This document shows positions 1 through 64,000 of a DNA stretch of 64,000 bases, one piece after another. A program made the translations under genes and the position numbers. Source of the DNA: Liolophura sinensis. Its lineage: Eukaryota > Mollusca > Polyplacophora > Chitonida > Chitonidae. The stretch lies in assembly GCF_032854445.1 (NCBI RefSeq), contig NC_088305.1, positions 11,163,606-11,227,605 on the forward strand, given 5' to 3'. Positions within the stretch are counted from its first letter, which is position 1. Every line of letters starts with the position of its first letter. The notes under the pieces were generated by a model. The model worked only from the letters and a program-made list of their open reading frames with translations. It was not told the DNA's origin and did no database searches.

Positions 1-3000
1 ATAGCATGCTCAAAATTTTTCACCTACACAGAGTAATGATGATGGTCAGTTGGGTAAACTGCGAACATTACCCAAGTATATAAGTATGTTTGGGTTTTAA
101 CATTTGTAATAACAATTTTCCTATCTTATGAGGTCATCATTGGGTTATGTGCATATACTGTGTCTTATTGTGGAAAGTGCTGCTGCCACTGAGGCATCAT
201 GTCAAAGACACCAGGCATGACACCCTACACAACCACATTATACTGTGGTTAGGTTGGGGACAGCAGGCCAAACAGTCCTGTTTTCTTACAATTAACTCTA
301 TGTGATAAGTGCAAAGCGAGGCAGCAATAAGGGGAGATTTTAAACTCTGGTTGCTGTTACGTGGTACAGTGACATCAATTTATTGAGGGATCAGCTTTTC
401 AGAATGAACATCTGAAAAGGTAATCCATATTTTAAAATTCTGACATGCATCGTAATGCTGAGTCCATCCACACCTCTCAGAAACATGGCACAGATTTCAA
501 ACTCACATCTCCTCCCCACTTATGGCCATCTAACTCACCTTCCTACTCATTTATATGTAATTTTATGGTGGAATCTCTAATACTGTCCTCTTAATTTACC
601 ATCCTCACCTATGAAACTAATTAAATCGCTGTGTGGTGGTCACACTGACTGCTAGAACTTCTGGTGTACGAAGTGCCTCGCCATCGACAGCCATTTTGAA
701 GTGTAACGTAACCTACGTCTGGATTTGATATACAAATGAGTTATGGTAATGAAAATTAAATGAAAATTACTCAAGAAAACTGTACATTTCGATTGTTGTC
801 TGCAAGAACAACTTCAACCTTCTTAATTCAATCCAAAAATGCATAAAAAAGAGCTTGTATTTTTAGTGCAAGTACATTTGGGTGCCATGAGCGTGGACCT
901 CATTGAGATCGGCTCCATCAAGTTGGAGTGCGCAGATGTGTGGCAATTTGCTTGAGAAGTGGCAATGGACTCTTGAGAAGGTAGGATGTTAAAAATTAAA
1001 AACCAATAGTCTGCAGATGTAGAATAGTGCATTTAGCAATTAACTAACCATTCATTTCACTTTAAATTCACATTCTGTAACCAAAACTTTGGGTCAAACT
1101 TTGCTACACCTCCTCTTTTTCGGTGCACTGGCCACCTGTCAACTCATAGTTGGAAAGTCGAGGATACAAAAGTGAGGCTCTCGTAGCCTCATGGAAACGT
1201 GCTGCTGTATTTGGCTGTATTTGAAAAAACAAAAATGTTTTGCTTCTCACAGAACGTGAGTACCTCTATGTTGGATCTAACTATGAAAAAAAAAATAGCT
1301 TTTTATTTTTAAACAAGTAACTTTCTGAGAAAATGGGTTATGGTATAGCAAATTATTTTTCTAACCGTGATCGGGACTGTATGTTATAACCCAGGAGTGC
1401 TTTCAGATTAAATCGTAAAACAAGATCAGATAAGATTGACATTGTTGTTGCAGCACGTTACCCAAGATAATTCAATTCTGAATGGTACTAGCGATGTTTT
1501 TTGAGAGAAATAAACTACAGCATGGGCTTGAGAGTGATTACCTGGCTGAAAGGTATTACATAATTAGCGACAACGAAGAAAAAGATCAGATACAGGTAGA
1601 GCCTTTGGCAGCTGACCTCAGATGCACGTGGGGCTAGACCAGGTGCATTGGATAAGTTAGAGGTGTAGCGGAAAGACCTCAGTCTAATGGTCACTAATAT
1701 ATACTGTAGGACCGCTGGCCACTCTTAGGCCGAGAGCTACGTGGACCCGATTAAGGTGTAATGCTTACAAAGAGTTCCTCCTCGTTCAACTCCGATAGAT
1801 TCATCCTCAGTATACATAAAGCACCGCAATTCTAAATGCTGAAATATTTACTCACATTTTGCCATAATCGCTATTTGCCTTCATATCACCATTTTCCTGT
1901 AAATTTTAGCCAAAGTCAAAAACAGACTCATATTTAGCAGGTTGCCGCGCACTACCACGTGTTTAAAATCTGGGTAAGCGAGGCGTGCATGCACAGCAGC
2001 GATTGACCTTTCCGTGAAATTGATTCCAAAGATAACCCCTCTTTTTCACTGCAAACTTAATTTGACAGTTCGCACAAACTGTGGGGTCCATCATTCTGCT
2101 CCATAGCCCTCAGTCAATTCCAAATTCGTGTCTCTGCAGTCAAATGGATTTCTATCAAAACTGACAGCCAGCTGATCAAAACATAGTGACGTCGTGAGAA
2201 GTCAACCACGTGTGCACAGGGAGGAGCAACCCGATTTACTAGGTCACGATGTCGACACGGTATGTGAGCATGAGTCACAACTATGAATTATCTTGGACTT
2301 ACTGCTCATTAAGGCTGTGGAAAAAACTGGCACAGGAACAGACAATGTCTTGGTGAACATAATTTATTGGAGTATTGGTTCATTTTGCAAGGATTTTTAT
2401 GACGCAGAGTTTCTCTGCAATAGGCTGTTTATAAATACCAATATTTTAAGCTTTAGACTCCTCGGCTGTGATCTATGCCTAACCCCACAATGAAAGATCA
2501 CAGCCGTGATCCTTGGCTAAAGAAGGTGCTCACTGACTAACAAAAGCATCAACCTAGTCATTGCAACTGTTCATGCAATTAGAATTTAGCAAATAAGCTA
2601 GCACAAATTAAACATTAAGGGTCTGATCAAGGACTAAGGCTTTCAAAACACAATTTGAAGTCAACAGCCAAACATTGCATGTCCGGTTAACTTATTTACA
2701 ACAACAACATCGGCATTAATTTCGTTGTTGAAGAAATTCAGGCAACACTTTCCTTAATCCACATGAAGCCATTTAGCACGTGGTGGGACGCAAAGTTTTC
2801 AGAGTTCTGTTTAATCAGTTTTTGTCTGAAACGCCTGATTAGAAAACTCTGAGGGACAAATAAATGATAAAACATTGCAGCTCACTTCCAACCCACCGAC
2901 GTTAAAGTCTCGCCAACTGTCAAAGTTGATACCGGAAGCAGAGTAGGAATACCTTGCAAGTTTTTAAATATAAGAATAAATATTAATTTCTTTCATGATT

Positions 3001-3257
3001 TACCTTTGTTTGAACAAGTTACATTATAATTTTACCGTACTTGATACTTAAAGGCTAAACTTCACATACTTCACACAACATGGAAATATTACGCGGAACT
3101 GTGTTCCTATGAACATGCGCAGTTTGTGAAATGCGGTTGTGTTTACAGATTGCTTTGAACTCGTGGCAGACGAAGAGAGGCGGCTTATGGAGTGATCTAA
3201 AATATCGTTGTTTTGGGCTAGTTTGTCAGCTTTTCGTCCCTATCCATATACTGCAAG
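1..3257. other. Upstream flank of gene A
   Basis: No gene recognised; the short ORFs have no recognisable homology or splice context. It holds a probable minus-strand SINE 3' fragment (about 205-345, with CAGGCCAAACAGTCCTGTTT) and a 12-bp inverted repeat (2463-2474 with 2495-2506). The last 200 bp are the presumed promoter and 5' UTR of gene A. Confidence 0.5.
2463..2506. repeat. Perfect 12-bp inverted repeat with 20-nt loop
   Basis: CGGCTGTGATCT at 2463-2474 is the exact reverse complement of AGATCACAGCCG at 2495-2506. The right arm overlaps a second palindrome, GATCAC-AGCC-GTGATC (2497-2512 region). It could form a hairpin in DNA or RNA; no function is known. Confidence 0.6.
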
Positions 3258-3329
3258 ATGTTGGACTTTGTCATCTTTGCTGTCACTTTCGTGGTGACCC
3301 TTATTATTGCTGTTATTTACCTGTATCCA
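3258..3329 (+). CDS. CYP20A1: Gene A exon 1: N-terminal membrane anchor
   Basis: The exon codes 24 residues starting MLDFVIFAVTFVV and ending IYLYP, then donor GTAAGT at 3330. It is one hydrophobic helix and matches the start of vertebrate CYP20A1 nearly residue for residue as I remember it, which fixes the start codon. The context AAGATG has A at -3. An NRF1-like CATGCGCA lies about 140 bp upstream (3114-3121). This exon is outside the duplicated unit and has no counterpart before copy 2. Confidence 0.88.
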
Positions 3330-6300
3330 GTAAGTCGATAACATGAAGTTGAATGGCATTCATTTACATCATCAATTGATGTACATGTACTAGAGACCAA
3401 CATCTAATCTTTAATCTGATATCATTCTTATATACACAAGTTATCAACTATGAATCAATTATTACCAGGTGATAAACTGCACAACATGTAAACGCCATTT
3501 CGAGAAACCCAGCAAGAGATGCATTGTGTCACACCCGAAGATGGGTACATGTATTTTGTGTGTAATGTCTTCAAGTCAACAGTTGTCACTGGAGTGGTAT
3601 TTGAGTATTTACCACTAAGAAAAGTGCCACTGACAAGCTCACATTTTGCATTTATTTATACGCCACAACTCTTTTGCCCGTGTACACACATCTATGCAGA
3701 ACTGACAAACTGAGAAAAGCACTTTCTAGTCTGCTACCTTGTCATCCGACACCTATACTACTCTGCATAGGAGGCAGGGTACAAGACTGAAAGAGTACTT
3801 TTTGTGACGGATGTGCAGAAGAGTTTAGGATAAAAAATGTGGGCTTGTTGGTAGGATTTGTCTACTAGTGACAGTTGTGGACAAAGGTGTCACTTCTTAT
3901 TTGAAGAGATAGAGCACAAAATATCTTTCTTTCAGAGACTATGACATGTTTCATAGTGTCTTTTGCAGTGTAACAATTGTGGCAGTGCCACTCAAATCAG
4001 AGATAAGTGTGAAATTATTATTTGATTATTGATGGGTGCGCTTGCATATCTTGAAATATGTGATAAATGTTATAAATATGTGATTTCTCATAATGGTGGC
4101 CATGGTATGACGGAAATGTTGCCCTAAAGTTTGTAAAGAATTAATCATTCACTCATATTAATTCTAGAGACTAGTTAAACATGAGTATCGTTGTGTTGAC
4201 TCTTGTATGGTATGTTACTTCAACCAAGAGTGTTATGAAAATGACTGATCATTTGGAAAGTTTTATCCCCAGTAGCATAGATCAGAAGTCAACATAACAT
4301 ACATGTAAAACGATTGCAGCTATAAGTCTCCTGACCCAATTAGTTTCCTGTCCTATGTATAATTAACCCGACTCAGCACATCAGCAGTCTCACAAGCTCA
4401 GGCAGGTTTAGACGAAATATTAAATGTTGAGATTGTTGCAAGCTAACACTGCTAAAAGAGCACATTTTACAGTAGCAGCTAGCAGCGCCATTGAGCCGCC
4501 AGACCCTACTATGCATGTTGTATATTCACCAAATGCTGTAAAACGACATCGTTTAAGCGAGTCTCACACGAATCAAGTTTCAGCTAATAAGTACTACCTG
4601 CGGTCACAGATGTTTTGGCCCTACCCAAAACAGATTGGAGACAACTGGCAGCTACTGACTTAAACCAACTGTGAGCATTCTTACACCAAATGAATATATA
4701 CATCACAATATGCTCACAAATGACTTGCTCTGGCTCACTAGCCGAAACTTGCTTCGTGTGAGACCCTCTTCGTTTGCATTATGTTTTGCGAGAACCCCCA
4801 ACCTGTCACGTCCAAACCTGCGTAAACTTGTGAGGCTAATTGAGCTTATTAATGTTCAAATGGGGACAACAGTAAAGCAACGTGATTTACAATGATAGTA
4901 CAATGAAAAAATTGAGTTATGTTTTAAGGAGGTGCCACCAAAAATTCCAGATGGTTATGTAAAAACCAGGTGGGGGCTGTATCCTATACATTTTATATTC
5001 TGTAGGTACACAAATTATTATCATTCATTTGCGCTTTATCTTCCAGACATCAAGAAAAACTACCACAGTACCTGGATTAGAGGCCTCTAATCAAGAGTGA
5101 GTGTGTGAGACTGAATGTCCTGATGACATACTGTCACGGTGCAACAAGCTTTGCCCTGTGCCACCAAATTGAAATCAAGTACAGGGCGAAACAGTACCGT
5201 TTTGAAATCAATTGATATTTCAATCCCCACAGAGTGATGAAATTGACAAACCATGAGATGATTCAGTATGATTTAATGCTGTGAAATATATTAAATTCCA
5301 TTTATAGACATTATGAAATAACATAATAGTGGATAAATTCAGGAAACAATGGTTTACATGGATAAAAACATGAATATTTCATGATATGCTGGCTGCCATA
5401 GGTGAAATATTTTTGAGTACGACGTATCACTCCAATTGAATAAATAAATTGAAAATAAAAATAAAAAGGAGTGAATGTCCAAACATTTTGACCCCTGTAG
5501 CACAATATGGTGAAGACTGTGTACTTACATGACCTCAGTTTGTTTAATCTAAATTCTGAAGTGAAGGAATATATAAAGAAACTTTTTGGAATGATGTAAG
5601 TAGGTTTTTTTTTTTTTGCAAATGTATCAGAAATGTGAATGTTAGGATTAAACTGCTATCAATAGTAAGGAAAGAAGCCTTTTTGCAGAATTATGAAGGA
5701 TGAAAAAATTAGATTTTGGTTTTATTTGCTTGCTTGGGTGAAACACTGTTTGAATTGACATGACACCCCAGTTAGTCCTGTTATACTGACACCAGGCCAA
5801 CTAGTCCTGTTTCCTTTCTCTAACCACTCAGTGCTGAGCGCCAAGCAAGGCAGCAACAAGTACCTTATGTAGTCTTTTTCATATGACCTGACCCAGGTTT
5901 CATCCTGGGTGTCCTGACTATGAGGCAGACGCTCTAACCATTTGGCTCTGTTATGCCATGAGGCCTCTGCAGCTGAGGGGATTAGCACGGCGTAGTGACC
6001 CAGGAGCCTCCCACAAATGCAATTGCTGTGAGTTCACGTCCAGCTCATGCTGGCTTCGTCTCCGGCCGTAACTGGGAAGGTCTGGCAGTAACTTGCAGAT
6101 GGTCGTGGGTTTCCCTCGGACTCTCCCCTTTTTCCTCTCGCCATAATACTGGCTGCCATAGTATAAGTGAAATATTCTTGAGTACAGCATTAAACACCAA
6201 TCAAATGAATAAATTTATTCTGACATGTTTTAGAACGGGAAATGTTCCGGATATCGAGCGAGCCGGCAGTTTACAGGAGTTCCTTGTTGACCTCCATGGT

Positions 6301-9300
6301 CAGTATGGCTCCATCGCTTCCTTCTGGATAGGACAGAAGCTGGTGGTCAGTGTAGCCAGCCCCAAACTCTTCAAGGAACAGCAGGCCGTCTTCGACAGAC
6401 CAGGTGAGACATAAATGTAAAACCCCATAACATAGAGAGTAAAACCAGAGCAGTAACGACAATGCCACAGGCGAAATACAACCAGGGACCCCTTTCACGA
6501 AAAATGGAAAGTCAGATTTCTTGGAACCTTTTTCGTAAAGGGGAAGAAACTCTGTAAAAATTTTGTGAAAGTGGGCCCTGTTGTCAATATCCAACAGAGT
6601 TTTATTCTAAACTGTTTGTCTAAATGCTTAAATAGTAGCAAATTGGACGGATCCTGACATGGTGGATTAAGAAGAGTTCGCTAAATGAAGTATGCAGCGA
6701 TGTTAACTGCAATGTATTAGATGTCATGTTTTGATGTGTTTAGAATCATTCAAGCTTCCGTATTGTCATCACGTTTAATATACAAACACATCAAAACAAA
6801 AGATCTACTGCAGCGCATTTCCTGGTTTTTTAAGTTTTCACTGACTGACATTCCTCTACAAAATGACATTGCCACTTTACAGCATGGTAGGGCTACTTGC
6901 CTATCTTTTAACATGTCACTATTTGGGGATAGTCATAATTAGCAGCAAACTGTCATCATTTTTAGCTCACCTTACAAAATAAGGAGAGGTATAGTGAGAG
7001 GGGGATCAGAGGCTGTCAGCGGTGGCGGTGTCCAGTTTGGTTAAAGTTGTTGGCCAATCATAGGGTTGCAGTTGCCACCCATAGTACACAATCATCGGTA
7101 GCGATTTGCACTTGAAAAACCAGGGAAATCTGTCACCTCATAGCTAAAAATTTTGCTTAGCTATTCGCAGGGTTGCAGTTGCCTTCCATAGTACATGGAT
7201 TTCCAAAAGTACTTAGCGATTTGCATATCAAAGACCTCGGTGCTTAAATTGTGCACTAACTCCCCAAAGCGTCTCACCATCTCGATGATTTACAACTCCA
7301 TAACATATGCAATCACAGCTCTGCAATCCTTACACATGTGATAAACAGTCATAGCTGTGACAGTGTAATAATTTTGGCTTTTCTTGCTGATTTAATGTTC
7401 AGATTTTATCACTATATAATTAGAGAATAATGGGTATGACAGTGTCAATCATTCTATGTTTGTTAGTTTGGAGGTCAATATTTGAATGTGTCACATGACT
7501 TGAACAGTATGCTTTTTACATACTACTCAATCAGGCGATCCACCAGTATTCTCTGAATGCCTTGTTTAAATAGTTGTCACCCAAACCCGCCGAAGAAGAT
7601 TTCAGAAGGTTAATCTACTCCTTCTAATTAGTCTTTTTTAACTGGCCCGGATAGCACAGTTGGTAGAGCGTCCGCTTCAGGACCGGTAGATCCAGGATCA
7701 ATCCTTGATCGAGTCACACCTAAGACTTTAAAAGAGGGAGTTGTAACTTCCTCGCTTGGCGTTGAGCACGAAGGGGATAGTGCAATGACTGGTTGACCCG
7801 TATCAGTATAATGGCTCGGGCGGGGCAACTTACTTGCCTACAGTAAGTCGTCTCAGTGAAGCAGCACTAAATAAAGAGCGGTGGAAATCCGTCCTGCAGC
7901 AAGAAGGCACATTACACGTACATGTGCCCTAAGGATTCCTTCATCGTCATATGACTGAAAAATTGTTGAGTACGACGTTAAACCCCACTCACTCACTCTA
8001 ATTAGTTTTCTGTATTTTGAAAAGTTACATATATGTATATTCACATCGAATAGCAGTAGGTTTTATTTACATAATCAACATTTTAAATATAAAAAATATT
8101 GTTAGCCTAAAATCTATTTTGTCTTTGGCAATTTCCGTAAAATCAGTGTACAAACTTACGAGAGGTTACTGCTTTTCATGTAATGGAGCTAATAAGACTG
8201 TTAGTTATTGTTTTTCAGTGGAGCTAATGAGATTGTTTCGGCCCCTGTTTGGATCAAGTAGTATCCCCTTCACAAACAAGGCAGATGGCCGAACACGACG
8301 GACCAAGTACGACAAAGTCTTTACAAGAAGCGCCTTCAAGAACAGCTATGCCATTTTCCACAAGGTATTGGGCATTTTTTTTATGTCTACTGGCAATGTT
8401 TTAACGTAAAAAGTTTATCTTTCAGTTTTTTTTTGTTTTTTTTTTTGTGGTCTGCGAGATGCGACCTCAATCCTGTCCTGTTTACAGTCCCATGTGTAGC
8501 GCATGTCAGACACGGAAATGTTCTTGTCAGTAACTTGTCAAAGGTCGATGGTTTAAACCTGGTCTTCTAGGTTGCTTCACATGTAAAACTGACTACCCAT
8601 GTGTGTATGAAGTAAATTCTTAAACAATCAAGTGAATAAGGAAGTATGTGTTGAGGAGATAAGACATTGATTCTAGGATGTTTGTAAAGATATTCATACG
8701 CAGTATTAAAATCTTTTGCTCTTTGTGTGTGTGTTTTCTTTCCTTTTTTTTTTTTTTAAACATTTTATTAGTATTTGTTACGGGTACTTTTTAAAATTTG
8801 AATTTTTCTTTTTTCCTGGGAAGTATGTGAAAAAATTTTTCCTTTAAAACAAAGACAAAATTTGTGCTAGACCTGCTGGTAGTTTTATTTATTGAAAAAA
8901 AAAATCATTAATTTATGACTGTTTAATGTCCAGTCAGTTTTTATATGCTTATGTATGTTCCACGATTTTGGACTCGGGTAATTTTTCTTTTCGTTTTGAG
9001 GGTTAAAACATGATCAGGTCTGAATATATGTTGGGATGTTTGTCATTATCACCCATAACTGCCAAATTGGAAGGGTGTATTTGCTTTAGTAAACGCTTCA
9101 AGGAGCATCTATGTATTATGTTTGCATTATGTTTAGGTTTCCGCAGACTTGTCCACCAAATGGTCGACAATGCCAGATGAGCAGCACATCCCGCTGACTC
9201 AGCACATGTTGGCACTCTCCTTCAAGATCCTCATGTGGACGCTGGTCGGAGACTACTTCAAAGACGACAAGAAACTTCTGGAATTCAGGAAGAATTTTGA

Positions 9301-12300
9301 TGTGGTATGTAACATATCAAACAGTTTGAAACTTCTGATTTTGCTTTCAATTCTGCATTATTCCCAGCTTTACTCTCATCCATGTTGATTTTGTTTGACT
9401 TTTGAGTTATCCCCCCTTATTCTGCTTCATTTTGATCTGGTTTGACTTCTGAGTTATCCCCCCTTATACCCTCTCTGTAGATCAACGCACTTAACAGACA
9501 CGTCTCTTCCTGTTGCTTTTGTGTATATTAACATTGTGGTGTACATGTTTATTTTCCAGTAAAGGTGAAATATGAATGTACATTTCAAAGTAAACTAAAA
9601 TATGATTGGTTACCAGAAATTGTGAGAGATATTTAAATTGGACTGAACAGAGTTCCCACTTATTCTCCATTTGTAAAACAGAGCACTTTTCCCTCAATCA
9701 TCGTGTGTAGACCCAATTGCTTTAACTTGTGAACTTGTTCTCTGTTAATTTCTGTTTCAGTGCTGGTCCATCACAGAGGAGTCTTTGCTTGCTGAGAGCT
9801 TCCCAGAAGAGGGCAGTCAACAGTTCAAGAGGTTCAGTCAAGGTAAAATTAGCAAATAACCCCGTCATATTTTCTGATTTTCTGTCATTTGTTGGTAATT
9901 TTGCTTTGAATTCCGAGTTGCTATTACGCTCACAATTAGAGTGACAATACTTCACCCTGCATCAGTTCATTCTAGCGACGGATAAACATAGGCACATTTT
10001 CCGTTAAAACAGCTCGGTTACCCAGTTGTCAGAGAAGCAATGAAAGGGTCAAAATGCCATGGACACAAGGAAAAACGATAGATGAAATAGATAGATGAAT
10101 TATATTATGGTGTATGTCTTGTGATCCAATGCAACAACATTCTTGACTCCACATGTGAGTTGGATAATCAAACTGTGAAGGAGATTAAAATGAAATTTGA
10201 ACAGTAGTAAACTGAAAGCTTTTCAGATAGCAGATCTGGCCAATACGGCGTGAGAGAAGATAGGCTTGAGTGTTTACCCACAGGCAGGGGAAAGTCACTC
10301 TGCTCCATTGCTCTCACTGACATGGAAATGACTTATTTTATGGTGGTTTCCCCCGATTTCCTCCCACCATAATGCTGGCCACTGTCGTATAAGTGAAATG
10401 TTCTTGAGTACGGCTTAAACCACCAATCAAATAAATAAAAAATATTTTATGAAGATTAACACAACTCGCCAAACTTTGACCTGTAGACGGAAACAAGGTG
10501 AGAGCGAGTTTTCAGTCGTCATACACAGCCAGGTCTGCTTTCAGAATTCTTCCACTGACAAACACCGAAGTGATAAAATATTTTGCATCATGTGAAACGA
10601 AATCATTTTATTATAAATGTAAATAAATCAGACTGTAATTATTGAAACTTTTCAGCAAAATCTGCCCTCCATGACACTCTCAAGGATGTCCTTCAGAAAC
10701 AGAGGTCACGTCCCCGTGGCAACGACCTGATGTTTGTTGACATGGTGACGCTGGCGGGGATCTCAGAGGACACACAAGTAGAAGATCTGCTGACATTTAT
10801 AGTTTGGGGAGTTCACAAGACGGCCTTCAGTATGTATAATATCTGGTGGTACGAATATACCTATGTTTTCAGTGAAAGTGGAGGATGTTAGTTTCAGTTT
10901 GTCATTCTCTCTTGGCCAGTCTTTAACACTAGTATCTGTGCAACAACTAGAAACTTAAAATCTCAAGAGAAGTAAATGTCCTGGGCTCATTTGCACAGAG
11001 GGATTGTAACTACAGTCATTTGTAAACCTTACAATTGAGTTTACAATAAGTTGTTAATGCTGTCCATAAGTGTAAAACCCAAATAATGATAAAACTGTTC
11101 ATACTGAAACACCTAAGTGTAAAACCCTAATAATGATAATGCTGTTTATACTGAAGCCCTAAGTGTAAAACCCAAATAATGATAATGCTGTTTATACTGA
11201 AACCCATAAGTGTAAAACCCAAATAATGATAAAACTTTTCATACTGAAACACCTAAGTGTAAAACCCAAATAATGATAATGCTGTTTATACTGAAGCCCT
11301 AAGTGTAAGACCCAAATAATGATAAAACTGTTTATACTGAAACCCATAAGTGTAAAACCCAAATAATGATAAAACTGTTTATACTGAAACACCTAAGTGT
11401 AAAACCCTAATAATGGTAATGCTGTTTATACTGAAGCCCTAAGTGTAAAACCCAAATAATGATAACACTTTTTATCATGAAAACCACCAAGTGTAAGACC
11501 AAAATAATGATAAAAATTTTCTGACATCAATCAAATTTGCTCTCTGGCACAAAATTCTGTTTTGCTCTCTAGTGCTCAGTTGGGCGCTCTACTTCCTGGC
11601 CACGCACCCAGACGTTCAGCAGAAGCTTGTGAAGGAAATATCAACAGCTTTGGGAGAGTCAGAAGTGAATGAAAACAATGTAGACAAGCTCAGGTGAGAA
11701 ACGCTAGAGCGTGTAAGTTGAGTGGACACATCGGGGCAGGCATTGGCACAAAGGTTAAATTTGCTTCCTTTTTAATCGGGTTTCGAAGTAGTAGGCCATC
11801 AAGCAAATCAGTCACCATTTAGGCCACACCAATTGTATTTGTTGTTTTACAGGTAGAATAAATTTTTTTTCAGCATTTGAAGAGAGTATAGAAATAACAT
11901 TTGAAAATCATTTGTGGATTGTAGACTCAACAATTTTTGGGCCAATCAGCTGAAGGGAGAGTGAGACTTTAGCCAAGTGATCAGTTGCTCCTTTAATCTG
12001 GTGATGAATTTCTTTTTAATATTTTGTTTGATGTTTTAGATACCTGCGGCAGGTGTTGGATGAGACGCTCAGGTGCTCTGCACTTTCCCCTTGGTCAGCC
12101 AGGGTGCAGGATTTTGATACAGAGCTGGAAGGGCATAAGATTCCTAAAAATGTAAGTACACCTCAGTGTCATTATTATGCTATAATCGGAAAATGCCTGG
12201 TTTTATCTCCAGCTTAGGGCTGGATGGGTGATCTCCCATGTTCTAGGGAAAGCAGTTAGGGCGTGGTATGAGTTTGCGGGGCTGGGGAAAGAAAGGTCGT

Positions 12301-13940
12301 TGCGCGTGAAGAGCAGTTGCACGAGAAAGGCGAGGTCTGAGGGGTAATGTAGGCTGCTGGATGCGAGGAGTGTGGGGGGAATTAGGGGAATTTTCAAGAC
12401 ATTCAGTCCAGACTCACTCACTTTTGCCAGTAGGGGTTCTAGCCATGATGCACAGGAGTGTGTAACAGCGAGCCAGTCCCTGGTTACTGTTCATTGTATG
12501 TAATCACCATTTGCTACCGCCGAATGGGCCGGGAATTAAAACAGCCACTCTTGTTATACTTCTAAGCAAACCTGAAAAGAACTGTCAGAATCGTGTAAAA
12601 AATGAGTAACTTTTTCATGGACATAATTTAGGCCATTTACTATGTTTCGGTAAATTTTAAGCCAACACTTGATTTTCCTTCTCTCTTCCCAAGACCCCAG
12701 TGATCCATGCCCTAGGGGTGGTGCTCCAGGGAGACACATGGTGGGCAGAGCCTAACAAGTAAGTAGTGTCCCTGCCTGGGTCAAGTACGCTTTTATTAGC
12801 TGTATATGGCAAAGCTGATTTTTTAATGGTCGTTGGGTTTCTGCCTTCAAGATTTCACATTTGGAATGTAAATTAAGCCAACATGGTGCTACCTGGCCAT
12901 TCAGTGAGCAAGGTTTGGTTATGTGGGTGTTGACTGAGCTAATTCCAGCTCTTTTCAGCATGCTGAGTGTTGTTTTCTTTAAAGAGAATGACCTACTTCA
13001 CTGTGAAAGGCGAAAATGTAAACTTGTGTATTGCCTTTTAAAGACACCAACTCTTGCTAGTGTGATTTTGACATGATATAATTTTAGTGAATTGCACAGA
13101 ATTGGTTTCTTTCCTTTATTTCATTCTTGTTTTATGTTGTACATGTATTAATTATGCAACAGTGGTCAGTTTTATGGGTGGAGAAAACTGACCTTTGACT
13201 TCAAGGAGAAGGAAATTTAAATATCATTCAAATACCATTGAAAAGAGTATGCATTTCCTTGCAGGAGCATGCCATAAAAAATTCTAAATTCTAATATGTA
13301 GTTGATAAATTATAAATAAATTCAGCACTAAAAGCTGCTGTGGGCGTCTCCATTTTGCCTAAGAACTAGTCCTGAAGCCTTATGTAGCAGGCACCACCAG
13401 ATAGAAAAAAAATGTGCTTTTTTCAGCCTATAGTGTCATGTTTTTAAGTTTTCTTCTCCTTTAACAGACATTACTGAACAAGCTTGACATGTGGCTTTTC
13501 ACATTTACATGTGGCCTTGGCAAGAACAATGGAGGCTGAATGTACATGTATTTTCTCAAAACTTTTCAAGCTGTAGCTTTCAATTTATGCCAGAGTTGAT
13601 GGCTTTGAAAAGCTCAAAGTTGCCATGTACAGTGGCAGTAAGACTTTGTATATTTGGATTGTATTTTTTAACTTATTCTATCTATAGGTTTGACCCAGAC
13701 CGCTTCAGTTCTGAGAACACTAAGTCCCGTCCTCTGTTGGCATTTTCCCCATTCGGGTTTGCCGGAAAGCGTACGTGCCCTGGTGCTCAATTGGCTTACT
13801 TGGAGGCAACGTCTGTACTGGTGACCTTACTGCGTCAACACAAGGTCAAGATGGTGGAGGGGCTAGTCATCAATCCTGTGTACGGAATCGTCACTCACCC
13901 AGGGGACGAAATCTGGATCACGGTAGAGAAACGAAAGTGA
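3258..13940 (+). CDS. CYP20A1: CYP20A1-like cytochrome P450 (gene A), 11 exons
   Basis: Exons: 3258-3329, 5047-5096, 6234-6403, 8219-8364, 9137-9304, 9761-9842, 10656-10829, 11573-11693, 12040-12151, 12694-12758, 13688-13940. All junctions are GT-AG and all phases agree, giving 1413 nt and 470 aa (as I recall, vertebrate CYP20A1 is about 462 aa). Residues 1-24 form a membrane anchor, followed by a hinge with VPG, then YGSIASFW, the I-helix region WGVHKTAF (about 280-287), K-helix ETLR (336-339), KFDPDRF (387-393) and the heme loop GFAGKRTCPG with Cys417 as the expected thiolate ligand. The family is a haem mono-oxygenase anchored in the ER; vertebrate CYP20A1 is an orphan enzyme, so no substrate is assigned. 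The I-helix lacks the usual acidic-Thr pair. Introns hold SINE pieces (introns 2, 3 and 6) and a minisatellite (intron 7). Exon limits were placed by hand. Confidence 0.88.
3330..5046 (+). other. Gene A intron 1, containing the left duplication breakpoint
   Basis: Intron with GTAAGT donor and CTTCCAG acceptor. The breakpoint lies at 4318. Between 4424 and 4960 there are weakly coding-looking stretches (counterparts 41683-42290) with stops between them and indels between copies. I do not recognise them; an old mobile-element fragment is possible. Confidence 0.5.
5047..5096 (+). CDS. CYP20A1: Gene A exon 2: 50-nt hinge micro-exon
   Basis: A pyrimidine-rich acceptor (TTTATCTTCCAG) precedes 50 nt coding TSRKTTTVPGLEASNQ plus two bases of a Glu codon, then donor GTGAGT. 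It enters at phase 0 from exon 1 and leaves two bases that exon 3 completes. The spacing from VPG to GNVPDI is the same as from IPG to GNLPDI in vertebrate CYP20A1 as recalled. It is too short and lacks a Met, so simple ORF searches miss it. Confidence 0.85.
5735..5962 (-). mobile_element. tRNA-derived SINE, minus strand
   Basis: Read on the minus strand it has a tRNA-like head (TGGTTAGAGCGTCTGCCTCA, then a B-box-like GGATGAAACCTGG) and a body with CTTGCTTGGCGCTCAGCAC and AGGACTAGTTGGCCTGG. A related fragment lies at about 205-345. The copy-2 counterpart is about 42995-43232. Confidence 0.55.
5963..6216 (+). mobile_element. Nin-like tRNA SINE in gene A intron 2, just before exon 3
   Basis: tRNA-like head, then GTGAGTTCACGTCCAGCTCA (B-box region), CTCCGGCCGTAACTGGGAAG, TATAAGTGAAATATTCTTGA and a CAATCAAATGAATAAA tail. 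It ends about 18 bp before exon 3, so it forms part of the branch-point region. The copy-2 counterpart is about 43231-43486. A tail-only fragment of this class is at about 5389-5450 (42655-42722 in copy 2). Confidence 0.65.
7633..7996 (+). mobile_element. tRNA-derived SINE (ACTCACTC-tail family) with target-site duplication
   Basis: The tRNA-like head GCCCGGATAGCACAGTTGGT with GGATCAATCC as B box is followed by a body with CTCGCTTGGCGTTGAGCAC and GTATCAGTATAATGGCTCGG, and the tail GAGTACGACGTTAAACCCC with ACTCACTC. TCTAATTAGT occurs on both sides (7623-7632 and 7997-8006), a 10-bp target-site duplication. It lies in gene A intron 3; the copy-2 counterpart is about 44909-45268. Confidence 0.75.
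9385..9475 (+). repeat. Short tandem duplication with GAGTTATCCCCCC motif, gene A intron 5
   Basis: Two imperfect copies of about 48 bp, each with TGAGTTATCCCCCCTTAT. The reverse complement of this motif is the core of the small array at 25080-25165 in gene B. Copy 2 has the same at about 46655-46745. Confidence 0.55.
10342..10441 (+). mobile_element. Nin-like SINE 3' fragment, gene A intron 6
   Basis: It carries CCTCCCACCATAATGCTGGC, GTATAAGTGAAATGTTCTTG and CAATCAAATAAATAAA but no tRNA head. The copy-2 counterpart is about 47612-47712. Confidence 0.6.
11064..11512 (+). repeat. Minisatellite, about 45-nt unit, gene A intron 7
   Basis: About ten units containing AAGTGTAAAACCCAAATAAT, GATAAAACTG and TTTATACTGAAACAC, with point differences and two alternating subtypes. 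It ends about 60 bp before exon 8. Confidence 0.85.
13688..13940 (+). CDS. CYP20A1: Gene A exon 11: heme-binding C-terminal exon
   Basis: The exon completes a Lys codon, then reads FDPDRFSSENT, FSPFGFAGKRTCPG and a C-terminal DEIWITVEKRK before TGA. GKRTCPG supplies the G-x-R-x-C-x-G part of the P450 signature, but the upstream Phe is at -2 or -4 instead of the usual -3 from the first Gly. The same spacing is seen in gene B and, from memory, in vertebrate CYP20A1, so it looks like a family trait and not damage. Confidence 0.9.
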
Positions 13941-14250
13941 CTGTAAAGTATCCCTGTCATACTCAGCATGACGTCTTTACTTACATTCTATTATGGATGA
14001 GTAAAATGGGGTTCAAGGTCAAAAAGGAAGGTTCAAGGTCAATTAAGGTTAGCATTGAAGAATTACCAATGAAAGCCTAGTTACAAACACATCAGTCAAC
14101 ATCAAAAATGTTGAATGAAGATGGTGGTAAAATTGTTACAAGAAATTGTTAACCAGGTCAGATGTCAAAAGTCAGATGTGTTCGGACATTTGTTACCAAA
14201 AGATTTCATGAGGACATGTGTTCGTTGTCTTGGTAAGACATTGCTGAAGG

Positions 14251-14256
14251 AATAAA
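14251..14256 (+). terminator. Candidate poly(A) signal of gene A
   Basis: AATAAA lies 311 bp after the gene A stop and is the first such hexamer downstream. The counterpart in copy 2 is at 51508-51513. Use is inferred only from position. Confidence 0.45.
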
Positions 14257-15021
14257 GGTAAAGGGTTGCTATCTCTGCTCTGTAAGTTGCTATTTTTCAC
14301 TGTCCCAGCACTCAAGGACCATAGAACGGAAATATAAATCCTTTACAGACTAAAGCGTTTTTGAAGACTAGACTTGAACATCAGCAGAATGGTTTTGTTA
14401 TCGGAGGATTTTTTATGTTTTATTGGAGAGACTCTGTTATGGCTGTATGTTTTAATTTTTAACATTCACTGATGGCTTTTGAACATACAGTTGTATAGAT
14501 AGATGTTTTTTGTTTAATTAAAGTGCAGTTCTCTTTCGAAAGAAGAAAACAGTTGTTCTAAATGATCAAGGATGTTGATGGTTTATTAGCTCTGGGTGTT
14601 GGGGTGAAAGTGACAATCTTACAAAGTGTAGCAAATTCTGTTTTGTCTGTTATAAGATCTCATCTCTGTGACTATAAATACACATAGTCTGTCTTTATCT
14701 GGCTGTTCTATTGCAGGATCGTGAATAATTTTCGTTTGCTTTCACAGATGCAAAATGGTGCTTTTTTATGCTTGTTTTTATATTTAATGATAAAGAAATC
14801 TGTTAAATTTCACGTGTACATTTACATTACACAGATAGAGTGAATTTAAGTTTTGTTCAAAGTAAAAGATCATGTTTTGTTTTCTGTCTACACAGAATGG
14901 ATACATGCAATATGACACAAAATTTGTTTCAAAGTAACACTAGGATACAGTTCATGTTTTACAAAATCTTGCTTCTCTATGTGGACTTTATGATGATAGG
15001 AATGATATTCAAGGTGCACTC

Positions 15022-15245
15022 AAATCAGGGAAAACCTGAAATATCAGGGGAATACCTGGAGTATCAGCTAAATCCTGGAATATCAGGGAAATACCTGGAG
15101 TAGTAGCTAAATCCTGGAATATCAGAGAATACCTAGAATATCAGCTAAATCCTGGAATATCAGCTAAATCCTGGAATATCAGAGAATACCTGGAATATCA
15201 GCCAAATCCTGGAATATCAGAAAATACCTGGAATATGAGGGAAAA
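15022..15245 (+). repeat. Minisatellite with CCTGGAATATCAG unit
   Basis: About ten units of 19-21 nt alternate AATACCTGGAATATCAG and AAATCCTGGAATATCAG. The copy-2 counterpart is 52273-52500, where one segment differs in length. Confidence 0.75.
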
Positions 15246-16039
15246 TCTAGAAGACAGTGAATTTAAGATTTTAATGGTTTGATCCTGGAAAATCAGGGAA
15301 ATTTGAAGTCTGCTGTGGTAGCTAGTAGTGATTCTTAAAAGTAAAAGGGATCAAAATTTCTTGATCTATGCTGATATAGAATATAAAATTCGAATATACC
15401 CAGTACAAGAAATTTGTTTTGTGTTTTTAGTGAAGTTGTTTCGGAAATGCCAATGTAGTACTTGTGTAAAACGCACCAGCATACATTTGGAGAGAATTTC
15501 TGAAAGTAGCTGATCATGGCATTGAATTTAATCGAAAAACATTCTGGAATTTTAATAATAATCGAATGGAAAACCTTGGAATTTTCAAACCTTGTGGCTG
15601 TATGAGCCCTAGATATGTGGACAGAAGTGTATCTGATAACTTGCCAATCTCTCTCTAAGGCCTTTCGTGAATGTCATGCTGTGGTTAGACCCTGATTTTG
15701 CTCACATTTTGGGACCAATCCTATTTTATAAATTTCTGATGTTGTTGGTCGAAACATATGTCTCTGGAAATTGTAAAACACGGTCTTTGTTTTACACACT
15801 CCTGAAATTGTAAAACATGATATTTTTTTTTACACATTTATTTATGTTCTCTGCTTTTCTCAGACATGGACTATTGATGCTGTGTGCTTTTTGTTTGGAG
15901 TGGGGGGGGGGGGGAGGGGAGGAAGGGATTAACAAATTGTTACATCACATTAAATATATCTGTTCATTTCAACAGGTCATTTTTGTCATTTTTTGCTGCA
16001 TTCAGATTTAAGGCCTTTTTAACTGCTGCATGCTCTTGT

Positions 16040-16296
16040 TGGCGGGGGAGACTCAGTGGCTGAGTGGCTTTTAAAGTCGATAGCTTTTCAATCACAAGGA
16101 CACATCAGGTGTGGGTTCAAACCTAGACATGGTCACTTCTGTTCTCACTGTTGTTGAGTTGTTGGTGACAGATTGGTGGTCATTTCATGAGGACGTGTAT
16201 ATCTGCCTGTCACATAAGGGAAAATTGCCAGTAATTTGCCAAAGGTTGGTGGTTTATCTCAGGCAGGTTTCCTCCACATGTGAAACAAAAATGGAT
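16040..16296 (+). mobile_element. Third tRNA-like SINE family
   Basis: The head has an A-box-like CTCAGTGGCTGAGTGG and a B-box-like GTGTGGGTTCAAACCTAG, and the body has GCCAGTAATTTGCCAAAGG and GGCAGGTTTCCTCCACATGT. Related pieces lie at 8521-8640, about 19295-19385 (head) and 19960-20115 (body). The copy-2 counterpart, 53446-53672, has an internal deletion. Confidence 0.5.
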
Positions 16297-16305
16297 TGAC
16301 ATCAT

Positions 16306-16566
16306 ATATTTATTTATTTATTTGATTGGTGTTTTACGCTGTACTCAAGAATATTTCACTCATATGACGGCGGCCAGCATTATGGTGAGGAAACCGGGCA
16401 GAACCTGGGTGTAACTCACAACCATCTGCAGGTTGCTGGAAGACCTTCTCACGTACGGCCGGAGAGGAGGCCAGCATGAGCTGGACTTGAACTCATAGCG
16501 ACCGCATTGGTGAGAGACTCATTACACTGCGCTAGTGCCCTAACCAACTGAGCCACGGAGGGCCCC
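16306..16566 (-). mobile_element. Full-length Nin-like tRNA SINE, minus strand, with target-site duplication
   Basis: On the minus strand: tRNA head GTGGCTCAGTTGGTTAGGGC, B box GAGTTCAAGTCCAGCTCATG, then CGTACGTGAGAAGGTCTTCC and GAGTGAAATATTCTTGAGTA, with an ATAAATAAATA tail. TGACATCAT flanks it (16297-16305 and 16567-16575). Confidence 0.8.
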
Positions 16567-16891
16567 TGACATCATGCAAGTGCTTATAGTGGTGAACAAC
16601 AATCAACTACATGTCAGCAAGCAAAAAATCCTGAAGGCCATTTTCGGAATCGACGTGCTGTTCTTTTAAACACAAACAAACCAACATGTAACCAACTGTG
16701 TTGACTGTTATCATGTACTGTATGTATTTCTGAAATGCCAAGCTGTTGTAGCAAAACCGTCCTGAGTCGCGTGAGAAACTACACATATGTGTGTTTTATG
16801 TTTGAGCAATCAGTACAGTACTTCAAATATATGTTCATTATTTTGCATTATTCTTCTTCAACAGCATCAGAAGATTCGCTCTATTTCTGAA

Positions 16892-17176
16892 GACCGGCCC
16901 TGATGGTAGAGCATTCGCTTTGGGGGCGGTAGATCCAGGATCAATCCTGGGTAGGGCCACACTTAAGACCTTAAGACAGGAAGTTGCACTTCCTCGCTTG
17001 GCGTTGAGCATTAAGAGGGTAGTGCAACGACTGGTTGACAAGTATCAGTATAATGGCTTGGGCGAGGCGGCTTACTTTCATTTTGGTAAGTCGTCTCAGT
17101 GAAGCAGCATCAGATACAATTAGAACAAGGAGGCACATTACACGTACATGCACTCTTGGGACTCCTTCGTTGTCAG
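16892..17176 (+). mobile_element. tRNA-derived SINE (ACTCACTC-tail family), 3'-shortened
   Basis: Head GGTAGATCCAGGATCAATCC, body CTCGCTTGGCGTTGAGCATT and GTATCAGTATAATGGCTTGG, ending in CACTCTTGGGACTCCTTCGT. The copy-2 counterpart is about 54270-54553. Confidence 0.65.
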
Positions 17177-18980
17177 ATTTCCTGAAGTTCGTGTAGCTTT
17201 ATTGAGAGCTTCACAACACGTAGCTTTATTGAGAGCTTCACAACATCTTGGTTAATAAACTGTGAGCTTTATATGCTAACATTTTATTAATTGCATATGT
17301 TAAAACTTTGCTGCTACACATAACACATCTATATTCTGGAGTATACATCCACATAATATTATTTTCTACTTAAAAACCATCTGCCTTACTTTTAAGTACA
17401 TCCACGTATATACTTAATAAAAAGTGTAATGATCGGTAATATTGTCGGGAATTATAATTAGCACTCGGTAATAAGTGAGGTAAACATAAACATTTGTCTG
17501 TGGTACAAAAAAAAAGTAGCCCCATTTTTTACGAGCTCACACAGTTTCCCAAAATATGGTTTCACATGTGGAATTAGCACTTGATCAAATCTATACTGGA
17601 ACGAAATTTTTCATTTTTGTGTGAAATCGTTTTTGGGACTGTAAAGTAACATAAATACAGCATTTTTCTGTGGTACAAAAATAACTACGATGATGTCGTC
17701 AGAAACTGCCAAACATGAACGGAATTGGCACAATCTGTCATCAGGTATAATGTATATTATAATTATATTATCATAATGTTTATTATGGCACAAAATGTTA
17801 CAAACTGACACAGTTTGACAGAATTTTATTTCATGTAACGAATTATTCTCTGAAACTATTCTCGGTTATATTGGCTCAAAATAAGGCATTTTTCTGTGGT
17901 GTTTAAAAAAAAGGAAGCACTATTTGTTACAAACTGACAGTTTCATAAATCATTTCATGTAAGGAATTGGCACTTCATAAAATGTATAAAAGCAGAAAAT
18001 ATATCACCATTTTATGGAAACAACTTTCTGTGTAAGAACGTACACAGTTTTTCAAAACATTATTTCACAAACAGAATTTAATTACTTTTTATTTATCGTA
18101 AACTTGTTTTTCATAAAAACTAATTTTACCAAGAATGAAACTCAGCCGTTCAAGACATTATTTATACGAGACAGAAACCAAAGCATCTTTGCGACAGCTG
18201 CTATATTCAAAGTTCATGTCAGTGTGCATGAAGGCCCTGTGTTAAATGAATGGACCATTTGAAGTTGACAATTATGATTCAAAAACATGTTAATACAAAG
18301 TGGACAATAATTAACATTTAGAAAATAGTCTGTAAATTGCGGCCTTTCCCCAAACCTCTCAGAAAATACTTGATTACTTTATTATATTTACACTTTTAAG
18401 CAGCATGTATAAAACAGTTAAGCTGTCTGACTTGCTGTATTGGCTGAATTGTCAAATTAAAACCAGAAGAAAACTATTATGATTTGTAAATATGAACAAA
18501 TCATGGCCTGTGAATCCAGCTTTTAAAGCACAGTTTGTTCTGTTTTCAGCTGGTTACCCAATAGGACAAATTTGAACTTATGACTTAAAGGGTTCGTGAA
18601 GCATAATTTTGCTTTATGCTTGTATAAAATAATGTTCTTCCAGTTAGAATTCGATAAACCAATACAAGAAATCAGATTGTGGAGACAGGTTTCGGCAGTG
18701 TATACACGTATATAATTGTAGACCTGTGATAGTCGCCTGATTTTTGCATCACTTATAGAAATAATTCTGACAGAAAATATGTATCAACAAGCATTCTAAT
18801 TAATATTCCCCCTAAATAAGTAAACTTTTTCTTTTCTGTATTATTAGTTTACACACTCAACATTTACCATCACCATTTTTATTCTTTCATTTATCTTTTA
18901 AACAGAATATATAGTACTTTTTTCAAGTCAGATACATGAATATATACCTGTATCAAGTTCAGCTGTCAATCATTGCCACC

Positions 18981-19230
18981 TCATCGCTTAGCAACTTTAA
19001 TCCACACCTCCTCACTGACATGAGTCACAGGTCCAAAGACAGGCTTTATGTTCTGATCTTCAACCAGCTTGAAGCAGAACCTCCCAACTAGCGTTGCCAG
19101 GACAACGGCGGTCTCCACGTAAGCAAATCTGTAACCGGGGCAAATCCTCTTCCCCGCCAGACCAAACGGAGAAAACACATGACCTTGCCGCTTCTTCATG
19201 TTTTCTGCGCTGAATCTCTCCGGATCAAAT
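18981..19230 (-). CDS. Gene B exon 11: heme-binding C-terminal exon
   Basis: It completes an Arg codon and reads FDPERFSAENMKK, FSPFGLAGKRICPG and ends EEVWIKVAKR with TGA. It is 250 nt against 253 in gene A. The Cys of GKRICPG is the expected haem thiolate. A minus-strand AATAAA (plus-strand 18878-18883) lies about 100 bp past the stop and may be its poly(A) signal. Confidence 0.88.
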
Positions 19231-22200
19231 CTGACAGGAAAATTTAGCACCAGTTTTCATTTCTTATGCCATACTATTTGTAACATTACGGTACTGGCCA
19301 TAGTCAAATGGTCTGAGCTGTTAACTTTTCAAATGCTATGACAAACAACTTAAGGTGCAGGTTCAAACCCGGCTTTGGACAGGGAAGTTGTAGATTCTCT
19401 CGACCTTAAAGGCAAAGAAAACACTAAAATAAAGTACTTATCAGATGAAACATCATTAATCACTGTCCAGAAAAATAGTTTGAGTTACTTTTTTAGGATT
19501 TATCTAACCGACTATTCTATTGTGGTTTGTTGGGACCCGGAGGGTATCAGTGACGTCACATCAATATTTTTGGCTTGAAATAGTTTGTTTCAAGGCCCAT
19601 TTGTTAAATGCATTCATAGCTCTAAATGAAGATGCATTCTGAATGATGAAATGCAGCAATTTTGGTGTGTCATGTGTCAAAAAGCTGAAATGACATCACT
19701 GGTCCCAATATGTCAGAAAAGTTTTAAAATGCATTTTACTTTTTACCGTCAAAAAATAATCTAAAAAAATAAATCCAACTAATTATTATAATAACAATAT
19801 TTAATGATCTTTCATCTGACGTACTTCATGCTAGTGTGCTCTTGGCCTTTAATATTTATGGGGGACCTGGGGGACAATAATCCATCAGCAATGCTCACCG
19901 GGCACTGTGTGCTGCCTAACATTTGTTGTAGACCATTTGTCTTCCAGCACTATGACGCACAAGTCTGTATGTCACATGCGTGGAAAGTTTGATCAAAAAG
20001 TTGTCAGATGTCGGTGGTTTACCCTGTGCGTCTCTATTTCTTTCACCCCAAAAACTTTTTTTTTTTCTTTCATGAGTGAAAAAGTCTCCAATATGGTCTT
20101 AAACAACAATTAAACCAATTAAGATAATTCTGCACCAGCAAAATGGAGGTATACATGTTACTTTGTATTTTGAAGAAACTGAACAGAACTCAAGAGATTT
20201 GAAGCAGTGGGAGCATGCTGCAAGGCACATAAATCAGGGTTCACGCTGCATGGCCTGTTAATCAGGCGTCATGCTGCAGGGCCAATAAATCAGGTGTCAC
20301 GCTGCAAGGCTCCCTATTGAAATCTTGAATACAAGCGTCGCGCTGCAAGGCTCCCTATTGAAATCTTGAAAGCTGAAAGTAACAACAGTCTTCAAACCAT
20401 GGCCGAGGTGGTTAGTGTGCAAGTGCGGCACAATGGCCCATGAGCCTCTGAGCCTATGTAGTGGCTGTGAGTTCAAGTCCAGCTCATGTTGACTTCCTCT
20501 CCGGTCATACATGGCAAGGTTTGACAGCAACCTGCGGATGGTTACGGGTTTCCTCCAGGCTCTGCTCAGTTTCCTCCAACCATAATGCCGTCGTATAAGC
20601 GATGTATTCTTGTATACAGCATGAAACAGCAATCAAACCAACAAATAAATCAAACCCTAGTCTTCTTTACCCTAGTCATCTTTACCTGAGATTCACACTG
20701 CATATTGCTAAGATGCTACAGTACTGATACAGGCATTTTAACCTAAATCAAACCTCACCTTGTAGGGTCTGGCCAGTACTTCTCATCTTGTAACATGACT
20801 CCCAGGGCAGTTATTATTGGGGTCTGTAAACAGGCGATACAGAAATGAGTCAAAACTAGATGTTCATAAAACACATGTTCCCCCTCCCCCACCCCGCCCA
20901 CCTCCTTTTTTTATTAAAACATTACGTGGAGTGTCCGGAAACACTCAGTTCAGCAGCTCAGACAAGACTGCTCAAAGCATAACACTTTAATAAACACAAA
21001 GAAAATTGTAACAAATGTATAAATGCTGGCAAAAACGAAGAAAAAAAATATCGAACATTAAGGCAATGTTCTTAATAAATTGACGACATTATGACAATAT
21101 CGCTAAGCGAGTGCATTTCTGAATCCTGTGTACAAAAAACATATTAATGCATACTGGTATTCATATATACCTGACATGCACCTCGTGTTCTACAGACTGT
21201 GGATAAGGGCACAACAGCTGTAACTTTAGGCAAAAAAAAACCAAGGTAAGGTTAACATGTTTCATAATTCCTCAACCATTTTGCATGTGAAAGAACAACT
21301 TTTAAGTGCAGTTTATGATCATTTTTAATATGATTTTGGAGACAAAACTACATTGGATGCATTGGCCACGTTCAGGGCTTCTCGTAAAGTATAATTTTAT
21401 CAGGCTACACAAAACGATGCCCTCAGAATATTCTGAAATAAACACCTTGCAAATATGCGGAAAGGTTGAAGAATTAAGGTATGGAAAAAAAAAAAGCTGA
21501 AAATTGGTGAACCTGCTTGGATTTTGTTTAAACCACAGCCATTTCTTTTCCCTTGAGTAAGAGGCTGTCCATTATATTGGACTTTGTTTAATTCTGATGT
21601 TGTCCTATTCAAAGTTTCTGTCCAATCTAACTTGAGACAGAAATACACACATCAAAGATCCAATCACAACAGGTGCTCACCCTTTTCTGTATGAGGTATC
21701 CCCCCAGCTCCACGTCATCATCAAGGAACTTAGCAGCCCAGGAAGCCACAACTGAGCACCTCAGTGTCTCCTCTTGAACTTGGCGAAGGTATCTGAAAAG
21801 GTAAATTGGGTGGTTAAATATCGCACGAGGTAAATTGTAACTAAATGCCTTGTTAAAGACATCAATGTTTAATTAATTGCTGGAATTAGGGTGCCCAGCT
21901 CTTTGTGCTAGGAACCCTATTGAAGTTGCTCACATTATTCTTCCTAGACATCCACTTCTGTTTTATTTTCAATGTTCTCATTACCACATCGAATGCCATT
22001 TACAGTCTCATGTTTTCAACTTGTTCTCACTGGAATACGCCATTAAATCCTAATCATTCATTCATTCTTCCTTGACATCAACGATTATAAAATGAATACC
22101 ATTTGAGTTTCGATGAAACTTCATCAGCATACTACCAGCCCGGATAGCACAGTTGGTATAGCGTCCGCTTCGGGACCGGTAGATCCAGGATCAATCCTTG

Positions 22201-25200
22201 ATCGAGTCACACCTAAGACTTTAAAAAGAGGAAGTTGGAACATCCTCGCTTGGCGTTCAGCATGAAGGGGATAGTGCAACGACTGGTTGACCCATATCAG
22301 TATAATCCCTTGGACGGAGCGCCTTACTTACCTTCGGTAAGTTGGGAGCAAAAAATTTGAACGTTTTTAGTAGTGCAGGTCATGTGACTTAGCGATTATA
22401 TTGGATTTTGTTCAAAACCTTTAAAAAACTTCCCCATGAGGAAGTCATATTCAGCGTACACAGACTGAGGAGGGCACACCCAGTGTACACAGACTGAGAA
22501 AAACACACCCAGTGTACACACACTGAGGAAGGCACACCCAGTGCACTCACACTAAGGAAGACATGCAGTGCACTCAGACTGAGGAAGGCACACCCAGTGT
22601 ACACAGATGAAAGCACACCCAGTGTACATAGACAGAGAAAGGCACACCCAGTGCACTAAGACTGAGGAAGGCACATCCAGTGCACTCAGACTGAGGAAGG
22701 CACACCCAGTGTACACAGACTGAGGAAGACACATCCAGTGCACTAAGACTAAGGAAGGCATATCCAGTGCTCTCAGACTGAGGAAGGTACACCCAGTGTA
22801 CACGAACTGAGGAAGACACATCCAGTGTACTCAGAATGAAGAAGGCACACCCAGTGCACACAGACTGAGGAAGACACATCCAGCGCACTCCAACTGAGGA
22901 AGGCACACCCAGTGTACACAGACTGAGGAAGTCACACCCAGTGTACACAGACTGAGGAAGACAAACCCAGTGTACAAAGACTAAAGAAGACACACCCAGT
23001 GTACACAGACTGATGAAGACACACCCAGTGTACACAGACTGATGAAAGCACACCCAGTGTACACACACTGAGGAAAACACACCCAGTGTACACACACTGA
23101 GGAAGGCACACCCAGCGCACTCAGACTGAGTAAGGCACACCCAGTGCACTCAGACTGAGGAAGGCAAACCCAGTGTACACAGACTGAGGAAGGCAAAGCC
23201 AGTGTACACACACTGAGGAAGGCACATCCAGTGTACACAGACTGAGGAAGGCAAACCCAGAGTACACAGACTGAGGAAGACAAACCCAGAGTACACAGAC
23301 TGAGTAAGGCACATCCAGTGTACACAGACTGAGGAAGGCAAACCCAGAGTACACAGACTGAGGAAGGCAAACCCAGAGTACACAGACTGAGGAAGGCAAA
23401 CCCAGAGTACACAGACTGAGGAAGGCACACCCAGCGCACTCAGACTGAGTAAGGCACACCCAGTGCACTCACACTAAGGAAGACATGCAGTGTACACAGA
23501 CTGAGGAAGGCACATCCAGTGTACACAGACTGAGGAAGGCAAACCCAGAGTACACAGACTGAGGAAGGCAAACCCAGTGTACACAGACTGAGAAAGGCAC
23601 ACCCAGTGCACTAAGACTGAGGAAGGCAAACCCAGTGTACACAGACTGAGGAAGGCAAATCCAGTGTACACAGACTGAGGAAGACACATCCAGCGCACTC
23701 CAACTGAGGAAGACACACCCAGTGTACACAGACTGAGGAAGGCACATCCAGTGTACACAGACTGAGTAAGGCACATCCAGTGTACACAGACTGAGGAAGA
23801 CGCATCCAGCGCACTCCAACTGAGGAAGACACACCCAGTGTACACAGACTGAGGAAGGCACATTCAGTGTACACAGACTGAGGAAGGCACATTCAGTGTA
23901 CACAGACTGAGCAGGGTACACCCAGTGTACACAGACTGAGGAAGAAACACCTTGTCAGTTATCACGCCCTCTCAGTTATCATACCCTCTCAGTAATCATT
24001 CCCTCTCAGTTATCATGCCTTCTCAGTTATCATGTGCTCTCAGTTACAATGCGCTCGGTTATCATACCCTCTCAGTTCTCGTGCCCTCTCAGTTATCATG
24101 TAGTCTTAGTTACCATACAATCTCAATTATCATGGGCTCTCAGTTATCATGCACTCCAAGTTATCATGCATGATCAGTTATCATGCACTCTCAGTAATCG
24201 TGCCCTCTCAGTTATCATGCTCTCTCAGTAATCGTCTCCATTACCACACCCTCTCTGTTATCACACCCTCTCAGTTACGATGCATTCTCAGTTATTATGC
24301 ATTCTCAGTTGTCATGTACTCTCAGTTTTCATGCACTCTAAGTCATCATGCTCTCTTAGTTATCGGGACCTTCGTGGCTCAGTCGGTTAGTGCGCTAGCG
24401 CAGCGTAATGACCCAGGAGCCTCTCACCAATGCGGTCGCTGTGAGTTCAAGTCCAGCTCATGCTGGCTTCCTCTCTGGCCGTAAGTGGGAAGGTCTGCCA
24501 GCAACCTGCGGATGGTCGTGGGTTTCCCCCGTGCTCTACCCGGTTTCCTGGCCGCCGTCGTATAAGTGAAATATTCTTGAGTACGGCGTAAAAACACCAA
24601 TCAGATAAATAAATCAATCTTAGTTATCATGCACTCCCAGTAATCATGCCCTCTCAGTTATCATGCACAGATGTAGCATACTCACGTCAGATTGTTGATG
24701 TTTGTAGGGTTAACATTATCTCCACCCAGCACAGTCTGTATTTCTGTGGCCAGCTTTTCCTGAGCATCTTGGTCACAGGCCAGGAAGTACAGAGCCCAAG
24801 TCAGCACTTTGAGAGAGAACAGGGTTAAACATGCATTACAGTTTTATACTGCAATTCTACAAAACTTTTCGGCAAGTTAATGCTTACTTTGACGAAAGAA
24901 AATTTTAATTACATGGGTGATTTGCACTCAATTTTGCGAAATCAAGTAAAAGGTTAGATCGAATTTAATCCAAAAAGGGTAACCCCCAGCAAGTCTTTAT
25001 ACAGTACACGCAATGTAAGTATCATTAAAACTGGCCCAGTAATAGCTAGAGACAACAACAGGGAAATAAAAGTGGAACATCCCAATGAAGGGAGATAATT
25101 CAAATAAGGGGGGATAACTCAAATAAAGGGGGATAACTCAAATAAAGGGGGATAACTCAAATAAACACTGTCTGCATATTCTCACACAATCTCAATCTCC

Positions 25201-28200
25201 TAAGAGGATAGTACAGAAGTTCTGAAACATCACAGGACACGTGGAATTTGAATTTTCACACTTTTTATTTCTCTCACAAAACAAGCCAGTAACAAAATTA
25301 TGCACATGTAACATCTGATTGGCTGAGAGTTCATACAGGTTGACTTGCCCATAAAACACAGAATAAAATTAATGCTGCCTTACTTCAATAATAATAATTA
25401 AGATCTGGGATTTAAATTTCACACTTTTTCCCACCAAACAAGCCAGTAACCCTGTTACACACCTGTAGCATATTAGTGCATACCTACAATGCAGGTAATT
25501 TCTGACTGAATGAGAGACTCTACTTACTGTTTCCTGTGGTGTGGAACCCACCAATCATATAGCTGAGGCCGTCGGCAAAGACACGATCCAGGTTGATGGG
25601 CGAGTCCAGGGACATGAGGTAGTCTATGAACAGAACCTTGTCATCCCTTGCCCTCTCCAACTGCTTATGCTGAATTACCTCCTCAACAATTCTGTATATT
25701 GTAGATTTCCCTGTCAACAATTGTCTACATTGTATATCCCTGTCAACAAATCTGTACATTGTTGATTTCTTTATCAACAATACAGTACCATATAGATTTC
25801 CCTGTCAACAATTCAGGACACTGAAGATTTCCCTGTAAACAATTCTGTATATTGAAGATTTCTCTGTTAACAATTCAGTACATTTTAGTTCCCTGTCAAC
25901 AATTCTACACATTGTATATTTCTCTTTTAACAAGTTCTCACATTGTAGATTTCCCTGTCAACAATTCTACACATTGTATATTTCCCTGTCTACAATTCTG
26001 TACATTGAAGATTTCTCTGTCAACAATTCAGTACATTTTAGATCCCTGTCAACAATTCTGTACACTGAAGATTTCTCTGTCAACAATTCAGTACATTTTA
26101 GATCCCTGTCAACAATTCTGTACACTGAAGATTTCTCTGTCAACAATTCAGTAAATTTTAGATCCCTGTCAACAATTCTATATTTCCCTGTTAACAAATC
26201 TGTACATTGTGAATTTCCCTGTCAACAATTCCGCACATCGTATATTTCCCTGTCAACAATTCTGTACAGTGAAGATTTTTCTGTCAACAATTCAGTACAC
26301 TGTAGATCCTAGTCAACAATTCCACACTTTGTATATTTCCCTGTCAACAAATCTGTACATTATTGATTTCCCTGTCAACAATTCTATGCATTGTAGATTT
26401 CCTTGTCAATAATTCTGTACACTGTAGATTTCCCTGTCAACAATTCTGTGCATTGTACATTTCTCTTCTTTACATTGTAAGTTAACCTGTCAAGTATTCT
26501 GCACACTCTAAATTTCTCTTTCAAAATACCTCTATACTGTAGATTTCCCTGTCAGCAACTGTGTTGACCTTATATTTCCTTGTCTACAATCATGTAGAAT
26601 AATTATAGCGTAGAATTTTCAATAGAAATAATAAAGACTGAAGAAGTTTTACTGCAGGAAATAAAATACTATACAAGTTTCATTATAGAAAAAAATTTCT
26701 TTTTTTCACATTCCCACATGGCAAGGAAAGAAACTGTCAAGAAAAATGGGTCAGAGGTTCAATAAAAATTCTACAAATACATTAGAAAATATTCATACCT
26801 GTATATACTGGAAATAACCTAAACTTCCACCAAAGAGTACATTTTTAGGAACCATTATATTTCAGTAAATATTCATTTTTTCCAGCAAAATAGCATCCTG
26901 CATTCCAAACAAACCTTATAACACCTTTAATAAAGATCAGCAGAACTCTCAAAATCCGGCAAGACGTGCAACCTGGGATAAGAATAGACGTCCATGTTAA
27001 TCCCAGGTGCAACTTAGTTGTGGGAGAAATTTTAGGGAATTTACCATATCTTTGAAATGCTTACCTGTCTGAAACCTTTTGTACCTGTCAGTTCCTGGCT
27101 CAGGGAAACCCACTGTAAGAGACTCCTCTATCACCTCCCAAACCTGTTAGGTAATACGGTGAAAGGATTGTGAACCAAGGAATGGGATTGTGGACAGAGA
27201 CATGGGATTGTGGGTCATAAAACAGAAATGTGGACAAAGGAACAGGGGTGTGGACAATGAAACAGCACTGTAAACAAAGGAACAGAAATCTGGACAAACG
27301 AACAGGAATATGAACAATGCAACAGCAACCGTGAACTAAAGAACAGCAATGTGAACAAATGAACAACAATGGGGAAAAGGGACAGCATTATATTTAATAA
27401 GAAGTATAGGAAATGAGCAGCAGTGTGAACAAAGGATCATGAGGGGAAAAAACATCAATGTAAACCAAGGAAGAGGAATATGAACAATAGAACAGCAACT
27501 GTGGGCAATAGAACAGACATGTAAATAATGGGACAGCAATGTGAACAACGTAACAGCAAAAGAGAAGAAAGGAACATCAAATGTGACAAAAGTAACAGTA
27601 ATCTGAACAAATAAATACAGCTGAGAACACCTAGGAATAGGATAGTGCACAAATGGGAATAGATGCGTAATGTTTATAATGAAAATAAACACAACTGTGA
27701 ACAAAGGAATACAATTACATAGAAAGGAACAGAAATGTTTCTCCAAAGAACAGAAACTGAACAACGGAGCACAAACAGGAACAAAGGTAAATTTTCACAG
27801 GCTGCCGCTACAAAATAAATAGTGATGCTTTGATATACACGTACTAGCCTAATGAACAACCAGCAAGTACATGGTCTTTAAATGAAGACAAATAGCTGTT
27901 TGCTTAACAAACATGTATCGTGTTTTTTTTTAATCCCATGCAAACTGTGCAAACCTGACTTGACCATCATCGCAGAAAACAGAACAAAAGTTCAAATTAT
28001 ATCAAGGCAGTTGTAATTTCGATCAAAAGAAAAAGAAAGAAAAAAAAGATCAACCAAACAGCTTGAAGTGCCGACTTTATCGCTATAGACCTATCTTTAT
28101 TAACATATGAACCAAGTTTCATTTTCATTTTCAATTGATTGGTGCTTTACGCCGTACTCAAGAATATTTGACTTACACAATGGCGGCCATAAAAATGCTG

Positions 28201-31200
28201 GGAGAAAACCTAATATAGAGGCCATGATTAAAGTTGTGACAGTACATACCAGGTCATAGCTATTCTGTAGACGGTTAATGTTTTCACTGTCTTCAAAGCA
28301 TTCTCCAAAAGCCGTCAGGGCAATGGCTTTGATTGCCAGGTCTATCATGTGCTTCTGAAGTGGAATTTGGTCATCAGTGTTACTGGACGCAGCCCACTTC
28401 AAGGATACCTCCTCAGCCACCTGGTTGGAGAATCAAGAAACAACGGAAAAAGGGTAAAATCCACAAACAAGGGAACTCATAGCCACAAATCTTTATAGCA
28501 AACAAATAGTTTTTGAATTGTTTTTAATCATCAATCATTCATTTAATAATATTTTTGATTGGAATTTTATGCCGTACTCAAGAATATTTCACTTATACAA
28601 TGGCAACCAGCATTATGGAGGGAGGAAACCAGACAAAGCCTGGGGTAAACCCATGACCACAGGCAAGTTGCTGGAAGACCTTCCTGCGAATGACCATTAA
28701 TACATGTAGCAGTGATCCGTCCAGTTTTTATGTTGAATATCTTCTTGCTTAAACGAAGGAAGTTTTTTTGGAATATTGTTTAATCAAAACTTTTACTTAA
28801 ATGTTTGGTTGTTTCTCAAGTTCCTTTTAGGATGTGTCCTAATTAAGTGGTAAGCCGTCAAAAGTGATTGCTGTCAGCACAACTCTGGGGTGGGGGAGAG
28901 AGTGCATTCCAGGCAGGAGAGGGAAGTGGGAGGTTAAGCTGGTCACGAGTTCAGAGTAAGTTCATCGATGATGTCACTTTCAAAGATGCAACTGTAAGCA
29001 AGAAATCACAACAATATGCATGAAATAAAAGGGTTATTATGATACAAACATGCCTTAAATTTTTTTTTCATTTTTTGGCGTAACTTTCTTCATATCCATT
29101 AAAACCACAATCTTCGTTTTTAAAGTTCCATTTCATGTATGCTTAACCAGATGGTGTCCAATGAAAGTTGCCCATGCACCTATATTACCTTCTGGAATGA
29201 GCTGTAATACTGGCTAATGGCTGCGTGACTGAATGCCTTATCGTAGACACGACGTCGTCTTCTCCCCTCTTCATAGTTAGCGAACTGGATACTATCTGCC
29301 GTGATCAGTGGTTCAAGCAACTTAAACAGCTCCGCTGCAGATGACCAACATATAGGGCAACAATTTACATTATAATAATTTGGGCAAACATTTTTTTAAT
29401 AGGGGTCTTAATTTAGGCATGCATTAATCTTTAAGGCACACTTTTACTCATTTGGAGGTCAATTAATAGGTTGACCATGTCATTAGGCCTAACTTGTAAG
29501 TTAGGTAGAAGACAGGAATATCTTTGGTTCCTACAATTGATTGAAATGAAAAATATCAGGCTTTTCAAACAGTTAATTTGGGCGCTTCATATTTTGGGCA
29601 CACCCTCTACCATCATGGAAAGGCGTAATCCAAAGCCCTGACATAGATGAAACATCATTTGGTCGATCACCACATTAGGGCTTAGGCTGAATAATTGCCA
29701 ATTTAGCCATGGTTTCATGCAGGCATAATCGTTCATTTTTATTCATTTGATCAATCATATAGTACAACACCAATGGGTTATAAAGGGAAACCAGCCACAT
29801 GTTACACTAGTTTCCTGTTTCATTTCTTTCTTCAATTATTTTTTGCTTTTCTTATGGTGAAAAAATACATTTGCGGTCTGTCAAAACTGTTACACCCTAA
29901 ACACTTATGTTATGTGGTTTGTCAAAACTGTTACACCCTAAACACTTATGTTATGTGGTTTGTCAAAACTGTTACACCCTAAACACTTATGTTATGCGGT
30001 CTGTCAAAACTGTTACACAAAAAATACTTACGTGGTCTGCCAAAGACTTGGACCAGATTCTGAAGATGGTGGGTGATGCTACACTGACGACGTGCTGCTT
30101 GCCCCACCAGAATCCAGCGATTGGTCCATATTGTTTGTGTAACACCATCAGAAACTGGTGCAAACTGCCCGCAGTGGCAACGTCCACCAAATTGCCCTGA
30201 CTGCAAATATAGATGTGTATATAACGATGCAGGCTATGTGTTTAGATTGCCAGTATTAAGTTGCACTCTTGTAGGCACCAATAAATGTAGTAAATATGGC
30301 AACGTTGTTGCTCCAAAAAATTAAAAGTAAAATTTATGAAACTGTAATTTTTTATATCAAGTTTTCATGACTGAAGTCTTGGCGATGATAAACAGAAACA
30401 GCCCTCTGACGAGCAACACATATAAATGGTATTTTGAACGCAAATCATCGCAAGAAATACAGCTATTACATGCGCCTTGATCAAGCAAGTCAAATCTGAC
30501 CACCAAATTAAAAGAAAAGACAACAAATAGTCATTAGGAAGAGCGGTGGGAAGACCAAAATGGCCGCGGCCATTTTTCTTCTGACGTAGCTTGGTAGATG
30601 TAAACCTATAAATCAGCTTTTACATAGGAAAGTTTATACGATTCCACAGAATGTGCCAATATAGAACAACCAGAAATATGGCGTTGCGTCACACATGTAC
30701 AAATGGTTGAAAAGCAAAAACATTGTTCAGGTGAGGTATGCAGAAATAGACATGCTCTTGGGTTGTTACAGATCAAATAACTCACGCCTGACTTGATAAA
30801 ACTCATAACACGATGATACTTTTTATTGCCTGAATGGGTGCAATTTTGATTACTTATTTTGAACAGCTATATCTCAGTTGTGCAACATCAAAAAAATAAA
30901 AAGTTGTTCTTTTTAACCTTCCTGTGGAATACCTTTTCTATTCATGTATACATTTGGTTAAGTGTTTACTTTGAAACTTTCTTTATCTCTGCTTTACACA
31001 TTTGGTCAGAAGATCTCTTTTCAAACTTCCTGTGGGATACTTTGTCTATGCATATATACAGTGTTGACTTTTAAACTTTCTGTGGGATACTTTGTCTCTG
31101 CATTATTATATACAGTTGGTCAAGTGTTGACTTTTAAACTTCCTGTGGGATACTTTATCGCTGCATTATTATATACAGTTGGTGAAGTGTTGACTTTTAA

Positions 31201-34200
31201 ACTTATTGAGCAATACTTCATCTCTGTATTATTATATACTTTTGGTCAAGTGTTGACTTTTAAACTTCCTGAGGGATACTTTATCTCTGCATTATTATAA
31301 ACAGTTGGTCAAGTGTTGACTTTTAAACTTATTGAGGGATGCTTTATCTCTGCATTATTATAAACAGTTGGTGAAGTGTTGACTTTTAAACTTCCTGTGG
31401 GATACTTTGTCTATGCATAATTATATACAGTTGGTGAAGCGTTGATTTTTAAACTTCCTGTGGGATACTTTATCTCTGTATTATTATATACAGTTGGTGA
31501 AGTGTTGACTTTTAAACTTATTGAGGGATGCTTTATCTCTGCATTATTATATACAGTTGGTGAAGTGTTGACTTTTAAACTTCCTGCGCGATACTTTGTC
31601 TCTGCACTATTATATACAGTTGTTGAAGTGTTGACTTTTAAACTTCCTGTGGGATACTTTGTCTATGCATAAATTTATGCAGTTGGTGAAGTGTTGACTT
31701 TTAAACTTCCTGTGGGATACTTTATCTCTGTATTATTATATACAGTTGGTCAAGTGTTGACTTTTAAACTTCCTGTGGGATACTTTGTCTATGCATAATT
31801 GTATACAGTTGGTGAAGCGTTGACTTTTAAACTTCCTGTGGGATACTTTATCTCTGTATTATTATATACAGTTGGTCAAGTGTTGACTTTTAAACTTATT
31901 GAGGGATGCTTTATCTCTGCATTATTATATACAGTTGGTGAAGTGTTGACTTTTAAACCTCCTGTGGGATACTTTTTCTATGCATAATTCTATACAGTTG
32001 GTGAAGCGTTGACTTTTAAACTTCCTGTGGGATACTTTATCTCTGTATTATTATATACAGTTGGCGAAGTGTTGACTTTTAAACTTATTGAGGGATGCTT
32101 TATCTCTGCATTATTATATACAGATGAAGTGTTGACTATTAAACTTACTGTGGGATACTTTATCTCTGCATTATTATATACATTTGGCGAAGTGTTGACT
32201 TTTAAACTTCCTGTGGGATACGCTATCTCTGTATTATTATATACAGTTGGTCAAGTGTTGACTTTTAAACTTCCTGTGGGATACTCTATCTCTGTATTAC
32301 TAGATACAGTTGGTAAAGTGTTGACTTTTAAACTTCCTGTGGGATACTTTGTCTCTGCATTATTTTATACATTTGGCGAAGTGTTGACTTTTAAACTTCC
32401 TGTGGGATACTCTATCTCGGTATTATTATATACAGTTGGTCAAGTGTTGACTTTTAAACTTCCTGTGGGATACTTTATCTCTGCATTATTATATACATTT
32501 GATGAAGTGTTGACTTTTTTAACTTCCTGTGGGATACTTTGTTTATGCATATACGCATTTGGTCAAACTTTTCTTTTAAGAATTCCAGGAATTCACCAGT
32601 AAAATGGGTACAGGTATGCCAAACAATTCTTACATGTATATTACAGATTCACTTACCATTCAGCTCGTTTTTAAACTTCCTGAGGGATACTTTATCTCTG
32701 TATTATTATATACAGTTGGTCAAGTGTTGATTTTTATACTTATTGACGGATACTTTATCTCTGCATTATTATATACAATTGGTCAAGTGTTGACTTTTAA
32801 ACTTCCTGTGGGATACTTTGTCTATGTATTATTATATACATTTGGCAAAGTGTTGACTTTTAAACTTCCTGCGCGATTCTTTTTCTCTGCATTATTATAT
32901 ACATTTGGTCAAGTGTTGACTTTTTTAACTTCCTGAGAGTTACTTTGTCTATGCATACACGCATTTGGTCAAACTTTTCTTTCAAGAATTCCAGGAATTC
33001 ACCAGTAAAATGGGTACAGGTATGCCAAACAATTCTTACATGTAATTACAGATTCACTTACCATTCAGCTCATTTTTAAACTTCCTGAGGGATACTTTGT
33101 CTATGCATATACCCATTTGGTCAAACTTTTCTTTTAAGAATTCCAGGATTTCACCGGTAAAATGGGTACAGGTATGCCAAACAATTCTTACATGTATATT
33201 ACAGATTCACTTACCATTCAGCTCATTTTTAAACTTCCTGAGGGATACTTTATCTCTGTATTATTATATACAGTTGGTGAACCGTTGACTTTTAAACTTC
33301 CTGTGGGATACTTTGTCTCTGCATTATTATATACAGTTGGTCAAGTGTTGACTTTTAAACTTTCTGTGCTATACTTTTTCTCTGCATTATTATATACATT
33401 TGGCGAAGTGTTGACTTTTAAACTTCCTGTGAGATACTTTATCTATGCATTATTATATACAGTTGGTCAAGTGTTGACTTTTAAACTTCCTGTGGGATAC
33501 TTTGTCTCTGCATTATTATACACAGTTGGTCAAGTGTTTACTTTTAAACTTCCTGTGGGATACTTTGTCTCTGCATTATTATACACAGTTGGTCAAGTGT
33601 TTACTTTTAAACTTCCTGCACGATACTTTTTCTCTGCATTATTATATACAGTTGGTCAAGTGTTGACTTTTAAACTTCCTGCATGATACTTTTTCTCTGC
33701 ATTACTATATACATTTGGCGAAGTGTTGACTTTTAAACTTCCTGTGGGATACTTTATCTCTGTATTATTATATACAGTTGGTCAAGTGTTGACTTTTAAA
33801 CTTCCTGTGGGATACTTTGTCTCTGCATTATTATATACAGTTGGTCAAGTGTTGACTTTTAAACTTCCTGTGGGATACTTTGTCTCTGCATTATTATACA
33901 CAGTTGGTCAAGTGTTTACTTTTGAACTTCCTGCACGATACTTTTTCTCTGCATTATTATATACAGTTGGTCAAGTGTTTACTTTTAATCTTCCTGTGCG
34001 ATACTTTGTCTCTGCATTATTATATACAGTTGGTGAAGTGTTGACTTTTAAACTTCCTGTGGGATACTTTGTCTCTGCATTATTATACACAGTTGGTCAA
34101 GTGTTTACTTTTAAACTTCCTGCACGATACTTTTTCTCTGCATTTTTATATACAGTTGGTCAAGTGTTTACTTTTAAACTTCCTGTGCTATACTTTTTCT

Positions 34201-37200
34201 CTGCATTATTATATACATTTGGCGAAGTGTTGACTTTTAAACTTTCTGTGGGAAAGTTTGTCTCTGCATTATTATACACAGTTTGTCAAGTGTTTACTTT
34301 TAAACTTCCTGTGGGATACTTTGTCTCTGCATTATTATACACAGTTGGTCAAGTGTTTACTTTTAAACTTCCTGCACGATACTTTTTCTCTGCATTATTA
34401 TATACATTTGGCGAAGTGTTGACTTATAAACTTCCTGTGGGATACTTTATCTCTGTATTATTATATACAGTTGGTCAAGTGTTGACTTTTAAACTTCCTG
34501 TGGGATACTTTGTCTCTGCATTATTAAGTTGGTCAAGTGTTGACTTTTAAACTTCCTGTGCGATACTTTGTCTCTGCATTATTATACACAGTTGGTCAAG
34601 TGTTTACTTTTCAACTTCCTGCACGATTCTTTTTCTCTGCATTATTATATACATTTGGTCAAGTGTTGACTTTTTTAACTTCCTGAGAGATACTTTGTCT
34701 ATGCATATACGCATTTGGTCAAACTTTTCTTTCAAGAATTCCAGGAATTCACCAGTAAAATGGGTACAGGTATGCCAAACAATTCTTACATGTATATTAC
34801 AGATTCACTTACCATTCAGCTCATTTTTAAACTTCCTGAGGGATACTTTGTCTATGCATTATTATATACAGTTGGCGAAGTGTTGACTTTTAAACTTCCT
34901 GTGGGATACTCTATGTCTGTATTATTATATACAGTTGGTCAAGTGTTGACTTTTGAACTTCCTGTGGGATACTTTATCTCTGCATTATTATATACAGTTG
35001 GTCAAGTGTTGACTTTTTTAACTTCCTGAGGGATACTTTGTCTATGCATATACGCATTTGGTCAAACTTTTCTTTTAAGTTTCCAGGAATTCACCAGTAA
35101 AATGGGTACAGGTATGCCAAACAATTCTTACATGTATATTACAGATTCACTTACCATTCAGCTCATTTTTAAACTTCCTCAGGGATACTTTATCTCTGTA
35201 TTATTATATACAGTTCGTGATGCGTTGACTTTTAAACTTCCTGCGCGATACTTTGTCTCTGCATTATTATATACAGTTGGTCAAGTGTTGACTTTCAAAC
35301 TTCATGTGGGATACTTTATCGCTGTATTATTATGTACGGTTGGTCAAGTGTTGACTTTTAAACTTCCTGAGAGATACTTTGTCTCTGCATTATTATATAC
35401 AGTTGTTGAAGCGTTGACTTTTAAACTTCCTGTGGGATACTTTATCTCTGCATAATTATATACAGTTGGTCAAGTATTGACTTTTTTCAACTTCCTGAGG
35501 GATACTTTGTCTATGCATATACGCATTTGGTCAAACTTTTGTTTTAAGAATTCCAGGAATTCACCAGTAAAATGGGTACAGGTATGCCAAACAATTCTTA
35601 CATGTATATTACAGATTCACTTACCATTCAGCTCATTTTTAAACTTCCTGTGGGATACTTTATCTCTGCATTATTATATACAGTTGGTCAAGTGTTGACT
35701 TTTAAATTTCCTGTGGGATACTTTATCTCTGCATTATTATATACAGTTGTTGAAGTGTTGACTTTTAAACTTCCTGTGGGATACTTTATCTCTGCATTAT
35801 TATATACATGTGGTCAAGTGTTGATTTTTATACTTATTGATAGATGCTTTATCTCTGCATTATTATATACAGTTGATGAAGTATTGACTTTTAAACTTCC
35901 TGTGGGATACTTTGTCTCTGCATTATTATATACAGTTGGTCAAGTGTTGACTTTTAAACTTCCTGCGCGATTCTTTTTCTCTGCATTATTATATACATTT
36001 GGCGAAGTGTTGACTTTTAAACTTCCTGAGAGATACTTTGTCTATGTATTATTATATACATTTGGCAAAGTGTTGACTTTTAAACTTCCTATGGGATATC
36101 TATGCATAATTATATACAGTTGGTCAAGTATTGACTTTTTTTAACTTCCTGAGGGATACTTTGTCTATGCATATACGCATTTGGTCAAACTTTTCTTTTC
36201 AGAATTCCAGGAATTCACCAGTAAAATTGGTACAGGTATGCCAAACAATTCTTACATGTATATTACAGATTCACTTACCATTCAGCTCATTTTTAAACTT
36301 CCTGAGGGATACTTTGTCTATGCATTATTATATACAGTTGGTGAAGTGTTGACTTTTAAACTTCATGAGTGATACTTTGTCTATGTATTATTATATACAC
36401 TTGGCAAAGTGTTGACTTTTAAACTTCCTGTGGGATACTTTATCTATGCATTATTATACAGTTGGTCAAGTGTTGACTTTTTTAACTTCCTGAGGGATAC
36501 TTTGTCTATGCATATATGCATTTGGTCAAACTTTTCTTTCAAGAACTGCAGGAATTCACCAGTAAAATGGGTACAGGTATGCCAAACAATTCTTACATGT
36601 ATATTACAGATTCACTTACCATTCAGCTCATGGTAAGTGAGCTTAAATAAGATGTTTAAACTTCTGTATTTGCCCTAAACATTCACCCAAAAAGGTGCAT
36701 TTTTTACTGGCAAGTAAATGTTGTAAAATATTGCTTTTGGAGCTGAAACTTCCATTCTACCTTTCAAATAAATTCTAAGATAAACAGCACTCTCAGAATA
36801 AAAAAAATAAGTATCTTAATGATGACATTTTAGGTACAAATTAATACAGTAATTTTAATCATCAAACTGTGTTGATTTATTTGTTTATTTGTTAGATGTG
36901 TGTTTTACGCCGTACTCAAGAATATTTCTCTGATAAGAAGGCGGCCAGCATTATGGTGGGAGGAAACCAGGCAGAGCCCGGGGAAACCCATGGCCATCCG
37001 TGGGTTAATGAGAGACCTTTCTATGTACAGCCGGAGACGAAACCAGCATGAGCTGGACTTGAACTCACTCGACCGCATTGGTGAGAGGCTGCTGGGTCAT
37101 TAGGCTGTGCTAGTGCACTAAACAACTGAGCCACAAACTCTCCAGGCTAATGTGTTGATCCTTTGTACAAATGAAGGGAAGGTTCTCTGGGGTTGAGGGA

Positions 37201-40107
37201 GGTAAACTACTTGAAAAGGATGTGAGGTTTGCGCCTGTTTCAGCACAGGACAGTAAAAAAAACGTACTCGCCATTCCTTTAGCTGGATGAAGTCCAGGTA
37301 CTTGGACTGAAGTCACATTTGATGGAGTTCTCTACAAAGACAATTTTGCAGAGTTTAACTTCTATGCAGTCACGTGTGGTTGGCTTTAACTGAAGAGTTT
37401 CCTGCCTCCATTGTTAACCAATGAAAATAACGCAATATTGTATAATATTTATTTATTTACTTAACTGTTGGTTAACATCATCCACGAAATACATGCGACA
37501 CAGATGGTTACTGAAGCATACAGGAGTTATGTATATGGTTACTGAAGCATACATATGTGATGTAGATGGTTACTGAAGCATACAGATGTGATGTAAATGG
37601 TTACTGAAGCATACGGGATGTGATATAGATGGTTACTGAAGCATACATATGTGATGCAGATGGGTTACTGAAGCATACACATGTGATGTACATAGTTACT
37701 GAAGCATACAGATGTGATGTAAATGGTTACTGAAGCATAAACATGTGATGTACATAGTTACTGAAGCATACAGATGTAATGTAGATGGTCACTGAAGCAT
37801 AAACATGTGATGTACATAGTTACTGAAGCATACAGATGTAATGTAGATGGTCACTGAAGCATACAGACGTGATACATATGGTTACTAAAGCAAAACAGAT
37901 GTGATGTAGATGCTTAATGCAGCATACAGCTGTGATATACACTGTAGTATACACTGTAGTATACATATATGATGTGAATGGTTACTGAAGCATACACGTG
38001 ATGTAGATGGCTAATGAAGCATACATATGTGATGTACATGGTTACTGTAGCATTCAGATGTGATGTAAATGGTAACTGAAGCATACAGATGTGATGTACT
38101 TGGTTATTGAAACATTCAGATGTGTTGTAGATGCATACTGAAGTATACACATGTGATGCAGATGGTTACTGAAGCATACATGTGGGATGTAGATGGTTAC
38201 TGAAGCATACAGATGTGATGTAAATGGTTACTGAAGCATAGATGTGATGTAGATGGTTACTGAAGCATACAGATGTCATGTAGATGGTTAGTGAAGCATA
38301 CAGATGTGATGCAGATGTTTACTGAAGCATACAGATGTCATGTAGATGGTAATGAAGCCTACATATGTGATGTAGATGGTTACTGAAACATACAGATGTG
38401 ATGTAGATGGTTACTGAAGCATAGAGATGTGATGTAGATGGTTATGGAAGTATACAGATGTAATGCAGATGGTTCCTGAAGCATACAGATGTGATGTAAA
38501 TGATAACTAAAGCAAACAGATGTGATTTAGATGGTTACTGAAGTATACAGATGTCTTGTAGATGGCTACTGAAGCATACATGTGGGATGTAGATGGTTAC
38601 TGAAGCATACATATGTGAGGTAAATGGTCACTGAAGCATACAGATGTGATGTAAATGGTCACTGAAGCATACAGATGTGATGCAGATGGTTAATGAAGCA
38701 TACAGGTGTCATGTAGATGGTTAATGAAGTATATACAGATGTCTTGTAGATGGCTACTGAAGCATACATGTGGGATGTAGATGGTTACTGAAGCATACAC
38801 ATGTGATGTAAATGGTTACTGAAGCATACAGATGTGATGTAAATGGTCACTGAAGCATACAGATGTGATGCAGATGGTTACTGAAGCATACAGATGTGTT
38901 GTAAATGGTTATTGAAGCATACAGATGTGATGTAGATGGCTACTGAATCCTACATATGTGATGTAGATGGTTACTGAAGCATACAGATGTCTTGTAGATG
39001 GTTACTGAAGCATACATGTGTCATGTAGATGGTTATGGAAGCATACAGATGTGATGTAAATGAAAATGGAAGTATACAGATGTAATACAGATGGTTCCTG
39101 AAGCATACACATGTAGATGGTTAATGAAGCATACAGATTTCATGTAGATGGTTGATGAAGCATACAGATGAGATGATGACTGATGGTTACTGAATTTTAC
39201 AGATATGAAACAGATACCCATAGTCACTTCAGCATACATATGGGAATTGGCATAGATGATTTACACATAATATAAAAAGTAGGCAAAAATGAAAGGATCA
39301 GGTACATATGTTGTCTGAGGAGAAAGTACAGAGTGTGATAGTAATGCAAATCATAGGCCTATGTTGTGCACAGATATATGTGGTATGGATATTACTGGTA
39401 CAAGAGTATAGGCCTAGAGGAGGACTGCACATGCAGAACTGCTTGCTGGCATCAATAAATTAGTTACCGTAATGAACTGTAATTATAACTTAATTATAAT
39501 GAACTTAATTGCACAAACAGATGATATATGATCAGCATAAATTCCACATTTGGTACAGATTATCTGAGGAAAATACAAAAATAGAAAAATAAATGTGACA
39601 AACAGGAAGTATGCAGTGCAGATTGCTCAAATTTAATAAGGTGCAATAGGGAGAAAGAAAAAACGAGTTACATTGGGGTGGGAGAGAAAAAAAAACGAGG
39701 TACATTGGGGTGGGAGAGAAAAAAAAAACGAGGTGCATATTGGGGGTGGGAACGGGGGAAAAAACGAGGTACATTGGGGTGGGAGAGAAAAAAAAAACCC
39801 TCCAAGTTTATTTCCTGATAATTTGTTTGCACATAGGTATGTGACATCATACACCTTCTATACACATTATATCCACACGTTATGGTGTTATTAATTATTA
39901 TATTAAATACGGTACCGGTACGACGAGTGGTAATTAAAGTTTAAATTGAAAATAAAACTTGGGAAAAAGAAGAAAAACATGGACGTAGGCGTCTTTCAAC
40001 ATTCGTCAACTTCATTGACATCTTACATTAGATCTGCTTTTCACCAAAGAAATCACCACTGCCATTGCCACCACAAAGCAGATGGCAAGGAGAAGAAGTG
40101 GCTCCAT
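18981..40107 (-). CDS. CYP20-family cytochrome P450 paralogue (gene B), 11 exons, apparent frameshift in exon 3
   Basis: Exons in transcript order: 40107-40027, 37331-37264 (tentative donor), 30200-30032, 29334-29189, 28420-28250, 27143-27065, 25710-25528, 24806-24686, 21792-21681, 20823-20759, 19230-18981. Exons 4, 8, 9 and 10 have exactly the lengths of gene A (146, 121, 112, 65 nt) and all phases from exon 4 onward agree. Motifs: anchor MEPLLLLAICFVVAM, VPGLHP hinge, KQYGPIAGFWWGKQ, I-helix GGFHTTGN, K-helix EETLRCS, RFDPERF and heme loop GLAGKRICPG. Exon 3 is 169 nt instead of 170: the reading frame shifts by one base near 30076, so this copy is broken or carries a sequence error. Total 1445 nt. 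It is a divergent tandem paralogue of gene A, tail-to-tail with it. The gene is long (21 kb) because its introns carry minisatellites. Confidence 0.8.
20213..20370 (+). repeat. Small imperfect tandem array, gene B intron 10
   Basis: Repeated CACGCTGCAAGGC-type segments with AAATCAGG, then two copies of CTCCCTATTGAAATCTTGAA. The copy-2 counterpart is about 57561-57718. Confidence 0.6.
20392..20652 (+). mobile_element. Degenerate Nin-like SINE, gene B intron 10
   Basis: GTGAGTTCAAGTCCAGCTCA, CAGCAACCTGCGGATGGTTA and GTCGTATAAGCGATGTATTC, with CAATCAAACCAACAAATAAA at the end. The copy-2 counterpart is about 57740-58000. Confidence 0.6.
22136..22345 (+). mobile_element. tRNA-derived SINE 5' part, gene B intron 8
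   Basis: GCCCGGATAGCACAGTTGGT head and CTCGCTTGGCGTTCAGCATG body, cut off after CTTCGGTAAGTTGG. The copy-2 counterpart is about 59485-59694. Confidence 0.65.
22452..23950 (-). repeat. Minisatellite, 29-nt unit, about 50 copies, gene B intron 8
   Basis: The unit is built of CACACCCAGTGTACACAG and ACTGAGGAAGG, with variants (GCACTCAGACTG, CAAACCCAGAG). Because 29 is not a multiple of 3 and the unit lacks stops in any minus frame, all three minus frames are open over long stretches; these are not genes. Adjacent arrays follow at 23951-24361. Confidence 0.95.
23951..24353 (+). repeat. Minisatellite, about 17-nt CTCAGTTATCATGC unit, gene B intron 8
   Basis: About 24 units of TCTCAGTTATCATGCCC type. 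It continues after a SINE at 24629-24665 and ends some 20 bp from the donor of exon 8. The copy-2 counterparts are 61300-61702 and 61978-62014. Confidence 0.85.
24365..24617 (+). mobile_element. Nin-like tRNA SINE inserted inside the minisatellite
   Basis: The head GTGGCTCAGTCGGTTAGTGC, GTGAGTTCAAGTCCAGCTCA, CAGCAACCTGCGGATGGTCG and GTATAAGTGAAATATTCTTG are followed by CAATCAGATAAATAAATC. TCTTAGTTATC flanks it on both sides (24354-24364 and 24618-24628), an 11-bp target-site duplication made of array sequence. Confidence 0.85.
25080..25165 (+). repeat. Short array of GGGGGATAACTCAAATAAA, gene B intron 7
   Basis: Four imperfect 19-20-nt units. The core GGGATAACTC also occurs, reversed, in gene A intron 5. 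The copy-2 counterpart is about 62429-62514. Confidence 0.75.
25528..25710 (-). CDS. Gene B exon 7: helix H to I-helix, minisatellite-like 5' end
   Basis: It starts after TTGTTGACAG with two bases completing a Gly codon, then KSTIYRIVEEVIQHKQLER, VLFIDYL and FADGLSYMIGGFHTTGN. It aligns with gene A exon 7 (KSALHDTLKDVLQKQ...). GGFHTT is the I-helix oxygen-activation motif with His where Asp or Glu is usual. The first 30 or so bases, with the acceptor, are the same as the unit of the array that fills the intron just upstream. Confidence 0.8.
25711..26585 (-). repeat. Minisatellite built from the 5' splice-junction segment of gene B exon 7 (intron 6)
   Basis: About 28 units of 29-31 nt. On the minus strand each reads like GAATTGTTGACAGGGAAATC plus a variable ACAATGTACA part, the same as the acceptor and first codons of exon 7 (GACAG then GGAAATCTACAATATACAG). 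The minus frame reads repeated EKSSVYRIVDRD, close to the exon's GKSTIYRIVEE. The array abuts the exon directly. The copy-2 counterpart is 63060-63935. Confidence 0.88.
27160..27790 (-). repeat. Degenerate AACAGNAATGTGAACAA array, gene B intron 5
   Basis: Roughly 35-40 poorly kept units of 15-18 nt around GGAACAGCAATGTGAACAA. It starts just upstream (transcript sense) of exon 6. Confidence 0.7.
28133..28215 (-). mobile_element. Nin-like SINE fragment, gene B intron 5
   Basis: Minus-strand tail: GCCGTACTCAAGAATATTTG and CAATTGATTGGTGCTTTAC on the plus strand. It lies just upstream of the exon 5 donor region. Confidence 0.6.
28549..28695 (-). mobile_element. Nin-like SINE 3' half, gene B intron 4
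   Basis: The plus strand shows GCCGTACTCAAGAATATTTC, CCAGCATTATGGAGGGAGG and AAGTTGCTGGAAGACCTTCC. The tRNA head is missing. The remainder of the intron (28700-29188) holds nothing I recognise. Confidence 0.65.
29862..30030 (-). repeat. 41-nt tandem repeat derived from the exon 3 donor junction, gene B intron 3
   Basis: About 3.5 units. On the minus strand the unit has TTTTGACAGACCGCATAAC and ATAAGTGTTTAGGGTGTAAC, closely matching the exon 3 end and donor, CTTTGGCAGACCAC then GTAAGTATTTTTTGTGTAAC. It directly abuts the exon. Confidence 0.75.
30032..30200 (-). CDS. Gene B exon 3 with apparent 1-nt deletion
   Basis: The exon opens in the P450 frame (QGNLVDVATAGSLHQF, KQYGPIAGFWWGKQ, VVSVASPTIF). 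Homology to gene A then continues in a second frame as QNLVQVFGRP, matching KEQQAVFDRP. The exon is one base shorter than its 170-nt counterpart, and the break falls inside the TTC-AGA codons near 30076. Restoring a base would also restore the donor phase that exon 4 needs. The matching exon of copy 2 lies outside the window, so damage cannot be told from a base-calling error here. Confidence 0.7.
30557..30576. promoter_or_regulatory. Perfect 20-bp palindrome AAAATGGCCGCGGCCATTTT
   Basis: Two YY1-like AAAATGGC halves face each other, with a CRE-like TGACGTAG 16 bp further on (30592 region). It lies in gene B intron 2, about 360 bp upstream of exon 3 in transcript sense, on the exon side of the large minisatellite. 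A regulatory role is inference. Confidence 0.35.
30905..36636 (+). repeat. Large 63-nt minisatellite (5.7 kb) with higher-order structure, gene B intron 2
   Basis: Roughly 85 units with ACTTTTAAACTTCCTGTGGG, ATACTTTGTCTCTGCATTAT and TATACAGTTGGTCAAGTGTT. A second block of about 110 bp (AATTCCAGGAATTCACCAGT, GGTACAGGTATGCCAAACAA, GATTCACTTACCATTCAGC) is interspersed eight times, near 32580, 32985, 33138, 34738, 35080, 35558, 36203 and 36543. Being 63 nt and free of stops in one plus frame, it yields long spurious ORFs (up to 275 codons at 33723-34550) with a 21-residue repeat. Confidence 0.95.
36874..37135 (-). mobile_element. Nin-like tRNA SINE, minus strand, gene B intron 2
   Basis: The plus strand shows GCCGTACTCAAGAATATTTC, GCCAGCATTATGGTGGGAGG, CATGAGCTGGACTTGAACTC and CAACTGAGCCACAA, that is tail to tRNA head. 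It sits between the large array and exon 2. Confidence 0.75.
37264..37331 (-). CDS. Gene B exon 2: hinge exon, donor uncertain
   Basis: After acceptor TTTGTAG the frame reads RTPSNVTSVQVPGLHPAKGM, with VPGLHP matching VPGLEA of gene A exon 2. A strong donor (A|GTACGT, exon end 37268) leaves one spare base, which does not fit exon 3. The donor that does fit (AC|GTTTTT, exon end 37264) is weak. Either the weak site is used or the hinge splice has decayed. Confidence 0.55.
37486..39235 (-). repeat. Minisatellite, about 31-nt unit, about 55 copies, gene B intron 1
   Basis: The unit is GATGGTTACTGAAGCATACA with GATGTGATGTA, and many single-base variants and small indels. Confidence 0.92.
39655..39800 (+). 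repeat. Short array, about 34-nt purine-rich unit, gene B intron 1
   Basis: Four units of ACGAGGTACATTGGGGTGGG plus AGAGAAAAAAAA, strongly G/A-biased on the plus strand. Confidence 0.85.
40027..40107 (-). CDS. Gene B exon 1: N-terminal membrane anchor
   Basis: It reads MEPLLLLAICFVVAMAVV and on to KSRSN (27 codons), then donor GTAAGA, at phase 0 like exon 1 of gene A. A hydrophobic anchor followed by a basic stretch is what a microsomal P450 start needs. The link to the downstream exons is inferred from phase, strand and lack of any other candidate; it implies introns of 2.7 kb and 6.9 kb. Confidence 0.68.
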
Positions 40108-40584
40108 GGTTTTGACCACTGCATGTGTCTCCGTCCGCTGTGTCTGTTAGTAGATGGTAAACAGTTGACACGCCTCGCTGCACGGGCATGTGATCTAGCT
40201 GACCTCTGAACCAGCATCACATGACATATCTATACTCCATGAAGCGGTTCTGTCAACACCAACGAACGGCTTGATCATAAATTGCTTAACAAACGTGATT
40301 TTGATTCGTCAGGAATTTACAAAACGTGTGTGTGCAGCATCGTATTCCCATAAATGTCTTACATGAAATAGTCTCTTCAAGGAACGCAGTATAATTTGGA
40401 ACTTTTTCTTGTGACCGCCGTAATCACAAAGCCGTCGCTGTCATTCGGTGGATGAGACGGAAGACGAAAGAGTGCGCAAGCGGAAAGAGAGTGCTGTTCA
40501 TTTGTGATTGCCGTAGCGTTTTTCTTGTGTTTTGTGATTAACTGTGTTCAGTTTTAGTGGAAAGATATCTGAAATCCGTAGGCC
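40108..40584. promoter_or_regulatory. Probable bidirectional promoter between gene B and the secreted-protein exon
   Basis: Gene B exon 1 (minus) and a signal-peptide exon (plus) start 477 bp apart, facing away from each other. The spacer has no recognised repeat and is richer in CpG (for example ACCGCCG, CCGTCGCTG, GACGAAAGAGTGCGCAAG at 40415-40490) than the surrounding introns. No TATA box stands out. A shared promoter is an inference from geometry. Confidence 0.45.
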
Positions 40585-40738
40585 ATGATGCTTGGAGTAG
40601 TAGTGGGGTGTTTCTTGTTGCTGATAACAGCCGAAAGTGGTTTAGGTCAAAATGATACAACTACAACAACTTCAACAACTCCCCCAACGTCAGGTGGTAG
40701 TAGTTCCGTTCCAACAACGACGTTGAGTCCGCAGGAAG
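40585..40738 (+). CDS. Orphan first exon of a secreted Thr-rich protein
   Basis: ATG in the context GGCCATGATG opens 51 codons plus one base before donor GTAAAC. The peptide MMLGVVVGCFLLLITAESG is a clear signal peptide (likely cut near GLG-QN), followed by a Thr/Ser/Pro-rich stretch (NDTTTTTSTTPPTSGGSS) of the sort that is O-glycosylated. The family is not recognised. No downstream exon is seen before the second duplicate unit starts at 41577. Splicing to A' exon 2 or 3 is out of frame and meets an early stop. It may be one first exon left behind by the duplication, with the intact gene beyond the window. Confidence 0.6.
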
Positions 40739-42318
40739 GTAAACTTTGTCATACCTACGATTGTGGTTTTATACACAAAAACAATATTTTGTGAAAATGT
40801 GACTTACGTATTATATGCAGTTGATTTTATTGTAGGATTCCGACGCTGTGTAATGCTTAATAACTTCAAGTCAGTAACTGGCGGTGTGTTGACCACACTA
40901 CAGTACAGAACGTGCTGACTTAAAATCTCATCTATTTTTATCCTTTTGTCAACTGTCCTGTAGATGTTCATGCCAGCCACTAAGAAAGCTGGGTACAAGG
41001 CTCTTTGCTATGATTGTGAAAATTATCCCCTCACTGTACATGGAGTCCATCTGGATGAACTCAGCGTGACACATTAAAATTTTGACTGACTTGAGTCCAT
41101 CCTTATGTCCTAAAAAACATTGCACAGAATTCAAACTCCCACTTCCATTATGCTGGTATGTGGGAAGGTCTGCCATAGACCTGCGGAGTTTTAGTCTCTG
41201 CCCGGTTTCCTCCCACCACAGGGCTGGTCCCCGTCGTATAAGTGAAGTATTCTTGAGTACGGAATAAAATACCAATCAAATAAGTAAATCAATCCTTGCC
41301 GCTCATGAATCTTGAATACTTTGATGTTAATTCACTACCTTCGCGTATGAAATTATTAACTCACTGTCTTGTGGTTTTACATTAATCAGGAAACAGTGTG
41401 TTAGCCAGAATTTGGCATCCTCGCTCAATGTACCCCCCCTTCCCCTTCCAGTACATCTTGGTTCAATATATAGGTGGATAATGGATAGTAGGTGAATGCA
41501 CACATTACCTTTTCAAACGCTGAGTTACATTTACAGATAAACATTTCTTAAATATGTGTATGAATATCAAGACATAAGCTATAAGTCTCCTGACCCAATT
41601 AGTTTTCTGTCCTATGTATAATTAACCCGACTCAGCACATCAGCAGTCTCACAAGTTCAGGCAGGTTTAGACGAAATATTAAATGTTGAGATTGCTGCAA
41701 GCTAACGCTGCTAAAAGACCACACTTTACAGTAGCAGCTAGCAGCGCCATTGAGCCGCCAGACCCTACTATGCATGTTGTATATTCAACAAATACCGTAA
41801 ACCCACACCGTTTAAGGGAGTCTCACACGAATCAAGTTTCAGCTAGTAAGTACTACCTGCGGTCACAGATGTTTTGGCCCTACCCAAAACATTTGCGTCC
41901 GCTGGAGATTGGAGACAACTGGCAGCTATGGACTTAAACCAACTGTGAGCATTCTCACACCAAATGAATATATACATCACAATATGCTCACAAATGACTT
42001 GCTCTGGCTCACTAGCCGAAACTTGCTTCGTGTGAGACCCTCTTTATTTGCATTATGTTTTGCGAGAGCCCCCAACCTGTCACGTCCAAACCTGTGTAAA
42101 CTTGTGAGGCTAATTTAGCTTATTAATGTTCAAATGGGGACAACAGTAAAGCAACGTGATTTACAATGATAGTTACCAAAAAATTGAGTTATGTTTTAAG
42201 GAGGTGCCATCAAAAATTCCAGATGGTTATGTAAAAACCAGGCGGGGGCTGTATCCTATGCACTTTATATTCCGTAGGTTCACAAATTATTATCATTCAT
42301 TTGTGCTTTATCTTCCAG
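40739..42318. other. Junction region between the two duplicate units
   Basis: From 40739 to 41576 it contains the intron after the secreted exon and a partial plus-strand Nin-like SINE (about 41140-41292, with GTCGTATAAGTGAAGTATTC). The junction is at 41577. From there to 42318 it is intron-1 sequence of gene A, with the same unrecognised 41683-42290 stretch. No P450 first exon was found. Confidence 0.6.
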
Positions 42319-45300
42319 ACATCAAGAAAAACTACCACAGTACCTGGATTAGAGGCCTCTAATCAAGAGTGAGTATGTGAGACTGAATGTCCTGATGACA
42401 TACTGTCACGGTGCAACAAGCTTTGCCCTGTGCCACCAAATTGAAATCAAGTACAGGGCGAAACAGTACCGTTTTGAAATCAATTGATATTTCAATCCCC
42501 ACAGAGTGATGAAATTGACAAACCATGAGATGATTCAGTATGATTTAATGCTGTGAAATATATTAAATTCCATTTATAGACATTATGAAATAACATAATA
42601 GTGGATAAATTCAGGAAACAATGGTTTACATGGGTAAAAACATGAATATTTCATGATATGCTGGCTGCCATAGGTGAAATATTTTTGAGTACGACGTATC
42701 ACTCCAATTGAATAAATAAATTGAAAATAAAAATAAAATGGAGTGAATGTCCAAACATTTTGACCCCTGTAGCACAATATGGTGAAGACTGTGTACTTAC
42801 ATGACCTCAGTTTGTTTAATCTAAGTTCTGAAGTGAAGGAATATATAAAGAAACTTTTTGGAATGATGTAAGTTTTTTTTTTTTTTGCAAATGTATCAGA
42901 AATGTGAATGTTAGGATTAAACTGCTATCAATAGTAAGGAAAGAAGCCATTTTGCAGAATTATGAAGGATGAAAAAATTAGATTTTGGTTTTATTGCTTG
43001 CTTGGGTGAAACACTGTTTGAATTGACATGACACCTCAATTAGTCCTATTATACTAACACCAGGCAAACTAGTCCTGTTTCCTTTCTCTAACCAACCAGT
43101 GTTGAGCGCCAAGCAAGGCAGCAACAAGTACCATATGTAGTCTTTTTCATATAACCCGACCCAGGTTTCATCCTGGGTGTCCTGACTATGAGGCAGACGC
43201 TCTAACCATTTGGCTCTGTTATGCCATGAGGCCTCTGCAGCTGAGGGGATTAGCACGGCGTAGTGACCCAGGAGCCTCCCACAAATGCAATTGCTGTGAG
43301 TTCAAGCCCAGCTCATGCTGGCTTCGTCTCCGGCCGTAACTGGGAAGGTCTGGCAGTAACTTGCAGATGGTCGTGGGTTTCCCTCGGACTCTCCCCTTTT
43401 TCCTCTCGCCATAATACTGGCTGCCATAGTATGAGTGAAATATTCTTGAGTACAGCATAAAACACGAATCAAATGAATAAATCTATTCTGACATGTTTTT
43501 AGAACGGGAAATGTTCCGGATATCGAGCGAGCCGGCAGTTTACAGGAGTTCCTTGTTGACCTCCACGGTCAGTATGGCTCCATCGCTTCCTTCTGGATAG
43601 GACAGAAGCTGGTGGTCAGTGTAGCCAGCCCCAAACTCTTCAAGGAACAGCAGGCAGTCTTCGACAGGCCAGGTGAGACATAAATGTAAAACACCATAAC
43701 ACAGAGAGTAAAACCAGAGCAGTAACGACAATGCCACAGGCGAAATACAACCAGGGACCCCTTTCACGAAAAATGGAAAGTCAGATTTCTTGGAACCTTT
43801 TTCGTAAAGGGGAGGAAACTCTGCAAAAATTTTGTGAAAGTGGGCCCTGTTGTCAATATCCAACAGAGTTTTATTCTAAACTGTTTGTCTAAATGCTTAA
43901 ATAGTAGCAAATTGGACGGATCCTGACATGGTGGATTAAGAAAAGTTCGCTAAATGAAGTATGCAGCGATGTTAACTGCAATGTATTAGATGTCACGGGT
44001 TTAGAATCATTCAAGCTTGAGTATTGTCATCACATTTAATATACAAACACATCAAACCAAAAGATCTATTGCAGCGCATTTCCTGGTTTTCAAGTTTTCC
44101 CTGACTGACATTCCTCTACAAAATGACGTTGCCACTTTACAGCATGGTAGGGCTACTTGCCTATCTTTTAACTTGGCACTATTTGGGGATAGTCATAACT
44201 AGCAGCAAACTGTCATCATTTTTAGCTCACCTTACAAAATAAGGAGAGGTATAGTGAGAGCAGGGATCAGATGCTGTCAGTGGTGGACGCGGTGTCCAGT
44301 TTGGTTAAAGTTGTTGGCCAATCATAGGGTTGCAGTGGCCACCCATAGTACACAATCATCGGTAGCGGTTTGCACTTGAAAAACCAGGGAAATCTTTCAC
44401 TTCATAGCTAAAAATTTTGCTTAGCTATTCGCAGGGTTGCAGTTGCCTTCCATAGTACATGGATTTCCAAAAGTACTTCAAGATTTGCATATCAAAGACC
44501 TCTGTGCTTAAATTGTGCACTATCTCCCCAAAGCGTCTCACCATCTCGATGATATACAACCCCATAACATATGCAATCACTGCTCTGCAATCCTTACACA
44601 TGTGATAAACAGTCATAGCTGTGACAGTGTAATAATTCTGGCTTTTCTTGCTGATTTAATGTTCAGATTTTATCACTATATAATTAGAGAATAATGTGTA
44701 TGACAGTATCAATAATTCTACGTTTGTTGGTTTGGAGGTCAATATTTGAATGTGTCACATGACTTGAACAGTATGCTATTTTACAAGCTACTCAATCAGG
44801 CGATCCACCAGTATTCTCCGAATGCCTTGTTTAAATAGTTGTCACCCAAACCCGCCGAAGAAGATTTCAGAAGATTAATCTACTCCTTCTAATTAGTTTT
44901 TTTTTAACCAGCCCGGATAGCACAGTTGGTAGAGCGTCCGCTTCAGGACTGGTAGATCCAGGATCAATCCTTGATCGAGTCACACCTAAGACTTTAAAAG
45001 AGGGAGTTGTAACTTCCTCACTTGGCGTTCAGCATGAAGGGGATAGTGCAATGACTGGTTGACCCGTATCAGTATAATGGCTCGAGCGGGGCGGCTTACT
45101 TGCCTTCGGTAAGTCGTCTCAGTGAAGCAGCACTAAATAAAAGAGCGGTGGAAATCCGTCTTGCAACAAAGAGGCACATTACATGTACATGCACCCTAAG
45201 GATTCCTTCGTCGTCATATGACTGAAAAATTGTTGAGTATGACGTTAAACCCCAAGCACTCACTCACTCTAATTAGTTTTCTGTATTTTGAAAAGTTACA

Positions 45301-48300
45301 TATATGTATATTCAAATCGAATAACAGTAGGTTTTATTTACATAATCAACATTTTAAATATAAAAAATATTGTTGGCCTAAAATCTATTTTGTCTTTGGC
45401 AATTTCCGTAAAATCAGTGTACAAAATTACGAGATGTTACTGCTTTTCATGTAACGGAGCTAATAAGACTGTTAGTTATTGTTTTTCAGTGGAGCTAATG
45501 AGATTGTTTCGGCCCCTGTTTGGATCAAGTAGTATCCCCTTCACAAACAAGGCAGATGGCCGAACACGACGGACCAAGTACGACAAAGTCTTTACAAGAA
45601 GCGCCTTCAAGAACAGCTATGCCATTTTCCACAAGGTATTGGGCATTTTTTTATGTCTACTGGCAATGTTTTAACGTAAAAAGTTTATCTTTCAGTTTTT
45701 TTTTGTTTTTTTTTTTGTGGTCTGCGAGATGCGACCTCAATCCTGTCCTGTTTACAGTCCCATATGTAGCGCATGTCAGACAAGGAAATGTTCTTGTCAG
45801 TAACTTGTCAAAGGTCGATGGTTTAAACCTGGTCTTCTAGGTTGCTTCACATGTAAAACTGACTACCTATGTGTGTATGAAGTAAATTCTTAAACAATCA
45901 AGTGAATAAGGAAGTATGTGTTGAGGAGATAAGACATTGATTCTAGGATGTCTGTAAAGATATTCATACGCAGTATTAAAATCTTTTGCTCTTTGTGTGT
46001 GTGTTTTCTTTCCTTTTTTTTTTTTTTTTAAACATTTTATTAGTATTTGTTACGGGTACTTCTTAAAATTTGAATTTTTCTTTTTTCCTGGGAAGTATGT
46101 GAAAAAATTTTTCCTTTAAAACAAAGACAAAATTTGTACTAGACCTGCTGGTAGTTTTATTTATTGAAAAAAAAAATCATTAATTTATGACTGTTTAATG
46201 TCCAGTCAGTTTTTATATGCTTATGTATGTTCCACGATTTTGGACTCGGGTAATTTTTCTTTTGGTTTTGAGGGTTAAAACATGATCAGGTCTGAATATA
46301 TGTTGGGATGTTTGTCATTATCACCCATAACTGCCGAATTGGAAGGGTGTATTTGCTTTAGTAAACGCTTCAAGGAATCTAGGTATTATGTTTGCATTAT
46401 GTTTAGGTTTCCGCAGACTTGTCCACCAAATGGTCGACAATGCCAGACGAGCAGCACATCCCGCTAACTCAGCACATGTTGGCACTCTCCTTCAAGATCC
46501 TCATGTGGACGCTGGTCGGAGACTACTTCAAAGACGACAAGAAACTTCTGGAATTCAGGAAGAATTTTGATGTGGTATGTAACATATCAAACAGTTTGAA
46601 ACTTTTGATTTTGCTTTCAATTCTGCATTATTCCCAGCTTTACTCTCATCCATGTTGATTTTGTTTGACTTTTGAGTTATCCCCCCTTATTCTGCTTCAT
46701 TTTGATCTGGTTTGACTTCTGAGTTATCCCCCCTTATACCCTCTCTGTAGATCAACGCACTTAACAGACATGTCTCTTCCTGTTGCTTTTGTGTATATTA
46801 ACATTGTGGTGCACATGTTTATTTTCCAGTAAAGGTGAAATATGAATGTACATTTCAAAGTAAACTAAAATATGATTGGTCACCAGAAATTATGAGAGAT
46901 ATTTAAATTGGACTGAACAGAGTTCCCACTTATTCTCCATTTGTAAAACAGAGCACTTTTCCCTCAATCATCGTGTGTAGACCCAATTGCTTTATATGAA
47001 CTTGTTCTCTGTTAATTTCTGTTTCAGTGCTGGTCCATCACAGAGGAGTCTTTGCTTGCTGAGAGCTTCCCAGAAGAGGGCAGTCAACAGTTCAAGAGGT
47101 TCAGTCAAGGTAAAATTAGCAAATAACCCCTTGTATTTTCTGATTTTCTGTCTTTGCAGTGAAATTTTCCGTCATTTGTTGGTAATTTTGCTTTGAATTC
47201 CGAGTTGCTATTACGCTCACAATAAGAGTGACAATTCTTCACCCTGCATCAGTTCATTCTAGCGACGGATAAACATAGGCACATTTTCCGTTAAAACAGC
47301 TCGGTTACCCAGTTGTCAGAGAAGCAATGAAAGGGTCGAAATGCCATGGAGACAAGGAAAAACGATAGATGAAATATTATTGGATGGTGTATGTCTTGTG
47401 ATCCAATACAACAACATTCTTGACTCCACATGTGAGTTGGATAATCGAACTGTGAAGGAGATTAAAATGAAATTTGAACAGTAGTAAACTGAAAGCTTTT
47501 CAGATAGCAGATCTGGCCAATACGGCGTGAGAGAAGATAGGCTTGAGTGTTTACCCACAGGCAGGGGAAAGTCACTCTGCTCCATTGCTCTCACTGACAT
47601 GGAAATGACTTATTTTATGGTGGTTTCCCCCGATTTCCTCCCACCATAATGCTGGCCACAGTCGTATAAGTGAAATGTTCTTGAGTACGGCTTAAACCAC
47701 CAATCAAATAAATAAAAAATATTTTATGAAGATTAACACAACTCGCCAAACTTTGACCTGTAGACGGAAACAAGGTGAGAGCGAGTTTTCAGTCGTCATA
47801 CACAGCCAGGTCTGCTTTCAGAATTCTTCCACTGACAAACACCGAAGTGATAAAATATTTTGCATCATGTGAAACGAAATCATTTTATTATAAATGTAAA
47901 TAAATCAGACTGTAATTATTGAAACTTTTCAGCAAAATCTGCCCTCCATGACACTCTCAAGGATGTCCTTCAGAAACAGAGGTCACGTCCCCGTGGCAAC
48001 GACCTGATGTTTGTTGACATGGTAACTCTGGCGGGGATCTCAGAGGACACACAAGTAGAAGATCTGCTGACATTTATAGTTTGGGGAGTTCACAAGACGG
48101 CCTTCAGTATGTATAATATCTGGTGGTACGAATATACCTATGTTTTCAGTGAAAGTGAAGGATGTTAGTTTCAGTTTGTCATTCTCTCTTGGCCAGTCTT
48201 TAACACTAGTATCTGTGCAACAACTAGAAACTTAAAATCTCAAGAGAAGTAAATGTCCTGGGCTCACTTGCACAGAGGGATTGTAACTACAGTCATTTGT

Positions 48301-51197
48301 AAACCTTACAATTGAGTTTACAATCAGTTGTTAATGCTGTCCATAAGTGTAAAACCCAAATAATGATAAAACTGTTCATACTGAAACACCTAAGTGTAAA
48401 ACCCTAATAATGATAATGCTGTTTATACTGAAGCCCTAAGTGTAAAACCCAAATAATGATAATGCTGTTTATACTGAAACCCAAAAGTGTAAAACCCAAA
48501 TAATGATAAAACTTTTCATACTGAAACACCTAAGTGTAAAACCCTAATAATGATAATGCTGTTTATACTGAAGCCCTAAGTGTAAAACCCAAATAATGAT
48601 AAAACTGTTTATACTGAAACCCATAGGTGTAAAACCCAAATAATGATAAAACTGTTTGTACTGAAACACCTAAGTGTAAAACCCTAATAATGGTAATGCT
48701 GTTTATACTGAAGCCCTAAGTGTAAAACCCAAATAATGATAACACTTTTTATACTGAAAACCACCAAGTGTAAGACCAAAATAATGATAAAAATTTTCTG
48801 ACATCAATCAAATTTGCTCTCTGGCACAAAATTCTGTTTTGCTCTCTAGTGCTCAGTTGGGCGCTCTACTTCCTGGCCACGCACCCAGACATTCAGCAGA
48901 AGCTTGTGAAGGAAATATCAACAGCTTTGGGAGAGTCAGAAGTGAATGAAAACAATGTAGACAAGCTCAGGTGAGAAACGCTAGAGCGTGTAAGTTGAGT
49001 GGACACATCGGGGCAGGCATTGGCACAAAGGTTAAATTTGCTTGCTTTTTCAATCGGGTTTCGAAGTAGTAAATCAGTCACCATTTAGGCCACACCAATT
49101 GTATTTGTTGTTTTACAGGTAGAATAAATTTTTTTTCAGCATTTGAAGAGAGTATAGAAATAACATTTGAAAATCATTTGTGGATTGTAGACTCAACAAT
49201 TTTTGGGCCAATCAGCTGAAGGGAGAGTGAGACTTTAGCCAAGTGATCAGTTGCTCCTTTAATCTGGTGATGAATTTCTTTTTAATATTTTGTTTGATGT
49301 TTTAGATACCTGCGGCAGGTGTTGGATGAGACGCTCAGGTGCTCTGCACTTTCCCCTTGGTCAGCCAGGGTGCAGGATTTTGATACAGAGCTGGAAGGGC
49401 ATAAGATTCCTAAAAATGTAAGTACACCTCAGTATCATTATTGTGCTATAATCGGAAAATGCCTGGTTTTATCTCCAGCTTAGGGCTGGATGGGTGATCT
49501 CCCATGTTCTAGGGAAAGCAGTTAGGGCGTGGTATGAGTTTGCGGGGCTGGGGAAAGAAAGGTCGTTGCGCGTGAAGAGCAGTTGCACGAGAAAGGCGAG
49601 GTCTGAGGGGTAATGTAGGCTGCTGGATGCGAGGAGTGTGGGGGGAATTAGGGGAATTTTCAAGACATTCAGTCCAGACTCACTCACTTTTGCCAGTAGG
49701 GGTTCTAGCCATGATGCACAGGAGTGTGTAACAGCGAGCCAGTCCCTGGTTACTGTTCATTGTTTGTAATCACCATTTGCTACCGCCGAATGGGCCGGGA
49801 ATTAAAACAGCCACTCTTGTTTATACTTCTAAGCAAACCTGAAAAGAACTGTCAGAATCGTGTAAAAAATGAGTAACTTTTTCACGGACATAATTTAGGC
49901 CATTTACTATGTTTCGGTAAATTTTAAGCCAACACTTGATTTTCCTTCTCTCTTCCCAAGACCCCAGTGATCCATGCCCTAGGGGTGGTGCTCCAGGGAG
50001 ACACATGGTGGGCAGAGCCTAACAAGTAAGTAGTGTCCCTGCCTGGGTCAAGTACGCTTTTATTAGCTGTATATGGCAAAGCTGATTTTTTAATGGTCGT
50101 TGGGTTTCTGCCTTCAAGATTTCACATTTGGAATGTAAATTAAGCCAACATGGTGCTACCTGGCCATTCAGTGAGCAAGGTTTGGTTATGTGGGTGTTGA
50201 CTGAGCTAATTCCAGCTCTTTTCAGCAAGCTGAGTGTTGTTTTCTTTACAGAGAGTGACCTACTTCACTGTGAAAGGCGAAAATGTAAACTTATGTATTG
50301 CCTTTTAAAGACACCAACTCTTGCTAGTGTGATTTTGACATGATATAATTTTAGTGAATTGCACAGAATTGGTTTCTTTCCTTTATTTCATTGTTGTTTT
50401 ATGTTGTACATGTATTAATTATGCAACAGTGGTCAGTTTTATGGGTGGAGAAAACTGACCTTTGACTTCAAGGAGAAGGAAATTTAAATATCATTCAAAT
50501 ACCATTGAAAAGAGTATGCATTTCCTTGCAGGAGCATGCCATAAAAAATTCTAAATTCTAATATGTAGTTGATAAATTATAAATAAATTCAGCACTAAAA
50601 GCTGCTGTGGGCGTCTCCATTTTGCCTAAGAACTAGTCCTGAAGCCTTATGTAGCAGGCACCACCAGATAGAAAAAAAATGTGCTTTTTTCAGCCTATAG
50701 TGTCATGTTTTTAAGTTTTCTTCTCCTTTAACAGACATTACTGAACAAGCTTGACACGTGGCTTTTCACATTTACATGTAGCCTTGGCAAGAACAATGGA
50801 GGCTGAATGTACATGTATTTTCTCAAAACTTTTCAAGCTGTAGCTTTCAATTTATGCCAGAGTTGATGGCTTTGAAAAGCTCAAAGTTGCCATGTACAGT
50901 GGCAGTATATTTGGATTGTTTTTTTTAACTTATTCTATCTATAGGTTTGACCCAGACCGCTTCAGTTCTGAGAACACTAAGTCCCGTCCTCTGTTGGCAT
51001 TTTCCCCATTCGGGTTTGCCGGAAAGCGTACGTGCCCTGGTGCTCAGTTGGCTTACTTGGAGGCAACGTCTGTACTGGTGACCTTACTGCGTCAACACAA
51101 GGTCAAGATGGTGGAGGGGCTAGTCATCAATCCTGTGTACGGAATCGTCACTCACCCAGGGGACGAAATCTGGATCACGGTAGAGAAACGAAAGTGA
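42319..51197 (+). CDS. CYP20A1: Second copy of the CYP20A1-like gene (A'), exons 2-11, exon 1 missing
   Basis: Exons: 42319-42368, 43503-43672, 45490-45635, 46407-46574, 47028-47109, 47933-48106, 48850-48970, 49306-49417, 49961-50025, 50945-51197. Every exon has the same length as in gene A, splice sites are intact and the 1341 nt are open to the TGA at 51197. Against gene A I count nine exon differences, eight silent and one Val to Ile (exon 8). No MLDF-type anchor exon is present between 37.3 and 42.3 kb, because the duplicate begins inside intron 1. It is therefore headless as it stands: a truncated copy, one using an unknown first exon, or the other allele of gene A misplaced in assembly. 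Confidence 0.85.
48341..48789 (+). repeat. Minisatellite in A' intron 7 (copy 2)
   Basis: Same unit type, unit order and total length as 11064-11512, but with several point changes, unlike the near-identical arrays further right. Confidence 0.85.
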
Positions 51198-51507
51198 CTG
51201 TAAAGTATCCCTGTCATACTCAGCATGACGTCTTTACTTACATTCTATTATGGATGAGTAAAATGGGGTTCAAGGTCAAAAAGGAAGGTTCAAGGTCAAT
51301 TAAGGTTAGCATTGAAGAATTACCAATGAAAGCCTAGTTACAAACACATCAGTCAACATCAAAAATGTTGAATGAAGATGGTGGTAAAATTGTTACAAGA
51401 AATTGTTAACCAGGTCAGATGTCAAAAGTCAGATGTGTTCGGACATTTGTTACCAAAAGAGTTCATGAGGACATGTGTTGGTTGTCTTGGTAAGACATTG
51501 GTGAAGG

Positions 51508-51513
51508 AATAAA
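51508..51513 (+). terminator. Candidate poly(A) signal of A'
   Basis: AATAAA, the counterpart of the gene A signal at 14251-14256, in the same sequence context. Confidence 0.4.
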
Positions 51514-53154
51514 GGTAAAGGGTTGCTATCTCTGCTCTGTAAGTTGCTATTTTTCACTGTCCCAGCACTCAAGGACCATAGAACAGAAATATAAATCCTT
51601 TACAGACTAAAGCGTTTTTGAAGACTAGACTTGAACATCAGCAGAATGGTTTTGTTATCGGAGGATTTTTTATGTTTTATTGGAGAGACTCTGTTATGGC
51701 TGTATGTTTTAATTTTTAACATTCACTGATGGCTTTTGAACATACAGTTGTATAGATAGATGTTTTTTGTTTAATTAAAGTGCAGTTCTCTTTCGAAAGA
51801 AGAAAACAGTTGTTGTAAATGATCAAGGATGTTGATGGTTTATTAGCTCTGGGTGTTGGGGTGAAAGTGACAATCTTACAAAGTGTAGCAAATTCTGTTT
51901 TGTCTGTTATAAGATCTCATCTCTGTGACTATAAATACACAAAGCCTGTCTTTATCTGGCTGTTCTATTGCAGGATCGTGAATAATTTTCGTTTGCTTTC
52001 ACAGATGCAAAATGGTGCTTTTTTATGCTTGTTTTTATATTTAATGATAAAGAAATCTGTTAAATTTCACGTGTACATTTACATTACACAGATAGAGTGA
52101 ATTTAAGTTTTGTTCAAAGTAAAAGATCATGTTTTGTTTTTTGTCTACTGAGAATGGATACATATGACACAAAATTTGTTTCAAAGTAACACTAGGATAC
52201 AGTTCATGTTTTACAAAATCTTGCTTCTCTATGTCGACTTCATGATGATAGGAATGATATTTAAGGTGCACTCAAATCAGGGAAAACCTGAAATATCAGG
52301 GGAATACCTGGAGTATCAGCTAAATCCTGGAATATCAGAGAATACCTGGAATAGTAGCTAAATCCTGGAATATCAGAGAATACCTAGAATATCAGCTAAA
52401 TCCTGGAATATCAGCTAAATCCTGGAATATCAGAGAATACCTGGAATATCAGCCAAATCCTGGAATATCAGAAAATACCTGGAATATGAGGGAAAATCTA
52501 GAAGACAGTGAATTTAAGATTGTAATGGTTTGATCCTGGAAAATCAGGGAAGTTTGAAGTCTGCTGTAGTAGCTAGTAGTGATTCTTAAAAGTAAAAGGG
52601 CTCAAAATTTCTTGATCTATGCTGATATAGAACATAAAATTCAAATATACCCAGTACAAGAAATTTGTTGTGTGTTTTTAGTGAAGTTGTTTCAGAAATG
52701 CCAATGTAGTACTTGTGTAAAACGCACCAGCATACATTTGGAGAGAATTTCTGAAAGTAGCTGATCATGGCATTGAATTTAATCGAAAAACATTCTGGAA
52801 TTTTAGTAATAATCGAATGGAAAACCTTGGAATTTTCAAACCTTGTGGCTGTATGAGCCCTAGATATGTGGACAGAAGTGTATCTGATAACTTGCCAATC
52901 TCTCTCTAAGGCCTATCGTGAATGTCATGCTGTGGTTAGAGCCTGATTTTGCTCACATTTTGGGACCAATCCTATTTTATAAATTTCTGATGTTGTTGGT
53001 CGAAACATATGTCTCTCTAGAAATTGTAAAACACGGTTTTTGTTTTTACACACTCCTGAAATTGTAAAACATGATGTTTTTTTTTTACACATTTATTTAT
53101 GTTCTCTGCTTTTCTTACGAGCGTTCACAGACATGGACTGTTGATGCTGTGTGC

Positions 53155-53292
53155 ACCTGACGTATTTACACGGATATAAATATACATATTTGCATTATGG
53201 TTCATCTTGATAATCCGATCATATTTTTTTTGGGCTCATTACTAGTTTTGAACAGTAATATTAATATACTTATTATTTATTCATAAATGTGC
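53155..53292. other. 138-bp stretch present only in copy 2
   Basis: AT-rich sequence between two TGTGC pentamers, where copy 1 has a single TGTGC at about 15883-15887. It could be a small insertion with a 5-bp site duplication, or a deletion in copy 1 between the pentamers. No terminal inverted repeats were seen. Confidence 0.7.
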
Positions 53293-53681
53293 TTTTTGTT
53301 TTCATTTTGGGGGGGGGGGGGAGGAAGGGATTAACAAATTGTTACATCACATTAAATATATCTGTTCATTTCAACAGGTCATTTTTGTCATTTTTTGCTG
53401 CATTCAGATTTAAGGCCTTTTTAACCGCTGCATGGTCTTGTTGGCGGGGGAGACTCAGTGGCTGAGCGGCTTTTAAAGCTGATAGCTTTTCAATCACAAG
53501 GACACATCAGGTGTGGGTTCAAACCTAGACATGGTCACTTCTGTTCTCACTGTTGTCGAGTTGTTGGTGACAGATTGGTGACATGTCACATAAGGGAAAA
53601 TTGCCAGTAATTTGCCCAAGGTTGGTGGTTTATCTCAGGCAGGTTTCCTCCACATGTGAAACAAAAATGGATTGACATCAT

Positions 53682-53942
53682 ATATTTATTTATTTATTTG
53701 ATTGGTGTTTTACGCTGTACTCAAGAATATTTCACTCATATGACGGCGGCCAGCATTATGGTGAGGAAACCGGGCAGAACCTGGGTGTAACTCACAACCA
53801 TCTGCAGGTTGCTGGCAGACCTTCTCACGTACGGACGGAGAGGAAGCCAGCATGAGCTGGACTTGAACTCATAGCGACCGCATTGGTGAGAGACTCATTA
53901 CGCTGCGCTAGTGCCCTAACCAACTGAGCCACGGAGGGCCCC
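53682..53942 (-). mobile_element. Nin-like tRNA SINE, minus strand (copy 2)
   Basis: Counterpart of 16306-16566 with the same TGACATCAT flanks, showing that the insertion came before the duplication (or is shared by both haplotypes). Confidence 0.8.
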
Positions 53943-56328
53943 TGACATCATGCAAGTGCTTATGGCGGCGAACAACAATCAACTACATGTCAGCAAGCAA
54001 AAAATCCTGAAGGCCATTTTCAGAATCGACGTGCTGTTCTTTTAAACAAAAAACAAACCAACATGTAACCAACTGTGTTGACTGTTATCATGTACTGTAT
54101 GTATTTCTGAAATGCCAAGCTGTTGTAGCAAAACCGTCCTGAGTCGCGTGAGAAACTACACATACGTGTGTTTTATGTTTGAGCAATCAGTACAGTACTT
54201 CAAATATATGTTCATTATTTTGCATTATTCTTCTTCAACAGCATCAGAAGATTCGCTCTATTTCTGAAGACCGGCCCTGATGGTAGAGCATTCGCTTTGG
54301 GGGCGGTAGATCCAGGGTCAATCCTGGGTAGGGCCACACTTAAGACCTTAAGACAGGAAGTTGCACTTCCTCGCTTGGCGTTGAGCATTAAGAGGGTAGT
54401 GCAACGACTGGTTGACAAGTATCAGTATAATGGCTTGGGCGAGGCGGCTTACTTTCACTTTGGTAAGTCGTCTCAGTGAAGCAGCATCAGGTACAATAAG
54501 AACAAGGAGGCACATTACACGTACATGCACTCTTGGGACTCCTTCGTTGTCAGATTTCCTGAAGTTCATGTAGCTTTATTGAGAGCTTCACAACACGTAG
54601 CTTTATTGAGAGCTTCACAACATCTTGGTTAATAAACTGTGAGCTTTATATGCTAACATTTTATTAATTGCATATGTTAAAACTTTGCTGCTACATATAA
54701 CACATCTATATTCTGGAGTATACATCCACATAATATTATTTTCTACTTAAAAACCATCTGCCTTACTTTTAAGTACATCCACGTATATACTTAATAAAAA
54801 GTGTAATGATCGGTAATATTGTCGGCAATTATAATTAGCACTCGATAATAAGTGAGGTAAACATAAACATTTGTCTGTGGTACAAAAAAAAAGTAGCCCC
54901 ATTTTTTACGAGCTCACACAGTTTCCCAAAATATGGTTTCACATGTGGAATTAGCACTTGATCAAATCTATACTGGAACGAAATTTTTCATTTTTGTGTG
55001 AAATCGTTTTTGGGACTGTAAAGTAACATAAATACAGCATTTTTCTGTGGTACAAAAATAACATGAACGGAATTGGCACAATCTGTCATCAGGTATAATG
55101 TATATTATAATTATATTATCATAATGTTTATTATGGCACAAAATGTTACAAACTGACACAGTTTGACAAAATTTTATTTCATGTAACGAATTATTCTCTG
55201 AAACTATTCTCGGTTATATTGGCTCAAAATAAGGCATTTTTCTGTGGTGTTTAAAAAAAAGGAAGCACTATTTGTTACAAACTGACAGTTTCATAAATCA
55301 TTTCATGTAAGGAATTGGCACTTCATAAAATGTATAAAAGCAGAAAATATATCACCATTTTATGGAAACAACTTTCTGTGTAAGAACGTACACAGTTTTT
55401 CAAAACATTATTTCACAAACAGAATTTAATTACTTTTTATTTATCGTAAACTTGTTTTTCATAAAAACTAATTTTACCAAGAATGAAACTCAGCCGTTCA
55501 AGACATTATTTATACGAGACAGAAACCAAAGCATCTTTGCGACAGCTGCTATATTCAAAGTTCATGTCAGTGTGCATGAAGGCCCTGTGTTAAATGAATG
55601 GACCATTTGAAGTTGACAATTATGATTCAAAAACATGTTAATACAAAGTGGACAATAATTAACATTTAGAAAATAGTCTGTAAATTGCGGCCTTTCCCCA
55701 AACCTCTCAGAAAATACTTGATTACTTTATTATATTTACACTTTTAAGCCGCATGTATAAAACAGTTAAGCTGTCTGACTTGCTGTATTGGCTGAATTGT
55801 CAAATTAAAACCAGAAGAAAACTATTATGATTTGTAAATATGAACAAATCATGGCCTGTGAATCCAGCTTTTAAAACACAGTTTGTTCTGTTTTCAGCTG
55901 GTTACCCAATAGGACAAATTTGAACTTATGACTTAAAGGGTTCGTGAAGCATAATTTTGCTTTATGCTTGTATAAAATAATGTTCTTCCAGTTAGAATTC
56001 GATAAACCAATACAAGAAATCAGATTGTGGAGACAGGTTTCGGCAGTGTATACACGTATATAATTGTAGACCTGTGATAGTCGCCTGATTTTTGCATCAC
56101 TTATAGAAATAATTCTGACAGAAAATATGTATCAACAAGCATTCTAATTAATATTCCCCCTAAATAAGTAAACTTTTTCTTTTCTGTATTATTAGTTTAC
56201 ACACTCAACATTTACCATCACCATTTTTATTCTTTCATTTATCTTTTAAACAGAATATATAGTACTTTTTTCAAGTCAGATACATGAATATATACCTGTA
56301 TCAAGTTCAGCTGTCAATCATTGCCACC

Positions 56329-59300
56329 TCATCGCTTAGCAACTTTAATCCACACCTCCTCACTGACATGAGTCACAGGTCCAAAGACAGGCTTTATGTT
56401 CTGATCTTCAACCAGCTTGAAGCAGAACCTCCCAACTAGCGTTGCCAGGACAACGGCGGTCTCCACGTAAGCAAATCTGTAACCGGGGCAAATCCTCTTC
56501 CCCGCCAGACCAAACGGAGAAAACACATGACCTTGCCGCTTCTTCATGTTTTCTGCGCTGAATCTCTCCGGATCAAATCTGACAGGAAAATTTAGCACCA
56601 GTTTTCATTTCTTATGCCATACTATTTGTAACATTACGGTACTGGCCATAGTCAAATGGTCTGAGCTGTTAACTTTTCAAATGCTATGACAAACAACTTA
56701 AGGTGCAGGTTCAAACCCGGCTTTGGACAGGGAAGTTGTAGATTCTCTCGACCTTAAAGGCAAAGAAAACACTAAAATAAAGTACTTATCAGATGAAACA
56801 TCATTAATCACTGTCCAGAAAAATAGTTTGAGTTACTTTTTTAGGATTTATCTAACCGACTATTCTATTGTGGTTTGTTGGGACCCGGAGGGTATCAGTG
56901 ACGTCACATCAATATTTTTGGCTTGAAATAGTTTGTTTCAAGGCCCATTTGTTAAATGCATTCATAGCTCTAAATGAAGATGCATTCTGAATGATGAAAT
57001 GCAGCAATTTTGGTGTGTCATGTGTCAAAAAGCTGAAATGACATCACTGGTCCCAATATGTCAGAAAAGTTTTAAAATGCATTTTACTTTTTACCGTCAA
57101 AAAATAATCTAAAAAAATAAATCCAACTAATTATTATAATAACAATATTTAATAATCTTTCATCTGACGTACTTCATGCTAGTGTGCTCTTGGCCTTTAA
57201 TATTTATGGGGGACCTGGGGGACAATAATCCATCAGCAATGCTCACCGGGCACTGTGTGCTGCCTAACATTTGTTGTAGACCATTTGTCTTCCAGCACTA
57301 TGACGCACAAGTCTGTATGTCACATGCGTGGAAAGTTTGATCAAAAAGTTGTCAGATGTCGGTGGTTTACCCTGTGCGTCTCTATTTCTTTCACCCCAAA
57401 AACTTTTTTTTTTTCTTTCATGAGTGAAAAAGTCTCCAATATGGTCTTAAACAACAATTAAACCAATTAAGATAATTCTGCACCAGCAAAATGGAGGTAT
57501 ACATGTTACTTTGTATTTTGAAGAAACTGAACAGAACTCAACAGATTTGAAGCAGTGGGAGCATGCTGCAAGGCACATAAATCAGGGTTCACGCTGCATG
57601 GCCTGTTAATCAGGCGTCATGCTGCAGGGCCAATAAATCAGGTGTCACGCTGCAAGGCTCCCTATTGAAATCTTGAATACAAGCGTCGCGCTGCAAGGCT
57701 CCCTATTGAAATCTTGAAAGCTGAAAGTAACAACAGTCTTCAAACCATGGCCGAGGTGGTTAGCGTGCAAGTGCGGCACAATGGCCCATGAGCCTCTGAG
57801 CCTATGTAGTGGCTGTGAGTTCAAGTCCAGCTCATGTTGACTTCCTCTCCGGTCATACATGGCAAGGTTTGACAGCAACCTGCGGATGGTTATGGGTTTC
57901 CTCCAGGCTCTGCTCAGTTTCCTCCAACCATAATGCCGTCGTATAAGCGATGTATTCTTGTATACAGCATGAAACAGCAATCAAACCAACAAATAAATCA
58001 AACCCTAGTCTTCTTTACCCTAGTCATCTTTACCTGAGATTCACACTGCATATTGCTAAGATGCTACAGTACTGATACAGGCATTTTAACCTAAATCAAA
58101 CCTCACCTTGTAGGGTCTGGCCAGTACTTCTCATCTTGTAACATGACTCCCAGGGCAGTTATTATTGGGGTCTGTAAACAGGCGATACAGAAATGAGTCA
58201 AAACTAGATGTTCATAAAACACATGTTCCCCCTCCCCCACCCCGCCCACCTCCTTTTTTTATTAAAACATTACGTGGAGTGTCCGGAAACACTCAGTTCA
58301 GCAGCTCAGACAAGACTGCTCAAAGCATAACACTTTAATAAACACAAAGAAAATTGTAACAAATGTATAAATGCTGGTAAAAACGAAGAAAAAAAATATC
58401 GAACATTAAGGCAATGTTCTTAATAAATTGACGACATTATGACAATATCGCTAAGCGAGTGCATTTCTGAATCCTGTGTACAAAAAACATATTAATGCAT
58501 ACTGGTATTCATATATACCTGACATGCACCTCGTGTTCTACAGACTGTGGATAAGGGCACAACAGCTGTAACTTTAGGCAAAAAAAAACCAAGGTAAGGT
58601 TAACATGTTTCATAATTCCTCAACCATTTTGCATGTGAAAGAACAACTTTTAAGTGCAGTTTATGATCATTTTTAATATGATTTTGGAGACAAAACTACA
58701 TTGGATGCATTGGCCACGTTCAGGGCTTCTCGTAAAGTATAATTTTATCAGGCTACACAAAACGATGCCCTCAGAATATTCTGAAATAAACACCTTGCAA
58801 ATATGCGGAAAGGTTGAAGAATTAAGGTATGGAAAAAAAAAAAGCTGAAAATTGGTGAACCTGCTTGGATTTTGTTTTAAACCACAGCCATTTCTTTTCC
58901 CTTGAGTAAGAGGCTGTCCATTATATTGGACTTTGTTTAATTCTGATGTTGTCCTATTCAAAGTTTCTGTCCAATCTAACTTGAGACAGAAATACACACA
59001 TCAAAGATCCAATCACAACAGGTGCTCACCCTTTTCTGTATGAGGTATCCCCCCAGCTCCACGTCATCATCAAGGAACTTAGCAGCCCAGGAAGCCACAA
59101 CTGAGCACCTCAGTGTCTCCTCTTGAACTTGGCGAAGGTATCTGAAAAGGTAAATTGGGTGGTTAAATATCGCACGAGGTAAATTGTAACTAAATGCCTT
59201 GTTAAAGACATCAATGTTTAATTAATTGCTGGAATTAGGGTGCCCAGCTCTTTGTGCTAGGAACCCTATTGAAGTTGCTCACATTATTCTTCCTAGACAT

Positions 59301-62300
59301 CCACTTCTGTTTTATTTTCAATGTTCTCATTACCACATCGAATGCCATTTACAGTCTCATGTTTTCAACTTGTTCTCACTGGAATACGCCATTAAATCCT
59401 AATCATTCATTCATTCTTCCTTGACATCAACGATTATAAAATGAATACCATTTGAGTTTCGATGAAACTTCATCAGCCTACTACCAGCCCGGATAGCACA
59501 GTTGGTATAGCGTCCGCTTCGGGACCGGTAGATCCAGGATCAATCCTTGATCGAGTCACACCTAAGACTTTAAAAAGAGGAAGTTGGAACATCCTCGCTT
59601 GGCGTTCAGCATGAAGGGGATAGTGCAAGGACTGGCTGACCCATATCAGTATAATCCCTTGGACGGAGCGCCTTACTTACCTTCGGTAAGTTGGGAGCAA
59701 AAAATTTGAACGTTTTTAGTAGTGCAGGTCATGTGACTTAGCGATTATATTGGATTTTGTTCAAAACCTTTAAAAAACTTCCCCATGAGGAAGTCATATT
59801 CAGCGTACACAGACTGAGGAGGGCACACCCAGTGTACACAGACTGAGAAAAACACACCCAGTGTACACACACTGAGGAAGGCACACCCAGTGCACTCACA
59901 CTAAGGAAGACATGCAGTGCACTCAGACTGAGGAAGGCACACCCAGTGTACACAGATGAAAGCACACCCAGTGTACATAGACAGAGAAAGGCACACCCAG
60001 TGCACTAAGACTGAGGAAGGCACATCCAGTGCACTCAGACTGAGGAAGGCACACCCAGTGTACACAGACTGAGGAAGACACATCCAGTGCACTAAGACTA
60101 AGGAAGGCATATCCAGTGCTCTCAGACTGAGGAAGGTACACCCAGTGTACACGAACTGAGGAAGACACATCCAGTGTACTCAGAATGAAGAAGGCACACC
60201 CAGTGCACACAGACTGAGGAAGACACATCCAGCGCACTCCAACTGAGGAAGGCACACCCAGTGTACACAGACTGAGGAAGTCACACCCAGTGTACACAGA
60301 CTGAGGAAGACAAACCCAGTGTACAAAGACTAAAGAAGACACACCCAGTGTACACAGACTGATGAAGACACACCCAGTGTACACAGACTGATGAAAGCAC
60401 ACCCAGTGTACACACACTGAGGAAAACACACCCAGTGTACACACACTGAGGAAGGCACACCCAGCGCACTCAGACTGAGTAAGGCACACCCAGTGCACTC
60501 AGACTGAGGAAGGCAAACCCAGTGTACACAGACTGAGGAAGGCAAAGCCAGTGTACACACACTGAGGAAGGCACATCCAGTGTACACAGACTGAGGAAGG
60601 CAAACCCAGAGTACACAGACTGAGGAAGACAAACCCAGAGTACACAGACTGAGTAAGGCACATCCAGTGTACACAGACTGAGGAAGGCAAACCCAGAGTA
60701 CACAGACTGAGGAAGGCAAACCCAGAGTACACAGACTGAGGAAGGCAAACCCAGAGTACACAGACTGAGGAAGGCACACCCAGCGCACTCAGACTGAGTA
60801 AGGCACACCCAGTGCACTCACACTAAGGAAGACATGCAGTGTACACAGACTGAGGAAGGCACATCCAGTGTACACAGACTGAGGAAGGCAAACCCAGAGT
60901 ACACAGACTGAGGAAGGCAAACCCAGTGTACACAGACTGAGAAAGGCACACCCAGTGCACTAAGACTGAGGAAGGCAAACCCAGTGTACACAGACTGAGG
61001 AAGGCAAATCCAGTGTACACAGACTGAGGAAGACACATCCAGCGCACTCCAACTGAGGAAGACACACCCAGTGTACACAGACTGAGGAAGGCACATCCAG
61101 TGTACACAGACTGAGTAAGGCACATCCAGTGTACACAGACTGAGGAAGACGCATCCAGCGCACTCCAACTGAGGAAGACACACCCAGTGTACACAGACTG
61201 AGGAAGGCACATTCAGTGTACACAGACTGAGGAAGGCACATTCAGTGTACACAGACTGAGCAGGGTACACCCAGTGTACACAGACTGAGGAAGAAACACC
61301 TTGTCAGTTATCACGCCCTCTCAGTTATCATACCCTCTCAGTAATCATTCCCTCTCAGTTATCATGCCTTCTCAGTTATCATGTGCTCTCAGTTACAATG
61401 CGCTCGGTTATCATACCCTCTCAGTTCTCGTGCCCTCTCAGTTATCATGTAGTCTTAGTTACCATACAATCTCAATTATCATGGGCTCTCAGTTATCATG
61501 CACTCCAAGTTATCATGCATGATCAGTTATCATGCACTCTCAGTAATCGTGCCCTCTCAGTTATCATGCTCTCTCAGTAATCGTCTCCATTACCACACCC
61601 TCTCGGTTATCACACCCTCTCAGTTACGATGCATTCTCAGTTATTATGCATTCTCAGTTGTCATGTACTCTCAGTTTTCATGCACTCTAAGTCATCATGC
61701 TCTCTTAGTTATCGGGACCTTCGTGGCTCAGTCGGTTAGTGCGCTAGCGCAGCGTAATGACCCAGGAGCCTCACACCAATGCGGTCGCTGTGAGTTCAAG
61801 TCCAGCTCATGCTGGCTTCCTCTCTGGCCGTAAGTGGGAAGGTCTGCCAGCAACCTGCGGATGGTCGTGGGTTTCCCCCGTGCTCTACCCGGTTTCCTGG
61901 CCGCCGTCTTATAAGTGAAATATTCTTGAGTACGGCGTAAAAACACCAATCAGATAAATAAATCAATCTTAGTTATCATGCACTCCCAGTAATCATGCCC
62001 TCTCAGTTATCATGCACAGATGTAGCATACTCACGTCAGATTGTTGATGTTTGTAGGGTTAACATTATCTCCACCCAGCACAGTCTGTATTTCTGTGGCC
62101 AGCTTTTCCTGAGCATCTTGGTCACAGGCCAGGAAGTACAGAGCCCAAGTCAGCACTTTGAGAGAGAACAGGGTTAAACATGCATTACAGTTTTATACTG
62201 CAATTCTACAAAACTTTTCGGCAAGTTAATGCTTACTTTGACGAAAGAAAATTTTAATTACATGGGTGATTTGCACTCAATTTTGCGAAATCAAGTAAAA

Positions 62301-63059
62301 GGTTAGATCGAATTTAATCCAAAAAGGGTAACCCCCAGCAAGTCTTTATACAGTACACGCAATGTAAGTATCATTAAAACTGGCCCAGTAATAGCTAGAG
62401 ACAACAACAGGGAAATAAAAGTGGAACATCCCAATGAAGGGAGATAATTCAAATAAGGGGGGATAACTCAAATAAAGGGGGATAACTCAAATAAAGGGGG
62501 ATAACTCAAATAAACACTGTCTGCATATTCTCACACAATCTCAATCTCCTAAGAGGATAGTACAGAAGTTCTGAAACATCACAGGACACGTGGAATTTGA
62601 ATTTTCACACTTTTTATTTCTCTCACAAAACAAGCCAGTAACAAAATTATCCACATGTAACATCTGATTGGCTGAGAGTTCATACAGGTTGACTTGCCCA
62701 TAAAACACAGAATAAAATTAATGCTGCCTTACTTCAATAATAATAATTAAGATCTGGGATTTAAATTTCACACTTTTTCCCACCAAACAAGCCAGTAACC
62801 CTGTTACACACCTGTAGCATATTAGTGCATACCTACAATGCAGGTAATTTCTGACTGAATGAGAGACTCTACTTACTGTTTCCTGTGGTGTGGAACCCAC
62901 CAATCATATAGCTGAGGCCGTCGGCAAAGACACGATCCAGGTTGATGGGCGAGTCCAGGGACATGAGGTAGTCTATGAACAGAACCTTGTCATCCCTTGC
63001 CCTCTCCAACTGCTTATGCTGAATTACCTCCTCAACAATTCTGTATATTGTAGATTTCC
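56329..63059 (-). CDS. Second copy of gene B (B'), exons 7-11 only within the window
   Basis: Exons in transcript order: 63059-62877, 62155-62035, 59141-59030, 58171-58107, 56578-56329. The encoded peptides appear identical to gene B exons 7-11 (GGFHTTGN, EETLRCS, GLAGKRICPG), with the same splice sites. Exons 1-6, including the exon-3 position that is frameshifted in gene B, would lie beyond 64000. Whether B' is intact is unknown. Confidence 0.85.
59801..61299 (-). repeat. Minisatellite, 29-nt unit (copy 2)
   Basis: Same length (1499 bp) and, as far as I can compare by eye, the same order of unit variants as 22452-23950. Confidence 0.95.
61714..61966 (+). mobile_element. Nin-like tRNA SINE inside the minisatellite (copy 2)
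   Basis: Counterpart of 24365-24617 with the same flanking repeat and only a few base changes. Confidence 0.85.
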
Positions 63060-63935
63060 CTGTCAACAATTGTCTACATTGTATATCCCTGTCAACAAAT
63101 CTGTACATTGTTGATTTCTTTATCAACAATACAGTACCATATAGATTTCCCTGTCAACAATTCAGGACACTGAAGATTTCCCTGTAAACAATTCTGTATA
63201 TTGAAGATTTCTCTGTTAACAATTCAGTACATTTTAGTTCCCTGTCAACAATTCTACACATTGTATATTTCTCTTTTAACAAGTTCTCACATTGTAGATT
63301 TCCCTGTCAACAATTCTACACATTGTATATTTCCCTGTCTACAATTCTGTACATTGAAGATTTCTCTGTCAACAATTCAGTACATTTTAGATCCCTGTCA
63401 ACAATTCTGTACACTGAAGATTTCTCTGTCAACAATTCAGTACATTTTAGATCCCTGTCAACAATTCTGTACACTGAAGATTTCTCTGTCAACAATTCAG
63501 TAAATTTTAGATCCCTGTCAACAATTCTATATTTCCCTGTTAACAAATCTGTACATTGTGAATTTCCCTGTCAACAATTCCGCACATCGTATATTTCCCT
63601 GTCAACAATTCTGTACAGTGAAGATTTTTCTGTCAACAATTCAGTACACTGTAGATCCTAGTCAACAATTCCACACTTTGTATATTTCCCTGTCAACAAA
63701 TCTGTACATTATTGATTTCCCTGTCAACAATTCTATGCATTGTAGATTTCCTTGTCAATAATTCTGTACACTGTAGATTTCCCTGTCAACAATTCTGTGC
63801 ATTGTACATTTCTCTTCTTTACATTGTAAGTTAACCTGTCAAGTATTCTGCACACTCTAAATTTCTCTTTCAAAATACCTCTATACTGTAGATTTCCCTG
63901 TCAGCAACTGTGTTGACCTTATATTTCCTTGTCTA
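63060..63935 (-). repeat. Exon-7-derived minisatellite (copy 2)
   Basis: Counterpart of 25711-26585, near-identical in sequence and length, abutting B' exon 7. Confidence 0.88.
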
Positions 63936-64000
63936 CAATCATGTAGAATAATTATAGCGTAGAATTTTCAATAGAAATAATAAAGACTGAAGAAGTTTTT

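Follow-up and report, generated by a model that had tools for sequence, protein, structure and literature searches.

A long direct repeat with its left edge inside a CYP20-like gene in Liolophura sinensis: possible tandem duplication with later exchange, or two haplotypes joined in assembly

The 64,000-nucleotide stretch of Liolophura sinensis DNA analyzed here (the window) includes a long direct repeat whose inner junction brings together parts of two different genes, and it raises the question of whether the animal carries a tandem duplication or the assembly presents a single locus twice. Comparison of the window with itself showed that nucleotides 4318-26650 recur on the same strand as 41577-63999. 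Self-BLASTN divided this match into 4318-15860 versus 41577-53115 (97.2% identity, gaps counted) and 15883-26650 versus 53288-63999 (99.0% identity, gaps counted), while a global alignment of the copies showed 261 substitutions among 22,186 aligned positions, along with 39 indels (one of them is merely the window edge). The length and identity of the match exclude chance as its source. Both copies lie in direct orientation on a single contig, as in a tandem duplication, over 22.3 kb, and no N bases were found in the whole 64-kb window. A preliminary description of this DNA had proposed a 37-kb tandem duplication with sequence from 4318 recurring from 41577, which is exactly where the self-BLASTN match starts. 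The repeat stands over the 22.3 kb that are visible twice; the 37 kb, on the other hand, is the spacing of the copies (37,259 bp at the left end) and not a measured duplicated length, and a real duplication is one of the readings weighed below. The right copy runs to the window end and its right edge lies beyond it. A unit of 37 kb, taken from the spacing, would make nucleotides 26651-41576, which lie outside both large self-matches and have no partner in the window, the remainder of the left unit.

The left edge of the repeat, at 4318, is located inside intron 1 of a cytochrome P450 gene on the plus strand, named here gene A, which like a second gene, B, we take to be akin to vertebrate CYP20A1. 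Gene A is complete, with 11 exons encoding 470 amino acids, AG/GT sites at all internal junctions and a stop codon ending at 13940. Exon 1 (3258-3329) lies to the left of the unit; exons 2 to 11 (5047-5096, 6234-6403, 8219-8364, 9137-9304, 9761-9842, 10656-10829, 11573-11693, 12040-12151, 12694-12758, and 13688-13940) lie inside it, and the protein matches the Pfam P450 family PF00067 with an E value of 6.5e-63. The edge in intron 1 of a CYP20A1-like gene, as previously described, was therefore recovered from the positions of exons 1 and 2. In the right copy, exons 2 to 11 (A', 42319-51197, plus strand) retain their AG/GT sites and differ from gene A by a single amino acid (V to I); exon 1 is missing, in agreement with the earlier account of the junction. 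The first in-frame ATG of the joined A' exons corresponds to residue 77 and, with the start exon missing, A' is probably not made as a P450. The expectation that intact genes would be found at both outer edges held on the left, where gene A is complete; the right edge falls outside the window.

Gene B (18981-40107, minus strand) is a second CYP20-like gene, arranged tail to tail with gene A. Exon 3 (30200-30032) and exons 4 to 11 (29334-18981) were located by protein matches to gene A, except for exon 7, which like exon 1 (40107-40027) and exon 2 (37331-37264) was placed by reading the sequence; exon 2 is tentative and has no good donor in phase. The eight exon pairs compared between A and B (3 to 6 and 8 to 11) have protein identities of 28.9-59.5%. 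When joined, exons 4 to 11 of gene B form an open frame of 374 amino acids that matches PF00067 with an E value of 2e-60, but by comparison with gene A the reading frame is not kept from exon 3 to exon 4; this, like the lack of a good exon 2 donor, may reflect a broken gene or a base error in the assembly. The window also includes exons 7 to 11 of the second copy, B' (63059-62877, 62155-62035, 59141-59030, 58171-58107, and 56578-56329, minus strand; span 56329-63059), and these are identical to those of B, with no differences in 731 bp, inside the block of low divergence described below.

The name CYP20 was assigned to A and B by motif. Both include the P450 Pfam domain, as does the CYP20 family, and the available part of a report on CYP20A1 of the annelid Capitella (PMC4229089) gives the I-helix AGFHTT, close to GGFHTT in gene B, and FDPER, found here as FDPER or FDPDR. 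The same part of that source gives the cysteine loop as PFGFGKRKCLG, whereas the chiton genes have PFG(F/L)AGKR(T/I)CPG, with one extra residue. The unusual I-helix of gene A, WGVHKT, departs from that of Capitella, for which a single CYP20A1 is reported there instead of two diverged genes arranged tail to tail (PMC4229089). Comparison of gene A with solved structures gave CYP3A4 chains as the top match (E value 1e-26), and none of the best 60 of 278 matching chains was CYP20-named.

Between gene B and the junction, a first exon was recognized on the plus strand (40585-40738). It encodes a signal peptide, identified by eye, and a Thr/Ser-rich stretch, and ends in a GTAAAC donor in phase 1; it starts 478 bp from the gene B start codon, on the opposite strand, and matches no Pfam family above the cut-off. 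The rest of its gene is absent from the left unit, and the junction follows 838 bp after the exon, which agrees with the orphan secreted exon that had been proposed to precede the junction. A fused transcript running from this exon into A' was considered and rejected, since the exon is out of frame with A' exons 2, 3, 5, and 6 and can be joined in frame only by skipping to exon 4, 7, or 8.

The divergence between the copies is far from uniform. In 500-bp bins its unevenness gave a chi-square of 278.6 with 43 degrees of freedom, against a maximum of 85.0 in 2,000 permutations, and a model of real duplication consequently needs an added exchange. The best single change point is nucleotide 17469, with a support interval of 117 bp (17469-17585) at 2 log-likelihood units; to its left 246 of 13,062 sites differ (1.88%) and to its right 15 of 9,124 (0.16%), an 11-fold step. 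The left part splits again at 8185, where divergence goes from 3.30% to 1.29% (gain 26.3), and includes a local rise to 2.3% at 14818-16900, so that the fall is not smooth; the right part has no clear further split (gain 2.4). The preliminary description had not noticed this step. To the right of 17,469 the copies differ by 15 substitutions and a lone single-base indel, apart from a deletion and a repeat shift of 29 bp each, and the occurrence of only one single-base indel beside 15 substitutions makes these differences look like mutations and not like long-read errors. In this block, of at least 9.1 kb and 99.84% identical, minisatellites take up about 2.7 kb and their arrays have not changed in length: those of 29, 17, and 31 bp are equally long in both copies, although the 29-bp array is internally shifted by one unit. 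A 47-bp array in the more diverged left part likewise measures 449 bp in each copy, so equal array length proves little when taken alone.

The coding differences between A and A' have the character of differences between alleles, as if acquired while both were functional. There are nine, all in exons 3 to 11 (exon 2 is identical), eight of them synonymous and one the V to I replacement, while the neutral expectation is 72% non-synonymous. In tests that use a single locus and nine changes, the synonymous excess has a P value of 0.0002 if both copies are unconstrained and of 0.003 to 0.007, depending on the constraint assumed, if gene A has been constrained and A' free since the split. Within 5047-13940, 9 of 1,341 coding sites differ compared to 143 of 7,501 non-coding sites (Fisher P = 0.0006), a coding divergence of about one third of the non-coding. 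A' carries the mark of purifying selection although it has no exon 1. Because of the synonymous bias and the poor fit of an unconstrained A', the left-part differences resemble those between alleles, as they do in heterotype duplications; together with the low coding divergence, the kept splice sites, and the 11-fold step, they fit two haplotypes better than a long-lived truncated copy. A real duplication with a truncated, orphaned P450, as proposed earlier, is plausible, but with eight of nine changes synonymous and the AG/GT sites of exons 2 to 11 kept, it would be a mistake to regard A' as an orphan of long standing.

A truncated A' that has drifted since the duplication and thereby reached 2-3% divergence, which is the plain reading of the earlier account, agrees with the missing exon 1 and with a first in-frame ATG at residue 77, but with a single non-synonymous change among nine (P 0.003 to 0.007 if A' is unconstrained) it is very improbable. 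An older real tandem duplication, dating from the 2-3% divergence, whose right half was homogenized by gene conversion while a different promoter or first exon kept A' under selection, would account for both the step and the preserved open frame of A'. A conversion tract of at least 9 kb is, however, long, and the signal-peptide exon, the alternative first exon tested for A', joins exon 2 out of frame; we regard this history as unlikely, though less so than simple drift. A much stronger competitor, with a probability that falls somewhat short of even, is a false heterotype duplication, in which two haplotypes of one locus were assembled end to end, one ending at 41576 and the other beginning at the equivalent of 4318. 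No gene would then be truncated in the animal; the false join would simply lack A' exon 1 and the remaining exons of the signal-peptide gene. The 1-3% divergence on the left with eight of nine coding changes synonymous agrees with this explanation, as does a join without a repeat able to explain unequal crossing-over. According to the available part of a study of false duplications (PMC9516828), borders between heterozygous and homozygous sequence are prone to them, and one case had 5' and 3' exons missing at the join; allele-like differences, partial genes at the join, and a border between heterozygous and near-homozygous sequence are features that such cases share with the present locus. An assembly gap between the copies, which is absent here, is described there as a usual mark and not as a strict requirement, since joins by unsupported, gap-filled sequence are also reported, and the same excerpts mention a tandem duplication that was real, specific to one allele, and covered at haploid depth (PMC9516828).

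Against a false duplication stand the lack of an N gap and the need for an assembler to have kept apart a 9.1-kb block that is 99.84% identical with unchanged minisatellite lengths, when assemblers of noisy reads would tend to collapse such a block and not to duplicate it. For these reasons we rank first, at about an even chance and slightly ahead, a recent real tandem duplication that later acquired its left part from a different haplotype by exchange; this order draws on the expected behavior of assemblers and not on data from this animal. The sharp drop within 117 bp, such as a single crossover would leave, supports the young duplication. It is weakened by the fact that two haplotypes would give this pattern too where heterozygous sequence borders on near-homozygous sequence, a kind of border named as prone to false duplication in PMC9516828, and by the equal length of the 47-bp array in the left part, which makes this property not special to the right block. 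Both a real and a false duplication are ordinary events, and no new mechanism is needed. If the duplication is real, it would be a copy-number variant of recent origin, affecting a P450 for whose relative in vertebrates no clear function is known (PMC4229089). If it is false, an annotation of this assembly would include two spurious features, a truncated P450 and a one-exon gene; as a matter of routine caution, a 'paralogue' that differs by 1-3% with mostly synonymous changes is a possible allele until the reads are checked.

The favored young duplication would have arisen as a head-to-tail segmental duplication of about 37 kb, by a break-and-join event with little or no homology (AGC at most), and its junction would fuse intron 1 of the signal-peptide gene to intron 1 of gene A. 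An ordinary crossover, or a long conversion, at about 17.5 kb would later have swapped the left part of unit 1 for that of another haplotype, carried by a single-copy homologue, with gene A and most of gene B persisting in this unit. The left part would then diverge as alleles do (1-3%), and the right part would be nearly identical, its 0.16% giving the age of the duplication. That the step at 17.47 kb is the fossil of a crossover in which a chromosome with the duplication recombined with a single-copy one is a doubtful suggestion, and the further step at 8185 and the local rise at 14818-16900 indicate that one crossover is not enough for all the heterogeneity. If it were correct, divergence would be U-shaped along the unit, reaching the level of alleles at the outer ends and its minimum between them; this minimum would date the duplication, and the shape alone would separate young real duplications from false ones. 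Known tandem segmental duplications that cut genes at their edges have in common with this locus the head-to-tail arrangement, the high identity, and the partial genes at the inner junction, but the strongly stepped divergence sets it apart, and its right edge is beyond the window. A literature search on exchange in tandem duplications returned no match.

The start of the repeat is sharp at 4318 and 41577, and the flanks at the inner junction (41574-41579) and at the left edge have only AGC in common. Unequal crossing-over at a shared repeat is unsupported, as the match begins at the breakpoint itself; non-allelic homologous recombination would place a repeat at both unit edges, and only AGC was found at those in the window, the right outer edge being outside it. 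The junction could have been formed by end joining or by template switching at a 3-bp homology, and AGC could also be shared by chance. Each copy starts with an imperfect palindromic sequence (4318-4840 and 41577-42121), stronger in the right copy. Of 423 sliding windows, 5 gave a stronger fold than the 600 bases that open the right copy at 41577, a fold with a z score of -5.9 against 20 shuffles, and 96 gave a stronger fold than the start of the copy at 4318. The palindrome arms begin, by alignment, 68 bp inside the copy, although the predicted fold pairs the first bases too. As the cause of the break the palindrome was discarded, the coincidence being weak when 96 of 423 windows fold more strongly than the copy at 4318. 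A SINE-like element with a tRNA-like head and an ACTC-repeat tail was recognized by eye at 7640-8000; Rfam at the gathering threshold and ARAGORN with bacterial settings gave no matches, this element included.

Very long minisatellites with 63- and 31-bp units fill introns of gene B (31060-36631 and 37502-39208). Compared to the splice boundaries, their best matches (31/63 and 20/31) were at background level. A 31-bp minisatellite in intron 6 of gene B (25683-26463, minus strand; copy at 63032-63812) overruns the acceptor and covers 28 bases at the beginning of exon 7, which starts at 25710, and its unit matches the boundary between intron 6 and exon 7 at 30 of 31 positions. Within this intron 19 windows agree with the acceptor plus exon start in at least 24 of 34 positions, and a strict pattern fitted only two. 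Arrays across intron-exon boundaries have been named mirages in amphioxus genes, according to the part of PMC3087553 available. Nine arrays were tested against splice boundaries; besides this array and the 41-bp array described next, one with a 17-bp unit matched a donor flank, but it owes this match to its position within 40 bases of that flank. A 41-bp array (29875-30045, minus strand) adjoins the donor of gene B exon 3, seems to be a copy of the exon end and donor region (35/41), and is possibly a second, 5' mirage-like array in this gene.
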